Shown here: in pieces, positions 1 to 64,000 of the stretch
How the letters are laid out: every line of letters starts with the position of its first letter
How positions within the stretch are numbered: position 1 is the first letter of the stretch
DNA from: Alteromonas naphthalenivorans
GTDB taxonomy: Bacteria > Pseudomonadota > Gammaproteobacteria > Enterobacterales > Alteromonadaceae
DNA length: 64,000 bases
Reading direction: 5' to 3'
NCBI RefSeq assembly: GCF_000213655.1
Contig: NC_015554.1
Span: 4,650,001 to 4,714,000, forward strand
The notes under the pieces: model-generated
What the model was told of the DNA's origin: nothing
The model's database searches: none
Seen by the model: only the letters and a program-made list of their open reading frames with translations
Made by a program: the position numbers and the translations under genes

Positions 1-1
1 A

Positions 2-2284
2 GTGGTATGGACCATGTTCAATGTAGTAATCGCATTGTTGTTAATGGAGTTAGGCATATACCAAACGATAGAGACCATGTTATCCGTTTATTCTGTATTG
101 GTATTGTCATGGCTAAGTTCTGTCGTAGCTGATTTAATTATAAACAAACCGCTAGGTATTAGCCCTAAACACATTGAATTTAAACGTTCTCATCTATACG
201 ACATTAACCCTGTGGGGATTGGCGCAATGTTCGTGTCTTCTTTCATCGGTATAACGGGCCATTACGGCTGGTATGGTGAAACAACTCAAGCTCTCGCCTC
301 ATACGCTGCCTTTTTCTTACCTTTTATCTTGGTTCCTGTCATTGGAACGCTCACCGGTGGTAAATACTATTTGGTTGATAATAAAGTAGCTATTACACAA
401 GCCAGCTGTGTATGTTGCATATGTGAAAATGAATTTGAGCAGGAGGATATAACTTTTTGTCCAGCCTATAGTGGGGTCATCTGCTCGCTATGCTGTTCAT
501 TAGATGTAAAGTGTGGAGATATATGTAGGCCAGAAGCTACGCTCTCCACACAATCCCAAGTGTTTTTTCACCGCTTTTTAAGTATCGACCTCCTTAAAAC
601 CTTAACTACCCCTATGTCACAATTTATAGCGCTAACATTTGCGCTAAGTTGTGTTAGTGCCAGCATATTATATTTAGTTTACCTTCAAGTACCTTCTACC
701 TCAGATGCAAATGTACTCTTTGCAGATATGCTAATTAAAATATTTTTCTTACTCTCTATTATTATCGGTGTTCTAAGTTGGCTATTTATTTTAGCGAGAA
801 GTGCTAACAGAATAGCCCTTAAGGAACTTCGTTCCCAAGCGTCAGCTTTGGCCGATGAAATAGGAGCCCATGAAGTAACGTCCATTGCGCTTGAAAAAGC
901 AAAGAATGCTGCAGAGGCTGCAAATGAAGCCAAGAGCCGGTATTTAGCGGGATTGAGCCATGAGCTACGTACTCCATTAAATGTGATGCTAGGCTATTCA
1001 CAGCTTTTAGGTAAAGACGGTAGTTTAAGTGAAAAACAACGGGACACTATGGGCATCATGCGAAGAAATGGGGAGCACCTCGCCAACTTGATTGAAGGCC
1101 TGTTGGAAATATCAAAAATAGAAGCTGGCCGCCTAACACTTCACCGTGATGAATTTAATATTAGAGCCATACTGAAACAACTCATCGATATGTTTGAATT
1201 GCAGGCAAGTAAGAAAGGTCTCAATTTTCACACTAACATCAGTACAAAGCTTCCCGATGTAGTGGTTGGCGATAAGCAAAGACTTAGGCAAATATTGATT
1301 AATTTAATATCTAACGCTATCAAATACACAGAGACCGGTAACGTTAGATTCGATGTTCAATATAGAAATGAAGTCGCGATCTTTGTTGTTGTAGACACTG
1401 GTTCCGGTATAAGCGAAGCACATAAAGAAACCATTTTTCAGCCCTTTGAGCAAATTAGAAATACACATACACAGGCGATTGGTGGCACTGGGTTAGGATT
1501 AACGATATCTCGCTCATTAACTGAATTGATGGGCGGCGAACTAAGCTTTAAAAGTTTACTAGGGAAAGGTTCAACATTTACTTTGCGCTTAATGCTTCCA
1601 CGCATTATTCAACATCAAACCACGCCGGAAAATCATAGCCAACAAGTTTGTGCATACTCAGGCACGCGTAAAACTATATTAGTGATAGACAATGAGCCTC
1701 ATCAACAGCAGTTGCTTAAAGATGTATTAACTCCACTTGGTTTTAATGTATTGCTAGCGGAAAATGAGAAGGAAGCGTTCTCTCAATTAGAAAATCACCA
1801 CATTGACTTAGTTACATTAGATGTAAAATTATCTAACTCGAGTGGATGGGATTTGCTGTCAACACTAAGAATAGATAGTTGGTTGATGCCAGTACTCATG
1901 GTTTCAGCCAACGCTCGCGAGTTAGAGCACCATACGGCCCAAACCCAACTGCATAACGGGTATATTTCAAAGCCGTTTAATTTAGACTCTCTATTCAATC
2001 AAATTGGGCAGTTGTTAGAGCTTAATTGGGAATATTCCCCCAATGAAACCACAAGCATAACGCAGACAAAAAAACAGCTACGAACGCCCGTCACATCAGA
2101 CCACTACAGAGAATTGATTACATTAGCTGAAATTGGGTATCTATCTGGGTTTAATAGCAAGCTAACGGAAATAGAAACCCATCATTATTTTTCGCCTGAT
2201 GTAGAGTCAAATATAAAGCAACATATTTCCCAATGTAACTTTCCAGAAATAATCAGATATTTAGGTGAGTGTATTCATGAATAA
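2..2284 (+). CDS. Hybrid sensor histidine kinase, permease-type N-terminus (5' partial)
   Basis: A membrane-bound two-component kinase whose start lies outside the window; numbering is from position 2. Residues ~1-125 hold several hydrophobic helices resembling the last helices of an NCS1-type (purine/cytosine-like) permease. A cysteine cluster follows (~136-176, CVCCICE ... CSLCC ... CGDIC), likely a small metal-binding module. Two more helices lie at ~208-265. The HisKA phosphoacceptor is H320 in GLSHELRTPLN; the ATPase boxes are LINLISNAIKY, DTGSGI and GGTGLGLTI (~433-502). A C-terminal receiver domain starts at ~558 (ILVIDNEP), with acceptor Asp ~607 and Lys ~657 in SKPF. It overlaps the response regulator gene by 8 bp, so the two are translationally coupled and probably one pathway. 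That the permease part senses or transports a ligand is inference; the ligand is unknown. Confidence 0.85.
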   Translation: MVWTMFNVVIALLLMELGIYQTIETMLSVYSVLVLSWLSSVVADLIINKPLGISPKHIEFKRSHLYDINPVGIGAMFVSSFIGITGHYGWYGETTQALASYAAFFLPFILVPVIGTLTGGKYYLVDNKVAITQASCVCCICENEFEQEDITFCPAYSGVICSLCCSLDVKCGDICRPEATLSTQSQVFFHRFLSIDLLKTLTTPMSQFIALTFALSCVSASILYLVYLQVPSTSDANVLFADMLIKIFFLLSIIIGVLSWLFILARSANRIALKELRSQASALADEIGAHEVTSIALEKAKNAAEAANEAKSRYLAGLSHELRTPLNVMLGYSQLLGKDGSLSEKQRDTMGIMRRNGEHLANLIEGLLEISKIEAGRLTLHRDEFNIRAILKQLIDMFELQASKKGLNFHTNISTKLPDVVVGDKQRLRQILINLISNAIKYTETGNVRFDVQYRNEVAIFVVVDTGSGISEAHKETIFQPFEQIRNTHTQAIGGTGLGLTISRSLTELMGGELSFKSLLGKGSTFTLRLMLPRIIQHQTTPENHSQQVCAYSGTRKTILVIDNEPHQQQLLKDVLTPLGFNVLLAENEKEAFSQLENHHIDLVTLDVKLSNSSGWDLLSTLRIDSWLMPVLMVSANARELEHHTAQTQLHNGYISKPFNLDSLFNQIGQLLELNWEYSPNETTSITQTKKQLRTPVTSDHYRELITLAEIGYLSGFNSKLTEIETHHYFSPDVESNIKQHISQCNFPEIIRYLGECIHE

Positions 2285-3170
2285 TATCAGTGATGTCGTG
2301 CTAGTTGTCGATGACTCCCCCGAGTCGCTGGGGATGTTAAATGTCGCATTAAATACCCAAGGTTTCACCGCGCTTGTAGCTTTAAACGGTATTCAAGCTT
2401 TGGCTATTGTTGAGAAAGTTAAACCCGACGTTGTACTTCTCGATGCCGTTATGCCTGAAATGGATGGTTTTGAAACCTGTAAGAGACTGAAGAAGATACT
2501 CCCTAACACCCCAATTATATTTATGACAGGGTTAACTGAAATAGACGATGTAGTAAAAGGTTTCGATGCAGGAGGGATTGATTACGTCACCAAACCTATT
2601 TCCCCTGATGAAGTCATCGCTCGAATAAAAACCCACATACAAACAGCGAAGCTCGCCTTGAGTGCACAAAGTGCGCTTGATAGGACGGGCAGCAATACTT
2701 TTTGTGTAAGCCCTGAAGGCCGCTTGTCTTGGGCAACTCCAAATGTTCATCAGTTTATCGAAAAAATATGTGGCAAGGACACTAGCCCGTGGGCGAGTAT
2801 CTCAACAAAGCTTGCTCCTTGGCTTCAAAGTAGCGACTTGAAAGAGTCGGCTATATTGACAATAAACTGCTTTTTATCCCCTTTGCCCATTCAATATTTA
2901 GGTATTCAAGATTCCTATCACTTACTTAAAGTTGTAGAACCTTCGACGAGCAAAACATCTACATACTTACAAGAAAATTTACCTATCACCAAACGCGAAT
3001 CTGAAGTTCTCTACTGGATTTCTTTTGGTAAAACGAGTTGGGAAATATCTCAAATTCTTGATATTAGTCCTCGGACAGCAAATAAACATCTTGAACAGAT
3101 ATACAAAAAGCTTGGAGTAGACAATAAAACCTCTGCCGCAGCTATCGCCCTGAGGCTTTTAGAACGTTAG
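2277..3170 (+). CDS. Response regulator, REC + LuxR-type HTH
   Basis: A 297-residue DNA-binding response regulator. The receiver domain spans ~1-120, with the acidic pair in VVDDSP, phosphoacceptor D56 in DVVLLDAVMPEMDG and Lys106 in YVTKPISP. A linker of ~100 residues leads to a LuxR/NarL helix-turn-helix at ~230-290 (TKRESEVLYWISFGKTSWEI ... SPRTANKHL). The ATG at 2277 overlaps the kinase stop (ATGAATAA); a GTG at 2265 is possible but less likely. It is the probable output partner of the upstream kinase. Target genes cannot be read from the sequence. No terminator is obvious after the stop. Confidence 0.9.
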   Translation: MNNISDVVLVVDDSPESLGMLNVALNTQGFTALVALNGIQALAIVEKVKPDVVLLDAVMPEMDGFETCKRLKKILPNTPIIFMTGLTEIDDVVKGFDAGGIDYVTKPISPDEVIARIKTHIQTAKLALSAQSALDRTGSNTFCVSPEGRLSWATPNVHQFIEKICGKDTSPWASISTKLAPWLQSSDLKESAILTINCFLSPLPIQYLGIQDSYHLLKVVEPSTSKTSTYLQENLPITKRESEVLYWISFGKTSWEISQILDISPRTANKHLEQIYKKLGVDNKTSAAAIALRLLER

Positions 3171-3280
3171 AAATATACTTAAATGAAGAAATAAATTTAC
3201 GTTAAATCTATCCACCTTAACTACATTTTCAACTGCCCATACCCCCCAATTCACTATTTTCGAACTTGCCAGCAATGATA

Positions 3281-3295
3281 TGTTATATTATAACA
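3281..3295. promoter_or_regulatory. Probable Zur box
   Basis: The sequence TGTTATATTATAACA is a perfect 15-bp inverted repeat (7-bp arms, one central base). It closely resembles the gammaproteobacterial Zur operator core, where zinc-loaded Zur represses. It lies 33 bp before the zinc GTPase start at 3328 and so would cover the promoter. Site and downstream gene family agree with each other. Confidence 0.8.
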
Positions 3296-3327
3296 ATATT
3301 AACCTTAAATATTTTGAGCGAATTCCG

Positions 3328-4530
3328 ATGAAGAGTAATAAACTCCCCGTTACTGTGCTGTCAGGTTTCTTAGGTGCAGGTAAAACAACTGTCCTTAGTC
3401 ATATTCTTAATAACCGTGAAGGCAAACGCGTGGCGGTTATCGTTAACGACATGAGCGAGGTTAATATTGACGCTTCTATCGTTAAAAGTGATGTGTCGCT
3501 GAATCACAGTGAAGAAAAGTTGGTTGAGATGAGTAACGGCTGCATATGCTGCACGTTGCGGGAAGATTTGCTTCTAGAGGTTAACCGCCTAGCGACAGAT
3601 GGCAGTTTTGACTACTTGCTTATTGAGTCTACCGGTATATCAGAGCCCCTTCCCGTGGCAGAGACCTTCACCTTTGCCGATGAAGACGGTGTGTCGTTAT
3701 CAGATATTGCTAGTTTAGATACCATGGTGACAGTGGTTGATGCGGTCAACTTCAGTAAAGACTACGAAGAAGCCAAGTATTTACAAGAAACCGGTGAATC
3801 CCTTGGTGAAGAGGACGAGCGCAGTGTCGCTGATTTGCTCGTAGATCAAGTTGAATTTGCCGATGTTATCCTAGTCAGCAAAACTGATTTGGTAGACGAG
3901 GAACATGTTGCTAATTTAACCGCTATTTTGAAAAGCTTAAATACATCGGCAAAAATTATTCCTATAAATAAAGGCAATATCGATATTGATGAGGTGCTTG
4001 GCACACAACTATTCAATTTCGAGAAAGCCCAGCTTGCCCCAGGCTGGCTTAAAGAAATGCGGGGGGAACACACGCCAGAAACTGAAGAGTATGGCATTAG
4101 TAGTTTTAGCTATCATGCACGCCGTCCTTTCCACCCGCAAAAGTTTTATAACTTTTTGCATACCACCGAAAACTACGGAAAGTTACTACGCTCCAAAGGT
4201 TACTTTTGGTTAGCCTCGCGGCCTGAGTGTGCGGGACAATGGAGCCAAGCCGGTGGTATTGCTCATTATGGTTATGGTGGTATGTTTTGGAAAGCTCTGC
4301 CAAAGTCAGAATGGCCTGAAGATGAAGAATATTTGGCCTCAATAGAAAAGCAATGGATGGAACCTTTCGGCGACATGCGCCAAGAGTTAGTCTTTATTGG
4401 GCAAAACCTTGATGAAGCCACAATTACCAAAACCTTGGATACTTGCTTACTAGACGATGAAAGCCTTATAAAGGGGGTGGATTATTGGCGAACCCTTCCC
4501 GATCCATTTCCTCGTTGGGAGGGTTTATAA
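3328..4530 (+). CDS. zigA: ZigA/CobW-family G3E GTPase, zinc metallochaperone
   Basis: A 400-residue COG0523 GTPase of the type that hands zinc to client enzymes under zinc starvation. The P-loop GFLGAGKT is at 13-20, the CxCC metal motif (GCICC) at 71-75, and Walker B-like ESTGISEP at ~100. The C-terminal CobW domain (~270-390) contains the conserved block ending in GYGGMFW. I chose the ATG at 3328 because the P-loop then sits at its usual distance from the N-terminus; an upstream in-frame ATG at 3280 falls inside the Zur box. It overlaps the DUF1826 gene by one base. The Zur box and operon mate support a zinc role; the client protein is unknown. Confidence 0.88.
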   Translation: MKSNKLPVTVLSGFLGAGKTTVLSHILNNREGKRVAVIVNDMSEVNIDASIVKSDVSLNHSEEKLVEMSNGCICCTLREDLLLEVNRLATDGSFDYLLIESTGISEPLPVAETFTFADEDGVSLSDIASLDTMVTVVDAVNFSKDYEEAKYLQETGESLGEEDERSVADLLVDQVEFADVILVSKTDLVDEEHVANLTAILKSLNTSAKIIPINKGNIDIDEVLGTQLFNFEKAQLAPGWLKEMRGEHTPETEEYGISSFSYHARRPFHPQKFYNFLHTTENYGKLLRSKGYFWLASRPECAGQWSQAGGIAHYGYGGMFWKALPKSEWPEDEEYLASIEKQWMEPFGDMRQELVFIGQNLDEATITKTLDTCLLDDESLIKGVDYWRTLPDPFPRWEGL

Positions 4531-5219
4531 TGGCACAAGCGCTAGCTGCTAACCCCTTAACCGAAAGCCCCCCGACTACTGATAAGCGCATTAAAAAGTC
4601 GAGTACGTCGGTAGAGCCTATTGTGCTTACCGATATCTATAACGACGAGTGTAATATTGCGATTTGGCAACGCCACTTAGACGATACCTTTTTAACCTCG
4701 TTAGCTACCTTCGTAAAAGGTGGCGGCAAGCTTACTGCTGCAAGACAATTAAGTTCCGATTCAGCCGAAGCCTATATTCGCACCTTAGCCGACGGCCAAC
4801 CTTTTGCGCCCCAATTACATACCTATATAGCCGAGCTCGTCGACATGTTTATCTGCTTGTTTGAGGCTAATACCATTGGTTTTAGGTTATCAACATTAGA
4901 CAAGGCCATGTGCCCTCGTTTTCATGTTGATAGAGTATCTTGCCGTTTAGTGACCACCTTTGTTGGACCGGGCAGCCAGTGGCTAGAACACGATAACACC
5001 GACCGCACAATGCTAGGCCACAAAAGCGGCGCATTAACCGATGACCATTCGGGTTTATATCGTACAGCACAAGATATACAAACCTTGGAAACGGGTGATG
5101 TCGCAATTCTAAAGGGAGAGTTGTGGCAAGGTAATGAGAACGCTGGAATAGTGCATCGTTCACCGCCGGTATCAAGCAGCCAACCGCGTGTTGTGATGAC
5201 ATTAGATTTGATTGATTAA
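4530..5219 (+). CDS. DUF1826 domain protein, zinc-regulated operon
   Basis: A 229-residue soluble protein of the DUF1826 family, which commonly sits beside Zur-controlled CobW-type GTPases. Conserved-looking stretches include CPRFHVDRVSCRL and the C-terminal block GDVAILKGELW ... GIVHRSPP, reminiscent of a double-stranded beta-helix (cupin/2OG-oxygenase-like) fold with HVD and a distal His; that fold reading is inference. The ATG at 4530 shares its A with the zigA stop and is preceded by GGGAGG at 4517-4522. Co-transcription from the Zur-controlled promoter is expected. Confidence 0.75.
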   Translation: MAQALAANPLTESPPTTDKRIKKSSTSVEPIVLTDIYNDECNIAIWQRHLDDTFLTSLATFVKGGGKLTAARQLSSDSAEAYIRTLADGQPFAPQLHTYIAELVDMFICLFEANTIGFRLSTLDKAMCPRFHVDRVSCRLVTTFVGPGSQWLEHDNTDRTMLGHKSGALTDDHSGLYRTAQDIQTLETGDVAILKGELWQGNENAGIVHRSPPVSSSQPRVVMTLDLID

Positions 5220-5268
5220 TTGATTGAGAGCACGCCAGCTAATTGTGTTCCTGCTTAGGTGACAAGTG

Positions 5269-5300
5269 AGTTGGCTTAATAGCAATACGCTAAGCCAACT
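5269..5300. terminator. Hairpin between convergent genes
   Basis: A perfect 10-bp inverted repeat (AGTTGGCTTA / TAAGCCAACT, loop 5279-5290) lies between the DUF1826 stop and the converging GGDEF-EAL stop. Neither side has a clear T-run, so it is at best a weak or factor-assisted bidirectional terminator. Confidence 0.4.
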
Positions 5301-5327
5301 GACTAAAAGCACATACCGTTTGCGCTA

Positions 5328-7268
5328 TTAAGCTAGCTCAGGAACACTGCATTTGTATTGCTTGTAGATATCGAACTCACTAGCTGGCACTGGCTTTTGG
5401 AACAAATACCCCTGCCCATATTGGCAGTTTAGCTTCTGTAGCATTGCGTAACACATATCAGTTTCAATGCCTTCGGCCACCACCTCCATATCCAGTTCAT
5501 GCCCCATGGCGATAATGGTACTGGCAATGGTGTTATTTGCAGGCATAAAGCTCTTGTCTATTTTTAATACATCAAAAGGTAAATTCTTAAGATAGCTTAG
5601 GCACGAATACCCCGTACCAAAGTCATCGAGTAACAGTTGCACACCCAGCTCAGATAACCTGTACAGCGATGCAACGCAGGCTTGCTCTTCCATAATGGCA
5701 ATATTCTCGGTTACCTCAATATGTATACACTCTGCGGGCAACGATAAGCTAGCCAGAATATCTGCGAGCCTTTGCGCGAAATGCTGATCTTTAAGCTGAT
5801 GTGATGACACATTAATTGCCATTGCATGATGCGTAGCGCCTGCATCATGCCATGCTTTGCATTGTTCACAGGCTTGTTGTAATACCCAATTTCCTATATC
5901 AATAATTTGTCCCGAATGCTCGGCAATAGGAATAAACTCATCGGGACCAATGGCTTCGTTATCTGGGTTAGTCCATCTTAATAGCGCTTCACTCCCAACT
6001 GTCACGCCATCCTCAAGCCTAACAATCGGTTGATAAACTAAGCTAAACTCATTGTTAGCAATAGCATGATGAAGCTGACTTACCAGTTTTAGTTTGCGGT
6101 TTTGTTTAATGGCCGATAATTTATCGAATGCTTGATACTGATTCTTGCCCGCCTCTTTAGCTTGGTACATTGCCGTATCGGCATGCTTTAGCAGCAATGA
6201 GGAATTAGCGCCGTTTTGTGGGTAGCAGGCTACACCAATACTCGCAGTGATATAGTAGTCGTTATTGCCAAGCTGCACAGATTTACTGATAGTGTCTAAT
6301 ATTCTATGGGCAATGAAATCAATGGTTTCAATTGATTCAAAACAGTCTGTTACCGCCACAAATTCATCACCACCAAAACGAACCACCACATCGGTAGCGC
6401 GAATTGCATCTGAAATTCGCTGCGCCATAGTGATTAAAAGCGTGTCGCCTAACGCGTGGCCTAAGCTATCGTTAATGTCTTTAAAGTGGTCAAGATCGAT
6501 AAACATCACCGCGAAGGGCAAATTACTGCGCTCCGACATATTAATGGCTTTGTCTACAGTATGTTCAAGCAAGTTTCTGTTCGGCAAGCCCGTTAACGCG
6601 TCGGTATGCGCCATTTGTTTATTTCGTTTCTCGCTTTCAGCTAGGGCTTTCATCGCCTCTTCCCTGCTGGTAAGCCCCGATGACACAGCCCGAGAAATAA
6701 ATGCAGCAAATAACAAAACCACTATTGATGACAAAATAATAATAGAGAGGGTAATGTTAGCCACGAAATTTACCGTTTTCTCGACGGGTATCTCAAAGTC
6801 AGAAGAGTTTGTTCTAAAATCCCTAAGCGATTTTACTATCTGGTCTTGTAGTGTTTGTTGACTAACATTACCCGCTTCATAATCGGCCAGCGCAGCCAAT
6901 GAACTATTAGCACTTTGAACGTCACGAGTACAAATATCAATAACCGACTCTGTGCCAATAATTTTCATGATAAAACGCTCTGTATTACCAATCATCGACA
7001 AACAATCTAAAGGCTGCTCCCGAATGTTGAGAATGGTTTGACGAATATCATCTAATTTCACAGGGTGCGCGTCTGAAAAAAGTTCTGCGGGCGCAGAAAT
7101 TTGTTCGCTTAATTCAGACGTGTATTTAAAGTGCCTAACATTTAATTGATGAAAGAAATTACTGTGATTTAGGGTAAAAAAACACCAGACGAGAATTAGC
7201 GCAAAGACGAAAAATGTAAACGTTAAAACAGGTAACGCCTTCCTTATGCCACTGTTCTTCACATCCAT
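5328..7268 (-). CDS. Membrane GGDEF-EAL protein (cyclic-di-GMP turnover)
   Basis: A 646-residue inner-membrane protein. The first transmembrane helix is at ~11-32, a periplasmic sensor region of ~130 residues follows, and the second helix is at ~166-192. The diguanylate cyclase domain carries an intact GGDEF at ~299-303. The phosphodiesterase domain (~395-635) carries an intact EAL in GSEALLRW, with later metal-site residues such as DDFGTGYS and KIDKSF. Both active sites look complete, so net activity could be synthesis, hydrolysis or switching. The gene stands alone; the upstream region to 7504 is AT-rich and presumably holds the promoter. Confidence 0.9.
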   Translation of the reverse strand: MDVKNSGIRKALPVLTFTFFVFALILVWCFFTLNHSNFFHQLNVRHFKYTSELSEQISAPAELFSDAHPVKLDDIRQTILNIREQPLDCLSMIGNTERFIMKIIGTESVIDICTRDVQSANSSLAALADYEAGNVSQQTLQDQIVKSLRDFRTNSSDFEIPVEKTVNFVANITLSIIILSSIVVLLFAAFISRAVSSGLTSREEAMKALAESEKRNKQMAHTDALTGLPNRNLLEHTVDKAINMSERSNLPFAVMFIDLDHFKDINDSLGHALGDTLLITMAQRISDAIRATDVVVRFGGDEFVAVTDCFESIETIDFIAHRILDTISKSVQLGNNDYYITASIGVACYPQNGANSSLLLKHADTAMYQAKEAGKNQYQAFDKLSAIKQNRKLKLVSQLHHAIANNEFSLVYQPIVRLEDGVTVGSEALLRWTNPDNEAIGPDEFIPIAEHSGQIIDIGNWVLQQACEQCKAWHDAGATHHAMAINVSSHQLKDQHFAQRLADILASLSLPAECIHIEVTENIAIMEEQACVASLYRLSELGVQLLLDDFGTGYSCLSYLKNLPFDVLKIDKSFMPANNTIASTIIAMGHELDMEVVAEGIETDMCYAMLQKLNCQYGQGYLFQKPVPASEFDIYKQYKCSVPELA

Positions 7269-7504
7269 TGTTCAGGTTGCTCTTTTTATATGTGCTCGCT
7301 GCAAGCAAGTCACTGTTACATGTATGTACGCTAGCGGCGAACGATTATTTTTCAGAGTTATACTATTGAATTTATAGCAGGTAATCGTGTTTAAGCAAAC
7401 GTACAGTAAGTTTTAAAAATTTTGTCTTATAGCAAATATCTAATTCTAGTTACGTAGGGTATGCAAACAAAGACCAGTACCCATATTTACCTTTCCTTTT
7501 TAAC

Positions 7505-7535
7505 CAAAAAAAGCGCTGAAGATTAACTCAGCGCT
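7505..7535 (-). terminator. Rho-independent terminator, minus strand
   Basis: Stem AGCGCTGA (7512-7519) / TCAGCGCT (7528-7535) with an 8-base loop. On the minus strand the stem is followed by a run of T (complement of 7505-7511). No intact minus-strand gene ends here, so it may be left from a lost gene. Confidence 0.6.
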
Positions 7536-7566
7536 CTTTGTCAAAGCTATTTAGCTTTCTAGGTTT

Positions 7567-7833
7567 TTGCTATCCGGTGCGATTGAAAGCGAACTAATAC
7601 CCGAACTAACAACACAAGGTAGCCATCAGAATTTCATTGTTAAAAACGATGTTGTTTACGGCATTAATGACCACTATCAGTTGTGGAAGTACATGTTAGA
7701 AAACGACACGGTCGAATTACTTGGACAATTACCCGAAACTGTAGATTACATTACCGATGTAAACGACAATGCCATACTAATAACACTTAGAGTGGCAGCA
7801 AGAAAAGACGTAGTAGAGTTATCAATAGAGTAA
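7567..7833 (+). pseudogene. C-terminal fragment, beta-propeller-like regulator
   Basis: An open frame of 88 codons starting at a TTG without a usable ribosome binding site, directly after a terminator. The pattern (FIVKNDVVYGINDHYQLWKY, then LPETVDYITDVND) resembles the C-terminal propeller repeats of CadC-like or PD40-type sensor regulators. I read it as the surviving 3' end of a longer gene; it could instead be a small hypothetical protein. Confidence 0.35.
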
Positions 7834-8040
7834 GTGAAAAATTCAAAAACTTATCGCAATTAGCTTATTTGGAACTCCAAAAATTGAGTGAGAGTCGTAC
7901 CGTTTCGACTAAACCCGATTAGACTTTCCCCTACACAAAATTAAGGAATTAAAATTAAGTGAGCGAGACGTAAACCTGGGCACATTCAATGTGCCTATAT
8001 TGCGTGCTAGAGCCTATCAAATGTTTTTGTTTATATAAAA

Positions 8041-8064
8041 GAAAAAGCCCCTACAAGGGGCTTT
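8041..8064 (-). terminator. Rho-independent terminator after a small peptide gene
   Basis: Stem AAAGCCCC (8044-8051) / GGGGCTTT (8057-8064) with a 5-base loop. Read on the minus strand, the hairpin is followed by T-rich sequence. It lies 17 bases past the stop of the 15-codon frame at 8081-8128, which supports that frame being transcribed. Confidence 0.7.
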
Positions 8065-8080
8065 CTCCATAAAAAATAAA

Positions 8081-8128
8081 TTAAAACGCAGGCGGTTTTA
8101 CGTCCTGACGAACTTTACTAATAACCAT
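8081..8128 (-). CDS. Candidate 15-residue peptide gene
   Basis: The minus strand reads MVISKVRQDVKPPAF then stop. A consensus ribosome binding site (GGAGG, complement of 8134-8138) stands five bases before the ATG, and a strong terminator follows the stop. I do not recognise the peptide. The basic-then-proline-rich shape would fit a leader peptide, a small signalling or modified peptide precursor, or a regulatory open frame. It lies 100 bp downstream of the TPR membrane gene on the same strand and could share its transcript. Confidence 0.4.
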   Translation of the reverse strand: MVISKVRQDVKPPAF

Positions 8129-8227
8129 AAGCACCTCCAGTTTTAGAGACCCACAACTTTCAATATAAACGATGCGGGAAATAGGGTTAAGGATAATATC
8201 ACGCTACGGGGGCAAATCAAATTAATG

Positions 8228-9073
8228 CTAATCAATTTGCACGCCTTTTGACTTAAGGTAGTCAACAAACTCTATACGGTCAAGTATGGGCTTTAGATCT
8301 TCACCCAAATCGGCCTGAATATAACTAATTGATTTTTCCTTTGATTCTATTGAGAATACTTTATCCAAGTCTGAAATAATAATTTCCGTGGGTTTTTTTA
8401 GTAAAGCAGCATAACAGGCTCGATTATAAAATAGTAGGGCGATCGCTTTGTCGCTCTGCTGTACAGCCCTGTCTATTAAATTATACGCTTGTTCGATATC
8501 ACCTCTGCGTTTAACAATATAAGCCTTTTTCCAAAGCATACTAACGTCATCGGGCACTGCGGCTAAAAACTCTTCAAGAAAAACAAGTGCTCTGTCATAA
8601 TCTTCCGAGCTAAACAGCACCCCACACCTAGTTTTCAACATTTCTACGTATGAAGTTTCTGACTTTTCTAAAGCTTTTTCGGCTTTTCTATCTGCTCCTT
8701 GGGCTTTTGCTTGTGTATCTTCCCACATCTTATTAGATACCCTAGAAGCAAAAGAGTGTGCGATAAACCCAGCGGCACTGCAAAAACCTATAAAAACAAA
8801 AAATTGATGATGCTCTGGAGACAAGTTTTTTAATAGTGTACTGCCAATCATCTGCAAAAAAAGAGGAACCATAAATACTGCTAGCACACCCGTTATCATA
8901 TGCGAGATAATATGCTCTGTAACAGAATCCTCCTCACTGCAGTCTTTTAACCAAGACAAGGCTCCGCCCATTAACCCTATCACCAACATCACTATCCATA
9001 TAGAATGTACGTAATGAGCGCTTGTCAGTATAGCTTCCGCCTGACTTACATCTTCCAATGACATTGTCCTCAT
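8228..9073 (-). CDS. Three-helix membrane protein with TPR-like C-terminus
   Basis: 281 residues: three predicted membrane helices at ~22-42, ~57-80 and ~89-108, a charged coiled coil (~115-145), then helical TPR-like repeats (~150-240). The N-terminal arrangement recalls proteins annotated as 'YEATS-associated helix-containing', but I cannot verify this. An in-frame ATG at 9064 follows a GAGG and is an alternative start. No partner gene is intact nearby. It lies in the degraded zone left of the integrase remnants and may be island cargo. Confidence 0.6.
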   Translation of the reverse strand: MRTMSLEDVSQAEAILTSAHYVHSIWIVMLVIGLMGGALSWLKDCSEEDSVTEHIISHMITGVLAVFMVPLFLQMIGSTLLKNLSPEHHQFFVFIGFCSAAGFIAHSFASRVSNKMWEDTQAKAQGADRKAEKALEKSETSYVEMLKTRCGVLFSSEDYDRALVFLEEFLAAVPDDVSMLWKKAYIVKRRGDIEQAYNLIDRAVQQSDKAIALLFYNRACYAALLKKPTEIIISDLDKVFSIESKEKSISYIQADLGEDLKPILDRIEFVDYLKSKGVQID

Positions 9074-9384
9074 TCAAAAATTATTTACATGATAAATCAG
9101 ATAACAACCTACCTCAAAGTAACAGTCGAATACTTTTTCGAAAGTAATGCTGTGCGATGAAGATACTCTTCTAAACTTCCGAAGCTTGCTTTGCTAATTT
9201 CCATTTTATATCAATAGATTCATCATCCGGCAACTTCTGCCCAAAATTTTATGCCGGCTGAAATTTCACTTACCCAATTAATTTAATATGCATTTTAATA
9301 TAAATAGCACTCAGAGCCAGCTAATACCATATTGTTGCGAGAGGGAAAGGTTATTGAGTCGCAGCAGTAAACTATGTGTGATAT
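9074..9384. other. AT-rich stretch without an intact gene
   Basis: No open frame of meaningful size. On the minus strand at ~9130-9250 two short frames (one containing KLPDDESIDIKWKLAKQA, another SFGSLEEYLHRTALLSKKYS) look like pieces of one frameshifted protein that I cannot identify. Confidence 0.3.
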
Positions 9385-9507
9385 TGGAATATCATAAAAG
9401 AAGATTAAGGAAATGATGTGAAATTAACCGTGATAAAGAACGTATTTCAGTTAGTCTCAGAAGGTTTATAAGGCTCTAGAAAGCAGGGCTATTCTTACAT
9501 CATACCG
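9385..9507. repeat. Imperfect repeat R1 ending in a groEL-3'-like sequence
   Basis: This segment matches 14745-14887 imperfectly (shared blocks such as AGATTAAGGAAATGATGTGA and CTAGAAAGC) and, like it, ends in TTACATCAT followed by CCG. The TTACATCAT equals the reverse complement of the last codons and stop of groEL (63355-63363). R2 has about 20 extra bases. It most likely marks an older insertion boundary at the groEL 3' end. Confidence 0.65.
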
Positions 9508-9712
9508 AGCGAACTATCACCAATCAGATCTTTTGATTATTTTTAGTAAGTTACAAGGTCAACAATGCATGCACTGTTGGCTACATTACGCATCTATATG
9601 AGCAAGAAGACAAACATAAAACATCTAAAGTTACGTGGTAATATCTGGATATATCAACGCAGCCCCCCTGAGCACTTAATAAACCAGTGCCCTGACTAGT
9701 CGGTCATTCACG

Positions 9713-10407
9713 TTAGCCATGATACTGCTGCACGTGCCGGGCTAGAAGAAACGAGACATCCTCAATGAACAACCAAAGTCCAAAGCGCTCATTTTAGTGA
9801 AGTAGCCCGAGACATGAGACGTGGCCAAAAGAACTACCCTGAAGAATGTGATTTAGGTATCTATCCCGAAAAGCGAGAACTATCCACCAAAGAAGAAGTA
9901 GCTAAGATACGAGGCCACTCTTGGGAAAACCTATTTACAGCTTGCTGGTGGACTTAGACATCTACTCAGGCGTTAGTATCAGCGATGCTATGCAACCTAA
10001 AGAAGAAGCATGTTGTTGTCGATGACGGAGTCATTTCGATAAACATTGAGAAAGGTAAAACGATGGCAGCAACAAGCACTATACCTCTACCTGATGCAAT
10101 AGGTGAAAGGTTTTTAGCTCATATCGAGGACAAGGAAGATAACGACTTTGCTATTGGAAGCAAGACAGCTAGCCGAACATTCTCAAACTTTAAGGTAAAG
10201 CCTTTGACTAACGACAAGCTCAAAGGCTTTCACTCGTTCAGGCACATGCACATAACAGAGGTGGAACGTGCTGGTGTAGAGGAGAATATCACTGCTCAGA
10301 TAGTTGGTCATGAGCGAGGAAAGACGATGTCTTACGGGTATTACTCGAAAGGTCATGAATTAATTAAACTAAAGAACGCTGTAGATAAAGCAATCAACTG
10401 TGTATAA
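9713..10407 (+). pseudogene. Broken tyrosine recombinase (integrase) 1
   Basis: The C-terminal catalytic half is open from 9985, with FHSFRHMHIT (His-x-x-Arg box), IVGHERGKT (second His) and a Tyr in GYYSKG, the signature of phage-type integrases. Upstream, in other frames, are pieces such as SEVARDMRRGQKNYPEECDL ending at a TAG near 9957. Stops and frame changes break the N-terminal core-binding part, so the enzyme is not functional. The left limit is approximate. It precedes the protease module and follows the R1 boundary, as the integrase of a small integrated element would. Confidence 0.75.
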
Positions 10408-10482
10408 TCCCGCGCCACGTCATTCGGCTTGTAAAATTTGTTAACAATAGTGTAAGTTAGTTAGTGATCGATAAATTCAAGG

Positions 10483-11370
10483 ATGAGTATTTACAATGTA
10501 AATGGCTCAGTTGATACCTTTTTAAGTTTCAGGATTGAGCACATTCAGGAGAATCACTTTCCTGAGCACGACATTTTGGTCTATTACGGACCTATCGAGT
10601 TTTGGTCCAAGAATCCGTTTCGTCACCAGCTTGAGGGGTGTGCGTCTGATGAGGATAAGAAAGACAGATTACTCATAATTTTACAGACTGGTGGAGGCTC
10701 TGCTGAGACAGTAGAAAAGATGGTTGAAATGTCTCGGAATTTTTACGATTGCGTTGACTTTCTTGTTCCTGACGTAGCGATGTCCGCGGGAACGATTTGG
10801 TGTATGTCTGGCGATAAGATATATATGGATTATTCCTCATCACTCGGTCCGATAGACCCTCAAGTTCAAAATAATGAGGGGAAATGGGTACCTGCGCTCG
10901 GTTATTTGGACAAGTGCAATGAGTTAATTCAAAAGAGCATCGGACAGCCTCTCAGTAATGCAGAATTGGTCATGCTAAATAGCTTAGATCTAGCCTCATT
11001 AAGGCATTATGAACAAGCGCGAGATTTATCAACATCACTTCTAAAGAAGTGGTTAGTTGAGTTTAAGTTTAAAGACTGGAAAGAGCACCGTACTTCCCCA
11101 GATAAAATCGGACAAGAAGTTACAGAGGATGAGAAAAAAGCCAGAGCAGAAGAAATAGCTACTATACTCAGTAATAATAATAGATGGCATAGCCACAGCA
11201 GAATGATAAGTCTAAAAACCTTACAAGAAGAGTTGAGGCTAGAAATTGATGATTATACAGATGATAGAGAGTTAAGAGAGTCTGTAAATTTATTGCACGA
11301 TTTTTGCACTGATTATTTACATAAAATGGGCAAAGCCGTTTTAGTCGGTTCCAAGCATAGCGTTATTTAG
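10483..11370 (+). CDS. Serine dehydrogenase proteinase-family (ClpP-class) protein
   Basis: 295 residues resembling the SDH proteinase family (PF01972, ClpP/crotonase fold). LIILQTGGGSAETVEKM (~64-80) gives the oxyanion glycines. The block around PDVAMSAGTIW (~100) carries the probable nucleophile serine, and SSLGPIDPQ follows as in this family. There is no signal peptide or clear membrane segment, so cytoplasmic action is likely. The C-terminal ~100 residues are helical and charged. A 55-aa gene follows after 15 bp and both end at a terminator. The location among integrase remnants suggests phage-related or defence cargo; that is inference. Confidence 0.7.
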   Translation: MSIYNVNGSVDTFLSFRIEHIQENHFPEHDILVYYGPIEFWSKNPFRHQLEGCASDEDKKDRLLIILQTGGGSAETVEKMVEMSRNFYDCVDFLVPDVAMSAGTIWCMSGDKIYMDYSSSLGPIDPQVQNNEGKWVPALGYLDKCNELIQKSIGQPLSNAELVMLNSLDLASLRHYEQARDLSTSLLKKWLVEFKFKDWKEHRTSPDKIGQEVTEDEKKARAEEIATILSNNNRWHSHSRMISLKTLQEELRLEIDDYTDDRELRESVNLLHDFCTDYLHKMGKAVLVGSKHSVI

Positions 11371-11385
11371 TAGGAAGATTTAATT

Positions 11386-11553
11386 ATGAGTGATTTAGCA
11401 TTAGAACTTGAAAAGCTAATTGAAGAAAAAAAGCAACAAAGCAACGATGTTCGTCAACAACTAGATTTTCTAAAGAAAGCGCAAGATAGTGGATTAATTA
11501 AAAAGCCAGAATTCAATCTTGCCAGTGTCGTTAACGTCGCCACTGCCATGTAA
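11386..11553 (+). CDS. 55-residue coiled-coil protein, partner of the protease gene
   Basis: The ATG at 11386 follows AGGAAG, and the frame ends at TAA 11551-11553. The first ~40 residues (MSDLALELEKLIEEKKQQ onward) are a strongly charged helix suited to a coiled coil; the tail (FNLASVVNVATAM) is hydrophobic. It is in an operon with the ClpP-class gene and ends 22 bp before a terminator. I do not recognise the family. A small regulator, adaptor or toxin/antidote-like partner of the protease is possible but unproven. Confidence 0.55.
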   Translation: MSDLALELEKLIEEKKQQSNDVRQQLDFLKKAQDSGLIKKPEFNLASVVNVATAM

Positions 11554-11575
11554 GTATAAGTTCGGCTTAGCGAAG

Positions 11576-11600
11576 AACGCCTCTTTAAGGGGCGTTTTTT
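11576..11600 (+). terminator. Rho-independent terminator
   Basis: Stem AACGCCTCT (11576-11584) / AGGGGCGTT (11588-11596, one G-T pair), 3-base loop, then a T-run to 11600. It closes the protease plus 55-aa operon. Confidence 0.85.
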
Positions 11601-11619
11601 ATAAAAAATTTTCTCACTT

Positions 11620-11977
11620 AATCGACAATGATAAAGCCTTAACTTCCCCCTATTGGGTACCTCTGCGCACTACAAGAACGCTGTAAAGAAAATCGTCAAG
11701 CCAGTCGCAACGTTCATCTTGACCAAACACGAAGACAACGTAGACGTTCTGCTGGCCGCTCTTCAAACCGAACGACAAACTTAAAGATTACTGAAGCACA
11801 CCAAAGATTGAAGGCTACAAGACAGGCCTACGCTCATTTAAAGGTTACTTTGCGACAGCGCTAGAGCAGGTGGGTTGTCCTGAAGACATTGTTCCGAAGC
11901 TAGCAGGGCACAAGCAATTGTCTTTGACGTATAACTTGTACAGTAACAGTACGTATAATGAAAAGGACGAACTGTAG
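11620..11977 (+). pseudogene. Broken tyrosine recombinase 2
   Basis: Two pieces in different frames. The first (to ~11780) reads YKNAVKKIVKPVATFILTKH onward. The second reads LRSFKGYFATALEQVG, then LAGHKQLSLTYNLYS and a stop at 11977, the Arg/His/Tyr end of an integrase. The first part (11620-11760) recurs at 13269-13407. It sits just before the PIN-like gene. Confidence 0.65.
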
Positions 11978-12032
11978 CAGTATGTCTAGAGAATTTACGA
12001 GACTGACTGCTTAAATATCATGCCTTATTAAT

Positions 12033-13106
12033 TCAGCATGTAACCTTTTTATTTTCTTCTACAACATGAAGTACATGTGTTGGTATATTCAGAAACTCGT
12101 AAGCAGCGGAAGTTTTCTTAACGAACCTGTCGTCACAACTCATTATTGCTGAACAATAATAGCCCATTGATGCGTGCATCATATCGCTACTAGTACTAAC
12201 AAAGCTATTTGAGTCATGTGGCTTCTTATCTGGATAATAACCGACCATATTAAGGATTTGATAAACTCCAATTACATGGTCTGAGGGGGCGTTGTCATGC
12301 TCTGGAAAAGCAGGGCTTTTCTCAGTTACACCAAAGAACTGCTCGATCGTTACCTCTGAGTTAGCCATTACGTCATTTTTAATTACTTCCTGCCAAATTT
12401 GCTCAACCACATTGGGAGGCGTGATATTGTTTAGACGTAAAGGGTTTACATTCAGGTTTTCCCTAAATTGAAGCAGTATTGAAAGCTCGCTGCTATCGAC
12501 TTGTGTCTGAAATGCAGCAATACTCTGCTTTACTAAACGTTTAAATTTTGTCAATTGCTCTTCTTGGTTGCTCTCAATATTTTTTTTCAGGTTATCAATA
12601 AATGCTTGAGGCAGTCCGTCTTCGCCGAGGTCGTCTAACGGCTTCAAGATATCGTCATGCAACCTCTCAAACGCGTTAATTATGTGCATCTCAATTTCTG
12701 TAAGTGACATATCAGGTAGTCCTCCCATCATTTTTTGATTGATGAGAGTTTGAGACTCAATTAAATATTCGAGATTTAAGTTGTTGGCATATTCATCGTA
12801 GAGTTGAAAAGGAGAAAGTGAGCGAATCAATATTTCATTCTGGGGTACAAAGTTTGAATCGGTGACTCGTCTTATATGGTAAGCATCTAGTTCACATAAA
12901 ACTTGTAGGAATGGTTTTGCATCTCCTCCACCATCCGCTGCTCGTTTTATTTCCTTTAGCGTTTCATCTGAATACACAGCACGAAAGTCTTTGTGGAAAT
13001 TTGGAATAATGCCTAGTAGTTTTTGCTTCCTCAAAGCGTCTATTACATTTTGGTCTATATATACTAGCGGCCTAGCATCATCAAGTTCAGAGTATCTTGG
13101 TAGCAT
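12033..13106 (-). CDS. PIN-like nuclease-fold protein
   Basis: 357 residues, not a family I can name. The ends look like a PIN domain: N-terminal LVYIDQNVIDAL (first Asp), YSDETLKEI, and C-terminal SSDMMHASMGYYC plus MSCDDRFVKK (distal acidic residues), with ~200 helical residues inserted. PIN domains are metal-dependent RNases; the catalytic reading is inference. The ATG at 13106 is preferred because AGAGG (complement of 13112-13116) precedes it at five bases; a GTG at 13112 overlaps that site. It stands alone between two integrase remnants, so single-gene defence cargo is plausible. Confidence 0.55.
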   Translation of the reverse strand: MLPRYSELDDARPLVYIDQNVIDALRKQKLLGIIPNFHKDFRAVYSDETLKEIKRAADGGGDAKPFLQVLCELDAYHIRRVTDSNFVPQNEILIRSLSPFQLYDEYANNLNLEYLIESQTLINQKMMGGLPDMSLTEIEMHIINAFERLHDDILKPLDDLGEDGLPQAFIDNLKKNIESNQEEQLTKFKRLVKQSIAAFQTQVDSSELSILLQFRENLNVNPLRLNNITPPNVVEQIWQEVIKNDVMANSEVTIEQFFGVTEKSPAFPEHDNAPSDHVIGVYQILNMVGYYPDKKPHDSNSFVSTSSDMMHASMGYYCSAIMSCDDRFVKKTSAAYEFLNIPTHVLHVVEENKKVTC

Positions 13107-13268
13107 GTTCACCTCTTTAACTTAAGTCGATCAATAAGCTCGAATATTCAACCTTAGTTACTGTGTGCATAACTTGAAGACACTGTATGGATACACTTAT
13201 TTATATGCAAATATTTTTTTCATGCCTTTAAGGTTGAGCCTATTTAGGTATAAAAATCTGAGAGTCCA

Positions 13269-13407
13269 AATCGACAATGACAAAGCCGCAACGCCCCCCA
13301 TAGGGTACCTCTACGCATCACAGGAACGCCGCTAAGACAATCTTCAAACCAGTCGCAACGCTCACTCGACCAAACACGAAGACAACGCACAGGCTCTGCT
13401 GGTGACT
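13269..13407 (+). pseudogene. Integrase remnant 3 (repeat of 11620-11760)
   Basis: An imperfect copy of the first part of remnant 2: shared AATCGACAATGA, GGGTACCTCT, CCAGTCGCAACG and GACCAAACACGAAGACAACG. A one-base deletion relative to that copy (near 13363) shifts the frame. The rest of the gene is missing. The stretch 13107-13585 otherwise holds no gene; open frames on the minus strand here are shadows. Confidence 0.55.
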
Positions 13408-13585
13408 TGTCTCTGTGACTCCCTGACTTAAGCAAGAAAAAGTAAAAGCATAAGACACGGCACGAATACGCTCTGTTGTTCCGTCCACCAAAGTAAGAGA
13501 TCTTGACACCCGCTCACACCACTGTCAACAACTCTGATTTTTGAGATTATGACACTGTCATATTGTCAGCATAAGTTTTTGACAG

Positions 13586-14449
13586 TTACGGCTTATAAGT
13601 CTCGAAGTCCAGCTTATATTGACTTGGATGAGTTTTAACATGCCATAAGCGTGGATTAAAAGGGCCATTAGTGATTAGTTGTACTATGTCTTGCTTATCT
13701 TCTTCAGTCATTTTTAGCCCAAAGTAAACATCCGTGATATTGTCATTGGTAAGTAGTAATGACTCTCCGTTATGTTCAAGTTGGTTCACCCAGTGAGGAC
13801 TAAAAATGCTCCTATACTCACCTTCGTAATCCCACTCTTCAGACTTGCGGAAAAGTGGAATCAAAGCTTTAACTACCTTCGTCATAATTGGGAACGTTAT
13901 TGTGGGGTAGTCCTCTGAATAGACTATTTTTCTGGCATTGTGAAGAACGCTTGTAGGGTTATTTGTCACTTCAAACCTTACGCAATATCCCTTGTGAGAG
14001 TTAGCATAATGTGACCAGAAAAGAGGGTTATCATTTTCAGACGTAAAGCAACAGACTCTAGTTTGTTCATATTCTCCTGCAATGGCGTTGCGAAGTGCCT
14101 CTCTGATATTTTCATCTGACAGAACACTTTCGATCGACCTGCTTGGTAGTTCTACTCCCCTTTCTTTGTATAGCTCATTCATGAAATTGATATCACTAAC
14201 GAATCCCTTAAGGTCGTCGTTATCAATTAGAGGGTCAGGCCAACGTAAATGAAACTTACAGTCAAAGGGATCATTAAATGACTCTGGGTTATTGTGGTAG
14301 AGCAGTCCATCAGTAAAAAGCGCTGCATGCCTACTAGCATATTCCTTAGAGTAAAATGAATATCTGAACAAACCATCCTCGCCCATCTGATGAGCTGTCT
14401 TGTGTTCATCTGCAAATTGTAAGATTAGTGGATCAATTTCCCTTTGCAT
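13586..14449 (-). CDS. DUF2971 family protein
   Basis: 287 residues with the DUF2971 (PF11185) pattern: NPESFNDPFDCKF (~60), CCFTSENDNPLFWSHYANSH followed by GYCVRFE (~135-160), and EEWDYEGEYRSI (~210). The biochemical role of the family is not established; members recur in phage, islands and defence loci. The ATG at 14449 has AAGG upstream and is preferred over an in-frame TTG at 14455. It is the last gene before the attachment site at 14870. Confidence 0.8.
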   Translation of the reverse strand: MQREIDPLILQFADEHKTAHQMGEDGLFRYSFYSKEYASRHAALFTDGLLYHNNPESFNDPFDCKFHLRWPDPLIDNDDLKGFVSDINFMNELYKERGVELPSRSIESVLSDENIREALRNAIAGEYEQTRVCCFTSENDNPLFWSHYANSHKGYCVRFEVTNNPTSVLHNARKIVYSEDYPTITFPIMTKVVKALIPLFRKSEEWDYEGEYRSIFSPHWVNQLEHNGESLLLTNDNITDVYFGLKMTEEDKQDIVQLITNGPFNPRLWHVKTHPSQYKLDFETYKP

Positions 14450-14744
14450 TATCAATAACCTTAGTATTGGTTTATCACTTTCCTTGACTAATTTACCTTA
14501 CGAAAAAAAAATGACCAAACGTAACACCCGTTTTTTTGTAAAGTCACGGAACGCCGCAATCGCATAAGAAGGGTATTACCTCGCCCCCTCCCCCCTGTAC
14601 CCCACGAAAGATCCTGAGAAGATCTATGAGAAGACTTTGAGAGTCACTAAGCTATAGGCATACCTGTGCCATTACAAGATCGTATAGGCGCATACAGAGC
14701 TAATTATTGAGAGTGTAATTTAGGGGTAGATATTGGGAAGCTGA

Positions 14745-14887
14745 TGGAATATCGTAAAAGAAGATTAAGGAAATGATGTGAAACTAACCGTGACACAAAA
14801 CGTACCACAGTTAGTTTCAAAGCGCTTGTAAGCCCTTGATTTATAAGGACCTAGAAAGCGGGGCGATTCTTACATCATGCCGCCCAT
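14745..14887. repeat. Imperfect repeat R2 ending in the 18-bp attachment sequence
   Basis: The counterpart of R1 (9385-9507). It would be the sequence directly downstream of groEL before the ICE inserted: reading the minus strand, the groEL end is followed here by GAATCGCCCCGCTTTC. Confidence 0.6.
14870..14887. repeat. Left attachment repeat
   Basis: TTACATCATGCCGCCCAT, identical to 63355-63372. Its reverse complement encodes M-G-G-M-M-stop, the end of groEL, so it is a displaced copy of the target. Confidence 0.85.
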
Positions 14888-14938
14888 ATGAAACATATCT
14901 TTTTGATATATTTAACTATTTTATAATGGGAAGTTATT

Positions 14939-14958
14939 GATACCCCTCATTATACCCT
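14939..14958. promoter_or_regulatory. Subterminal integrase arm-type site (left)
   Basis: GATACCCCTCATTATACCCT closely matches GATACCCCTCATAATACCCC at 63215-63234. It lies ~50 bp inside the left repeat. This placement is typical of integrase arm sites; binding is inferred. Confidence 0.5.
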
Positions 14959-15145
14959 GCATGACAACCGACACACGATGCAGCTGATTAAACTTGGTTT
15001 TTTGACACCATTCCGATAGATACGCGGCAATACAAGCCTACTGAGCAGCTTTTATTTCAGTAGTGTCGTTAAAGGCAAGTCGCTCACCCAGTGGGGGCAG
15101 AATAGAAAACTTTTCAGACACCCTGCACGGTTTTAAATTGCTGTT

Positions 15146-15186
15146 TCCATATTTGAGCATAGCATGAAGCTATACACAAATATGGA
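15146..15186 (+). promoter_or_regulatory. Hairpin over the alpA ribosome binding site
   Basis: A perfect 10-bp inverted repeat, TCCATATTTG (15146-15155) / CAAATATGGA (15177-15186), encloses a small inner stem (TAGC/GCTA, 15160-15163 and 15169-15172). The right arm contains the GGA of the alpA ribosome binding site, so in RNA it could block translation. As DNA it could be a dimeric regulator operator. Confidence 0.5.
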
Positions 15187-15194
15187 GATTCGAT

Positions 15195-15377
15195 ATGAGT
15201 GTCAAAATTGTTCGCATGAAAGAAGTCCAGCGGATAACTGGGCTGTCTCGATCAACAATCTATGCGCAAATTGCCAAAGGCCAATTCCCAAAGCAGGTAA
15301 AGCTCACCGGAGCACGTTCAGTGGGCTGGCATGAGGCCGCTATTATTGAATGGATTGAGGCAAGGCAACAGGCTTAG
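15195..15377 (+). CDS. alpA: AlpA-family transcriptional regulator
   Basis: 60 residues with the AlpA/MerR-like winged helix (RMKEVQRITGLSRSTIYAQI, then FPKQVKLTGARSVGWHEAAI). The family acts as small DNA-binding activators of integrase or excision genes in P4-like islands. The ATG is eight bases after GGAG. It lies 308 bp inside the left end, opposite the P4-type integrase at the right end; in the circular form the two would be neighbours, which fits a recombination-control role. tRNA-Leu follows 12 bp after the stop on the same strand. Confidence 0.88.
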   Translation: MSVKIVRMKEVQRITGLSRSTIYAQIAKGQFPKQVKLTGARSVGWHEAAIIEWIEARQQA

Positions 15378-15389
15378 CCCTTCTATCTT

Positions 15390-15476
15390 GCCAGAGCGAT
15401 AAAATTGGTAGACATGAGGGATTCAAAATCCCTTGCCCTCGCGGGCGTGCCGGTTCGAGTCCGGCCTCTGGTACCA
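15390..15476 (+). tRNA. tRNA-Leu (anticodon CAA)
   Basis: An 87-nt cloverleaf with encoded CCA. The acceptor GCCAGAG pairs with CTCTGGT (first pair G-U), discriminator A. The anticodon arm is GGGATT-CAA-AATCCC, a long class II variable arm follows (GCCCTCGCGGGC), and the T arm is GCCGG-TTCGAGT-CCGGC. It lies inside the ICE, 500 bp from the end, and is not the attachment site. The D arm is slightly atypical. It would read UUG codons. Confidence 0.9.
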
Positions 15477-15686
15477 CCTTCCCCCCTTTATAGACCCAAC
15501 AGATTTTTTTGACCGTTTTCGGCGTTGAACCTGATTGGGATGCAACTGGGATGCAAACCCAGGTAACTTTCAGTCACTTTCAATTCCGATAGCGTTGGCA
15601 GCTATGCTTCGCCGTCATAACGTTTGCTTGCTAAACAGTGGCTTTGTTAGGGGGAATGTTCAGGAATAGAGGGCAAGATGGATAGG

Positions 15687-16652
15687 TTAGAGCGAATGCT
15701 CAACCCTTTCTGATAGCTTGTAGCTATTACGGATGTCAGTATCGAGAATTCCAGCAGAATGCAGGTCACTCAGCACTGCCCGAATCTGATCCAGGCTCAG
15801 GTCATAATCAGCACTCTTAATGACCCGCAGAACGGGCCGAATCTTGCCATTTAGGATGTCGAGGGTGAGCTGGGCCAATTTTTGCCTACAATCAGCATCA
15901 ATGGCGGGGTCACTATCGGGTAAAGGCTCATGCTCAGCAGGATGGGAGAGCAAACAGCTATTAGTTTCCCTCTCAGCACCAGCCAAACTAATCATACCCA
16001 AGGTGCTGACCTCCAGCAGCAATGCTAAGACGGCATAACCAACGGTTCTGGCAGTATCTAGATCGATGTTCAGAGTATGGCTAATGGCTGTAAACAGCTT
16101 GGTAGTTTCAAGCTGATTCAACGATGAGGATAACCCAACCTGTGCTAGAGTTGATTGCTTCGCGGCTATCTCTGCTTGAAATCTCTCTATCCTGGCCGCA
16201 CTGTTTTGAGCTTGCTCCCACTGCCGGTGATAACTGCTTCCTAGCCTCTTATTCAGAAGCTGTTCTTCGATAGCAATATTTTTCTGAAGACCATCAATTT
16301 CTTGCTGAAGTGACATATATTCAGGTGACCGTTGCTGCGTTTCTTTAATTAGCCGCACCTCTGAAGAGAGAAAAAAAGCGCAACTGGCAAGCCAAGAGAA
16401 GACCATCAACACAAGACTGAGCATTTTGAAGTATCGACTGATTCGACGCTTAACCCAGAAGAGATATTTTCCAACATCAATACAGCAGCCGATAAGAATA
16501 AACAACCCCGCCATAAATATGGCGTGATCACTTTCACTTGTCTTCATCACGTCTTCAAAGTCAGCGCCAGATAGCGACATTGCAAATAATCCAGTCAACA
16601 ACATGCTAACCAAGAAAAATACAGTCTGAACAAACCAGATAAGTTTAAGCAT
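15687..16652 (-). CDS. Four-helix membrane protein with coiled coil
   Basis: 321 residues. Hydrophobic helices are at ~5-27, ~45-60, ~75-95 and ~203-222, with a coiled coil of ~90 residues between helices three and four. The C-terminal ~65 residues (RQKLAQLTLDILNGKIRPVL, then DQIRAVLSDLHSAGIL) have a winged-helix look. I do not recognise a family. Such four-helix proteins with a cytoplasmic tail are common ICE accessory genes. The 15477-15686 gap before it holds no gene. Confidence 0.55.
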   Translation of the reverse strand: MLKLIWFVQTVFFLVSMLLTGLFAMSLSGADFEDVMKTSESDHAIFMAGLFILIGCCIDVGKYLFWVKRRISRYFKMLSLVLMVFSWLASCAFFLSSEVRLIKETQQRSPEYMSLQQEIDGLQKNIAIEEQLLNKRLGSSYHRQWEQAQNSAARIERFQAEIAAKQSTLAQVGLSSSLNQLETTKLFTAISHTLNIDLDTARTVGYAVLALLLEVSTLGMISLAGAERETNSCLLSHPAEHEPLPDSDPAIDADCRQKLAQLTLDILNGKIRPVLRVIKSADYDLSLDQIRAVLSDLHSAGILDTDIRNSYKLSERVEHSL

Positions 16653-16919
16653 GATGGAAAATATTTTGTTAGAAATTTAATTTTTCATTTTTGCTTTACC
16701 CCGTGTTCACAAACAAGCAATTACTTTTCGGACTAGAAAGTAGATTTTTATTACCTTTTTAATAACAGGTGTTTTCTTCAAATTGTTACGCAGTTGATTA
16801 TTAGTTGTGACAACATTCACATTTTTGAAAAATCAATAATAGCCGTGAACTTGGTTGCATAATTTTCTTTTCCGTTTGAAAAGTTTCTAAACGCATCACT
16901 CTCTTTTTGTCTATACGCT

Positions 16920-16946
16920 GAACACATCTGTGAATTAGATGTGTTC
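16920..16946 (+). promoter_or_regulatory. Hairpin in the leader of the DUF2857 gene
   Basis: A perfect 10-bp inverted repeat, GAACACATCT (16920-16929) / AGATGTGTTC (16937-16946), loop of seven, followed by CGTTTTTC. It looks like an attenuator or terminator ~30 bp before the start codon, or an operator for a dimeric regulator. The AT-rich stretch 16653-16919 holds the promoters and no gene. Confidence 0.5.
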
Positions 16947-16977
16947 CGTTTTTCAAGGACCGAAGGAGTTTCGAGTG

Positions 16978-17514
16978 ATGTCAGGTTTCGAAGATAAAAT
17001 GGCTCAAGCTGCAGCTAAGAAATTGATTTCATCATCAGGTATTTTACATTCCATGCATTTCAAGACCAGTAATCTGCCCGACGAAATAATTGATGTCATG
17101 TCAAAATTAAACTTAGCCGAACAGCACTCTCTGATTCACCGCGCTCATCGCTTTCTTAGTATTGAAGTTGACACTACTGCGCTGCAACGCCAACTATCAG
17201 AGCTTGAAGTTCTGCGTGAAGAAAAAGAACTGGAAGACAAATATCTGTTTATGGGCGCACCCCTGGCTTTAATGCAACGATTGTTTGGCACACATGCAGC
17301 CGACTTTTCCCGCCGCCGTAGTGCATTGAGCATTCGTGGTGTTGGCACAGGGAGACCACCCGCTTGTGACGAGGACACCGAGCTACGAATTTGGAAATTG
17401 TGGGAAACTCACCAAGGTGTCGAGGAAAGATTGCGCTTTATAAAGGTCGCTGAGGATGCTGGGATTGACCTTCATATGATATGGAGCGCATTAAAGCCTT
17501 ACCTGGATAAATAG
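16978..17514 (+). CDS. DUF2857 (STY4526-family) ICE protein
   Basis: 178 residues matching the DUF2857 pattern of ICE control modules: helical N-terminus, FMGAPLALMQRLFGTHAADFSRR (~80), GTGRPPACDEDTELRIWKLW (~122). The function is not known; the central segment resembles a helix-turn-helix, so a regulatory role is possible. AAGGAG at 16963-16968 serves the ATG at 16978 or an adjacent GTG at 16975. An in-frame ATG at 16939 lies inside the leader hairpin and is unlikely. Confidence 0.75.
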   Translation: MSGFEDKMAQAAAKKLISSSGILHSMHFKTSNLPDEIIDVMSKLNLAEQHSLIHRAHRFLSIEVDTTALQRQLSELEVLREEKELEDKYLFMGAPLALMQRLFGTHAADFSRRRSALSIRGVGTGRPPACDEDTELRIWKLWETHQGVEERLRFIKVAEDAGIDLHMIWSALKPYLDK

Positions 17515-17628
17515 CCAATCAAACTACGCTACCAATTCTCAAATCGCTAAAAATCTACTTTTAAGGGCATTTCCATAGGCGTATCATAGGGATTATCAGC
17601 TTCTCGATATCTATCTAAGGAGAGGATA

Positions 17629-17871
17629 ATGTCCAGAAAATATCTCATTCCCCTGGCAACAACCCTGTTGCTTATCTCATCACTTGTCTTGCCAGTACAT
17701 GCTGAATCAACCAACTGGTATTATCTTGTTAAAACCTACCCGCTGATGGGGAACGACTCTGCCTTAACCCAGGCAATGAATAAACTCGGTGCCAAGGGTT
17801 GGGAGCTGGTCAACTGTACGGAAGGCGACGCGGAAATAACCTGCATTTTCAAACGCCGGGAAAAAGAGTAG
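17629..17871 (+). CDS. Small exported DUF4177-like protein
   Basis: 80 residues: a clean signal peptide (cleavage near VHA-ES, ~25) and a mature part with WYYLVKTYP ... LNKLG-type core, AKGWELVNC and a final FKRRE, the pattern of DUF4177-like small domains. AAGGAG lies nine bases before the ATG. It is followed at 7 bp by another small membrane gene. Role in the element unknown. Confidence 0.6.
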   Translation: MSRKYLIPLATTLLLISSLVLPVHAESTNWYYLVKTYPLMGNDSALTQAMNKLGAKGWELVNCTEGDAEITCIFKRREKE

Positions 17872-17878
17872 ACAAGCC

Positions 17879-18097
17879 ATGAAATACGCGAAAAAGTCTT
17901 TCCTTATATTGTTTGCATTACTCACTGGATTACTTTTGGCTTGTTGGCGAGTGCTATCATTTGCATTCAGCGCCTTAGACTTTGAACCTGATGCCGATGA
18001 AAAATCCGATACCAATGTCTGGTACAACTATCGAACGGGAGAAATTGACCCCGTTAAACGATATGACGGCATCTATCAGGAAAGACTTCAGAAATAG
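17879..18097 (+). CDS. Small single-helix membrane protein
   Basis: 72 residues with one membrane helix (~7-27) and an acidic, tyrosine-rich tail (EPDADEKSDTNVWYNYRTGE). No family recognised. It is co-oriented with the exported 80-aa gene 7 bp upstream and ends inside a long terminator stem. Confidence 0.55.
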   Translation: MKYAKKSFLILFALLTGLLLACWRVLSFAFSALDFEPDADEKSDTNVWYNYRTGEIDPVKRYDGIYQERLQK

Positions 18098-18124
18098 CCC
18101 ATGACACGGTAGTGTCATGGGCTA
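18095..18124. terminator. Bidirectional terminator
   Basis: A perfect 13-bp stem, TAGCCCATGACAC / GTGTCATGGGCTA, with a four-base loop, between the converging 72-aa gene and radC-like gene. The stem includes the stop codon of the first. Confidence 0.75.
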
Positions 18125-18135
18125 AGAGCAATGTG

Positions 18136-18630
18136 CTAAATCCACCCTCGTTCGGCAAACGATATGACATCTTGATCGCCGACCACAAAGTGATCCAACA
18201 CTCGAACATCAACCAATGCCAATGCGCTTTTGAGCCGATCCGTGATCTGCCGATCTGCGGCGCTCGGTTCAGCAAGCCCTGATGGGTGATTATGAGCCAA
18301 TATGACAGCCGCTGCATTGATCTCCAAAGTAGCCTTAACGACTTCTCTGGGATAAATACTACAGCCATCAATGGTGCCTCTAAACAGTTCTTTTCCGTCA
18401 AGTAGCCGATGCTGGCTATCCAAGAACAGACAATAGAAAATTTCATATTTTCGCTCCGCCAGATGCAAACATAAATAATCTCTTACAGCGCCTGGTGAAG
18501 TGAATTCGTCATATTTTCTATTAGTCATCCGCTTATAAAGTAACTGTTTGGCCTCAGCGATGATCTGATTTTCTTTTTCCAGTGCCGTATTCAGCGGATA
18601 CTTCTCACTGGATTGATGGTTAGTTTCCAT
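18136..18630 (-). CDS. radC: RadC-like JAB domain protein
   Basis: 164 residues of the short RadC/YeeS type common on ICEs. The JAMM metal motif is HNHPSG followed by the distal S-x-x-D in PSAADRQ (~112-125), with ERGWI at the end. Family members are proposed metalloproteases or nucleases; true repair function is doubtful. The gene starts 40 bp downstream of an 11-bp hairpin. Upstream on the same strand is the STY4534-type gene, separated by a terminator. Confidence 0.88.
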
Positions 18631-18671
18631 GACTGTGCTCCAGATAAAAAATAAGGGAACACAACCAGCTC

Positions 18672-18697
18672 CTTATGGGAACGGTGGTTCCCATAAG
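18672..18697 (-). promoter_or_regulatory. Leader hairpin upstream of radC-like gene
   Basis: A perfect 11-bp inverted repeat, CTTATGGGAAC / GTTCCCATAAG, loop GGTG. It has no T-run in the radC direction, so it is an operator or RNA structure rather than a clear terminator. Confidence 0.4.
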
Positions 18698-18706
18698 AAA
18701 GGAAAA

Positions 18707-18736
18707 GACAACAGGCTAAAAAGTTAGCCTGTTGTC
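18707..18736 (-). terminator. Terminator after STY4534-type gene
   Basis: A perfect 13-bp stem, GACAACAGGCTAA / TTAGCCTGTTGTC. On the minus strand it is followed by TTTTCCTTTC. It starts 12 bp past the stop at 18748. Confidence 0.8.
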
Positions 18737-18747
18737 GATGTGGTTAG

Positions 18748-19221
18748 TTATCCATTTGCGACCTGATGAGATCCGGACTGATCGTCAAAAACTCTGTCGT
18801 CTTCATAGACAAGTTCGTTATTGACTTTCAGCGTAAGGATGCGCGTCAGGAATCCACCAATCGCAGAACCCAACTCACCAGCACGTTCACCTTGTTTGTA
18901 GATGAATGCTTTGGCGCGAGGGTTGGCCATATTGAACCGGATCAACACTTTCGTATCGTCTGACTCGATGGCCTCCCGGTTTTCAAGAATGACACCGAGA
19001 GCGGTTTCTGCACCCACAATGAGATCATGATATTCATAATGCACATTGTCGGCAGGCCCCTGGATAACTGATACTTGAGCTGCATAGCGAGGAGGTTTAC
19101 CCTCTCCACTGATGTCACGGATAGCATTAAGATAGCCTATGCCATTCGCATACTCGTTAAAGTATCGGACTTCCTCTGCGGAGGCAGAGTTGGTTTTTTC
19201 ATTTTGGGTTGTTTTACTCAT
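18748..19221 (-). CDS. STY4534-family ICE replication protein (DUF3577)
   Basis: 157 residues fitting DUF3577/STY4534: YFNEYANGIGYLNAIRDI near the N-terminus, then RYAAQVSVIQGPADNVHYEY and a C-terminal LTRILTLKVNNELVYE. The family is annotated as an ICE replication protein and is predicted to have an OB-like single-strand-binding role. A strong ribosome binding site (TAGGAGAC) precedes the ATG. It ends at its own terminator. Confidence 0.85.
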   Translation of the reverse strand: MSKTTQNEKTNSASAEEVRYFNEYANGIGYLNAIRDISGEGKPPRYAAQVSVIQGPADNVHYEYHDLIVGAETALGVILENREAIESDDTKVLIRFNMANPRAKAFIYKQGERAGELGSAIGGFLTRILTLKVNNELVYEDDRVFDDQSGSHQVANG

Positions 19222-19374
19222 AGCAAGTCTCCTAAATCAATGAGTGAAAAAAGGAGTTGCTGACCCAGTGGGGCAACAAGCTCCCCGGTTGGGTGAGTGA
19301 ACAAGTTGATCTTTCAACACCTCAGTTGAGATAGCTGCATACCCTGAATTACACAGTGATCGTGGTATGGAGGT

Positions 19375-19394
19375 GCTATTGAGACAGCAATAGC
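19375..19394. ncRNA. Dispersed hairpin element, copy 1
   Basis: GCTATTG (19375-19381) / CAATAGC (19388-19394), loop AGACAG. The same hairpin recurs near 56065 and 57750. It lies in the 197-bp gap between the TraG stop and the STY4534-type gene. The upstream hairpin seen in the other copies is less clear here. Confidence 0.4.
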
Positions 19395-19418
19395 TACTGG
19401 TAAATATCGTTAGCTTTC

Positions 19419-20987
19419 TCATTTGGCACCTTTATTTTTGCCCGCAGACCGATTTCTAAAACTGGGCTTCCGCAGGCTGACATTTCCTGCCGCTGAAGTA
19501 CCGCGAGTCAATGCCTGAGTAGCCCCTTCCAACTGTGATGCAGCGCGAATTCCAGCAAGCCCGAGATATAAAGAAAGCAGGATGGGTAAAATCAAATATA
19601 AGCCGCCTGTTAGAAAGTTCAGGATAATCCGTTTCAGTGTGAGATCGGTGCTGAACAGTGTGGTGATGCTGCCAGGATCAGGATAAAAGGCTTGTATCAG
19701 GTTTTGATCGATCCACCAGGCAAAGAACCACAGCACCGTCCAAAACTTCACGGAGAACAAGATTAACGCTCCGATGATGAGCAAAGAAAACTTGTAACGA
19801 CTGATCAGAATAAAGAAAGGCAACAACGTATACAGCCCCATCAATACTAACGACTGAACCATGGGAGCGGCTTCCAAAAACACGCGCAGAAAAGCGGCAA
19901 AGGAAATGGACGCCTTACCAAGCCCATACACCGCCAAGCCTTGTTGCCCAGCATTCTGTACCGCAGCAAAAATACCGCTTTGTTCGCCAACTTCGAAGTC
20001 CACCAGATTACCGTAAGCAAAGTCATAGCCTCGTGTTGTCCAGCGCGGTGGCGAGTTAATCAGGGCGAGTTGCGTAATCACATCGCGCCGCTGCACCGCA
20101 TCCCAGCCGGGTTCTGCCGCTGCCGATTGCAGATCGATGTCACCAAGATCGTTCAAGACCGCTTGCTGAATACGAGGCCACCATTCATTGCAGTAAGGTT
20201 TACCGTAAACAGGATGGTTGCTGGCATCCCATTCCACATCTCTCAGTGCCGACCAGGGAAAACCTTCCCTGATTGAGTCTGACCGCAGGCTATCGTAATA
20301 CCCCGCAATATCCTGAAAAACATGAGAACCGATCCAGTCGGGGTCGGTATCGCCATAACGGTTTAGTATTGCATCAATCGCTGCACTGTCTGGTCGTTCA
20401 GTCAGATACTTTGAACGCGCTTCGATGAAACAGTCTCGAAAAAAGTCATTTATCTCGTGGCGTAGCTCCGGGTCTTTGATAGTGGCATCTCGCAACTCAT
20501 TGGCGTAGCCTCGGTAGTCCAATGTAGGTGGAACATCCTCCATCACCGCACGATTAAAACCGGAACTGAAGCTCATTACGGCAAACCAGAACACAGGCAC
20601 ATTAACGGTCACCGGCGCACCATTGAAAGAAATACCGCCACCATAGGTAGTGCGCGAATTGGCGACGGTCGCTACTGGCTGTGCTGGTGTGCCGATTACC
20701 GCCCTTGGCGTAAACGATAAATCAACGGCATTTAATGGCGTTGCCGGAACCGCAGCTATCAGAATTACGAAGAAGGCAATAAAAAACTCCACTTCGATAA
20801 TCCGTAAGGTAGTATTGCCTGCTTCTTCAGCGTCTTCTCCGGCATAGGATCGAATGATGGTATCAATCAGAATGCCCAGAAAAGGCAAAAAAACCATACC
20901 TGTCGCGACAAGTACATCCCAGATGCTGTTATAGAAAAACCAACCAAATAAGGTGGTGTAGAGTTCGAGTGTGCTATCCACAGCCAT
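19419..20987 (-). CDS. traG: Conjugal transfer TraG N-terminal domain protein
   Basis: 522 residues of the TraG_N type (mating-pair stabilisation/pilus assembly). The N-terminus has two hydrophobic segments (~13-40 and ~62-85), then a periplasmic domain of ~250 residues with RWTTRGYDFAYGNL. Three to four more helices lie at ~360-480 and the tail is basic. It is the last gene of the operon running from TIGR03757, with only 2 bp to the preceding gene. F-type TraG has a longer periplasmic C-terminus with surface-exclusion function that is absent here. Confidence 0.85.
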   Translation of the reverse strand: MAVDSTLELYTTLFGWFFYNSIWDVLVATGMVFLPFLGILIDTIIRSYAGEDAEEAGNTTLRIIEVEFFIAFFVILIAAVPATPLNAVDLSFTPRAVIGTPAQPVATVANSRTTYGGGISFNGAPVTVNVPVFWFAVMSFSSGFNRAVMEDVPPTLDYRGYANELRDATIKDPELRHEINDFFRDCFIEARSKYLTERPDSAAIDAILNRYGDTDPDWIGSHVFQDIAGYYDSLRSDSIREGFPWSALRDVEWDASNHPVYGKPYCNEWWPRIQQAVLNDLGDIDLQSAAAEPGWDAVQRRDVITQLALINSPPRWTTRGYDFAYGNLVDFEVGEQSGIFAAVQNAGQQGLAVYGLGKASISFAAFLRVFLEAAPMVQSLVLMGLYTLLPFFILISRYKFSLLIIGALILFSVKFWTVLWFFAWWIDQNLIQAFYPDPGSITTLFSTDLTLKRIILNFLTGGLYLILPILLSLYLGLAGIRAASQLEGATQALTRGTSAAGNVSLRKPSFRNRSAGKNKGAK

Positions 20988-20989
20988 AA

Positions 20990-21331
20990 CTATGCACTCC
21001 CCAAGCTCAATAGAGTCTGTAAAGGGTTCTGCACAATCAGCAACTCATAGAGAACAATCAGTATCACTAGAGGTAGTCGAGCTGGTTTTTGCCTTGCCTT
21101 TATCTTGAGCCTATTTAATAGGTGTTGAATCAAAAAAGGCCAAAGGCCAATCAACAGACAGTAAATCAGCAGTCGCCATCCCAGCCAGGCATGCCCATCA
21201 AATTGATGTGCAGGCAGCTGGTTTGAACTGACCAACAGACTCACAATCAACCCAGCCATAAACAGTACGACCAAGGCAATCAAGGTAAATAACCAGCGCC
21301 AACCCTGCTTATTTGAAACCGATCTCATCAT
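20990..21331 (-). CDS. Small ICE membrane protein
   Basis: 113 residues with three hydrophobic helices (~13-33, ~49-68, ~84-105). It overlaps the stop of the PFL_4711 gene (ATGATGA), so the two are translationally coupled. It occupies the position in this ICE class where a short unnamed membrane protein precedes TraG. No enzymatic motif. Confidence 0.65.
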   Translation of the reverse strand: MMRSVSNKQGWRWLFTLIALVVLFMAGLIVSLLVSSNQLPAHQFDGHAWLGWRLLIYCLLIGLWPFLIQHLLNRLKIKARQKPARLPLVILIVLYELLIVQNPLQTLLSLGSA

Positions 21332-22656
21332 GGCTCTACACCACCATTACTCAACGGACGGGGATCTTCAGGTGTAGAGGCAGGCGTGTTGAGCGATGAC
21401 TGACGCTCGGCATTGTCGCGCAACAACAATTCGACGACAGTTGAGGTTACAAACTTATTGCGCGCATCTTTTTCAAAGATGACATTTTGGATTTCTCCCT
21501 CTAATTCATCGAGGGCAATCTGCACTTCTTTCTGTGCAATTTTATTGGCAGCGATATATCCCTCTTTCCGGCCTGACAGTAATAACCGCCGTATAATCAT
21601 GGCTTCTTCCATCACCCTGGCTTCTGCGACTTCCTGAGCCAGCTTATGAACTACAATCGACCGTTCCTGTGCGGGGAGTTGACGAAGAGCGAGAATCACT
21701 TGCAGTGTGATAGCGACACCAGGAGCTTCTACCTCATTAAGGTGATCCCGCGTGGGACGTGTAGCACCCGCAATCAGGTTTACCAACAGCGGTAATATAT
21801 CTTCGGTAGTTTGTTCAATGTAAGGAATCAGCCCCTTGCCGGAGCGAGCGCCCTTAGAGCAGCCATCGCAGATGCCAATTTCCACCTCACCGAGTACATT
21901 ATTAACCCATTCATCAACTGCATTTGGCCCATCGAAGTGATCGGCCAATGGCGCTGAACTGGGTAAATTGGCTGTGGTTTCCGGCGGCCGTTGTGACAGG
22001 ATATTTAAGCCTGCAGTAGCCACATCGGTAAGTACACGAATCGGAGGCTGATCTTGCCCGCCTCGCCGTTGTCCTCCCACCCACTCAATGCCATCGTTAT
22101 GAGCGTCTTCTGCATCATCCACCGCGTCATGAATATTGGCGTTACCGACACCCAGTGAGCGCTTCCAAGAATCGCCCCAACTCACCGTTACCCATTCGGC
22201 ATAGGGGTTAGTGCCGTTAGAAATTTCATACTGAATGCGCTCACAGCTTTTGGTCGCTAGCGAGAAGGCTTCGTTAGCACGCAGCAGCGCATTCTGAAAC
22301 AGGTCATAAAGGCCGGGGTTAGCTTTTTGTAGTATGTAGCCTGGTAGATTCGCTATGGCCGCTGATGCCGCCAGTTCCAGCGCATTCACGGCGTTATCAA
22401 CACCATTTCTCAGATTGTCTAGCGAGTTCTCGATGGCCACCATCGGGTCGAACCCGCTACAGGTCAACGCGGTAGCAGATGCATTCAATGACAAATCTAT
22501 CGTTGTGATATTCAGGCTGGGAGGAATGGCAATATCCCGACCGCCGCCGATTTTGTAGTAAAACAGGCTGTCATCGTTAGGTGCTGGCTCAGCAAAGGAT
22601 AGTTGAGCGCTCACAACGAAAATGACCGAGATAAAATAGTATCGATTAAACCTCAT
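21328..22656 (-). CDS. ICE protein, PFL_4711 family (TIGR03755)
   Basis: 442 residues with signal peptide (cleavage near SFA-EP). The mature N-terminus has YKIGGGRDI and CSGFDPM; an Ala-rich helical region and a paired CDGCS motif (~245) follow. It matches PFL_4711/TIGR03755, resembling F-type TraH of the periplasmic/outer part of the mating apparatus. The ATG at 22656 overlaps the preceding stop (ATGA); a TTG two codons earlier is less likely. Confidence 0.88.
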   Translation of the reverse strand: MRFNRYYFISVIFVVSAQLSFAEPAPNDDSLFYYKIGGGRDIAIPPSLNITTIDLSLNASATALTCSGFDPMVAIENSLDNLRNGVDNAVNALELAASAAIANLPGYILQKANPGLYDLFQNALLRANEAFSLATKSCERIQYEISNGTNPYAEWVTVSWGDSWKRSLGVGNANIHDAVDDAEDAHNDGIEWVGGQRRGGQDQPPIRVLTDVATAGLNILSQRPPETTANLPSSAPLADHFDGPNAVDEWVNNVLGEVEIGICDGCSKGARSGKGLIPYIEQTTEDILPLLVNLIAGATRPTRDHLNEVEAPGVAITLQVILALRQLPAQERSIVVHKLAQEVAEARVMEEAMIIRRLLLSGRKEGYIAANKIAQKEVQIALDELEGEIQNVIFEKDARNKFVTSTVVELLLRDNAERQSSLNTPASTPEDPRPLSNGGVEP

Positions 22657-23666
22657 ATGCAAATCTCCAGTGGCACAGTAAACAAATAAGCGCCTTGCGC
22701 TTCACAGCACTGGTAAGGTCGCCATAGAGAAAAGGCATATCGGTTATCATGGGCAATACGGCCAGACGACCAAGCCTGTCGGTACACATCGTTTTCGCCG
22801 AAGACATAGCACTGTGTGTCCATCTTCGGTGCCAACATTTGCCAGACACCTGTATCGGGATCGTTTTCTATCAGCTCTCCAGGCAGCCAGGTTTTGTTGT
22901 AGTCATTACCATCCAGTGCGGTATAAACATGGGGTTGTCGCGTTTGCGTAACGATGTTTCCTGCTCGTTGTGCTATCACAGCCGAAGCCTTGGTATCGTC
23001 CTTCTGATTGATGAAGCCTGTGCGCGGCCATACAGCACCCCATTGCTGCTGAATACCAGAACCGACAACGCGACGGCCAGGTATCAAATTATGTATGTAG
23101 AGCAATTCAGGGATACCCAAGCGCCACGTCAACGCATCCAGAGAAGATGACAGGTACGGTTGAAACGACTCGGCCTCTGACGGACAGTAATAACCACTAT
23201 CCCCGATGAAATCAGTGATAGAACTAAATGGGTGACCAATTGCTGTAACTTCTTTGAATCGTAAGCTGTGATCCGTGGCCGTATTTCCTCCCTCAACACG
23301 ATGGCCACCACCAGCTTCTGCACCATGAAACAGCGCTACAATAGAATCAGTTAATTGGCGCTCGATATCACCATAGATAGATTCGGCTTCCTCCCATGGA
23401 TTGTCACCGGGTTTATCAAAGACACTAACGACCAAATCAGGGTTGTAGTGACGAACACGAATGCTGGTTTCTATCGAGCACTCGTAGATACTGCAACGCA
23501 ACCAGACGCACACGCCTGTGATGCAGTAGTTCAGGCAAGAACGGTCGAGTGTCATTGACTGCGTAATATCGCTCAATGTTAGTCTTGTGGGTTCGGCTTC
23601 AAATGCTCGAACCGGGTTGCTGAGAACCGCTAATAAAGATAAGACAATGACAGGCAACCTATTCAT
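22653..23666 (-). CDS. ICE protein, TIGR03756 family (TraU-like)
   Basis: 337 residues with signal peptide (cleavage near VRA-FE). Paired cysteines (CLNYCITGVCVWLRC, ~42-56) resemble TraU, and further Cys residues occur at ~170, ~280 and at QCCEAQ near the end. Fits TIGR03756. It is periplasmic and probably disulfide-bonded. It overlaps the upstream TIGR03757 gene by 8 bp. Confidence 0.88.
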   Translation of the reverse strand: MNRLPVIVLSLLAVLSNPVRAFEAEPTRLTLSDITQSMTLDRSCLNYCITGVCVWLRCSIYECSIETSIRVRHYNPDLVVSVFDKPGDNPWEEAESIYGDIERQLTDSIVALFHGAEAGGGHRVEGGNTATDHSLRFKEVTAIGHPFSSITDFIGDSGYYCPSEAESFQPYLSSSLDALTWRLGIPELLYIHNLIPGRRVVGSGIQQQWGAVWPRTGFINQKDDTKASAVIAQRAGNIVTQTRQPHVYTALDGNDYNKTWLPGELIENDPDTGVWQMLAPKMDTQCYVFGENDVYRQAWSSGRIAHDNRYAFSLWRPYQCCEAQGAYLFTVPLEICI

Positions 23667-24126
23667 GGACAGTTACCTCGCCGGAACTTAAACGCCACTG
23701 GCGATATTTTTCGAGGGCCTGAGATAAATCGGTCAGCCCATAAACCACTACTTGCTCATCAAAGATAACTGCCGGGTAACGATCTAGGCGATAGGCCATA
23801 GCAGCGCCCACCGCTTGGTAGGCATTGCGTAGCTCAGATTCAAGCTGGGCTTTACCGATGGCTTCAACGCGCCGTTGAAATTCAGCCTTTGCCAGTTCTT
23901 CATTGGCTGGCAGCTCCTCGCTTAAACGTCTTTCTACCTGGGAAACACTGTCCAAGTTTAATTGCGTTACTTTGGGGATATAGCTCTTGAAGGCATCCGG
24001 TGTAGCCACCGGATATTTATCAGAAGTAACGACCAACACTGACTCAGGCCACAGACTTGATGCAGCCTGTACTCCCGCACAAGCAAAGCCCATTATAATG
24101 GCGAATATTACTAACCTAGCTCGCAT
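23659..24126 (-). CDS. ICE protein, TIGR03757 family (TrbC/TraW-like)
   Basis: 155 residues from the ATG at 24126, which begins a normal signal peptide (MRARLVIFAIIMGFACAG). An ATG at 24168 would add 14 residues but has no better ribosome site. The mature part has SVLVVTSDKYPV, a helical middle, and YPAVIFDEQVVVYGLTDL, the TIGR03757 thioredoxin-like pattern related to TrbC/TraW. First gene of the operon ending in traG. Confidence 0.8.
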   Translation of the reverse strand: MRARLVIFAIIMGFACAGVQAASSLWPESVLVVTSDKYPVATPDAFKSYIPKVTQLNLDSVSQVERRLSEELPANEELAKAEFQRRVEAIGKAQLESELRNAYQAVGAAMAYRLDRYPAVIFDEQVVVYGLTDLSQALEKYRQWRLSSGEVTVHE

Positions 24127-24291
24127 AGCCACTTGCAGCGATCTCCAATGTGTTGATGGCTCAATCATCGGAGTTTTTAAGTGGTGTTAATACGGAAAAC
24201 CGTTCAGATAAAAAAGTAAGTTTTGAAATAATTCAGATGAGAGAACAGCAGTAGTAGTAATCCCCGTTCAAACACAACAAGGAAAATATTC

Positions 24292-25203
24292 ATGGTCGAA
24301 TCTAGCTCAGACAACCCTCAGAGCATATTAACCCGTATAGCTAAAATCATCGGACTGATAGCAATAATCAGTAGTATTTTTGGTGTGTCCTATCAAAAAG
24401 GCATGATCATCAAAATGCAACTGGGAAACCTAAACGGAAATTATGATGTAAGAGAAGTAATCAATTCGGCAATCTTTGGTTATCTTGAACTCTTTGACAA
24501 AGTATCTAAGATCCAAATAGTCGATTTCATGTCAGCCAATTGGTTAGTATCTATTGGACTGTTTATGGTAATCGGATTGGTTGTCCCTTACGGATACAGA
24601 AAACGACATAATCTGGACGAATTCAGGGAAACCATAAAGCAGCGACTTAGATATTTTTTTGATAGAGTGGCAGGATCATATATATGGTCACCTCTTGCGG
24701 GCGCTATGATAGGTTTCTTCGCCAATCTTGTCCTATCCCTCATTTCTTATACGGTCTTAATGCTTACGGGATTATTACTACTACCCGCTCTAATTGGCTA
24801 TTTGCTAGGTGGCGGTAAAATTGACACCATTATGGACAACCCTCCGTGCAAAGCTATTACAGAGGGAATATCAGAACATAAATATATTCGCCAGTGTACT
24901 CAACTAAAAATGAATGGTGAAACCGTCATGGGAGATATTCTTCTCGAAACAAATGACGCTTACTTTCTGCACCTAAACAAGTCATTCCTTTATATAAAGA
25001 AGGATGGAAAAGTCTGTATTTCCTCCAAATTTGAGTTTACTGAGGAGATAAAAGATATCGAAAGTTTTGAGTTCGAGAGAGATCAAACCGACCATTTATG
25101 TAATGAAATAGAAATGACGACAAATCAGCCTAACGAGACTTCGCAAGAGCATCAGCTACCGCAAAAGCCGCCTCTAACTCCGAACAGTGCTGGGCCTTCA
25201 TAA
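24292..25203 (+). CDS. Cargo membrane protein of unknown function
   Basis: 303 residues, opposite in strand to its conjugation neighbours. Hydrophobic segments: ~16-36, ~85-102, ~137-185 (two passes). A soluble C-terminal domain (~200-275) has beta-strand pattern (MNGETVMGDILLETNDAYFL, then KDGKVCISSKFEF). The last ~70 bases overlap the 3' end of the TraC-like ATPase gene in convergence, so its final ~23 residues (from QPNETSQEHQ) read antisense to that gene. This suggests the inserted gene lost its own stop. AAGGAAAA precedes the ATG. Confidence 0.6.
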   Translation: MVESSSDNPQSILTRIAKIIGLIAIISSIFGVSYQKGMIIKMQLGNLNGNYDVREVINSAIFGYLELFDKVSKIQIVDFMSANWLVSIGLFMVIGLVVPYGYRKRHNLDEFRETIKQRLRYFFDRVAGSYIWSPLAGAMIGFFANLVLSLISYTVLMLTGLLLLPALIGYLLGGGKIDTIMDNPPCKAITEGISEHKYIRQCTQLKMNGETVMGDILLETNDAYFLHLNKSFLYIKKDGKVCISSKFEFTEEIKDIESFEFERDQTDHLCNEIEMTTNQPNETSQEHQLPQKPPLTPNSAGPS

Positions 25204-27835
25204 TTCCTGCCCGCTGCTGCTTCTCGTGCTTTTCAGTCATAGCTAGAGCCAATGCCAGTGAGGGTGGCACGTTACGGAATAAGCATTGAAGAGTATCGGC
25301 CAACACCACACCCTCTGTGTATTTACCCGGTTCTTTACGAGCAGCCAACAGCATATGCTTTTGCTCGTCGGTCAGGTCTTTGAAGCGGGATATTTGCTCG
25401 ATTTCCTCCTTCGGGCAAACCATCGCTATCCACCACTCAAACATGCTGAGTAGCTTTTTGGCAGTGTCGGGAAAATCTTCCAGATTCTGGGTCGCCAACC
25501 ATAGCCAGGCACCCAGCTTGCGCCACATCTTGACGATTTTGACCAGGAATATGGCCAGTAGCGGATTGGTGGTAATCAAGTGGGCCTCGTCGCCGAGAAC
25601 AAAGGTAGGACGGTTAGAATACTGTTCACGCTCCACCACCCCATTGATCTGATTCATCAGCCCCATAAAACCCAGGGCGAGCTGATCTTCATAACCCTCA
25701 TTCGCCAGCAGTCCCATTTCCAGAATAGTAACATCTGCTTCCGGCCAGGCTTTACCACTTCGATTGAAGAAATGACCGGCAGTGCCAGAGCAGTACAGTG
25801 CCATTGCATCGGCCATATCTTTTGCTCGCTCCCGGCGTTTAGGTGTACTGTCTTCCTCCAGTGAAATTTGATTGAGTGCTGCCACCACATCTTCGGTGAG
25901 TACCATATCTTTACTGTCAGACGCTAACTTGTCCTGCGCAGCCTTGATGATGCCTTGCCGAATAGTCAGACGGTCTGCCCGTGACATCAAGGCTTCTTCT
26001 TTGCTATCGCCACCCGTAATCATAATGCGGGCTTTCAGTTCCATTTCGCCGAGCAAATCGCGCTCTTCGTCATCATCATCGCTGTCTGAGGCATCCAGCG
26101 AGGCTTCGCTGTTCAGGGTACGCTGCTTTGCAGCCTCTCTTTCCAGCATTTCATAGGCATCGGAAAACGGCGGCAAGCTAACGTCTTCTTTGGGGTGCAA
26201 TGTCACTTGATTGACCGATAGGCCGAAATACTTGCAGTAGTCACCAAATAACTTGAAGGAGCCACCTTTTTCGATCACATAGATACGCGCACCATAAATG
26301 GCCGCGACCTGTAGCAGAATATACACCATCAAGGCAGATTTACCCGATCCCGGTGGCCCCAAGACTAAACCAAAGGCATTCTTGGCTCGGTCTGCTTTAT
26401 TGAGTGGATCAAAAGTCAGCGGCTCACCACCCCGATTGAAAAACACCAGACCGGGATTGCCCGTACCTTTACTGCGACCATAAAACGGCAGCAAATTGGC
26501 CAGATCACTGGAAAACACTAAGCGACTTTTACGGCTCAGTTTGTCGTGCTTAGGTTCATAGTTCATCGGGAGTTGATGGATGTAGGTATCCAGTGGCAAC
26601 AACTCGTCTTTTTCTCGGATAGGATGCAGGCCGTTGGCCAGCAGCAAAGCATTGACTTCATTGGTGCGTTTTTGCAGTTCGCCTAAATCGCTGCCACGAG
26701 TAAACAGAGTCATAGTTGTCGGCAACAAATAGTCCCCGTGGGACATCCATTTCAATGCCTCTTTTGCATCCTGCTCTGCTGCCATCGCTTCGGCGGTTTC
26801 GCCCTTGGCGGCATTGAGAATCTGGACAATATGATTTTCAACATTGTCCTGTGGCATCACTGTAATGGTGATTGCCAGTACACAACCTTCGGGTAATTTA
26901 TCGAACAGCGCATAGAGATTGTCGCCAATGCGTCGTTCTCCCGTGAAATGCCCCGGAAAGGGTTTACGACGCAAGGCATCCACGGCAATGGCGCGATGCG
27001 GCATGTCGTCAAACCACCACACACCATGCTCTTGATCGGATTCCGGTTGGGATAGGAAAAGAAGCTGGGACAGGTCATGCCCAAAGGGTCGATCTTCCGG
27101 CTTGGGCAATTCAGTCAACTCCGTCAATGTGTCCAGGTCGCCGCCCGTAATATCTGCCGTTGGATTAAACCACCGTAACAGCCAAGCATATAAATCTTGG
27201 TCATCACAACGACGAATGCCAATACCTGTGGCAACCATCTGTGTCACAAAGCGCTCGGCCACCTGATTAATCTCAGTCACTGGATCGATGTTGTAGTGAT
27301 CCTTGGTATCTCGACGGCGGTACAAAAACACTCGAACTCGCCGAACTTTGCCACGCCAGTCTCCACCCGTCACCGTGGTATCTTCAAATAAGCCACCTTT
27401 ATGCGTAACGTGTTTAAAATGGCGCTGCATACGACCCACAAAATTATTGGTAAGCCGCTGATGCTCAGGATTCGATTGGCTTTGGCTTTCACTAGCGTAC
27501 TTATCAAGGTTTTTGGATAAGACAGACAGAGAATCTTCGTCGGACACATAACACTGCAACACAAAGGGATTGTCATGGGCAGGAATCGTATGATTAATAC
27601 ACGTCTGAATATTGGCCTGCACTTCTTCCAGAAATCGCTCGGATCGGGCTTCGGTCGATACACCCACAATCTCAAACATAGCCGCAGCACTGTAACCATC
27701 TTCCAATGTGAAGGCCTGACTTGCCTCATCAAAATCGACCCACGGCAACCAGTCCGATAGCGATTCAGGGCGGCGATACAACTTAGCCACATCGTTATCT
27801 GTCACTAAGTGATTGGTTTTTTTGTCCTTAAACAT
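25130..27835 (-). CDS. traC: TraC-like conjugative transfer ATPase (PFL_4706/TIGR03744)
   Basis: 901 residues, the VirB4/TraC-type motor that energises pilus and mating-pore assembly at the inner membrane. Walker A is GPPGSGKSA (~454-462). Walker B-like FVLGDEAHL lies at ~735, with WLATQNLEDF downstream. An acidic insert (ASDSDDDDEERD, ~580) is notable. It starts after CGGGAG and is 3 bp from the TIGR03751 gene. The convergent membrane gene overlaps its last ~74 bp. Confidence 0.92.
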   Translation of the reverse strand: MFKDKKTNHLVTDNDVAKLYRRPESLSDWLPWVDFDEASQAFTLEDGYSAAAMFEIVGVSTEARSERFLEEVQANIQTCINHTIPAHDNPFVLQCYVSDEDSLSVLSKNLDKYASESQSQSNPEHQRLTNNFVGRMQRHFKHVTHKGGLFEDTTVTGGDWRGKVRRVRVFLYRRRDTKDHYNIDPVTEINQVAERFVTQMVATGIGIRRCDDQDLYAWLLRWFNPTADITGGDLDTLTELTELPKPEDRPFGHDLSQLLFLSQPESDQEHGVWWFDDMPHRAIAVDALRRKPFPGHFTGERRIGDNLYALFDKLPEGCVLAITITVMPQDNVENHIVQILNAAKGETAEAMAAEQDAKEALKWMSHGDYLLPTTMTLFTRGSDLGELQKRTNEVNALLLANGLHPIREKDELLPLDTYIHQLPMNYEPKHDKLSRKSRLVFSSDLANLLPFYGRSKGTGNPGLVFFNRGGEPLTFDPLNKADRAKNAFGLVLGPPGSGKSALMVYILLQVAAIYGARIYVIEKGGSFKLFGDYCKYFGLSVNQVTLHPKEDVSLPPFSDAYEMLEREAAKQRTLNSEASLDASDSDDDDEERDLLGEMELKARIMITGGDSKEEALMSRADRLTIRQGIIKAAQDKLASDSKDMVLTEDVVAALNQISLEEDSTPKRRERAKDMADAMALYCSGTAGHFFNRSGKAWPEADVTILEMGLLANEGYEDQLALGFMGLMNQINGVVEREQYSNRPTFVLGDEAHLITTNPLLAIFLVKIVKMWRKLGAWLWLATQNLEDFPDTAKKLLSMFEWWIAMVCPKEEIEQISRFKDLTDEQKHMLLAARKEPGKYTEGVVLADTLQCLFRNVPPSLALALAMTEKHEKQQRAGIMKAQHCSELEAAFAVADALAKSR

Positions 27836-27838
27836 AAA

Positions 27839-28195
27839 TCACTCCCGCCCTGTATATTCGCCCGGCGCGGCAATATGATCCTGGGTATACAGCTTGAAGA
27901 ACGTGGTATAGCCCGGTACTGGATGACCTGCACCACTCAAATGGGGAAACACATACATGGTTAATGTTGGATTTGGTAGCCACTGAAAAGCCGAATCGGT
28001 TGCAGGAGTCGTTATCTGTACTTCGCGCTCTGGGCTGGGTATTGGCGCGGAATTTTCCCGCTGAAACTTGCTGTCGTGGATCGCTTTCATGCTCGGCATG
28101 TCTTTACCAAACACACGGCTTTTGGAACTGGCACAGCCGCTAATAAATATCGCACTAATCAAGATCAGTGTGAGCGTGCGTAGACTCTTGTGCAT
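27839..28195 (-). CDS. Conjugal transfer lipoprotein, TIGR03751 family
   Basis: 118 residues with a lipobox (IFISGCAS, Cys at ~20), KSRVFGKDMPSMKAIHDSKF and a C-terminal FPHLSGAGHPVPGYTTFFKL. It corresponds to the TraV-like small outer-membrane lipoprotein of the mating pore. The ATG at 28195 is used because a ribosome site (AGGAG) and the signal peptide start there; it overlaps the TIGR03752 gene by 41 bp. Confidence 0.85.
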   Translation of the reverse strand: MHKSLRTLTLILISAIFISGCASSKSRVFGKDMPSMKAIHDSKFQRENSAPIPSPEREVQITTPATDSAFQWLPNPTLTMYVFPHLSGAGHPVPGYTTFFKLYTQDHIAAPGEYTGRE

Positions 28196-29507
28196 AGCGC
28201 AATCTCCTAATAATGGAACTCTTATCCAGTGGTAGGCTACGATCCAGATGCACGGATACCGCCGCACCGGGATTTACCACCACCGCATCGAAACTTTGCT
28301 TTTGTCGAGCCAACAACCACTCGCTGACTTCATCCGTAGCCGACTGAACTGCTTCTCCTGCTGCCAGTTTGTTGATGTCACCGCTGACTGTGCTGGTTGT
28401 TGTACCTGTCAGTGCAGAGGTTTGGCGCTGCTGCTGGGCTTCGGCATACGCCGATCCCGCAGCGCCAATGGCGGCAAGCCCCACACGTTGAGATAAAAAG
28501 GTGGGCGCGTTGGTTACAAAACTTCCGGCAACACACGGCACGCCGCTGGGGTCAGAGATATAGCCCAATGGTTGCCCGGCACTGCTGTGATTCACAATGG
28601 AGCCATCTTCAAAAATAAATGTGGCAGACATGAGCCGTGCACTCACACAGGACAAATTCCAATCGCCAAATCCCAGACCGCTGAAAATCATTCCTTCGAC
28701 TTCGGGCAGTTCATGGCCATTGGCTAACAGGTTTTCTCTGCCGATATAGATTTTGACGGGGTACGGGTCAGGCGTTTGGCCTTCAACGGGAATACGGCCA
28801 ATTAATGCAGTCAGCGCCAGCCCATCGGTGAGCGTGGCATCTTTGGGCAAGGTATACACCGGCTCAATTACCACCTCCGATTTGGGTACCGATGTCTGTT
28901 CCTGGGTAGGTTCTGCGTTGCCCGTGGGGCCTTGCAACAAGCCGGTAAAGCGATTGTTTTCGCCACCTTCGGGTTCCGTCTCAACCCAGTCGATAGGGTT
29001 AAACCACTCACCCTGATTCGGGTTATCACGCAATACACCTTGCTCATCAAACCCAAAACCAATGGGTAGGCTATCTTCGTTTAACGGTGTTTTTGCCAAT
29101 GCTTGCTCGCTACGCACATCGGCCAGTTCGCGTTGCAAGCTCGCCAGCGTTTGTTCTAGTGAGGTAATGGTTGCTTTGGTATCCGCGAGTTGTTGCTGGG
29201 CTTCTTCACTGGAGTGCGTCAGTGCCGACAGTTGCTGGCGGTTTTCCAGCACTTGTTCCATCTTATCCTCAGTAGACTCGTGCAAGGCATCGGCTTTGCT
29301 GACCGCTTCGCGGGCATAAGCCTGTAATGCTCGGATAGTATCGGTTTGGGTATCGCCATCCTCGCGCTTGGCGGCAGGATCATAGCCTGGCACTTGATTG
29401 ATAGGCTGATGGCTGACTTTGCGCTCCGAGCACATCACCAGAGACAGACATAACACTGCGACCACTGCGCCGCCTATCAATAGCGGATTCATCCGTTTCT
29501 CAGCCAT
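28155..29507 (-). CDS. ICE protein, TIGR03752 family (TraB-like)
   Basis: 450 residues. One N-terminal membrane helix (~8-25), a long coiled coil (~45-135), and a beta-rich periplasmic C-terminal half with RIPVEGQTPDPYPVKIYIG and GLGFGDWNLSC. Fits TIGR03752, the TraB/VirB10-like scaffold spanning the envelope. AAGGAGG stands before the ATG. It overlaps neighbours on both sides (8 bp upstream, 41 bp downstream). Confidence 0.88.
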   Translation of the reverse strand: MAEKRMNPLLIGGAVVAVLCLSLVMCSERKVSHQPINQVPGYDPAAKREDGDTQTDTIRALQAYAREAVSKADALHESTEDKMEQVLENRQQLSALTHSSEEAQQQLADTKATITSLEQTLASLQRELADVRSEQALAKTPLNEDSLPIGFGFDEQGVLRDNPNQGEWFNPIDWVETEPEGGENNRFTGLLQGPTGNAEPTQEQTSVPKSEVVIEPVYTLPKDATLTDGLALTALIGRIPVEGQTPDPYPVKIYIGRENLLANGHELPEVEGMIFSGLGFGDWNLSCVSARLMSATFIFEDGSIVNHSSAGQPLGYISDPSGVPCVAGSFVTNAPTFLSQRVGLAAIGAAGSAYAEAQQQRQTSALTGTTTSTVSGDINKLAAGEAVQSATDEVSEWLLARQKQSFDAVVVNPGAAVSVHLDRSLPLDKSSIIRRLRYAQESTHAHTDLD

Positions 29508-30375
29508 CGCTTGCCTCCTTAACCTGATCGTTAGGATGAAGGACTACGCCCAAACTCTCGATGAAGGGTCGATCCGATACCAAGTACAAGGTGGTGGTAT
29601 CAGTCTCTTTACCAGAGGCTCCCAGAAAATCATGCTGGGTCACAGCGGTTAACCAGCTTCCTCGCAGTGCATAAGCCAGGTCAATAGCATTGTGCTTGTT
29701 ACCATCGTCAAAAACCAAATGGAGGTTTTGCTCAGTGATATTGCGTAGCTTTATCGCCGTTATGGTAAAACCACCTCCTTGCCAAGCCGCGATTGGGTGG
29801 GCTTTGACTCGCTGCCCACGCACTAACGACACAGATTGATGAGTATCAATAGGAATACGTTTTATCTGACTGTCGCCACGCAATAGACGCTCTGGCGCGT
29901 AAAACTGCTGTGCAGCGTAACGGGTTAAACGCACCCGCCAATCTTCAGTTTTGCGGGTATCAGTCTGATCTTTCGCCCGATTGGTCACTGCCTCCGGCTT
30001 CATCACCACCAGCTCGTCACTGACCGATTCAGAATAATTGGCCGTCACATCGAGTAGATAGATGGTCTGATCAATCAAACCTTGAACGCGGATGCGTGTG
30101 GCCGGAAAAGATTCTGTTGCCCGGATATATAAAACGCCATTAGCAGCGACCACAGATACCTTGCGCTTTAAGCTGTCTGGCAACCAATATCGAACATCAT
30201 CGGGAAAATGAATAATGCGTTCTTGATTGCGCTGTATGTGTACCGCAATCGGGCGCTTATCCCAGACTACCCTCTCCACCGCTGGCAACTGATCTGCAAA
30301 GGCTGACCTGGCAACAATCAGCATTACAAGTACAGCCACAATTATTGATGCTGGTTTATTTCGCTGGTACGGCAT
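29500..30375 (-). CDS. ICE protein, TIGR03749 family (TraK-like)
   Basis: 291 residues with signal peptide (cleavage near SFA-DQ). ERVVWDKRPIAVHIQRNQER and YLPDVTA-type strands form an immunoglobulin-like N-domain; the C-terminal half is beta-rich (GGGFTITAIKLRNIT). Fits TIGR03749, the TraK/VirB9-like secretin-type core component. Overlaps the PFL_4703 gene by 20 bp. Confidence 0.87.
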   Translation of the reverse strand: MPYQRNKPASIIVAVLVMLIVARSAFADQLPAVERVVWDKRPIAVHIQRNQERIIHFPDDVRYWLPDSLKRKVSVVAANGVLYIRATESFPATRIRVQGLIDQTIYLLDVTANYSESVSDELVVMKPEAVTNRAKDQTDTRKTEDWRVRLTRYAAQQFYAPERLLRGDSQIKRIPIDTHQSVSLVRGQRVKAHPIAAWQGGGFTITAIKLRNITEQNLHLVFDDGNKHNAIDLAYALRGSWLTAVTQHDFLGASGKETDTTTLYLVSDRPFIESLGVVLHPNDQVKEASDG

Positions 30376-31054
30376 GACTCACCTCCGGCATAAAGGGTTG
30401 ACCAATTTGCAGCTCAGTCAGCAACTCAGGTCGCATGGTCTCGTCGCAATCCAGCGCTAATCCCCAGGGATTTACTTCCTTATCCACATCAAAGCGCACC
30501 ACCCGCATGGGATAGCGCAGCCTGACATCTTTAACGGGGTGGCCATTGATAGATTCGGAGACATTGACATCCAGCCAAGTAAGCCAGGAACTGTTACTCT
30601 CGAATATCACCCGCGAGCGGGAATAGGAATGACCGAGAATTTCCTGAATACTGCGCACGCGCTGGCGAAGTTCACCCAAGCGTTGCTTTTCGTTCATATC
30701 GGCTTCGAGGGCTACCCGACAGCTCGGAGTCATAAAACCCTGCAACTTGTAGATTTGTTGCGGGTAGTCTTTCTCACCATCGGATGGCCAGCGATTCAGT
30801 TGCTGAAAGATGTAATAGGCGAAGGTGTAGACCAATGGTGCAGGCACATTGTCGAACTGCGTCACCATACCTTGCGTCAGATCAGGGGGAATATAGAGCC
30901 TCCGCGTTTCCTGCAAGACACCATTTCGCCACCACAACGCAGCAATGACTAAGGTTAGAAATACAATGGCTATGCGCAGTGAACGTATGTGATCGGTAGT
31001 AGCAATTAACCGGTTACGCGCCTGATTGTTGCGAAGGGATAACAAATCTTTCAT
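30356..31054 (-). CDS. ICE protein, PFL_4703 family (TIGR03746, TraE-like)
   Basis: 232 residues with one N-terminal membrane helix (~25-43), then a periplasmic VirB8/TraE-like domain (PLVYTFAYYIFQQLNRW, FMTPSCRVALEADM, YPMRVVRFDVD). The ATG at 31054 overlaps the TIGR03750 stop (ATGA); earlier in-frame codons lie in that gene. Inner-membrane/periplasm bridge of the mating pore. Confidence 0.9.
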   Translation of the reverse strand: MKDLLSLRNNQARNRLIATTDHIRSLRIAIVFLTLVIAALWWRNGVLQETRRLYIPPDLTQGMVTQFDNVPAPLVYTFAYYIFQQLNRWPSDGEKDYPQQIYKLQGFMTPSCRVALEADMNEKQRLGELRQRVRSIQEILGHSYSRSRVIFESNSSWLTWLDVNVSESINGHPVKDVRLRYPMRVVRFDVDKEVNPWGLALDCDETMRPELLTELQIGQPFMPEVSHAVPAK

Positions 31055-31413
31055 GGCCGCACCCTCCGGCCCACATCCCAAACCCGGCTATGGCGAATGA
31101 ACGGTGACTTTTTCAGGTGGCAGTCTTCCAGCCATAAGCGCAGCCGCAACTGGTAGAAACCCAGTGGACGACCACGCTTGAGCTTTTGCAGCACCGTGGC
31201 ACCAATGACTACCCAGCCGATGACGAGCAATAGGCCAATTCCCACACCCATCATCAAATAACCGAACAATCCGCAAATAATGATACTGGCAGGCACCAAT
31301 ACTACTGCACCGATAGTCACTAACATCATCAACTCTGAAAGCGAGCAGCCTCGAAATATCGACGGCTCGGCATTCAGACGCAGTGGCAAAAGCTCATTGC
31401 GTTCCATAGACAT
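31051..31413 (-). CDS. Conjugal transfer protein, TIGR03750 family (TraL-like)
   Basis: 120 residues with two close membrane helices (~27-48, ~52-73) and a basic C-terminus. NAEPSIFRGCSLSELM at the N-terminus is typical of TIGR03750 (DUF3487). It resembles TraL/VirB3-like small inner-membrane proteins. AGGAG precedes the start. Confidence 0.88.
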   Translation of the reverse strand: MSMERNELLPLRLNAEPSIFRGCSLSELMMLVTIGAVVLVPASIIICGLFGYLMMGVGIGLLLVIGWVVIGATVLQKLKRGRPLGFYQLRLRLWLEDCHLKKSPFIRHSRVWDVGRRVRP

Positions 31414-31423
31414 AACCGCGCTC

Positions 31424-31810
31424 CTAGATAATGCCTACGGCTTCGTTCAGGAAGAACGACACAACAGCCAGCAACGCACCTGCAATCACCGCCGTTAGAC
31501 CAACAGAACCCCAATCGGGATCGTTCGAGCTTCTGGCTTCATTGAACTTGGAGAGTAGAATCCAGCCAACCCATAAAAATCCTGCACCGGAGATCGCCAG
31601 TGCGATGTAATCAACAGCATCACCTGTCCAGCCCTCCATAAATTGCAGATAGTTACCATTGGGCGCACCGTTGGACGGGTTTACCGGCGTGGGTAATTGG
31701 GCCTGAGCTGTAATAGATAACAGCCCAAACCAAACTAATTGCCAGCGTGATCGAACAAATTGATAAACACGTTGCCGCTTGCGGTACAGCAGGACAGTTA
31801 AGACATTCAT
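31424..31810 (-). CDS. ICE membrane protein, TIGR03745 family (probable pilin)
   Basis: 128 residues with an N-terminal signal (cleavage near AQA-QL), PSNGAPNGNYLQFMEGW and two hydrophobic helices (~70-90, ~103-123). Fits TIGR03745, placed where F-like systems have the TraA/VirB2 pilin. AGGAG stands seven bases before the ATG. Operon spacing to TIGR03750 is 10 bp. Confidence 0.87.
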   Translation of the reverse strand: MNVLTVLLYRKRQRVYQFVRSRWQLVWFGLLSITAQAQLPTPVNPSNGAPNGNYLQFMEGWTGDAVDYIALAISGAGFLWVGWILLSKFNEARSSNDPDWGSVGLTAVIAGALLAVVSFFLNEAVGII

Positions 31811-31906
31811 TGGCGTTCTCCTATGTTGTGAGCCAATTGTGTGTCGTTGTTGCTGTCGCGTGGCGGAGCGAATAACGAGGTTTAAAAAGTCAGTAGTATT
31901 CTCAAG

Positions 31907-32146
31907 TCATTGAAGCAGGAAGCCCAAAACCAGAGTTAAAAATATCGGCCTGACCGAGCGAATGAGGAAGTCATAAAAATCTATTTTGCGCCTCGACCAG
32001 GCTTTCCACTGGGTATAGATGACCCAAACTGCCCAAATGTAGAGCACGGAGTAAAAGATCAGTAAAATAGTCAAGTTGAAGCTGCTCATGGGTACACCGA
32101 GGGTTGCCCCGGTGAAAGCAGCCTCCTGAGAGGCAGATACCGCCAT
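31907..32146 (-). CDS. ICE protein, TIGR03758 family
   Basis: 79 residues with two membrane helices (~23-45, ~62-78) and a basic linker (KAWSRRKIDFYDF), matching TIGR03758. Its ATG overlaps the stop of the RAQPRD gene by one base (TAATG). Probably a second small pilin-like or assembly membrane protein. Confidence 0.85.
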   Translation of the reverse strand: MAVSASQEAAFTGATLGVPMSSFNLTILLIFYSVLYIWAVWVIYTQWKAWSRRKIDFYDFLIRSVRPIFLTLVLGFLLQ

Positions 32147-32442
32147 TAGCGGTACTCCCCAGAGATAGAAGGCAGGGATCGCGGTTCACGGCGCTGATTG
32201 CTCAAAATATCGCCAACCCCCTCCTGAATACGCTCCAAGTCGGCCTTTAACTGCATGTAATCAACCTGCTGCCGGTCATTCTGGTTGACTGACTGCTCAG
32301 CCTGCTTAACGATGGAGCTGATAATGGCTAGCTCGGAATGCAGTCTTTCGAGTATCGTGCGCTCCTGATCGGTTACTGCATGTGTGCTGGTAGCGATGGT
32401 GGCCGAGATAATGCCTAAAAGTGCTCTATAGCGCATGATCAT
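32146..32442 (-). CDS. RAQPRD family ICE protein (TIGR01690)
   Basis: 98 residues with signal peptide (cleavage near THA-VT) and a helical mature part ending in RREPRS at the place of the family's RAQPRD signature. AGGAGAATGATC leads into the ATG. In this ICE class it normally follows TIGR03747 directly; here 17.5 kb of cargo separates them. First gene of the mating-pore operon running to traC. Confidence 0.85.
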   Translation of the reverse strand: MIMRYRALLGIISATIATSTHAVTDQERTILERLHSELAIISSIVKQAEQSVNQNDRQQVDYMQLKADLERIQEGVGDILSNQRREPRSLPSISGEYR

Positions 32443-32552
32443 TCTCCTGTTTGGTGGAGCTATGATCAGGGATAGTTAAAATGGGGACTATCGAAAAGCT
32501 TTCAGGATAGGAAGTAAGTTTCTAGCGAGATAATTGATCAAGGTACAAATTG

Positions 32553-34415
32553 ATGTGGACAGACAATGAAACCGATCGTGATTTCCTTAATTTTTCTACC
32601 GTAGCCACTACGGTTTCAGAGATTATCGCAAGGGCTAATGGGCAGCCTGTTTCTATTGGCGTTTCGGGAAGCTGGGGCGTCGGAAAATCGTCCATGATCA
32701 AACTTGTCCAAGCCAATCTAAAAAACACTTGTGATAATCCCAACGAAAAAAAATATATATTTGTTGAGTTCAATGCTTGGTTGTATCAGGGTTACGACGA
32801 TGCTAAAGCTGCGTTGATGGAAGTCATCGCTAGAACACTCGCAAAAGAGGCAGAACAGCAAGAAACAGCGATTGATAAGACTAAAGACTTGCTTCGCCGC
32901 ATTGATTGGTTACGAGCAGCAAAAACAACCAGCGGTGTAGCCGCATCACTCTTAACTGGCCTACCCATTGGAGGCCTTCTCGGTAGAGTTTGGGACTCGG
33001 GAGAAGCTCTACTGGATGGAGAAGTTACAGAAGAAGACCTAAAGTCTGCTAAAGAGTCAGGTAGCGAAGCCCTTCGAGAAGGGCAAAACTTTGTAAAACC
33101 GAAGAAAAGAAAATCTCCTCCCCAAGAGATAGAAGCAATTAGAAGAGGTTTCGAGAGTTCACTTGAAGAACTTGACGTTACGCTGGTTGTACTCATTGAC
33201 GATTTAGATCGCTGCTTACCAGAAACTGCAATTTCTACATTGGAAGCACTGCGACTATTCCTCTTCCTAAAAAACACAGCTTTTGTTATCGCCGCTGACA
33301 CAAAAATGATTCGCCATTCTGTCAGAAAGCATTTTCAAGATATGCCAGACGATCAGCTAGTAACCAACTATTTCGATAAGCTGATACAAATACCTATTCA
33401 AGTACCCAAACTCGGTGTACAGGATATTAAAGCTTACCTCTGCATGTTGTACATCGACCTTAGCAATATCGAACAACACGAAAAAGACAAACTGAGAGAA
33501 AGGATATGCAGACAGTTGTCTGAAACCTGGAAAGGTGCTCGTGTTGATAGACAGTTTCTGGAAGGCTTGTCACAAGAGCTCAATATCGAAATACCCGTAA
33601 AACTATCCACACAGATCGATCTTGCTGATCGATTAGCACCTTTAATGTCTTCGGAAACAGCCATTGATGCAAATCCCAGATTAATTAAGCGTTTTCTAAA
33701 CGCCATATCAATTCGCCTAGCAATCGGCAACGCCCAAGATATCGCGATTGATGAAGCCGTTCTGACAAAAATACTTTTATTGGAGCGTTGCGGTTCAGAT
33801 GATGCCTACAAAAAAATTGCGACATCTTGTGCAAGTAATGATGAGGGACTCCCGTCAGTTCTGAAGGATATTGAAGCCAGCTTAGAAGAAGGTAAAGAGA
33901 TTGATTGGCCATCAGAATTCGATACTCCGTTCTTTAAACAATGGGCTGCCTCAAAGCCACAATTAGCTGATATTGATATTCGTGGTGCGTTATATGTCAG
34001 TCGAGAACACTCTCCATTGCTCCTCAGCCATGAACAACTTTCATCGAGTGGCCTAGAAATTTTGCGTGCATTAAAAGAAACACCTGACATGGCAACAGCA
34101 CTTAAAGATTCAATTAATGAGTTAGCAACTGAAGATTTGAATCTGATAATGGATAAATTGCTGGAAATTGCCGCGCGCGAACAATCGTGGGGCGCACCGG
34201 ACATATTAACTGCCTGTGTAGTCGTTGGACAGTCTCATAAATCTGTTGGTAAACGTTTCGGAGCTTTTTTAAGTGAGCGCCCCGTAAGCCAAATCGAACC
34301 AAGCATTGTTCCAAAGATCGCTGAGGAGGATTGGGTCGATATTCCTTTTGATGTTTGGACAAAGTCAGACGTATCAGGGCCAGTAAAAAAAGCAATTCAG
34401 AAGAGTAAGGAATAA
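32553..34415 (+). CDS. qatA: QatA, KAP-family P-loop NTPase (anti-phage)
   Basis: 620 residues. Walker A GSWGVGKS at 39-46; FVEFNAWLYQGYDDAKAA (~70) is typical of KAP NTPases. The hydrophobic stretch ~130-145 matches the membrane-hairpin insert of that family. Walker B VVLIDDLDRC at ~212. In QatABCD this is the ATPase component. An ATG at 32553 follows a TTG at 32550; I prefer the ATG. It ends one base into qatB. It diverges from the RAQPRD gene, so the promoter lies in 32443-32552. Confidence 0.92.
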   Translation: MWTDNETDRDFLNFSTVATTVSEIIARANGQPVSIGVSGSWGVGKSSMIKLVQANLKNTCDNPNEKKYIFVEFNAWLYQGYDDAKAALMEVIARTLAKEAEQQETAIDKTKDLLRRIDWLRAAKTTSGVAASLLTGLPIGGLLGRVWDSGEALLDGEVTEEDLKSAKESGSEALREGQNFVKPKKRKSPPQEIEAIRRGFESSLEELDVTLVVLIDDLDRCLPETAISTLEALRLFLFLKNTAFVIAADTKMIRHSVRKHFQDMPDDQLVTNYFDKLIQIPIQVPKLGVQDIKAYLCMLYIDLSNIEQHEKDKLRERICRQLSETWKGARVDRQFLEGLSQELNIEIPVKLSTQIDLADRLAPLMSSETAIDANPRLIKRFLNAISIRLAIGNAQDIAIDEAVLTKILLLERCGSDDAYKKIATSCASNDEGLPSVLKDIEASLEEGKEIDWPSEFDTPFFKQWAASKPQLADIDIRGALYVSREHSPLLLSHEQLSSSGLEILRALKETPDMATALKDSINELATEDLNLIMDKLLEIAAREQSWGAPDILTACVVVGQSHKSVGKRFGAFLSERPVSQIEPSIVPKIAEEDWVDIPFDVWTKSDVSGPVKKAIQKSKE

Positions 34416-35266
34416 TGGGAACATCAAGTTCAAGCAATGGCCCTGGTTCAGGGATACCGATGGTACCGCCTTGGGCTGACAACCCCACGGAAACTCCAGA
34501 TGCTGGCCAGAGTGGTCAAGACGACAATCAATCAAGTCCTGAAGATAACAATGCCGGGGACAATAAAAAAGAATCTAATCCCCCTCCGCTAAACGCTCCT
34601 CCAGGGAGATTTGGAGGCGCGCGCAGTAGCCTAGGTGCTTTCGCTGGTGATGGCAGCTCAAGCAGTATGCGTAATGGAATTCGTCAATATGTGTCCAGAG
34701 GTTATGGCGGGGCTAAAAGTGCAGCGCGAAGAATGGGTAGCACTGCGTCTACTGCTGGTGGTTTAGCAGGAATATTATCTTCCGACACACGAACAACCAC
34801 CCAATCTGACCACTTTAATGCGCTGTCTTTTCAATCGAAAAACTCCGATGATGTTGTAAATGCAATCATTGAAGCTGTCAGACCTATTGATGGAACACAG
34901 GATTCCGAAGCTTCACGGGAATCTATCAAGGACGCATTGAGCGAGCTATTAGATAAGAACCCGGTTGCTGATTTATTAGAGCTGAATGATAACGACAAGT
35001 ATTTGGTCATAGAGACTTTTCTTGCCACCGATATTTATCAAAGAATTGCCTTAGACGTCGGGAAGCACATACAAGACAAGTCGCCCAATCCAGCAGCAGC
35101 AGTAAGCCGGTTAAAGCAGATAAAAGAGTATGTACGCGAGACGGTGAAGTCCTCATTTAAAAAAATAGGGAACAACCTAGCCTCGCTGTCACAGAACCAG
35201 GTTACTCAGCTAGCCCGCAGTGTATTAGAAGACACATACGAAGTATTTGAGGACTATACGCGATGA
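34415..35266 (+). CDS. qatB: QatB, Qat system component
   Basis: 283 residues. A Gly/Ser/Pro-rich disordered first third (GTSSSSNGPGSGIPMVPPW) matches the characteristic QatB start, followed by a helical C-terminal half. The enzymatic role is not established. It is coupled on both sides: ATG shares the qatA stop, and qatC starts 4 bp before its end. Identification rests mainly on operon position and the N-terminal motif. Confidence 0.85.
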   Translation: MGTSSSSNGPGSGIPMVPPWADNPTETPDAGQSGQDDNQSSPEDNNAGDNKKESNPPPLNAPPGRFGGARSSLGAFAGDGSSSSMRNGIRQYVSRGYGGAKSAARRMGSTASTAGGLAGILSSDTRTTTQSDHFNALSFQSKNSDDVVNAIIEAVRPIDGTQDSEASRESIKDALSELLDKNPVADLLELNDNDKYLVIETFLATDIYQRIALDVGKHIQDKSPNPAAAVSRLKQIKEYVRETVKSSFKKIGNNLASLSQNQVTQLARSVLEDTYEVFEDYTR

Positions 35267-36537
35267 AAATAGTATGTGGGCCAAAGGGATTTTATTTCGA
35301 TGATCATAAATCGAATCTTGACGTTCAGCTTTACTCCATTCCAGACAACAAGAAATTCGCGTATGCAGGTCACGGAATTGCAGAAGTAGTTAGGAAAAGA
35401 AAAATTAACCCCTCTTCAAGGTCATGGGACTTTTTATCAATCGCACTTTCAGTGGTATGCGCTGATACTGCTGGACACAGAAAACAAAGTCCCGACGGTT
35501 GGACTAGAGAGTTCGATCTTACAATTGCAGTAATTGATCCAGATTTCTGGCGATCACAAGCAGAGACCATTCAGAAAACTCTAAATTTTCTGACTACAGA
35601 CCGTTGGCATATCAGTTTTTCTGAAGGAGGTTTTTATCCAAAACCACCAAAACCAGAGAAAAAATTCGATGCCGATTGCTTGACACTTTTCTCTGGAGGC
35701 ATGGATAGTCTTATTGGAGCAATTAATCTTATTAAAGATGGACGAAAGCCCGTCACTATCAGCCAAGTTGTCCAAGGTGATCAAGCCAAACAAAAGCTAT
35801 TTCCACAAAAGATTCATAGTGACATCGAGTCTCTCGTAATGAGTCATAAAGCCAAAGTACCAAATGGCGAAACTCCTGCGTCTCAGCGTTCACGGTCTAT
35901 AGCTTTCCTAGCCTACGCCGCCCTCGCAACATCATCCTTAAAAAATCGAAATGGTTCCAATACTGAATTAGTAGTCTCAGAAAATGGTTTTATTTCGCTG
36001 AATACACCTCTAACCCCCATGAGAGTGGGCAGTTTAAGTACAAGAACAACACATCCAACTTATCTTTCCGGTATTCAGGAAATTTTTGATTCTGCAGATA
36101 TCGGACTAAAAATCGATACTCCCTACGCATTGAAAACAAAGGGAGAAATGCTGTCAGAGTGCAAAAATCAATCTCTCATTAAGGAGTTGGCTCACCAGTC
36201 AACGAGCTGCGGTAGATTCTTGCTTTTTAAGAAAACCCATTGTGGTCGATGTGTTCCCTGTTTAGTTAGAAGATCAGCATTTCATAAGTGGGGAGAGGTG
36301 GATAGAACCACTTATGTCTACAAAAATCTGGGTAAAAAGGACTCGGAGAATTCTGGCTTTGACGATGTTCGTGCAGTCGCAATGGCGATCATACAAGAAA
36401 AAGATTTAGGTATTCGTCGCTGGATGGGTGCTGGGCTTTCCTCTGCGCCAATTTCAAACATTCAACCCTACTATGATATAGCCCAGCGTGGTTTAAAGGA
36501 GCTTGATGATTTTCTTAAAGCCCAAGGTGTAGCTTAG
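35263..36537 (+). CDS. qatC: QatC, QueC-like protein
   Basis: 424 residues. The PP-loop LFSGGMDSL (~143) and a QueC-type zinc cluster (C-x10-C-x2-C-x2-C within the block starting STSCGRFLLFKKTHCG, ~308) mark relation to 7-cyano-7-deazaguanine synthase. In Qat systems it is suspected to act on a protein or base target; the substrate is unknown. ATG overlaps qatB by 4 bp; qatD starts on its last base. Confidence 0.93.
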   Translation: MKIVCGPKGFYFDDHKSNLDVQLYSIPDNKKFAYAGHGIAEVVRKRKINPSSRSWDFLSIALSVVCADTAGHRKQSPDGWTREFDLTIAVIDPDFWRSQAETIQKTLNFLTTDRWHISFSEGGFYPKPPKPEKKFDADCLTLFSGGMDSLIGAINLIKDGRKPVTISQVVQGDQAKQKLFPQKIHSDIESLVMSHKAKVPNGETPASQRSRSIAFLAYAALATSSLKNRNGSNTELVVSENGFISLNTPLTPMRVGSLSTRTTHPTYLSGIQEIFDSADIGLKIDTPYALKTKGEMLSECKNQSLIKELAHQSTSCGRFLLFKKTHCGRCVPCLVRRSAFHKWGEVDRTTYVYKNLGKKDSENSGFDDVRAVAMAIIQEKDLGIRRWMGAGLSSAPISNIQPYYDIAQRGLKELDDFLKAQGVA

Positions 36538-37295
36538 TGGATTTTCATTGCCATTTAGATCTGTATCCAGATCCCATTGAGGTAGTGGCTACCACGAAGC
36601 GAGAAGGTACTTTTGTATTATCTGTTACGACCACTCCGTCTGCTTACGAAAAAACTGCAAATCTAGTCAAGGATTGTCCGAACATCGAAACGGGGCTTGG
36701 CCTACACCCGGAGCTAGTCCATCAAAGATTCGGTGAATTATCATTGTTTGACAAATGGATACATTCAACGGACTTTGTTGGTGAAGTTGGCCTCGACGGT
36801 TCATCGAGATATAGAAGTTCTTGGGAAAACCAAATACAAGTGTTCACCCACGCACTGAAACTGTCAGATACTCATGGGGGAAGGATTTTATCGATACACA
36901 GTCGTCAGGCCGCTACTGAAGTCATGAATTGCCTAGAGCCCTTCAGATACAACAACACCTTCATCCTACACTGGTTTTCTGGCACTGCTAAAGAGCTTAG
37001 CCGAGCAGTTGAAATTGGCTGCTGGTTTAGTGTTGGCCCGTTGATGCTGAAGGGGAAGAAAGGAAAGAGCCTGGTATCTCAAATTCCACAAGATCGAATC
37101 TTGTTAGAGACAGACGGCCCATTCACTTCAATCAATAAGCAATCGCTATACCCCTGGGACGTAAATCGTATGTGTGTACCTGAGCTTTCGGAATTATGGG
37201 GTATCGATCCCAATAATGTTTCTTCAATACTGAACGAGAATAAGCAAATGCTATTGTCTAAACGCCGCTCCCTAAAAGTTAAGCACGCGAAATAG
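36537..37295 (+). CDS. qatD: QatD, TatD-like metal-dependent DNase
   Basis: 252 residues with the TatD metal-site order: DFHCHLD (residues 2-8, HxH), GEVGLDGS (Glu, ~83), SIHSRQA (His), LHWFSG (His), LLETDGPF (Asp, ~200). It is the nuclease of the Qat operon. It begins with GTG on the qatC stop and has no separate ribosome site, implying coupling. The 293 bp after it hold no gene. Confidence 0.93.
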   Translation: MDFHCHLDLYPDPIEVVATTKREGTFVLSVTTTPSAYEKTANLVKDCPNIETGLGLHPELVHQRFGELSLFDKWIHSTDFVGEVGLDGSSRYRSSWENQIQVFTHALKLSDTHGGRILSIHSRQAATEVMNCLEPFRYNNTFILHWFSGTAKELSRAVEIGCWFSVGPLMLKGKKGKSLVSQIPQDRILLETDGPFTSINKQSLYPWDVNRMCVPELSELWGIDPNNVSSILNENKQMLLSKRRSLKVKHAK

Positions 37296-37588
37296 ATATA
37301 AGGTCTAACCATCGCGCTGGCGACTAGTTTCAATATTACTTATTAATATTGAACTCAGCGAAGAAACTTAGATTCATTTATAAAGGCTATAGTAATGCGG
37401 CACAATGATCATCCTCGATGATTATCGAACAGAATGAGCAGACGAAGTTGGAGCTAAATATCGGTTATGATTCCAGATTAACCATAACTGGTTTTAGGGC
37501 ACCGACTCTGAAATCCGCCATGAAGACCATAAATGACATATGAATATGATTTGTTTACAAAACCACAAATACCGTATTTGGAGCTGGA

Positions 37589-38782
37589 ATGTCTACCTTT
37601 AATTCCCGCCATGTGATTTCTATAGCTTTGGTGTTTCTGTTATCTGCCTGCGCCCAAACCGTACACCATCAGCCTTTATCGAAAGAGCAATACTCCTCTA
37701 TCGACTCTTCTCAAGTTGGAGAGAATATCCGCTGGTGGGGCGACACCCTACCAACAGGGTTTGAAGAAGGTCTACGCAAAGAGGCTGAAATTCTTAAAAA
37801 GGTTCATCCATACTACAAAGAAAAAGCTGTATCCCAGAATATGCTGGCGATCTCTGGCGGAGGCGCGAACGGTGCATTTGGCGCTGGCCTGCTTGCGGGA
37901 TGGACAGAATCCGGACTGCGGCCAACGTTTGATACTGTTTCTGGCGTTAGTACAGGCGCTCTTATCGCCCCGTTCGCCTATTTGGGAACCGACTACGACG
38001 ATGAATTGCTTAGCATATACTCGTCAATCAAGCGTGATGACGTGTATCAACCAAAAATATTGACGGGTCTTTTATCCGGTTCTGCACTTGCAGACACTAA
38101 ATCTCTACAAGAACAAATCGAACACTACGTTACTCCCTCTCTTGTGACGAAAATTGCGGAAATCCACAGGCAGGAGGGTCGCGGGCTTTATATTATTACA
38201 ACGCATTTAGACGCTATGCGCCCCATGGTCTGGGACATTGGTGAAATTGCACAACAATCTACGGATGACTCAGTTGAGCTAATTCGGAGCATTATGTTGG
38301 CTTCAGCTTCAATACCCGTTATGTTTCCACCCGTGCCAATAGAGAGGAAATTGAACGGCGAGACCTATACGGAGCTACACGTAGATGGTGGCGTGACTCG
38401 CAATGTGTTTGCTTATCCCGTTCAGATTAGTCTCAAGTATGCCGACAAAATTCGTGGGCTAACATTTGACAGGAAGTTCTATTTAATCCAAAACGGGAAT
38501 AGCCGCCTGACGTATGAGCCTTCCCAAGTAGGGGTTCTTTCAATTGCGGAACGAACCATCAAAGGTTTGCTTCAAGGGAAAGGTAATGCAGACATCGAGA
38601 GGGTATATTATTTATCTCAGCGTGACGACTACGAATTTAATACTATCGAAATTCCAGCGCGCTTTGTGGCCAATGGTGCCGTCGACTTTGACACTGTGTA
38701 CATGAATGAGTTACTGGAACTGGGCAGGTCAATAGGAAAAAACGGTGAGTTCTGGTACGACAAGCCAGCCGCATACCGTTAA
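37589..38782 (+). CDS. Patatin-like phospholipase lipoprotein
   Basis: 397 residues. The lipobox LLSACAQ gives a lipidated Cys at ~21. The patatin domain has oxyanion GGGANGAFG (~89-97), nucleophile motif GVSTG (~121) and DGG in HVDGGVTRN (~265), so the Ser-Asp dyad is intact. It is probably anchored in an envelope membrane and hydrolyses acyl lipids. It is in the same direction as Qat but separated by 293 bp, and the lipobox argues against it being a Qat effector. Confidence 0.85.
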   Translation: MSTFNSRHVISIALVFLLSACAQTVHHQPLSKEQYSSIDSSQVGENIRWWGDTLPTGFEEGLRKEAEILKKVHPYYKEKAVSQNMLAISGGGANGAFGAGLLAGWTESGLRPTFDTVSGVSTGALIAPFAYLGTDYDDELLSIYSSIKRDDVYQPKILTGLLSGSALADTKSLQEQIEHYVTPSLVTKIAEIHRQEGRGLYIITTHLDAMRPMVWDIGEIAQQSTDDSVELIRSIMLASASIPVMFPPVPIERKLNGETYTELHVDGGVTRNVFAYPVQISLKYADKIRGLTFDRKFYLIQNGNSRLTYEPSQVGVLSIAERTIKGLLQGKGNADIERVYYLSQRDDYEFNTIEIPARFVANGAVDFDTVYMNELLELGRSIGKNGEFWYDKPAAYR

Positions 38783-38837
38783 TAAGCTGTTTTTTAACAA
38801 GCTCCATTAGCAGCAATCTTGATGTAGATGTTCGCAA

Positions 38838-40037
38838 CTAAAAACTCAGCGCAAACCGAATAACAAAAGAGTTGGTAACATCAACAAAAAAAGCTGCCAC
38901 AAGAGGCAAAATAATAAATGCCAGAGGTGCTGGCCCATGAGACTTAGTTACAGCCGTCATATTTGCAATAGCGGTGGGTGTCGCCCCAAGGGCAAAACCG
39001 CCAAACCCTGAACTTAGCACGGCTGCTTGATAGTTTTTCCCCATTAATGGAAATAGAATAAAAAGTATAAACAGAACTGCCGCTAAAGTTTGCATAAGTA
39101 AAATAAGCATCAGTGGCCCGGCCAAGCTAGCGACAGTCCAAAGCTGCATACTCATTAGTGACATAGTTAAGAACACGCTTAACGAAAAATCTGAAATAAC
39201 AGCCAGCGCCTTTGTTTTAGCTGGCCAGCGTATATTTGGAAATATCGAAGGAATTGTGTTGGATAAAACAATGCCAGTTAGCAAACAAGTAACAAACAAG
39301 GGCAGCTTTAAGCCAAGATCAGTAACTGCATGATTCAAAAACCAACCAATTATAATTGTGATATGCAGTGTTAAAAAAACACTCATCAAATTAAGATGAT
39401 CGATGTTACCTCTTTCTTCTTCATCAAAAGGAATACCCATTACAGGGGTATCATCTTTGTCAGCGTTTAACTTAAAACGATTTATTAATGTGTGAGCAAT
39501 AGGACCACCAATTAAACTGGCGAGAATAAGCCCGATAGTGGCGCAAGCGACTCCAATTTCAAGTGCATTAGAAATACCCATGGCCGCCACTTCAGGAGCC
39601 CATGCTATAGTGGTGCCATGACCTCCAATAAGTGAGGTTGAACCAGCTAAAACACCCACCGCAGGTGGCGCACCAACCAGAGTTGCTCCTGTTATTCCCA
39701 CTACATTTTGAATAACGATATAACTGAGTGTGAGGGCAAGCATTATTAGCAGAGGTTTGCCGCCTTTAATAAGGTCTGACAGTTTTGCGTTCAGTCCAAT
39801 ACCAGTAAAAAAATAAACTAATAATGTATCTCTTGTATCAAGCTGATAGGTGATTTCGGTGTGAAAAGTGATATAGATAAAATACGAGACGAGTGCCGCG
39901 ATTAAGCCGCCCGTTACAGGCTCAGGAATATTGTATTTTCGTAAAAACTGGATACGCCTATTTGTATGTACGCCAATAAAGAAGACCAAGATTGCGATGG
40001 TAAAGGTTAAAAAGTTATCGGCATAAAATTGATTCAT
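38838..40037 (-). CDS. gltS: Sodium/glutamate symporter GltS
   Basis: 399 residues with about ten membrane helices. The N-terminal FFIGVHTNRRIQFLRKYNIP and EPVTGG, the central GSTSLIGGHGTTIAW (pore glycine motif, ~140-155) and the C-terminal GFGGFALGATPTAIANM fit GltS. Start at the ATG at 40037; an upstream in-frame ATG adds 20 non-conserved residues. It imports glutamate with Na+. Convergent with the patatin gene. Confidence 0.9.
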   Translation of the reverse strand: MNQFYADNFLTFTIAILVFFIGVHTNRRIQFLRKYNIPEPVTGGLIAALVSYFIYITFHTEITYQLDTRDTLLVYFFTGIGLNAKLSDLIKGGKPLLIMLALTLSYIVIQNVVGITGATLVGAPPAVGVLAGSTSLIGGHGTTIAWAPEVAAMGISNALEIGVACATIGLILASLIGGPIAHTLINRFKLNADKDDTPVMGIPFDEEERGNIDHLNLMSVFLTLHITIIIGWFLNHAVTDLGLKLPLFVTCLLTGIVLSNTIPSIFPNIRWPAKTKALAVISDFSLSVFLTMSLMSMQLWTVASLAGPLMLILLMQTLAAVLFILFILFPLMGKNYQAAVLSSGFGGFALGATPTAIANMTAVTKSHGPAPLAFIILPLVAAFFVDVTNSFVIRFALSF

Positions 40038-40105
40038 AAAACAACCTAAAATTAGGCATTGCTTCTCGCTTTGTTGCAATGTCTTTGATGCAGACAATCG
40101 GAAAT

Positions 40106-40459
40106 TTATTCTAAGTCAGCATTAATACGCTCTATGACTACTGGATCAATATGCTTTTCCAAAGATATAGAAACAGTTTTTAAAGCTACAGCTAAAATAG
40201 TACCTGTAAACAAAATACCTAAAAAAGCGATAAAAATCGCTAGAATTTTGGAAATTTTTTTAAGCGGTCGTATATCTCCATATCCGACAGTTGTAGCAGT
40301 GATAAACGACCAATAAAGTCCGTTAAATGCTTCCCATTTTTCTATTTTGGTGACAATTTGACCAAGAATAATAATTAACAAAGCTAATAGCAGGAGTATT
40401 GGCCCGACAAGGTAAAGCGACCATGCAAAGAGTTTAATAAACGTGATCGTTAAATCCAT
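40106..40459 (-). CDS. Two-helix potassium channel
   Basis: 117 residues: helix ~10-33, pore helix with selectivity filter TTVGYGD (~56-62), helix ~70-92, short C-terminus. This is the minimal Kir/KcsA-like (Ion_trans_2) topology without regulatory domains. It lies 68 bp upstream of gltS on the same strand and could be co-expressed. Confidence 0.88.
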   Translation of the reverse strand: MDLTITFIKLFAWSLYLVGPILLLLALLIIILGQIVTKIEKWEAFNGLYWSFITATTVGYGDIRPLKKISKILAIFIAFLGILFTGTILAVALKTVSISLEKHIDPVVIERINADLE

Positions 40460-40483
40460 CTACTCTATCTCTGTCAGTGAATG

Positions 40484-40600
40484 CTATTGATGCGCTTCTT
40501 TAATGGCAGCAGTAATGCTCTCCGCCCATTGATCGACGGAACCACAAGCCGACAGAATCGAAACAACTGAGCCTATAAAAGCTAATTTGATAGATTTCAT
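40484..40600 (-). CDS. 38-residue lipoprotein
   Basis: The minus strand reads MKSIKLAFIGSVVSILSACG, then an amphipathic tail ending EAHQ. A signal with lipobox LSAC-G (Cys19) is clear. The ribosome site is weak (GGAA). It lies between the channel gene and the efflux outer-membrane gene, all on the minus strand. Function unknown; such entericidin-like lipoproteins are often missed. Confidence 0.55.
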   Translation of the reverse strand: MKSIKLAFIGSVVSILSACGSVDQWAESITAAIKEAHQ

Positions 40601-40618
40601 TAATTATTCCAAAGTGAT

Positions 40619-42007
40619 TTATATTTCACCGCCCAAACCAAGATATAAATTGATTCGTTGTACAAAAAGTTCATGTTCTGTATTCAACAGTGTACTCAGC
40701 GCTGAAATCGTCGAACGTTGCAATTGCTGAACATCAAGCAAGTTACCCTCGCCACTTTGGTAAGTCTCCCAGCCAATTTTCTCTGCCCGCTCTGCTTCTT
40801 CATAAGCAGAACGTAGATTAATAATTTGTTTGCGCAAACTTGTTTCATTACTGAGCGCCGATTCAATATCTACAAAGGCACTGAGGGCAGTCTTTTGATA
40901 ATTTGCTAAAGCCTGCTTTTGATTAGCCGTTGCCGCTTCTAACTGTGCATCGAGACTGCCACCGTCAAAAATGGGAAACATCAGGTTGGTTACAACATTC
41001 CAAATCATATTATTAGGGTTAACAGCATCTGATAGGCTCCCCCCAGTGCCGCCCACACTGCTGGTTAAAGCTAATTTTGGAAGTTTTGCCGCTTTAGCTT
41101 GTTGAGTTTTCTTGAAAGCCGCTGCAACACGTCTTTCTGCGGCGACTATATCTGGGCGGCGTTCGAGCACTTCTGAGGGCACACCTGCTGGCACAGGCAC
41201 AGGCAGCGCTGGCAAGGCATCGGCGATTTCGACTTCTGCTGAGGGGTAACGTCCCAATAGGGCCTCTAAGCTTCTTAAAGTATCCGAATAGGCCACCCGT
41301 AAATTCTCAAGGGAAGCCTCGGCACTGGCTTTCTGTGATTTAGCCAGATGCACATCCTGAATGCCCACCATCCCCTCATCGAAAAATGCTGAGGCGATTT
41401 CGACTGTTTTATCAAAATTCGCGACAGTGTCCTCTGCCAAGCTGACCTGCCGTCCAGTTTCTACAGCGAGAAAATAGGCTTTAGCTGTTTGAGCAGCCAA
41501 AGAAAGCTTGGCGTACTCGTAATCAAGTGTAGAGGCTTGCAGCTCTTCGGTGGCCGCATCGCGTCCTGCTCTAATCCTGCCCCAAACATCCAGCTCCCAG
41601 GATATATCCAGGGAAGCCCCAACATTTGATTCGCTATCACTCAAGCTTCCTTCGACCCTACCTCGATCCGTGGTTTGAAGGCCTAAATTAACTGCTGGAG
41701 TGAGCGAGGCTCCCGCTTGTCTAGCCGCTGCAGCGGCTGAGTCAACCTTGGCGGCTGCAATCTGCAAATCAAAATTATTCGTAAGGACTTCTGATATCAG
41801 CTTATCGAGGTAAGGATCATTGAAGGTTTTTAGCCAATCTGACTGAATAGCTTGTCTAGGAGCGGCACTACTCTTAAAATCTTTAGGAATATTAATGTCA
41901 GTGGTGGCTGGTTGATGTGAACCATTTGTTGAACAACCGATAATAAAGCAAATGGGTACAATAGTTACACCGGCAAAAAGAAAGCCATTCATTGATCTTT
42001 TAAGCAT
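40619..42007 (-). CDS. RND efflux outer membrane factor (NodT/OprM type)
   Basis: 462 residues from the ATG at 42007. Lipobox IIGCST near residue 24 gives a lipid anchor. Two OEP repeats with WLKTFNDPYLDKLI, DISWELDVWGRIRAG (~130) and LERRPDIVAAERRVAAA (~270). It makes the outer-membrane exit duct of a tripartite pump. An ATG at 42046 is possible but would leave only 31 bp to the divergent adaptor gene, so an internal start is favoured. Confidence 0.88.
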   Translation of the reverse strand: MLKRSMNGFLFAGVTIVPICFIIGCSTNGSHQPATTDINIPKDFKSSAAPRQAIQSDWLKTFNDPYLDKLISEVLTNNFDLQIAAAKVDSAAAAARQAGASLTPAVNLGLQTTDRGRVEGSLSDSESNVGASLDISWELDVWGRIRAGRDAATEELQASTLDYEYAKLSLAAQTAKAYFLAVETGRQVSLAEDTVANFDKTVEIASAFFDEGMVGIQDVHLAKSQKASAEASLENLRVAYSDTLRSLEALLGRYPSAEVEIADALPALPVPVPAGVPSEVLERRPDIVAAERRVAAAFKKTQQAKAAKLPKLALTSSVGGTGGSLSDAVNPNNMIWNVVTNLMFPIFDGGSLDAQLEAATANQKQALANYQKTALSAFVDIESALSNETSLRKQIINLRSAYEEAERAEKIGWETYQSGEGNLLDVQQLQRSTISALSTLLNTEHELFVQRINLYLGLGGEI

Positions 42008-42077
42008 CTTTGTTACAGCAACGTTACGCTTTTTAGCTAATGACATAATTTATATAAGGTTATTTGTGAGGAAAAAC

Positions 42078-43196
42078 ATGCCCAGGATTATACTATTCAC
42101 AGCGCTTACGCTATTAGTTTCAGCTTGCAATGATAAACCGCTAATGGTTGAAGATACAGTCCGTTCTGTCAAGACATTGACCATTACTGAAAACACTAAA
42201 GCTAATAGCCGCCAGTTAGCAGGCACTGTGGAGAGCACTGATGAAAGTGAATTGAGCTTCCGTGTGGGAGGCCGAGTTGCCAGCGTCGATGTTTCTAGTG
42301 GGGAGAAGATTATTAAGGGGCAGTTATTAGCCACTCTGGAAAAGAAAGAGTACGAGCTGGCCGTGCAATCCGCTAAAGCTAAGCTGGCCAGTGCACGAGC
42401 TGAATTCAAAGAAAAATCTGATGCCCTTAAACGTCAGCAAAACCTAAGGGCTAAAGAATTTGTTGCCCAAGCGTCTGTAGATCAAGCTCAGGCGGCTTTT
42501 ACGGCAGCGAACAGTAATGTCGATGTGGCAGTCACTGACCTTGAAAACGCACAACAAGATTTAGAGAACACCGAGCTTTTAGCCCCGTTTGATGGCTCAA
42601 TTGTTACACGCTCAATCGAGCCGTTTACAGAGGTGGCTGCCGGTTCAACCGTCTTCGAATTACAAAGCCAAGGGGCGATGAAAGTAGAAGTGCTCATGCC
42701 TGAAACGCTGATTCGTGAGATTAGTTATGGCGACTCAACAAGCGTACAGTTCCCCACTCTAAAAGGTGTCACGGTCTACGGTGCCGTATCAAAGATCGGT
42801 TCTAAAGCCCAAAAGGGTAATGCGTTTCCCGTGAGTGTGGAATTGGCCCAAACCACGGAGGACATTCGTCCGGGCATGACAGCGCAAGTCACCTTTAACT
42901 ACGGGGAGGCGGCGGACGCTAGTGTCTACCTCATCCCCATTACTGCACTCGATGTCAGAATTCCCGTGGAAAATGAATCATCGTTAGAAAAAGAAGTGCC
43001 TGTGTTCGTCTTAAAGGATGGAGTTGCTCAAAGACGCAAACTGACTTTCCGTGATATACGAGGCAATAAACTCGAAGTCATTGATGGCTTAAGTCCCGGT
43101 GATGTCTTAATTACAGCAGGTGTACCATTTATTAATGAAGGGCAAAAGGTTAAGGCCTGGGAGCCAACCTATAACCTACCCGCTGTTATTCAGTAA
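42078..43196 (+). CDS. RND periplasmic adaptor (membrane fusion) lipoprotein
   Basis: 372 residues. Lipobox LLVSACND (Cys ~17). Lipoyl halves flank a helical hairpin (SFRVGGRVASVDVSSGEKI ... TELLAPFDGSIVTRSIEPF), then beta-barrel and membrane-proximal domains. It links the RND pump to the outer-membrane factor. GTGAGG precedes the ATG; longer in-frame starts run into the divergent gene. The pump gene follows after 10 bp. Confidence 0.9.
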   Translation: MPRIILFTALTLLVSACNDKPLMVEDTVRSVKTLTITENTKANSRQLAGTVESTDESELSFRVGGRVASVDVSSGEKIIKGQLLATLEKKEYELAVQSAKAKLASARAEFKEKSDALKRQQNLRAKEFVAQASVDQAQAAFTAANSNVDVAVTDLENAQQDLENTELLAPFDGSIVTRSIEPFTEVAAGSTVFELQSQGAMKVEVLMPETLIREISYGDSTSVQFPTLKGVTVYGAVSKIGSKAQKGNAFPVSVELAQTTEDIRPGMTAQVTFNYGEAADASVYLIPITALDVRIPVENESSLEKEVPVFVLKDGVAQRRKLTFRDIRGNKLEVIDGLSPGDVLITAGVPFINEGQKVKAWEPTYNLPAVIQ

Positions 43197-43206
43197 GGGG
43201 TAGGTC

Positions 43207-46200
43207 ATGGATAAAATTACACAATTCGCCGTCAACAATTCCCGAGCCACCATATTGGCTCTCATCGTTATAACACTGATGGGTATTCAGACATTCTTTA
43301 CAATGCCCTCTCAGGAAGACCCTGAAATTACGATTCGTAATGCACAGGTAACTGCCTATTTTCCAGGCATGCCAACCGACCAGTTGGAAAATTTGATTGC
43401 CAAGCCTCTCGAAAAAAAGATCAAAGAAATTCCTGAAATAGAAAAGATCACTACCACAGTCACTACGGGCAAGGTCATCATTCAACCCAAAATTTACGAT
43501 AGCTATTTCGACCTTGATCCCATTTGGCAGAACCTCAGGAACAAAATGCAGGATGTTCGAGGTAATTTACCAGAGGGGACTCAAGGCCCCATTGTCAACG
43601 ATGATTTTGGAAGAGTGTCTGTCATCACCCTCGCCCTAACTGGTGACGCTTTCAACATGCGTGAAATGCACGACGTTAGCAATTATCTACAAGATCAAAT
43701 CAGCGCAATGGAAAGTGTTAGCAAAGTAGACGTGCTGGGGGTGCAAGCAGAGCGTATTTATATAGAGATAAATGCGGATCGTATCACTCAATATGGTGTC
43801 CCTTTTGCCAGCTTGATGCAGCAACTCGCTGCACAAAACATTGTTTTACCCGGCGGCAGCGTTAATGCCGATAATCGAGTGATCGCTATAGAACCTTCTG
43901 GAAATTTACTATCGCTCGAAGAAATTAAAAATATTCAAGTGACTGTACCCGATAGCAATGATGTGGTTTATCTTCAGGATATTGCAAGAATTTACCGCGA
44001 CTACGTCGATCCATCTCAGTACGCCGCGTACTTTAATAATAAACCCGCTGTCATACTTGCTGTGTCTATGGTGCCTCGCTACAACATTGAAGACTTTGGA
44101 GTAGAGGTAACAGACAAGGTCAATGCTCTAAAGCGCGAATTACCATTAGGGCTTGATCTAGATTATGTCACCTACCAGCCAACTCTAGTCACGAAATCTG
44201 TTGATTCGGCGGTAAGCAACCTGTATCAAACCGTTGGCGTGGTGCTCGTCGTCGTAGTTTTGTTTTTAGGGTTGCGTACAGGGTTGATTGTTAGTGCCAT
44301 TGTGCCGCTCACTATTTTGATGTCCTTTGTGATCATGAACTTATGGGGTATTGATCTTCAAAGGATGTCTATCGCCGCAATTATCATTGCGTTGGGCTTG
44401 CTGGTTGATAATGGTATTGTTATCGCCGAAGACATGCGCAAGCGGATGGATGATGGTGTAGACAAGAAACAAGCGGCCATGTTAGCAGCAAAAGGCCTAG
44501 GAGTGCCCCTATTCACATCTTCTCTAACTACCATATTGGCCTTCATGCCATTGATGATGGCAAACGATGTTAGCGGCGAATATCTACGCTCGTTGTCACA
44601 AGTCATTATTATTACGTTGTTGTCCTCATGGTTTCTGGCCATGTATGCGACTCCTACGCTGTGTTATTGGTTTTTAAAGGATAAGAACGCCGCCAATGAC
44701 TTACAGGAGAACAAGGAAAACAATGTCTATAATGGAAAAGTCTATGACATTTACCGAGCCATTCTAAACAAACTACTTGGCTTTCGGGTCATTTTTGTTC
44801 TCTTAATGGTGGCTCTATTATTTTTATCGCTGTTAGGGCTAGGCATTATTCCTAAGCAAATGATGCCATACTCTGAACGCAATCAATTTCTGGTCTATCT
44901 CGACTTTCCCGCTGGTACTCACTTGAATGAGACTGAGCGCGTTACACGCCGCTTAGCAGACTGGCTGTCAGACAAAGATGAAAACCCCAAAATTGAAAGC
45001 TCTATTGCCTATGTAGGTTACGGGGGGCCACGCTTCTTCTTATCATTATCTCCCCCTGACCCTGCTGATAACGTCGCTTTCTTAATAGTAAACACGCAGA
45101 GTGTAAAGGATGTCGTTGATGTTATAGACAAAGTAGACAGCTACATACTTGAAAACTTGCCCGAGGCCAGTGGCCGATCAAAACGCATGTCTCTGGGTGC
45201 AGGCGAAATCGGACTTGTCGAATATCGTATTATCGGCCCAGATGTTCGCACGCTTTATCAGATAGGTCGGCGAATTGAAGATAGAATGCGTGAGGTCAAC
45301 GGCAGCATTGGTGTAACCAATGACTGGGGTGAGCCTGTTATTAGAACACGCGTTGATATCGATCAGGATCGAGCGCGGCGCGCAGGGATAACTAATAAGG
45401 GCATTGCAGAATCCCTCAATACATATTTTGATGGCCTAACCGTTAGTGATTATCGTGATGGTGACAAAATTATTCCAATCATTGTACGTGGTGATGAAAC
45501 ACGCGATGACTGGAGTCAGCTTCGATTATTACCGATTGCCTCAGATAATGGTGAGGCTATACCACTGATTCAAGTGGCTGACTTTGAAGGTTATATTGCC
45601 CCAGGAAAATTTAAACGCTTAGATCAAGAACGCACTTATACGGTATCAGGGAAACATCGAACCAAGCAGGCGACAGATTTCCACAATGAAGTTTGGCCAT
45701 TCATTGAAAATTTGGAATTGCCTGAAGGCTACCGTATCGAAATTGGGGGAGAAGTAGAGAGCTCTGCCAAAGGTAATGGTGCTCTAGCGGAAAACCTTCC
45801 TTTTGCGCTTGTAGGTATTGCCGTTCTACTTGTGCTGCAGTTTAACTCATTCCGAAGGCCCGCCATTATTCTATTGACTATTCCGCTAGTGGTTGTTGGG
45901 GCTGTTCTCGGACTAATGGTTAGCGGCGCATTTTTTAGTTTTACTGCTTTATTAGGTGTATTTAGTTTGTTCGGCATTATCGTCAACAACGGCATTGTAC
46001 TTATTGATCGTATCGATATTGAGCGTAACGAAGGGAAAAATATTCAAGATGCTATTATCCAAGCTTGTCTTGCTCGCATGCGCCCCATCCTTATGACGAC
46101 ACTAACCACTATTCTCGGCTTGATCCCGATGGCTGTATTTGGTGGCGCTATGTGGTTTCCCATGGCTGTGGTTATAATGGGCGGACTAGCTGTTGGGTCA

Positions 46201-46275
46201 GTATTGACTTTGGGTTTTGTGCCTGTTCTCTATAGTCTTTTCTTTAAAGAAGAAACGCGGCCGATAAATGCTTGA
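43207..46275 (+). CDS. RND efflux pump permease (HAE1/AcrB-like)
   Basis: 1022 residues, the usual RND length. N-terminal helix, FPGMPTDQLENLIAKPLE in the porter domain, twelve helices in two blocks (~310-525 and ~830-1015), and proton-relay acids in GLLVDNGIVIAEDM (~395-408). The matching second-half motif is IVNNGIVLIDRID (~918). The two large periplasmic loops are intact. AAGGGGTAGG precedes the ATG. With its adaptor and divergent outer-membrane factor it forms a full pump; the substrate cannot be read from the sequence. Confidence 0.93.
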   Translation: MDKITQFAVNNSRATILALIVITLMGIQTFFTMPSQEDPEITIRNAQVTAYFPGMPTDQLENLIAKPLEKKIKEIPEIEKITTTVTTGKVIIQPKIYDSYFDLDPIWQNLRNKMQDVRGNLPEGTQGPIVNDDFGRVSVITLALTGDAFNMREMHDVSNYLQDQISAMESVSKVDVLGVQAERIYIEINADRITQYGVPFASLMQQLAAQNIVLPGGSVNADNRVIAIEPSGNLLSLEEIKNIQVTVPDSNDVVYLQDIARIYRDYVDPSQYAAYFNNKPAVILAVSMVPRYNIEDFGVEVTDKVNALKRELPLGLDLDYVTYQPTLVTKSVDSAVSNLYQTVGVVLVVVVLFLGLRTGLIVSAIVPLTILMSFVIMNLWGIDLQRMSIAAIIIALGLLVDNGIVIAEDMRKRMDDGVDKKQAAMLAAKGLGVPLFTSSLTTILAFMPLMMANDVSGEYLRSLSQVIIITLLSSWFLAMYATPTLCYWFLKDKNAANDLQENKENNVYNGKVYDIYRAILNKLLGFRVIFVLLMVALLFLSLLGLGIIPKQMMPYSERNQFLVYLDFPAGTHLNETERVTRRLADWLSDKDENPKIESSIAYVGYGGPRFFLSLSPPDPADNVAFLIVNTQSVKDVVDVIDKVDSYILENLPEASGRSKRMSLGAGEIGLVEYRIIGPDVRTLYQIGRRIEDRMREVNGSIGVTNDWGEPVIRTRVDIDQDRARRAGITNKGIAESLNTYFDGLTVSDYRDGDKIIPIIVRGDETRDDWSQLRLLPIASDNGEAIPLIQVADFEGYIAPGKFKRLDQERTYTVSGKHRTKQATDFHNEVWPFIENLELPEGYRIEIGGEVESSAKGNGALAENLPFALVGIAVLLVLQFNSFRRPAIILLTIPLVVVGAVLGLMVSGAFFSFTALLGVFSLFGIIVNNGIVLIDRIDIERNEGKNIQDAIIQACLARMRPILMTTLTTILGLIPMAVFGGAMWFPMAVVIMGGLAVGSVLTLGFVPVLYSLFFKEETRPINA

Positions 46276-46294
46276 AACGTAAAATGGATTTTTT

Positions 46295-46678
46295 ATGAGA
46301 ATAAAAAATGTAGTACAGGGAAGCATGGTGTTTTTACTGGTAGCCTGTAGTGGCACCTCGAATCATCAGGCAAGCAAGGTGCTGCATATAGATGAACTCA
46401 TTATTCGCAACGCAACTAGCGAAACGATTACCGATGTAGAACTGAATGATATTGATGCAAAGACACATATTGCATGCAGTGTGATTTTGGCGAAGTCAAT
46501 GTGCTCCTTAGGTTTTCAAAAAATACCACTGGAGGATCATGAAACTTATCTTTCTTGGAAACAAAATCAAGCCAACTACACTGAGAAAGTAAAATCTCAT
46601 TCAATACCAATCACTTCAAACGCAAAGGTTTTTATTGACATACTGGATAAAGGGAGACTTAGCGTGAGTGTGAAGTAA
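46295..46678 (+). CDS. Small lipoprotein of unknown function
   Basis: 127 residues with a lipobox (LLVACSG, Cys ~19) and a beta-rich mature domain containing two Cys (IACSVILAKSMCSLGF, possible disulfide). No family recognised. It lies 19 bp after the RND permease, so likely in its transcript. Confidence 0.65.
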   Translation: MRIKNVVQGSMVFLLVACSGTSNHQASKVLHIDELIIRNATSETITDVELNDIDAKTHIACSVILAKSMCSLGFQKIPLEDHETYLSWKQNQANYTEKVKSHSIPITSNAKVFIDILDKGRLSVSVK

Positions 46679-46764
46679 TTTCACAACGCTGAAATGTTGC
46701 AAAGAGAATTCTGAGAACAAACACTTAGCGAGCCGAAAGAATTAATTAACTACTGGAGAAAACT

Positions 46765-47403
46765 ATGTTTTTGAATTATCGCGCCACCATATTACCAGCA
46801 ATATTCTGTTTGATTTTTATATCTGCATGTGCACCTACTAGCCGTGTTGTGAAAGATCATTCCTATGCCGCCGATTTGACAGGCTTAGAGCTCGATGAAA
46901 GTTACTCGCCAACATTAGTGTACGTCAGACCAAGCACTTCTAAATTCGAAGCATATAATCGGTTTATCGTCGACCCTGTAAGAGTGAACTATGATGACCC
47001 AAATATGGAAGAATTAGACACGGCTACACTCGCAAAAATGCAGGCGTATTTTCGGGATAGCTTGATTCAATCACTTCGTGAAGGCGGCTATGAAGTCGGC
47101 ACTCGCTCGGAGCCAAATACTCTTCGGATATCTCTGCATATTTCAGGCTTGAAAGCACCCAATGCTGCCGCCAATGTGACCAATGCCATGGTGCCATTTT
47201 CAATCAGCGTGGGTGAGGTCACTGTTGAAGCGCATTTTAGAGAAGCCATGAGTGATCGCCTTGATATAGTTGCAGTTGCAAATACTCAAGGTAGTCGATT
47301 CGTAAATGCAACACCATGGTCTACATGGGCAGATATCGAATCGACTTTTGATCAATGGGTTGAAGGCATTCGGAAGGAAATAGACAAAGCACATCAAAAG
47401 TAG
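46765..47403 (+). CDS. DUF3313 family lipoprotein
   Basis: 212 residues. Lipobox FISACAP (Cys ~22). The pattern LVYVRPSTSKFEAYNRFIVD, then FRDSLIQSLREGGYEV and DQWVEGIRKEID, fits DUF3313, a family of outer-membrane-associated lipoproteins without known activity. Start supported by GGAG nine bases upstream. It is followed 14 bp later by the LpxR-type gene, suggesting an operon. Confidence 0.8.
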   Translation: MFLNYRATILPAIFCLIFISACAPTSRVVKDHSYAADLTGLELDESYSPTLVYVRPSTSKFEAYNRFIVDPVRVNYDDPNMEELDTATLAKMQAYFRDSLIQSLREGGYEVGTRSEPNTLRISLHISGLKAPNAAANVTNAMVPFSISVGEVTVEAHFREAMSDRLDIVAVANTQGSRFVNATPWSTWADIESTFDQWVEGIRKEIDKAHQK

Positions 47404-47417
47404 CTCGTTTAGACATA

Positions 47418-48470
47418 ATGGTAGATTTTATGATGAAAGTGAACGCCTTTATCTCGACATGCCACAAGATATTAAGCATATGGAATATCAATAATATTTT
47501 AGTGCTATTTCTATTCTTACTGGCAAGCAAACCAGTATACGCAGAAATAGATTGGGTTTCTGTAACTTTAGACAATGACTTATTCATTGGTAACGACAAC
47601 GGTTATACCAACGGCCTGTATCTATCTTTTTTTGATGTAGGTAGCCGTTCCACTAAAGATATGCCTAATAGTGATTTCTGGGTGGCTCCGCTCATGTGGA
47701 GCATGCCTAAAGGTGACAAACTGGGTGCAGTGAACGCCTATATGATTGGGCAAACCATGAGCACACCGAGTGATATAACTATTGCAAACCCTGACGATAA
47801 TGAACTTCCATATTCAGCCGTACTTGCATTAACTAATAGCTACTTGGCTGTCACTGAAAAATATGCTGATCGGGTAAGCACAACTATAGGTATTGTGGGC
47901 CCAGCAGCGCTTGGCGAAGAGGCACAGAAATTTGTCCATGAGATAGTAGATGCTGACAAGCCTCAAGGTTGGGATACTCAATTAGAAAATGAGTTAGTAT
48001 TTCAGTTCACTCGTGGAAGGACATGGAGAGTATGGGAATCAGAATCCAAACGATTTGATTTTTTGAGCAATGCTGATTTTGCCCTCGGCACAATTCAAAG
48101 CTCTATGAGCACAGGAGTAACCTTTCGTTACGGACGTAATCTTATAGAGTCATACGCAACTACTCTTTTCAATAGCTCACGAACATCGAACCCAAGTGCC
48201 GTTAATGGCGGCTGGTATATATACGGCGGCCTTCAAGCAGGATACATTTTTAATCAGATATTTACCGATGGAAACACCTTCGAGGACAGTCGTTCTGTCG
48301 ATTATGATCACGAATACATCGCTGCAACCATGGGGCTGGCGTTTTCATGGCAAAGCGCGTCCGTAACATTTGCTGTAACCGATTCTAATCTCATACAAAG
48401 TGGCGGTACTGAAGAAACACTAGAGAACTTAACTCAATACGGAACTATTACTTTTGCTTGGCAATTGTAG
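47418..48470 (+). CDS. lpxR: LpxR-type lipid A deacylase (DUF2219)
   Basis: 350 residues with signal peptide (cleavage near VYA-EI, ~42) and an outer-membrane beta-barrel. LDNDLFIGNDNGYTNGLYLS at the start of the mature chain and GIVGPAALGEEAQKFVHEIV, then GWDTQLENE, align with LpxR. The active-site His in FVHEIV and acidic residues are retained. The family removes the 3'-acyloxyacyl chain of lipid A at the cell surface. In-frame ATGs at 47430/47433 are alternative starts. Confidence 0.85.
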   Translation: MVDFMMKVNAFISTCHKILSIWNINNILVLFLFLLASKPVYAEIDWVSVTLDNDLFIGNDNGYTNGLYLSFFDVGSRSTKDMPNSDFWVAPLMWSMPKGDKLGAVNAYMIGQTMSTPSDITIANPDDNELPYSAVLALTNSYLAVTEKYADRVSTTIGIVGPAALGEEAQKFVHEIVDADKPQGWDTQLENELVFQFTRGRTWRVWESESKRFDFLSNADFALGTIQSSMSTGVTFRYGRNLIESYATTLFNSSRTSNPSAVNGGWYIYGGLQAGYIFNQIFTDGNTFEDSRSVDYDHEYIAATMGLAFSWQSASVTFAVTDSNLIQSGGTEETLENLTQYGTITFAWQL

Positions 48471-48599
48471 AAATCTAGATTTTATTTTAGATAAATAGCT
48501 TACTTATTAAATACACGTAGCAGCATCGAAGGTACTAGACCTGTATCACAGGCTCCGTCTAGTTTATTCGTTTGAACTTTTTCAAAGATAGGAATAGTC

Positions 48600-49841
48600 G
48601 TGGCAAAAATTTCAGCACTAGTAGCCTTTGTAGTTTTGACCATGTCCGGCTGCATGTTTATCGGTCTAAATGAGGATGTTAAAAGACTAAACGCTTCCTC
48701 TTCAATCAAAGGCAGAGTTGTCTCAGATGCTCCGTCAAGCCACCCCATTGTTGTTACTCTCAACAGAGTAGACGATCAGTCTGGCTCTCCTGAAGCTTAT
48801 GCTGTTGTTTATGGTGAAAGTCCTTTTTTACTAACGGTATCTTCTGGCAAATATTACTTATTCGCCTTTGAAGACATAAATAGAGATTTCGCCTTACAAG
48901 GAAATGAGCGTGCAGCTTGGTATGGATCGCCATCTCCCATAGACGCACTCCCTGGAACAACTCTTACTCAGTTTGACATTCATCTTCAAGCGCCCGATGT
49001 GGTTAAAGCAACCATTCCAGAACTTTTTATTCCGGAGAAAACTAACCAATCAGTTAAACTAGAAAATAAAAATTTAGGCAAGATCGTAGAAACAAATTAT
49101 TTTAAAGAAGAGATAGGATTGCTAGGCATGTGGGACCCTGTAAAATTTCAAGAACAGGGAAATAGCGGAATATTTTTCCTTGAGCCCTATACGAAGCAAA
49201 AAACACCAGTAATCTTTATACATGGTATTAGTGGATCAGGCCATAATTGGCTGAATATCATCGACCATCTAGATCGAGATAAATTTCAGCCCTGGATTGT
49301 GCAATACCCTTCAGGGATGAGGCTGGATCTAATTAGCAAACATCTCAATCAATCTTTTAATGAGCTAAGAGCAATTTACGGCTTTGAAAATTTTTCGATA
49401 GTTGCCCACAGTATGGGAGGATTGGTCGCACGAGGGTTTATCAATCATTTCTCCAAAAATAATGATCGAGGCGTAGTTTTAGACAACTTCGTTACTATTT
49501 CCACTCCATGGCTAGGTCATGCTGCAGCAGAGGGCGCGAAAAATGCGCCTGTCGCCGTCCCATCATGGTTTGATATGGCTCCTGGAAGCCCTTATCTTTC
49601 TTCGTTACACCAGACAAAGCTTCCCAGTCAATCGAATTACTATCTTTTATTCGGATACAAAGGTGATGGCGTACGCTTGCTGAACACATCAAATTCCGAT
49701 GGTGTCGTCACGTTACTTAGCCAGTTATCAATGAAGTCTCAAGAAGAGGCCGTTAAAGTTGTTGGCTACAACGAAGATCACACTAGCATTTTGAACAGTG
49801 CTCTAGTTTTTAAACAGCTTGGAGAAATTCTAACTAATTGA
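48600..49841 (+). CDS. Alpha/beta-hydrolase (lipase-like) lipoprotein
   Basis: 413 residues from a GTG. Lipobox TMSGCMF (Cys ~18), an N-terminal beta-sandwich-like domain (~35-130), then an alpha/beta-hydrolase: oxyanion FIHGISGSGHNW (~205), nucleophile elbow VAHSMGGLVARG (Ser ~270), final NEDHTSIL with the catalytic His (~395). It probably acts on acyl esters at the envelope. Last gene of the cargo block; 49842-49995 has no gene. Confidence 0.85.
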   Translation: MAKISALVAFVVLTMSGCMFIGLNEDVKRLNASSSIKGRVVSDAPSSHPIVVTLNRVDDQSGSPEAYAVVYGESPFLLTVSSGKYYLFAFEDINRDFALQGNERAAWYGSPSPIDALPGTTLTQFDIHLQAPDVVKATIPELFIPEKTNQSVKLENKNLGKIVETNYFKEEIGLLGMWDPVKFQEQGNSGIFFLEPYTKQKTPVIFIHGISGSGHNWLNIIDHLDRDKFQPWIVQYPSGMRLDLISKHLNQSFNELRAIYGFENFSIVAHSMGGLVARGFINHFSKNNDRGVVLDNFVTISTPWLGHAAAEGAKNAPVAVPSWFDMAPGSPYLSSLHQTKLPSQSNYYLLFGYKGDGVRLLNTSNSDGVVTLLSQLSMKSQEEAVKVVGYNEDHTSILNSALVFKQLGEILTN

Positions 49842-49995
49842 TGACGTTTTTAAAGTAGCAAAAGAAATTGATACGGGTAGATCGCACCGATTAGTTTTTT
49901 AGTTTAAACCTTCACGCATGCCTTTAAGACTAGATATCCTGTAGCAGTAACAACACGCGTTTCTATATGAAACCAGAGATTCCTGTTTCTCAGCT

Positions 49996-50724
49996 CTAAA
50001 AGTATTTTTTTAGCCGCTCAAAACTAATCCGCACCACCAACCCAAGCAGCAATGCAAAAGGTAAAAGCACGAGCGCAGGATTAATACTCAATGGCAAGCT
50101 GATATAGATCACGCAAGCCCCAACAAAAGCTGGCACTACAGATCGTTTAGCGAGGTTAAAGACGTTACTGCTTTCTCTTCCTCCACCCCAGCGCCTTAGG
50201 TCTCGCTCAACCAGACCATCAACAGCTCCGATAAGACCAGCCAGAACAAAAACCGGCAGCGAAAACACAATCAATGCTAGACGGACGACAAAGGTTTGCG
50301 CGACGGTGCTTGCAGCTTCAAGGTAGGGCTTTGCTTTTCGGTAGTATTTGCTGCTCCATTCGCTAACGGTACTCACAGTGCTACTTGATTTCGGATTAAA
50401 GCGAGGTGAATGTCTTTTGAATGCTGTTTGCTTCTCAATCCATTTTACAGCGCTTTTCGCATTTTCTGCGACTGCGCGCTTGGCATTGAGCGAGTTCTGG
50501 TAGAGCTGGGTATTGAGATAGCCTTGGTCACTGGTGAGTACCGCTTTCGCATGATCGGCACCCTGTTCTGGCCAAAACCAGATCATGCCAATCCATTCAA
50601 TGATAACGGAAATCAGCAAACTCAGAATTAACCAGACAATCAGCGCTACTGTGCTGGATATAGTTTTACCGATCAGGCTAGGTTCTTTGCGCGGTGGTGG
50701 TCGATATTCAGATGAGTTAGCCAT
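49996..50724 (-). CDS. ICE membrane protein, TIGR03747 family
   Basis: 242 residues with membrane helices at ~23-48, ~145-170 and ~195-230, matching TIGR03747 (LAGLIGAVDGLVERDLRRWG is a typical block). The ATG at 50724 follows GAGG; a TTG at 50733 is the alternative. It lies 5 bp after traD. Normally adjacent to RAQPRD; the cargo inserted between them. Confidence 0.87.
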   Translation of the reverse strand: MANSSEYRPPPRKEPSLIGKTISSTVALIVWLILSLLISVIIEWIGMIWFWPEQGADHAKAVLTSDQGYLNTQLYQNSLNAKRAVAENAKSAVKWIEKQTAFKRHSPRFNPKSSSTVSTVSEWSSKYYRKAKPYLEAASTVAQTFVVRLALIVFSLPVFVLAGLIGAVDGLVERDLRRWGGGRESSNVFNLAKRSVVPAFVGACVIYISLPLSINPALVLLPFALLLGLVVRISFERLKKYF

Positions 50725-50729
50725 GCGCC

Positions 50730-52787
50730 TCAACGCCCGTTAAAACTGCCCCAGTCAGTGACTGAAGTATAGCCCTGGCGCATCAAGCGAAGCATTTCAC
50801 CCAGGTCATCGGGTAGTTCATCATCGTCTACTTTTGAGGGCATGGGGATGCGAATTTTCCAAAGCTCGCTACCCTTTAGTAGTACAAAAGCCTGACCTTT
50901 GGGTAGGGCCACAATATCCGCAGGAGAAATCATAGGTACACGACTGATGCTTACCCGATCCTGATTATTAGAAGTGAAACTTATTCCACCCTCGCGTTCA
51001 CTATTATCCGTGACACCAGATACCGCCATAATTTCGCTAACACTGACCTCCGGTAGTTGCTTGGTGAACATCTCGCAGGTGGCTATTTCCTTAACCCCCA
51101 TAATCATTACCGTACCGATGTTGCCAGCAAGCTGTCCGGCCTTAGCTTCACTGCCCAGCTCTGCGATGGGGTCACTCCATGTTTGGGTATAGAGATTCAG
51201 CTCATACCCCGCACCACCGGATTTATTGATGAGCGTCTTGAACTGAGGGCCGATTAAATCGGAGAACTCGTCACCATGAATCACGATGTTCGGCGGTTTC
51301 TGGTTTCGTTGTGTTGGATTATCGCCGATACCGTGTTTATAGATATGCCCCGCCAGACTGGTAAGGTCACTGAACATCGACTCTCCGACTGCACTTGCGA
51401 CTTCTGGATCGGTTAGAGCATCTAGGCCAACGTACACAATCGCTTGATCACGAATGGCGTGCGCCCATTCCAGCACAGGGCGCTGATCCTGTTCATCGGA
51501 TAAATCGGGGGCCAGTATCGCTGCGATATTACCGGTAGTCAGCTTTTCCAAGAACGGTTTTACCGCCACGGTGATTTTCTGAAAATACTCCCGATCATAG
51601 CGAAAGGCAGAAATCAGGCCTTCCAATACCTGGTCGAACTCCACCTGTGTTTTCAGATAACGTACCAGTGCAATAGCATCCGGATCTTTACCTTGCTCGA
51701 CTCTTGGTAGTGATTTAACGTTGATAGCATTACGAAATTCAGCCAACTCCTCCTGCCATTGTTCATTACCGTGTTGATCTAACCAGTAATGGCCATAGCG
51801 AATCAGTAGCGGGTCAATATCAGTGATATAACGGCGAATCTTCAGGAAGTCGGGCCGTTCGCCCAAGGCAACCAAGGCTACGGCAATCACATTCACAAAC
51901 TGCCAGGCAAATTCTTTAAAGGCACTGGCATCGCCTTCTCCCGGTAACTGACTGGCAATCCGTGTTGCCACTTCGGTAATACGTGAGAATGAACCGATGG
52001 CATTATAGCGAGCGCTAAGTTCGGGGTAGCCCAAATGGAAGATGAGCAAGGGACGCTTGGCACGTTGCGCTTCGATATGAATACGCTTGAGCAAATCCGC
52101 ATCGCCCTTGGGGTCTAACACAATCACACAGTTATCTCGGCGATGGATGTCTTGGGTGATTAGCAGTTCCGCCAATCGGGTTTTGCCGTGGCGAGTTCGA
52201 GCAATGACCACCATATGCCCGACACGATCCGACAAGGGCATACTGGCATTACTCTCCCCGCCAATACCGACACCATGAATCACAGCATCGCCGCCACTGG
52301 CGGGCGGTGGCCTCACTGGATTTAACGCGGAATCTCTGGCAGTCAACTTTACCAACTGTTTTAACAGCGGCGTATGTTCCCACTCAATTTCTTTTTTCCG
52401 TACCCATTGCTTGAATGCACTGGGTTGCAGGTAATGCTCGGCACGTCGATCACGGGCGGCATACAAGCGTTCAGTATGGGTTTGCGTCCAACGAAAACCG
52501 CGGCCTAAAAACAGGACCGAACGGCTCACGGGAATTTGCGAGGAAGCCATTTCATAACGGGGACTTCGGCGTAAGTGGCGCTGGTAGGTCAACACCTTCC
52601 ACGCCTGTCGTCCTCTCCAGATGCATAAAGCACATAAGCACCCAGCGCTGACAGTCGCCACACTGGGCGGCATCATTAAGGTTTGTGGAGCCTTGAGTAT
52701 GATACCCGCAGAGCACAGCGATACCAGCGAAGAAGCCAGTTCCACAGGTGGTCGCAATAAGACTTCCACCTCATAGCGGTCGCTCAT
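50730..52787 (-). CDS. traD: Conjugative coupling factor TraD, PFGI-1 class (TIGR03743)
   Basis: 685 residues. Two N-terminal hydrophobic helices (~17-55), then the NTPase domain with a divergent Walker A (IARTRHGKTRL, ~193-203), Walker B VIVLDPKGD (~220) and VIHGDEFSDLIG (~500). The family docks the relaxase-DNA complex at the mating pore. Overlaps the PFL_4695 stop by 4 bp. Its presence implies transfer of a relaxase substrate, although none is seen in the element. Confidence 0.92.
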   Translation of the reverse strand: MSDRYEVEVLLRPPVELASSLVSLCSAGIILKAPQTLMMPPSVATVSAGCLCALCIWRGRQAWKVLTYQRHLRRSPRYEMASSQIPVSRSVLFLGRGFRWTQTHTERLYAARDRRAEHYLQPSAFKQWVRKKEIEWEHTPLLKQLVKLTARDSALNPVRPPPASGGDAVIHGVGIGGESNASMPLSDRVGHMVVIARTRHGKTRLAELLITQDIHRRDNCVIVLDPKGDADLLKRIHIEAQRAKRPLLIFHLGYPELSARYNAIGSFSRITEVATRIASQLPGEGDASAFKEFAWQFVNVIAVALVALGERPDFLKIRRYITDIDPLLIRYGHYWLDQHGNEQWQEELAEFRNAINVKSLPRVEQGKDPDAIALVRYLKTQVEFDQVLEGLISAFRYDREYFQKITVAVKPFLEKLTTGNIAAILAPDLSDEQDQRPVLEWAHAIRDQAIVYVGLDALTDPEVASAVGESMFSDLTSLAGHIYKHGIGDNPTQRNQKPPNIVIHGDEFSDLIGPQFKTLINKSGGAGYELNLYTQTWSDPIAELGSEAKAGQLAGNIGTVMIMGVKEIATCEMFTKQLPEVSVSEIMAVSGVTDNSEREGGISFTSNNQDRVSISRVPMISPADIVALPKGQAFVLLKGSELWKIRIPMPSKVDDDELPDDLGEMLRLMRQGYTSVTDWGSFNGR

Positions 52788-53278
52788 TGCTCCCAGCCAT
52801 CCTTCGAGATCAGTACCGGGTAATGCTTCAACGCCAACGGCTTGGCAAAACTCTCAGCGGATGCAGGTATTAATCGCAAACCTGTGGCCAGGGCTTGCAT
52901 CGCCTGAATATCTTTCAATGTATCGGCCTGTATCAATAAGCCTACGGCATTGAGTTTTACGAGCTGGCTGTGCTTTGCTTCCAACCAAGCCCTTGATCGA
53001 GTATCGGTGCCGACGAGAAATAGCGGTTGTTGCAGATATTTGAGTGGCTTGGCGGTTACTTTGACAAACCCAGGTGACATTGACGGGGTTTCGATGGGTA
53101 GTTGAAAAGCTTTATTTGCCGAAGAGGGTTTAGGTGGCTTCGGCTGAGGCCCTGACCGTTTCGGTAAGTACGGTGCGATAGGCGAAGTGTTGCCCGAATC
53201 GTAGATAACAATTAACGGACTACCGGCCTGAGCCATTGGCATATAGCTTAAGCAGAATATGAGTATAACCCGCTTCAT
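52784..53278 (-). CDS. ICE protein, PFL_4695 family (TIGR03765)
   Basis: 164 residues with signal peptide (cleavage near AQA-GS), a proline-rich linker (RSGPQPKPPKPSS) and a C-terminal domain (FLVGTDTRSRAWLEAKHSQL, LKHYPVLISKDGWEQ). Fits TIGR03765. The ATG at 53278 overlaps the transglycosylase stop (ATGA). Confidence 0.87.
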   Translation of the reverse strand: MKRVILIFCLSYMPMAQAGSPLIVIYDSGNTSPIAPYLPKRSGPQPKPPKPSSANKAFQLPIETPSMSPGFVKVTAKPLKYLQQPLFLVGTDTRSRAWLEAKHSQLVKLNAVGLLIQADTLKDIQAMQALATGLRLIPASAESFAKPLALKHYPVLISKDGWEQ

Positions 53279-53814
53279 CAAAATGCCCCTCGCCATAGTC
53301 GCTTTACGCGCTGGCGATAGTTTTCCGCGCTATCCAAAGACTCGCTATCCTGTCCTGGATCGTGGTATCGACCTACGGCCTGCCACCAATCACCGCTGAC
53401 CTCAAATTGTTCGCGCAAAATGGCCGCCCCTGCTTTCAGGTTCAGCATGGGAACGAGCGCATCATCGACATGGCTAAAGCGCTGCTGATGCCAGCGCCAA
53501 TTCACTTGGGTTAGCCCTATATCAACCAATTGCTTACGGTTGATTGCTTCTGCCGCCAAGATAATCGCTTCGCTTTGTGACTCACAAAAAATACTCCGAC
53601 CTTCAACATTCAGTGTCCACGGCCAGGGCAACAGCACGCCTTTATAAGATCGCCCACTTTCCGCCAAAGCAACGGCATACAAAATATCGGCGGGCACATT
53701 GGCGGCTTTGGCAACCACTACATAGGCTATAGGTAAGTCATCCAGAGCGGCCACGGAAATGGATTGCATCAGGGTCGCGCCCACCACTAACTTTCGAATT
53801 GCGCATTTACTCAT
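53278..53814 (-). CDS. Lytic transglycosylase, SLT domain
   Basis: 178 residues with signal peptide (cleavage near VAA-LD). The lysozyme-like fold has catalytic Glu in ALAESGR (~52), DIGLTQVNWRWHQQ (~107) and NLKAGAAILREQ. It opens peptidoglycan for the mating pore, like VirB1. Coupled by ATGA overlaps on both sides. Confidence 0.9.
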   Translation of the reverse strand: MSKCAIRKLVVGATLMQSISVAALDDLPIAYVVVAKAANVPADILYAVALAESGRSYKGVLLPWPWTLNVEGRSIFCESQSEAIILAAEAINRKQLVDIGLTQVNWRWHQQRFSHVDDALVPMLNLKAGAAILREQFEVSGDWWQAVGRYHDPGQDSESLDSAENYRQRVKRLWRGAF

Positions 53815-54629
53815 AGCCCCAAATCCTCTGCCCTTAGCTGGAAGAACTGACCATTGCGTTTCAGATAAATCGGAATGTCAGCACTGGTGTTGTTTGAAGA
53901 CCGGTTTTGCAGGCGCTGCCAGAGACCTTCATCACGATTCAGGGTTAGCACATTGTCGCCAAGCTGTTTTGCATGAATCTGGTGAGCCTGAGCCCAGGCC
54001 CGAACTGCGTCATCGTCGGATGCGTTGCGAACATACACGTCGATACCGGCATTTCGGGTTCCTGAGACCAGGCTCATTAAGCGGGGAATCATGGAAGAAC
54101 ATTGACCGCAACGCGATGGCACAAACACCATTACGCGATCACCGTCTTGAAACTGTTTCTTCGCCAGCCAGCGCGCAGCTTTGGTTGATTCCTTTTTCTG
54201 TTCGTGTAATCGATACGGAGCAAGCAGACGCTGATCGACAGTATCCACGTTCGGATACAAACGCTGGAAAGCGTCGCGATAGGCCTGCTGAAAACGCAGT
54301 GTACGTTCGGTCAGTTCAAATTCCTGCCGGGCGTACAACTCGGCATAGCGCTGTTGCTGGGCAGGAGTTTCTGGAAACATGCCCAACGCCAGTAAAGGGT
54401 CTATCGTCGGGCTCCAAACACCCAATGGCCCCCGCATCAATTCTTTATAGCGCTGATACTCTTTTACTTCGAGTGACCAATATCCTGCCAGTGTTTTAGT
54501 GTCGGGCGTTTGCTCGGCAGGGGTATGAGTAACTTGGGTTTCCGATTTGTCAGGGATGCTCATTGGCTCAGCCGCTTTAGCTACACTGGATATGACGACT
54601 AAGACTAAGCTCATAGTGATAGCTTTCAT
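53811..54629 (-). CDS. ICE protein, TIGR03759 family (thioredoxin-like)
   Basis: 272 residues with signal peptide (cleavage near AKA-AE). Helical middle (LRFQQAYRDAFQRLYPNVDT) and a thioredoxin-like C-terminal part with CGQC (~170) and SADIPIYLKRNG. Fits TIGR03759. Possibly a disulfide handler for Cys-rich pore proteins such as the TraU-like one (inference). ATG at 54629 overlaps the PilL stop. Confidence 0.87.
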   Translation of the reverse strand: MKAITMSLVLVVISSVAKAAEPMSIPDKSETQVTHTPAEQTPDTKTLAGYWSLEVKEYQRYKELMRGPLGVWSPTIDPLLALGMFPETPAQQQRYAELYARQEFELTERTLRFQQAYRDAFQRLYPNVDTVDQRLLAPYRLHEQKKESTKAARWLAKKQFQDGDRVMVFVPSRCGQCSSMIPRLMSLVSGTRNAGIDVYVRNASDDDAVRAWAQAHQIHAKQLGDNVLTLNRDEGLWQRLQNRSSNNTSADIPIYLKRNGQFFQLRAEDLGL

Positions 54630-55441
54630 GGCTGCACCTGCTCCAACCAAAGGCGGTAATGCTCATCCACCAAGCGGCTAGCCTCGACAGGTGATAAAGG
54701 CTTATCGTTAGATAGAGGGATATTCAGATATGCACCAATGACTAGATGATTCATATTCTCGTTGGCGAAGGCATTGGGGTTTGCGCGAAAAGCCTGAACC
54801 AACTGCTGATCCATTGTGAAATCAGTCATGCCGAGTTGAAGGACAATATCACTTAAAGTATCGCCTGATTTGATCGGGCCATACACCAGTACCTTATTGG
54901 ATAAGGGTTCTATCAGCTTACCTACAGATGTAGCCTGTGCGCCTTCTACCCAAGCAGCTCTTGCGTCATTCAAATTTTCTTCGCTGACATAATCTTGAAG
55001 TCCGGGCTTTAGGCGATAGCGCACCGTACGCAACACCGGATTAATAACAACCTCATAACTATCACCGCCCAATACCTCAAGGGCATCATAAAGTGAAATC
55101 GGATCAAACGTTCGATGCGGTTCTGGAAGTGGCCGGGTTAGTAGCACATAAAAATCTAACGATTCTTCATCGTCAGTTTTATCGTCGAGTTGGTAACCAT
55201 AAGGCTTGAGCAGATACTGAATTGCTGAACCAACGGTCGTCACCTGTTCAGGAACAATCAATCTGAGAACAGATTCCATCACATCCAATTGCGATTCAGT
55301 CGGCCCTATCCACTGCGCAACATAGCGGCTTTCTTTCACCTTGCCATGCAAAGCAACATCTGTGGCATCCATGGCCTGCAATGGCGGCGCTAAAAATATA
55401 AGACTGAGCACTGAGGCTGGAATAACGTTGACTACTGGCAT
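54626..55441 (-). CDS. pilL: PilL-like ICE protein, PFGI-1 class (TIGR03748)
   Basis: 271 residues with signal peptide. The domain RYVAQWIGPTESQLDVMESV, TTVGSAIQYLLKPYGYQL (~65-85) is the secretin-N/STN-like PilL N-domain; VYGPIKSGDTLSDIVLQLG (~187) is LysM-like. It would contribute to a conjugation-associated type IV pilus, but no other pil genes are present. TTGGAG leads into the ATG at 55441. First gene of the operon running to TIGR03747. Confidence 0.83.
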   Translation of the reverse strand: MPVVNVIPASVLSLIFLAPPLQAMDATDVALHGKVKESRYVAQWIGPTESQLDVMESVLRLIVPEQVTTVGSAIQYLLKPYGYQLDDKTDDEESLDFYVLLTRPLPEPHRTFDPISLYDALEVLGGDSYEVVINPVLRTVRYRLKPGLQDYVSEENLNDARAAWVEGAQATSVGKLIEPLSNKVLVYGPIKSGDTLSDIVLQLGMTDFTMDQQLVQAFRANPNAFANENMNHLVIGAYLNIPLSNDKPLSPVEASRLVDEHYRLWLEQVQP

Positions 55442-55554
55442 AAACCACTCCAATCAATCTGTAGAACGAGACTTAGGTTACGAATGTGATAAATGGAATT
55501 GCAGTGAAAACCTTTCAAAGCTAAAAGAAAGAAAAAAACGGGAGATAAAAATGA

Positions 55555-55583
55555 AAAAAGCCTGGCCGAAGCCAGACTTTTTT
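55555..55583. terminator. Bidirectional terminator
   Basis: Stem CTGGC / GCCAG with a CGAA loop, extended through one mismatch by AAAAAG / CTTTTT, so a T-run follows on either strand. It closes the 114-aa gene on the minus strand. Confidence 0.8.
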
Positions 55584-55590
55584 CGAGGGG

Positions 55591-55935
55591 TTACTGGCCA
55601 ATAACCAGAAGATCATAAGGTTCAAGACTGAGTGCCGATACCGGCTCAGAGTGTTTCAGTACTACGAGGGTTTCCCATCGTTCACTGGTGACTCCAATCA
55701 TTGATGTCTCTGACAACTGATTTTGCAGCTTTTTCAACTGCGCTCGAAGGCTGTAACTTTCAGAGATCGTACCTTCAGCGTGAATGCTGATAGTCGGATC
55801 TTTACGACGAATATCGATGTAGCCCCCATCGACGAACTCGGTTTCAACTAACTTGTTTAAAACCTGGCTCACCACTGGCAAATCGGCATCGTCTTTCAGT
55901 TTGACCTCTCCACGCATTTCCAAGTATTCCATCAT
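55591..55935 (-). CDS. Hypothetical ICE protein, 114 aa
   Basis: A soluble, acidic protein with alternating strands (EMRGEVKLKDDADLPVVSQV, EFVDGGYIDIRRKDPTISIH) and no signal or motif I recognise. AGGAG precedes the double ATG. It stands alone between pilL and the second recombinase and has its own terminator. Confidence 0.6.
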   Translation of the reverse strand: MMEYLEMRGEVKLKDDADLPVVSQVLNKLVETEFVDGGYIDIRRKDPTISIHAEGTISESYSLRAQLKKLQNQLSETSMIGVTSERWETLVVLKHSEPVSALSLEPYDLLVIGQ

Positions 55936-56044
55936 CTTTCTCCTAACAGTGAGTAAAGAAGAGAAAGATGACCCTACGGGACATCATCTCTCCCGTAGGG
56001 GTGGTACAACCAGCAACCGAAGTTGGTAGCTATACCCTGGTGTT

Positions 56045-56082
56045 GGCAGAAACTCTGCCGGGTACTATTGAGACTGCAATAG
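56045..56082. ncRNA. Dispersed hairpin element, copy 2
   Basis: GGCAGA (56045-56050) / TCTGCC (56054-56059), then CTATTG (56065-56070) / CAATAG (56077-56082) with loop AGACTG. The order is the same as at 57730-57769, where the first stem has a different sequence but still pairs. It lies in a 338-bp gap without a gene (55936-56274). Confidence 0.45.
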
Positions 56083-56274
56083 CCACAGGGTTTTCGCTGT
56101 TGAGAATTCAGCGTCAAGGAGGAACGCAGGCGTTAGCCGAGTAGTCCTTGATGCCCGTATCATTCTCAGCCTTTCCAGCGGGGTTGCAGTCACGCTGCAA
56201 CCCCTGCTCCCGGCGAGGGTGGGAAGGCCGTGCGGCCTGGGCGAAGCCCGATCAGCACACTTATCGTTTCAGGG

Positions 56275-57141
56275 CTACCTTCCTAAATAGACCGCTGTTA
56301 CTTGTTCGCGGCCATGCCCTAATTCTTGTGTGATGGCTACGCGAGCCACCGCATCATCTAGCTTGTTGTCCTCAGATAATTCATCTCTTGTCGGGCCACC
56401 ACAGGCCGGAGCCAGCCACCCAGTGAGTTCCTGATATCTTTCTTGAGCGTAGCGATGACGCAGACCATGCATTTTGTGCAAACCCACCTTATTGGTTTCA
56501 GCTTCGTAAATACGCATCTGATCGACGTACATCAAATGGCTGGGAATCAATGAGCCCCGACCCGCCAGCAACCGCGCACGGTTTAACACTTCGCGTTGCT
56601 CTTCATTGCGTATAGGAATGGTTCGCTCGCGGCCACCTTTGCACCAGGTTGGCTTCAAGCGAATATAATTACCTTGGTCGGCATATTCAGGGATAAATTT
56701 GATAGCTTCTTCACGGCGCAGTCCGAAAGCTTTTTGTAGCTCCAGACTCATGCGCACATGATCACAGGTAATCTTATTAAGCAGTTCTCGATCCAGATCA
56801 CAAGCCTTGGATACATTGGTGACAAACACGCGGGACTCGACACCATAGTGGGCATTGTCTTTGGCGATGATATTAAGCTTGCCGACTTTCTCAGCCCACC
56901 AGCGTAATGCCGATAGGCGATTCTTAATCGTGCCTTCAGCTAAACCTTCATTGAGATAACGTGCTATGAGCGCATCGACATGCTTGGGTTTGAGGGAGTT
57001 GGCATTCATGCGCCGATACCCCAACTCAAACAAATGATTTGCCATCGTCTGCAACAGTTGATGGCGGTTGCCTTGGGTATTATGACTGCCGTCTTTGTTG
57101 TGCTCGCACAGGTTCTTAAGCTGATAATTCAGATCCCTCAC
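56275..57141 (-). CDS. Second tyrosine recombinase (ICE integrase-domain protein)
   Basis: 288 residues. A SAM-like N-terminal half (~1-110) precedes a catalytic domain with first Arg in FGLRREEA (~140), HGLRHRYAQ (His-x-x-Arg, ~224), ELGHGREQV (~275) and a terminal Tyr in VYLGR four residues from the end. All catalytic positions appear present. It is unlike the P4-type integrase at the element's end and sits beside a 1.5-kb non-coding repeat region, so it may resolve dimers or act at a replication or transfer origin. That role is inference. Confidence 0.82.
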   Translation of the reverse strand: MRDLNYQLKNLCEHNKDGSHNTQGNRHQLLQTMANHLFELGYRRMNANSLKPKHVDALIARYLNEGLAEGTIKNRLSALRWWAEKVGKLNIIAKDNAHYGVESRVFVTNVSKACDLDRELLNKITCDHVRMSLELQKAFGLRREEAIKFIPEYADQGNYIRLKPTWCKGGRERTIPIRNEEQREVLNRARLLAGRGSLIPSHLMYVDQMRIYEAETNKVGLHKMHGLRHRYAQERYQELTGWLAPACGGPTRDELSEDNKLDDAVARVAITQELGHGREQVTAVYLGR

Positions 57142-57346
57142 GACAATGTCCTCGCTGTTGCCAATGCTGGCGAGAATTATTGACTGAGTCTTGTAACCAA
57201 ATCGGCAATCAACCTTTCAGATGGAAAAGTAAATTAATTCGTAAATTGTTTGGGAATAGTGATTTTTTACTTGAGAGTCCGTCAGTGCTAAGGCCGGGCT
57301 TGATACGTTTTCTTAATGACGCTCTGTCGTTCAAACTGACCGTTAA

Positions 57347-57457
57347 AACAGACAGACAACCGTTCTGAACGATGACTGATATTCTGGTAACGGACAAGCA
57401 ACTGTTCAGAGCGGTGAGCAACAAGGCTAGAACGGACAACTCACTGTTCAGAACGGT
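57347..57457. repeat. Three 27-bp iteron-like repeats at 42-bp intervals
   Basis: Units at 57347-57373, 57389-57415 and 57431-57457, each starting AAC-R-GACA and containing GTTC-W-GA-R-CG. Units 2 and 3 share 23/27 bases; units 1 and 2 share 20/27. Spacing is exactly 42 bp, about four helical turns, with 15-bp unrelated spacers. This is the form of protein-binding iterons at a replication or transfer origin. Confidence 0.65.
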
Positions 57458-57513
57458 TCGCATCACTGTAAAAACAAATGGTGTAATCGCATTTGGTCAG
57501 TGTTTATGACTGT

Positions 57514-57552
57514 CCATTAGCTGCAACTAATGGAGAGGCAACCAGGGTTGCC
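57514..57552. ncRNA. Tandem hairpins in the intergenic control region
   Basis: CCATTAG / CTAATGG (57514-57533) followed by GGCAAC / GTTGCC (57537-57552). The layout resembles the first two hairpins at 57702-57744. They may be parts of one structured RNA family with the CTATTG hairpins. Confidence 0.35.
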
Positions 57553-57701
57553 GAACGTCATGGGACACCACTCCCTCAAAGCCCGGAATGGTTATTACCA
57601 ACAATACCAGTCTCCAGTGGGATACAGTATCGTTTAGTCTTAACGCATCCGGTGTACTACGTTTTATACCGGTAATTTCCTCCTCTATCGGGTTAAATGA
57701 A

Positions 57702-57769
57702 GCCCATTAACTGCATGGGCACTGGGGTTGGCTCTAGCCGAGCCGGGGCGCTATTGAGTGTGCAATAGC
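57702..57769. ncRNA. Dispersed hairpin element, copy 3
   Basis: GCCCAT / ATGGGC (57702-57720), GGCTC / GAGCC (57730-57744), GCTATTG / CAATAGC (57750-57769, loop AGTGTG). The second stem differs in sequence from copy 2 but keeps pairing; the third is nearly identical in all copies. Confidence 0.45.
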
Positions 57770-57876
57770 CACACGTTGTTAGGGCGAAGTGTTGCCGAAT
57801 TCCCGAAAAAAATACCCCCATAATTGTTTCATAATCTCAGAAAAGTTTATCTAGCCCAGAGATACTGTAGCTTCTC

Positions 57877-57914
57877 ACCCCTCGTCACTACAGAAGTCTG
57901 TAGTGACGAGGGGT
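57877..57914. repeat. Perfect 16-bp inverted repeat
   Basis: ACCCCTCGTCACTACA (57877-57892) / TGTAGTGACGAGGGGT (57899-57914), loop GAAGTC. There is no T-run on either side. It directly follows the stop of a degraded minus-strand gene. It could be a terminator, a recombination site or an operator. Confidence 0.6.
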
Positions 57915-57916
57915 TA

Positions 57917-58265
57917 TCAATAATTCAATTTCGAATGCTTTTGTTCACTGAATTTTTTCTGCAGCTTGGCAATGTCTGTGTAGTAACCATCTGCACCGAC
58001 AAGTGATTTTCCGACTATAAATACGTCATCGTTTTCATCGACACATTTTTCAATATTATCTTAGGCAACATCGACAACTGCATAAGTTAATGACAAGTTT
58101 TCCACGTCAAGTGTTGATTTAGCATTGATAGTTGCTTTGAATAGTTCGTTGTGGCCGGGCTGTTGAGATAAGGTGCGGCTTGGGATTAGTAGTAGTCGAT
58201 CAATTCCCTTGATAACTGGCTCATAGGTTTCGAGGCTATGTACACGCTGTCCCGTTGGCTATTCG
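57917..58265 (-). pseudogene. Degraded gene, unknown family
   Basis: One minus-strand frame reads from GQRVHSLETYEPVIKG through LIPSRTLSQQPGHNELF and, past an in-frame TAA near 58061, ENDDVFIVGKSLVGADGYY to a stop at 57917. The continuity of sensible protein across the stop marks it as a recently broken gene. The N-terminus is missing. I do not recognise the family. Confidence 0.5.
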
Positions 58266-58329
58266 GCGCAATCCTGAAAATTTGTTTATCGACTTTTGAA
58301 TATCTTCTATGCAGGCTTGAGAGCTAATC

Positions 58330-58680
58330 AATTCGTGAATGCTGCGATAATTCAAGTGCCTTATCTTGGCGTTGGCCGGTCGTTACCGGGTTCGCTAATC
58401 GCTCATTCCGCTGCGCGGAACTGTCGCCCTCATACTCCCTAACGCTTCCGCCCTCCGGTCGGCTGTGTGATTTCGACCATATCAGGCTCATGTTGCTAAG
58501 GGGCACTGCCCCTCGCGCCTGGCAAGTGCGAGGCTTCGCGCTTCCTCACCCGTTCAGATTCCCTCGCTTCGCTCACTCACTTAGCTGCGGCTTCCGGTGA
58601 GCCACTGGCCACTTGCTACCCCCGCGCTTCGCCAGCGGGTCAGGAGCGCAGGCGGGCGCTGCGCTCGTTAATTACAAGGG
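58330..58680. other. GC-rich non-coding stretch with short hairpins
   Basis: Composition shifts sharply to GC. It has several small inverted repeats, e.g. TTCCGC / GCGGAA (58406-58420) and CCCGC / GCGGG (58621-58639), and clusters of TCGC motifs. No convincing coding frame. It precedes the parB-side operon and is a candidate origin of transfer or replication. Confidence 0.4.
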
Positions 58681-58691
58681 AGGAAAATGTC

Positions 58692-59114
58692 ATGAGAAAG
58701 ACGATATATGAAACCAACTATGACCGGCTGATTAAGCTGGGGGTTGTGACTAAAGCCGGGGCTGTAGCAGGGCAATGTCGCCGGAGTGAAGTACCGGAAT
58801 TGATGGATTGGGTGGTGGAGCGTTTACCCCATCTAGATGGCGCTTCTGGTAACGAGGAAGGCGTGGCCGTGTCGTTGGCGCATTACTTTGAGCAAAACGG
58901 TGATCTGTGCAAAGACCCTGAAATGGTGGTGTTGATCTACCCGTCACAGCGGATGGTAGAAGCCTTTACCTTCGAAATGTCGATACCGCCAATCTATCAG
59001 CAAGTCTTTCCAGAACCAGGGAAGTTTATCCCCCAGCTACGCAAGGAACTCAATAGCTTTTTACGGCAGTGGCTGAACAATCTGATTGAGCAAAATCACT
59101 CGGTAACAAAATGA
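58692..59114 (+). CDS. DUF6908/DUF1249-like ICE protein
   Basis: 140 residues: MRKTIYETNYDRLIKLGVV, SLAHYFEQNGDLCKDPEMVV, IYPSQRMVEAFTFEM and a C-terminal LNSFLRQWLNNLIEQ. This pattern recalls small proteins annotated DUF6908 on ICEs and plasmids (distantly DUF1249); I give the family name with caution. A strong GGGAGG precedes the ATG. It lies 58 bp upstream of the ParB-like gene on the same strand. Confidence 0.6.
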   Translation: MRKTIYETNYDRLIKLGVVTKAGAVAGQCRRSEVPELMDWVVERLPHLDGASGNEEGVAVSLAHYFEQNGDLCKDPEMVVLIYPSQRMVEAFTFEMSIPPIYQQVFPEPGKFIPQLRKELNSFLRQWLNNLIEQNHSVTK

Positions 59115-59172
59115 TTTTTAACGACTGAGCGCCTGTCTTCTACTTACATTATTTCAATATGTCGAGGTTATC

Positions 59173-61017
59173 ATGATTACTAATATTCCTTTTCAACAGC
59201 TCTCTATTTCCCCTAAAAATGTCCGTCAAGTAACAACCACTAAAGCTGCCGATCAACAGCTAATTGCCAGCATTCGTAGCCAAGGTGTGTTGCAAAACCT
59301 TGTCGTAGAGCCCGTGGGTAACGATCAATTTCAGGTTATAGCCGGTGGCCGTCGCTTTGCAGCAGTCGGGCATTTGATTGATGGTGAAGAACTGGATAGC
59401 GATTTTCTGATTCCGTGCTTAGTAAAAAGTAATACGGATGAACACATAGAAATTTCGTTAGCGGAAAATACGCAGCGGGAGGCAATGCACCCTGCCGACC
59501 GTTTTTTGGCATATAAAGCATTGGCCGATCAGGGTTACAGTGAAGAAGATATTGCCGCGCGATTTGGGGTGGCCATTCAGTCGGTACGCAAACTGCTGGC
59601 ACTGTCGAAAGTTTCACCCAAACTTTTGGATTATTTCCGTAAAGGCAAGCTGTCGCTGGAATGTCTGATGGCGTTTACCGTCCATCCAGATCACAAAAAG
59701 CAATTAGCCTGTTATAAAGACCTGTCGCAACGCCACATTTACCCCAATGCAGTACGCAGTTGGTTATTGGATGAATCCGTATCAACGGCGAGCAGTATCG
59801 GTGCCTTTGTTGGCAAGGCCGCTTACCTGAAAGCCGGTGGCGCAGTTTCTACGGATTTGTTTGAAAATCATACCTACCTCAATGACCACGCAATGGTTCA
59901 CCAACTCGCTGAACAGAAGCTGACGCGCCAAGCCAATAAACTCAAAAAGCAGGAAGCGTGGTCATGGGTAGATATATCGCTCTTAGGTACATCGGCTGCC
60001 AGTGAATTTGTGCAATTGAAGCCACAACTGACGGATGTGCCGCAATCGCTATCCAACCAAATTAAGCAGCTCACCAAACAAGCTGAGCAACTGGAAGAAC
60101 AGTGCATTGCCGAGGGCTGGCCGGAAACACTAGAACAGAAATTTGAAATCGTTGAAAAGGCACTAGATGAGGCTATTGAAGTGCGCGACCAAGACTACCT
60201 GCGATTTAGTGACGAACAAATGAGCTATGCAGGGTGTATCGTGACCTTTGATTACCACGGCAAATTAACCATCATCCGTGGGCTGGCCTTGAAAAAAGAT
60301 GTGCAGCGGCACCAGCGCCAAGCGCAAGCAGTTGATACCACAACAGAGACAACAGACAAAACCGCAGCCACTTACTCCCAAGCCCTACTAAATGACCTCG
60401 CGGCTCATCGCCAGCAAATCACCAAGGCGTGTTTGTTAAAACATCCGAATGTGGCCTTAGACATTCTGCACTACTCACTTTGTGTGCAAGTATTATCCGG
60501 GCGCTACCATCGATGCCATCAACTGATTGATGCCCACTTTAATGAAGTAGTGAGCGAATCCAGCCGTGACGATCTTAATGGAACTCCTGCCGATGCTGCC
60601 TTAAATAACTTCCAGAAAAAATTGCCTCTCGCTTGGCTGGATGAAGCCGATGAAGGAAAACGCCTAATCACTTTCATGGAATTATCGGCATCAGAAAAGA
60701 AACGGTTGATTACCTATTGCGTGGCCGCTACGCTGAGCATCAATAACCGAGGCACACATCACGACCAAGATGCTTTGGTCGATCATTTACAGATTGATTT
60801 TGCGAAACACTGGCGACCCAGCAAAGACAACTTCCTGAATAGGCAAGACAAAGGTTTGCTGCTGAATACTTTTAGCACTTACCGTAACGAAGATTGGACG
60901 AATCAGCACACCGCCGCCAAGAAAAGTATTGTTGTAGAAGATATAGCCAATTGGTTTGGAGAAAAGTCGGCGCAAGACGACAGCGTACAAAAAACGTGGC
61001 TGCCTGATACCTTTTAA
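59173..61017 (+). CDS. parB: ParB/Spo0J-family partition protein
   Basis: 614 residues, long for the family. The N-terminal ParB domain (~1-100) has IRSQGVLQNLVVEP, and the arginine motif SLAENTQREAMHPADR lies at ~95. The HTH follows (YSEEDIAARFGVAIQSVRKL, ~117-136). The long C-terminal part (~200-600) is helical and not recognised. No ParA ATPase gene accompanies it, so it may act in regulation, replication or centromere binding rather than classical partition. It ends at a terminator. Confidence 0.85.
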   Translation: MITNIPFQQLSISPKNVRQVTTTKAADQQLIASIRSQGVLQNLVVEPVGNDQFQVIAGGRRFAAVGHLIDGEELDSDFLIPCLVKSNTDEHIEISLAENTQREAMHPADRFLAYKALADQGYSEEDIAARFGVAIQSVRKLLALSKVSPKLLDYFRKGKLSLECLMAFTVHPDHKKQLACYKDLSQRHIYPNAVRSWLLDESVSTASSIGAFVGKAAYLKAGGAVSTDLFENHTYLNDHAMVHQLAEQKLTRQANKLKKQEAWSWVDISLLGTSAASEFVQLKPQLTDVPQSLSNQIKQLTKQAEQLEEQCIAEGWPETLEQKFEIVEKALDEAIEVRDQDYLRFSDEQMSYAGCIVTFDYHGKLTIIRGLALKKDVQRHQRQAQAVDTTTETTDKTAATYSQALLNDLAAHRQQITKACLLKHPNVALDILHYSLCVQVLSGRYHRCHQLIDAHFNEVVSESSRDDLNGTPADAALNNFQKKLPLAWLDEADEGKRLITFMELSASEKKRLITYCVAATLSINNRGTHHDQDALVDHLQIDFAKHWRPSKDNFLNRQDKGLLLNTFSTYRNEDWTNQHTAAKKSIVVEDIANWFGEKSAQDDSVQKTWLPDTF

Positions 61018-61037
61018 CCTCGGCGCTCACGCCGGTT

Positions 61038-61060
61038 AGCCACCTTCGGGTGGCTTTTTT
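61038..61060 (+). terminator. Rho-independent terminator after parB
   Basis: Stem AGCCACC / GGTGGCT with a TTCG loop and a T-run (61055-61060), 20 bp after the stop. Confidence 0.9.
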
Positions 61061-61079
61061 AGACCATAAATATGAAAAA

Positions 61080-61367
61080 CTAACTCAACTCAATGCGCAG
61101 GGTTTTACCGACAGCACGAGCTGCATTATCCAGCGTATGTAGAGTGACTGAGGTGTTTTCGGGATCGAGCAGCCGATCCAAGGCAGAACGGCTGGTGTCC
61201 ATGATTTTGGCCATCTTGGTCTTAGAGATGTCTTCGGCCTCCATCTTCTGGGCAATTTCCCAGGCAATAACGCGCTTGATGGCCACCGTATTAACCTCGG
61301 CCAGCTCACCCGTGTCTTGCAGCAGATCATCCAGTGAAGAGCCGACATGCTGATGTTGTTTAGCCAT
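61080..61367 (-). CDS. higA: HigA-type antitoxin, HTH
   Basis: 95 residues with a helix-turn-helix at ~45-70 (SKTKMAKIMDTSRSALDRLL), the XRE-like antitoxin type. It is expected to bind and neutralise the toxin and to repress the operon through the palindrome upstream. It overlaps the toxin gene by 8 bp. Toxin-first order is the usual higBA arrangement. Confidence 0.87.
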   Translation of the reverse strand: MAKQHQHVGSSLDDLLQDTGELAEVNTVAIKRVIAWEIAQKMEAEDISKTKMAKIMDTSRSALDRLLDPENTSVTLHTLDNAARAVGKTLRIELS

Positions 61368-61713
61368 TTTCCACCTCTTTCTTACGCTTCTTGGCCAAGT
61401 CTAAATCAGGCTTGGGCGTTTTCTGCGACTTCTTGATGAAGCCGTGGAGTAACACCATGTTGCCATCATGGAAGCAGAACAAGACCCTGGCGATACGCTT
61501 ATCGGTCAGGTTGGTTCTCACTTCATACAAACCATCTTTCATAGGACGGCATACGGGCATCCCCACCGGCCAACCAAATTCAACGGTTTTAATGTCCGCA
61601 CCTATGGACTTCCTATCCTCTACAGCACAGGCCAGCAGCCATTCCCGCACCGGCTCGCTGCCGGAGTCAGAGCGATAGAACACCGCAGGGACTTTTTTCC
61701 TGCTTTTACCCAT
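61360..61713 (-). CDS. higB: HigB/RelE-type toxin (Gp49-like)
   Basis: 117 residues from the ATG at 61713. REWLLACAVEDRKSIGADIK, EFGWPVGMPVCRPM, LYEVRTNL and RIARVLFCFHDGNMVLLHGF form the phage-derived Gp49/HigB pattern (PF05973), a ribosome-dependent mRNA interferase. An in-frame ATG at 61731 lies inside the promoter and is excluded. The pair probably stabilises the element. Confidence 0.87.
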   Translation of the reverse strand: MGKSRKKVPAVFYRSDSGSEPVREWLLACAVEDRKSIGADIKTVEFGWPVGMPVCRPMKDGLYEVRTNLTDKRIARVLFCFHDGNMVLLHGFIKKSQKTPKPDLDLAKKRKKEVENG

Positions 61714-61721
61714 CACCACGA

Positions 61722-61750
61722 ATAGTACCATTTTTGGTACAATCTGTCAA
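61722..61750 (-). promoter_or_regulatory. higBA promoter and operator
   Basis: On the minus strand: TTGACA (complement of 61745-61750), 17 bp, TACTAT (complement of 61722-61727). Within it is an inverted repeat, GTACCA (61725-61730) / TGGTAC (61735-61740), placed to let a repressor block RNA polymerase. The likely start of transcription falls within a few bases of the higB ATG. Confidence 0.75.
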
Positions 61751-61897
61751 GCATAGCCTATCCCTCGGATTACTGTGTATAGGTGACCCAGCTAGAGCCG
61801 ATTCATTCCCCAATCTTATCCAGCCACCACTTTATATATACGGTTTACTTATTTATCGCACTGAAAGGTTTACCGCGGCAGCGCGACAATGTGGTTG

Positions 61898-63127
61898 CTA
61901 GGGTTCCCCTCTCGTAGTTGGTAAAACATCATCCCTATCACGCAGAGCATCCAACTGATCAGCCCAAGCCTGCATCATCTTGGTACGCTCTGCTAAGTAC
62001 ATTGAGCGATTATAAGCCCTTGAAGTAGCTGTACCTGTAAGGTGGGCTAGCTGGGTTTCAATCACATCATGGTGCCACCCCTGCTCATGTAAAATCGTCG
62101 ATGCCGTGCTCCTGAAGCCGTGTGCGGACATTACATCAGCACCATAACCAAGATCCCGCAAACGATTGGTCATCACATTCTTACTTATAGGCTGATCACT
62201 ATTACGCTGACTGGGGAATACATACGGCGAATAGCTGGTTACTTCATAAACATTTTTAAGCTGAGTCACTACTTGTTCGGCAAGCGGTACAAGGTGTTCT
62301 CGGCCACGCTTCATTTCTTCACCAGGTATTGTCAGCAGCATATTGTCAAAATCGATGTATTCCCATTTAAGGCATCTAATTTCCCCAGGTCTCAAGAATA
62401 ACCGGGGAATAAGCCTTAACGCTTCTACAGTACAAAAGCTGCCAGATTCAGTTGTATCAATATCCCGAATAAGCTGCCCTAAGGCCAAAGGCTTTGTGAT
62501 AGCCGCTCTGTGCTTAACTTTTGGCATAGGCTTGAGAATATCACTCATAGGTAAGCCCTGAGCAGGATTGATACGGGTATATCTGTGTGCCAAGGCATAA
62601 CCAAAGATACGATTGATCACTGAAAGGATTGTGGGGGCTACACGGCGCTTACCCGCCGCCTCGATAGACAGCATTAGCTCTGTGATATGCCCTTGATCAA
62701 TCATATCTATCTGTAGCTTTGATAATGGAGCCATATCAACCGTTATCCAGCGCTTAACCTTATTGGTGTGGTCTTCCGACCAGCTAGACTTCTGCTGCTT
62801 CCACCAAGTCAACGCAAGCTCGCCAAATTGGCGGCCATCAGCTTTAGATTCCCTCTTTTTAGCCCGTCTTTCATCAGCAGGGTTAATCCCCTGAACCAGC
62901 TGGGCTCGTGCTTGGGCAGCCATTGATCTCGCCTCAACTAGGGGTATCGTAGGGTACTGCCCCAGAGCCAACTCTTGATGCTTATTATTAAACCGATAAC
63001 GCATACGCCAAAGCTTGGAACCATTGCTTTTTATCAATAAAAACAAACCATTACCATCACTTTTCTTTGTCTGTTTCTTGCCTTCAGGACAGATAGAGTT
63101 CTTAACTTCCAACGCTGTTAAAGCCAT
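61898..63127 (-). CDS. int: P4-type tyrosine integrase of the ICE
   Basis: 409 residues. An N-terminal arm-binding domain (DUF4102-like: KKSDGNGLFLLIKSNGSKLW, ~20-40) is followed by the core-binding part and the catalytic domain. Catalytic residues: Arg in FLRPGEIRCLKWE (~248), HGFRSTAS (~345), and the Tyr in ATSRAYNRSMYLAER (~378-384). A good ribosome site (GAGGTGAGAT) precedes the ATG. The gene starts 228 bp from the right attachment repeat and reads away from groEL, as expected for the enzyme that inserted the element there. Confidence 0.93.
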   Translation of the reverse strand: MALTALEVKNSICPEGKKQTKKSDGNGLFLLIKSNGSKLWRMRYRFNNKHQELALGQYPTIPLVEARSMAAQARAQLVQGINPADERRAKKRESKADGRQFGELALTWWKQQKSSWSEDHTNKVKRWITVDMAPLSKLQIDMIDQGHITELMLSIEAAGKRRVAPTILSVINRIFGYALAHRYTRINPAQGLPMSDILKPMPKVKHRAAITKPLALGQLIRDIDTTESGSFCTVEALRLIPRLFLRPGEIRCLKWEYIDFDNMLLTIPGEEMKRGREHLVPLAEQVVTQLKNVYEVTSYSPYVFPSQRNSDQPISKNVMTNRLRDLGYGADVMSAHGFRSTASTILHEQGWHHDVIETQLAHLTGTATSRAYNRSMYLAERTKMMQAWADQLDALRDRDDVLPTTRGEP

Positions 63128-63214
63128 ATCTCACCTCAATGTGGGTGCAAGTAGGGGTATGATGCAGGGTATCAGCTACGATAATACCCTAAATTTCAGA
63201 CAATTACATATGAC

Positions 63215-63235
63215 GATACCCCTCATAATACCCCT
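63215..63235. promoter_or_regulatory. Subterminal integrase arm-type site (right)
   Basis: GATACCCCTCATAATACCCC, matching the left site at 14939-14958. Nearby 63157-63175 carries GGGGTATGATGCAGGGTAT, an inverted variant of the same ATACCC motif. Binding by the integrase is inferred. Confidence 0.5.
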
Positions 63236-63293
63236 AAAATCTTCAGGATTGTGTGCGATACCAGTAGACCTTATGAGACAAGAAGGCATAAAA

Positions 63294-63324
63294 AAAGCCC
63301 GTAAACCAAAGGTTTACGGGCTTT
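63294..63324 (-). terminator. Terminator serving groEL
   Basis: A perfect 14-bp stem, AAAGCCCGTAAACC / GGTTTACGGGCTTT, loop AAA, followed on the minus strand by a T-run. It lies inside the element end, so the element seems to bring a terminator for its target gene. Confidence 0.88.
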
Positions 63325-63354
63325 ATAGGACTTAATGAGACTAAGTCATGACGT

Positions 63355-63372
63355 TTACATCATGCCGCCCAT
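63355..63372. repeat. Right attachment repeat within groEL 3' end
   Basis: Identical to 14870-14887; it comprises the last five codons and stop of groEL. Confidence 0.85.
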
Positions 63373-64000
63373 TCCACCCATGCCGCCCATATCAGGCATT
63401 GCAGGCGCTGCTTCGTCTTGAGGTATATCTGCAATCATGGCTTCAGTTGTAATCATAAGTGAAGCGATTGATGCTGCGAACTGTAGTGCAGAGCGCGTTA
63501 CTTTAGTTGGGTCAAGAATACCCATCTCTAGCATGTCGCCGTACGTGTCGTTGCCCGCATTGTAACCGTAGTTACCGTCGCCATTTTTCACTTCGTTAAC
63601 CACAACAGATGCTTCTGCACCGGCGTTGCTAGCGATTTGACGTAAAGGCGCTTCCATTGCACGTAGTGCAAGCTTAATACCTACAGTTTGGTCTTCGTTT
63701 TCGCCAGTTAGGCTAGCAAGCTTAGCTGCTGCACGAACTAGCGCCACACCACCACCAGGTACTACGCCTTCTTCAACCGCGGCGCGAGTTGCATGAAGTG
63801 CATCTTCAACGCGGTCTTTCTTCTCTTTCATTTCTACTTCGGTAGCAGCACCAACTTTAATTACTGCAACACCGCCAGAAAGCTTAGCTAAACGCTCTTG
63901 AAGCTTTTCTTTGTCGTAGTCTGAAGAAGAGTCTTCAATTTGACCTTTAATTTGAGCACAACGGCCTTCTATCGCTTCTTCGTCGCCGTTACCATCAACA
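63355..64000 (-). CDS. groEL: Chaperonin GroEL (3' part)
   Basis: The gene runs off the right edge; the 5' part is missing. The readable chain includes [40 protein letters not shown], the ATP-site block VVPGGGVAL and the C-terminal GGM-repeat tail ending MGGMM. All are typical of the essential 60-kDa chaperonin. The insertion preserves the reading frame because the attachment repeat restores the last codons. Confidence 0.97.

What the first reader, a model, noticed from the sequence alone, without database searches (positions are those of the whole stretch)
14870..63372. ICE inserted at the 3' end of groEL, with exact 18-bp repeats that restore the coding end
TTACATCATGCCGCCCAT occurs at 14870-14887 and 63355-63372, and its reverse complement is the final codons and stop of groEL. 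Related GATACCCCTCAT motifs lie just inside both ends, and the P4-type integrase sits next to groEL. P4-type integrases usually use tRNA ends; a protein-coding essential chaperone gene as target is unusual. The element also places a strong terminator right after groEL.
Basis: partly seen in the sequence, partly recalled or inferred. Interest (0 to 1): 0.7.

Follow-up and report, generated by a model that had tools for sequence, protein, structure and literature searches.

The report
Mobile elements that dock at groEL
A 48-kb mobile DNA element has slotted itself into the last codons of the essential chaperone gene groEL without damaging it, and the close relatives of its integrase that were found, mostly in marine bacteria, all sit at this same spot and bring their own transcription stop signal.

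Summary
The 18-bp repeats are exact, are the only two copies in the genome, and bound a 48,485-bp insertion. Of 58 congeners, 55 have one copy of the 17-bp core and 3 none; in six congeners flank sequence lies directly against groEL. Cause: a tyrosine integrase (61898-63127). All 30 genomes found with a close integrase (48-100% identical; Gamma- and Zetaproteobacteria) have it 197-461 bp after groEL; 0 of 71 more distant relatives (31-41%) do, and 57 of those have a tRNA gene there. The groEL-sited integrases form one group (SH-aLRT 100). In 7 of 19 named genomes a second core lies 6.9-48.9 kb downstream on the same contig. A 7.3-kb circular contig carries what reads as the excised junction. 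The terminator after groEL is a fixed element part (31 of 31, versus 8 of 71). Corrections: the ICE label is only partly earned (T4SS and coupling protein, but no MOBH relaxase match in the genome), and groEL 3' ends are already a reported target of staphylococcal phage satellites, also with an 18-bp overlap (PMC8125051). So: a new, broad family of a known kind.

The parts
63355..64000 (-). 3' part of groEL (runs off the window), ending in [10 protein letters not shown]
   Evidence: translation; congener GroEL
63355..63372 (-). att core copy that ends groEL (ATGGGCGGCATGATGTAA)
14870..14887 (-). distal att core copy, 48,485 bp away
14506..14869 (.). displaced native 3' flank of groEL; in six congeners flank of this kind lies directly against groEL (full block in G012, G019, G009; shorter parts in G005, G006, G001)
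63294..63324 (-). element-borne intrinsic terminator just after groEL; fixed part of this integrase family
63130..63250 (.). GGGGTAT/ATACCCC repeats between terminator and integrase, presumed arm-type sites (includes GATACCCCTCAT 63215-63226)
14929..14960 (.). matching GGGTAT/GGGGTAT pair near the distal end (includes GATACCCCTCAT 14939-14950)
61898..63127 (-). groEL-site tyrosine integrase, 409 aa
15195..15377 (+). AlpA-type regulator, possible excision factor (role recalled for the family)
   Evidence: Pfam PF05930
15390..15473 (+). tRNA-like gene carried by the element
   Evidence: Rfam RF00005 40.5 bits; not found by ARAGORN
18748..32442 (-). PFGI-1-class conjugation genes (TraG_N, TIGR03755, 03756, 03757, TraC TIGR03744, 03752, DUF3438, DUF2895, 03750, 03745, RAQPRD)
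49996..55453 (-). DUF4400, TraD coupling protein (TIGR03754), DUF2859, SLT transglycosylase, TIGR03759, PilL2
59173..61017 (+). ParB-family protein
32550..37295 (+). QatABCD anti-phage defence cargo
   Evidence: PADLOC models QatA, QatB, QatC, QatD
40619..46275 (.). RND-type efflux cargo (outer membrane factor, HlyD-type adaptor, AcrB-type pump)

Best explanation
The window holds a 48.5-kb integrative element placed at the groEL 3' end by its own tyrosine integrase. The integrase recombines a core carried by the element with the matching last ~17 bp of groEL, (A)TGGGYGGYATGATGTAR, so that groEL keeps an intact end (partly supplied by the element) and the native downstream region is pushed to the far end. 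Shown by sequence: paired cores, empty sites in relatives, one group of integrases all found at groEL, and a circular contig of a relative with a single core. The element then brings a strong terminator some 30-45 nt after the groEL stop, followed in about half of the family by a sigma-70-like promoter, then GGGGTAT repeats and the integrase gene. Inferred: the repeats are arm-type integrase sites; the terminator replaces the displaced native one and shields the integrase from groESL transcription; the strong conservation of the GGM-tail codons gives the family its wide host range, as tRNA genes do for its relatives.
For: Core copies: own genome 2, 55 of 58 congeners 1, 3 none. Empty sites in six congeners (G012, G019, G009, G005, G006, G001); in G012 and G019 the flank and groEL matches overlap by exactly 18 bp. 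Integrase just after groEL in 30 of 30 genomes at 48% identity or more, 0 of 71 checked more distant loci (31-41%) with groEL in the 1500 nt upstream. One group in trees of 63 and 45 rows, SH-aLRT 100 (quick method). Second same-strand core downstream on one contig in 7 of 19 named genomes (6.9-48.9 kb; repeats of 17-19 bp, 50 bp in G077 where a relic of the same kind follows). In G075 and G083 both copies share the same synonymous variant; in G092 groEL ends TAG while the distal copy is TAA, so the element supplies the last base. Circular 7,333-bp contig with one core and no groEL. Terminator in 31 of 31 including the circle (30; the miss is L061, seen) versus 8 of 71; the first 11 stem pairs are intact in all 21 hairpins of 27 nt given, with both-sided changes at pairs 5, 7 and 11.
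Against: No excision or transfer was measured in this strain. The circular contig is from a relative and could also arise from tandem copies. In 5 of 19 named genomes no second exact core was seen (G080, G087, G090, G091, G093) and in G081 the second hit does not look like an att junction; G081, G090 and G093 lie on long contigs, so there the element is decayed, its far core diverged, or the model incomplete. The terminator is not exclusive to groEL sites: two tRNA-Glu-sited relatives (L185, L186; 40% identical) carry a very similar one, so it may predate groEL targeting. A promoter at the fixed place scores 9 or more of 12 in 13 of 28 and not in the window's own element. The Zetaproteobacterial element G089 lacks GGGGTAY near its ends and has GGTGCAA-like repeats instead.
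Confidence: 0.93

Rival explanations
1. The element is a full, self-transmissible ICE of the PFGI-1/SXT-like kind that happens to use groEL.
For: TraC (TIGR03744), TraD (TIGR03754), TIGR03745, 03750, 03752, 03755-03757, 03759 and PilL2 models match over their cut-offs.
Against: No match to the MOBH relaxase PF07514 or the PFGI-1 relaxase TIGR03760 in the whole genome; no relaxase domain in the element's reading frames that were scanned with Pfam. Seven other groEL elements share no other protein with it at E 1e-8.
Confidence: 0.3
2. The repeats are an old duplication or assembly artefact, not recombination products.
For: The C-terminal GGM codons are repetitive, and a degenerate copy of the groEL flank exists at 9385-9507.
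Against: Single copy in 55 of 58 congeners, empty sites, the same architecture in 7 other genomes with different content, and a circular form.
Confidence: 0.02
3. The insertion was guided by the tRNA-like gene near the distal end and groEL adjacency is secondary.
For: An Rfam tRNA hit lies at 15390-15473 and most distant relatives have a tRNA gene upstream (57 of 71).
Against: The tRNA lies about 500 bp inside the repeat and away from the integrase; the repeats lie at groEL; none of the 30 groEL-sited loci has a tRNA within 400 nt upstream of the integrase.
Confidence: 0.02

Closest known systems
Staphylococcal PICIs such as SeCISE48 (PMC8125051; passages read)
   [quoted passage not shown] several species; transfer shown there by transduction.
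   Different: Bacillota phage satellites with their own integrase/excisionase type; here ICE-like, mobilisable and small islands of Gamma- and Zetaproteobacteria. Integrase kinship was not tested (no staphylococcal sequence compared).
dusA-specific integrase family (Farrugia 2015, PMC4482086; abstract start and passages seen)
   Same: One integrase family, one protein-coding target, very different cargo with only the integrase shared.
   Different: Target is the 5' end of dusA; here the 3' end of groEL with an element-borne terminator.
P4/CP4-type integrases at tRNA genes (the 71 distant loci)
   Same: Detected as relatives over most of the protein; same geometry, target gene upstream of the integrase. 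The P4 label is recalled.
   Different: 31-41% identical; 57 of 71 have a tRNA gene within 400 nt; terminator usually absent (8 of 71 have one).
PFGI-1 class ICEs
   Same: T4SS, TraD and PilL2 models match.
   Different: Relaxase not found; target groEL.
Mycobacteriophage Bxb1 in groEL1 (title in a reference list seen; details recalled)
   Same: groEL-type gene as attB.
   Different: Serine integrase; inserts within the gene (recalled).
Group II introns near the groEL end in Azotobacter (PMC4465626, passage read)
   Same: Also exploit the groEL 3' end.
   Different: Retroelement; no integrase.

Membership tests
Site-specific integrative element with tyrosine integrase | Flanking direct repeats that equal the target sequence | tested here: met
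Site-specific integrative element with tyrosine integrase | Empty site in relatives | tested here: met
Site-specific integrative element with tyrosine integrase | Integrase domain with the conserved catalytic residues | tested here: met
   PF00589; R246, H336, R339, H362, Y372 invariant in 30 sequences; their role is recalled
Site-specific integrative element with tyrosine integrase | Excised circle with a single att core | tested here: inconclusive
   seen for a relative (80% identical integrase), not for this strain
groEL-site integrase family (proposed here) | Close integrase always next to groEL, one group in a tree | tested here: met
   30 of 30 genomes
PFGI-1 class ICE | T4SS genes and coupling protein | tested here: met
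PFGI-1 class ICE | MOBH relaxase (TraI) | tested here: not met
   no match in the whole genome
PFGI-1 class ICE | Conjugative transfer | not testable with these tools
   needs mating assay
Staphylococcal PICI at groEL | att in the last 18 bp of groEL | tested here: met
Staphylococcal PICI at groEL | Phage-satellite genes (packaging interference, pac, helper control) | not tested
   element proteins were not searched for PICI genes; its content is conjugative
Staphylococcal PICI at groEL | Integrase homology | not tested
   no staphylococcal integrase was compared

The most novel reading that the evidence does not exclude
A horizontally traded docking cassette (groEL core, terminator, integrase promoter, arm sites, integrase) has been taken up by unrelated conjugative, mobilisable and small elements across Gamma- and Zetaproteobacteria; and, because the integrase gene lies just behind the heat-shock groESL operon with one terminator between, stress-driven read-through past that terminator tunes excision, so the elements sense host stress through their docking site.
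Probability: 0.12. Interest if true: 0.75.

Novelty: new variant of a known kind. Interest (0 to 1): 0.52.

Why it matters
groEL is essential and very conserved, so an integrase that uses its last codons can enter many hosts while leaving the gene intact. A family found only at this site, with a circular form visible in a metagenome, gives a set of integrase/attB pairs for marine bacteria, a defined hotspot where defence and efflux cargo can be looked for, and a clean contrast with tRNA-sited relatives for asking how an integrase changes its target and why the terminator is kept. It also parallels the staphylococcal islands at the same gene end.

Tried and rejected
Tried without result: search of own genome for a MOBH relaxase; phage records for a close integrase (all 433 records under 60% identity); viral contigs (12 loci, one close; 6 loci, the same close one). 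A first terminator alignment was misplaced for one row and dropped. In one search the motif ATGATGTGA mis-hit in L038; its true groEL stop is. The 50-bp repeat in G077 first looked like a longer core; the extra part is the start of another element's terminator region. The idea that the terminator is an adaptation to groEL alone was weakened by L185/L186 at tRNA-Glu.

Rows left out before counts: distant loci were given and L171 (no upstream sequence) dropped, leaving 71; loci L019-L021, L159, L161, L163-L166, L168 and L173-L175 were not given. L149-L151, L179, L182 and L184 repeat genomes already counted (L026, L030, L032, L023, L036, L038). The covariation table used 21 hairpins of exactly 27 nt, some identical to each other; hairpins of other length were left out, and pair 12 does not pair in 8 of the 21. 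Of the 19 named genomes, 13 have two core hits: 7 pairs on one contig, 5 on two contigs (G076, G078, G079, G086, G088; G088's pair shares only 8 bp because of one synonymous difference) and G081, whose second hit did not look like an att junction; in G085 the single hit is a candidate far core (its groEL end does not fit the pattern); in 5 only the groEL copy was seen.

Literature: eight searches bear on the question and gave no report that I recognised of proteobacterial elements at the groEL 3' end; most of their hits were seen as listings only. Searches were on group II introns and Bxb1. The library lacks most subscription papers, and the TIGER paper I tried is not held.
Full report
Observation. 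The two 18-bp copies are exact and unique in window and genome. Read on the minus strand they are ATG GGC GGC ATG ATG TAA, the end of groEL. They are 48,485 bp apart in the same orientation. The inner GATACCCCTCAT pair is real, though two such matches (up to one mismatch) also arose in 1 of 100 shuffles.

Is it an insertion? Forty genomes (this one and 39 relatives) were searched with the outer flank; 8 of the 39 relatives had a match. In six of them (G012, G019, G009, G005, G006, G001) matching flank lies directly against the groEL stop: the full 380-bp block in the first three, shorter parts in the others (only about 40 bp of flank in G001). In G012 and G019 the flank and groEL matches overlap by exactly 18 bp. 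In a seventh, G023, flank and groEL are separated by a 3-kb group II intron. In the eighth, G018, only 98 bp of the flank match, and they lie some 200 kb from its groEL core, so the flank is not everywhere beside groEL. In the genus the 17-bp core TGGGYGGYATGATGTAR occurs once in 55 of 58 other genomes, not at all in 3, and twice only here.

What put it there? The integrase 61898-63127 has an arm-binding, a central and a catalytic domain. From an alignment of 30 relatives the named-genome scan gave 80 loci, the best of 394. Each of the 20 at 48% identity or more has groEL upstream: 19 by tblastn and L025 by eye, its contig starting in the groEL end. Three further searches of sampled genomes, this one included each time, gave 10 of 394 (order), 4 of 369 (class) and 8 of 398 (phylum) at E 1e-90 or better. 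All were beside groEL except two in the phylum sample (L185, L186; 40% identity), which have a tRNA-Glu there. Removing repeats, 30 distinct genomes carry the arrangement, the integrase starting 197-237 bp after the groEL stop in 29 and 461 bp in L061. Of 71 more distant loci (31-41% identical) none has groEL in the 1500 nt upstream and 57 have a tRNA gene within 400 nt. The groEL-sited integrases lie on one side of one branch with SH-aLRT 100 (63 rows; 45 rows). These are quick trees, with some long rows (L061, L157). The window's integrase groups with Spongiibacteraceae and unclassified gammaproteobacterial ones and not with those of other members of its own family (L152, L157), which fits horizontal movement.

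Do the others have the same ends? In the genomes of 19 named loci a 15-bp core pattern was searched. Seven have a second same-strand copy downstream on the same contig: unclassified Gammaproteobacterium G075 7.6 kb, Zetaproteobacterium G089 6.9 kb, Shewanella G084 10.0 kb, Psychrosphaera G092 16.4 kb, Agarivorans G077 16.8 kb, Psychromonas G083 19.0 kb, Colwellia G082 48.9 kb. Five more have a candidate on another contig (G076, G078, G079, G086, G088), G085 has a candidate far core only, G081's second hit does not look like an att junction, and in five (G080, G087, G090, G091, G093) no second copy was seen. G081, G090 and G093 are on long contigs, so there the far end has decayed or diverged, or my model misses something. 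Exact repeats are 17-19 bp on one contig, apart from the 50 bp of G077. In G084, G078 and G076 the first base differs; in G092 the last base differs, groEL ending TAG and the distal copy TAA. The exchange thus lies inside TGGGYGGYATGATGTA and in G092 the element supplies the last base. After the distal core of G077, G083, G079 and G086 another terminator of the element type follows, in G086 with integrase fragments: the site seems to collect elements one after another.

Is it mobile? IMG/VR contig L170 has a 103-bp exact terminal repeat (7,333-bp circle), one core, no groEL, the terminator and an integrase 80% identical, and resembles the G075 element. It reads as an excised circle; tandem copies in a chromosome remain possible.

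The terminator. Behind the groEL stop the element carries a hairpin with a T run in 20 of 20 loci examined, at 32-43 nt; with later loci 31 of 31, the circle included (30; the one missed there is L061, whose spacer is longer than the 400 nt looked at; it was seen). In the 21 hairpins of exactly 27 nt the first 11 pairs are never broken, and pairs 5, 7 and 11 change on both sides; the innermost, pair 12, fails in 8. Among the 71 distant loci 8 have a hairpin that passes the same test, including the two tRNA-Glu ones, whose sequence is close to that of the groEL family; so it may predate, or have been exchanged with, the groEL branch. Other terminators now lie behind the distal core, apparently native in L125 and L130; that in L132 may be a relic. 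A promoter-like pair with 18-bp spacing sits at one fixed place after the T run in 13 of 28, but not in the window's element. I infer insulation of the integrase from groESL; stress-coupled read-through is only a possibility.

Arm sites. GGGGTAY occurs in the two terminal 250-bp stretches at 3+1 (window), 2+2, 3+1, 2+1, 0+2 and 2+1 copies in six of seven elements measured, against 0.03-0.11 per 250 bp inside; the seventh, G089, has none and shows GGTGCAA-like repeats at both ends by eye.

What the element is. It has many PFGI-1-class conjugation genes, ParB, AlpA, QatABCD and an RND pump. No MOBH or PFGI-1 relaxase was found in the genome. Against seven other elements (one of them, G083, only in part) only the integrase region matched at E 1e-8. 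Agarivorans G077 has a TrwC relaxase and TrwB coupling protein, Psychrosphaera G092 a TrwB-type coupling protein and a type I restriction enzyme, Colwellia G082 a T4SS coupling protein (only the larger reading frames were scanned). The docking module is thus shared and the rest is not.

Known work. Staphylococcal islands at the groEL 3' end with an 18-bp overlap are in print (PMC8125051, passages read; islands downstream of groEL also in PMC10094739, passages read). The dusA family is the nearest model of one integrase family on one protein gene (PMC4482086, passages). Eight searches showed me nothing on proteobacterial elements at groEL. I therefore call it a new variant of a known kind: a new groEL-site family with a fixed terminator, of untested relation to the staphylococcal one, and not a new principle.

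Noticed in passing
window 9385-14505: A degenerate copy of the groEL 3' flank with core remnant (9385-9507, 77%) and an integrase fragment (9985-10407) outside the element suggest an older, decayed insertion; how the flank itself came to be duplicated is unexplained.
   Followed up: partly
L105 15895-18923 (congener G023): A group II intron with maturase sits inside the groEL stop codon (TA^A, placed by eye), a second unrelated kind of mobile element at the same spot, as reported near the groEL end in Azotobacter.
   Followed up: partly
window 15390-15473: tRNA-like gene (Leu, CAA anticodon by eye) inside the element next to AlpA; host sequences 83% and 76% alike elsewhere in the genome; ARAGORN does not call it.
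   Followed up: partly
window 32550-38782: QatABCD defence operon followed by a patatin-like phospholipase with weak similarity to defence effectors.
   Followed up: no
window 14532-14599: Part of the groEL flank recurs elsewhere in congeners (L013, L014) and five congener matches begin within a base of 14506, so this block may itself be a repeat-family end.
   Followed up: no
window 56275-57141: A second integrase-like gene (Phage_int_SAM_2, Integrase_1) inside the element; role unknown.
   Followed up: no
L185, L186: tRNA-Glu-sited integrases 40% identical share a terminator very like that of the groEL family, hinting at common descent or exchange of leader and integrase between target classes.
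   Followed up: partly
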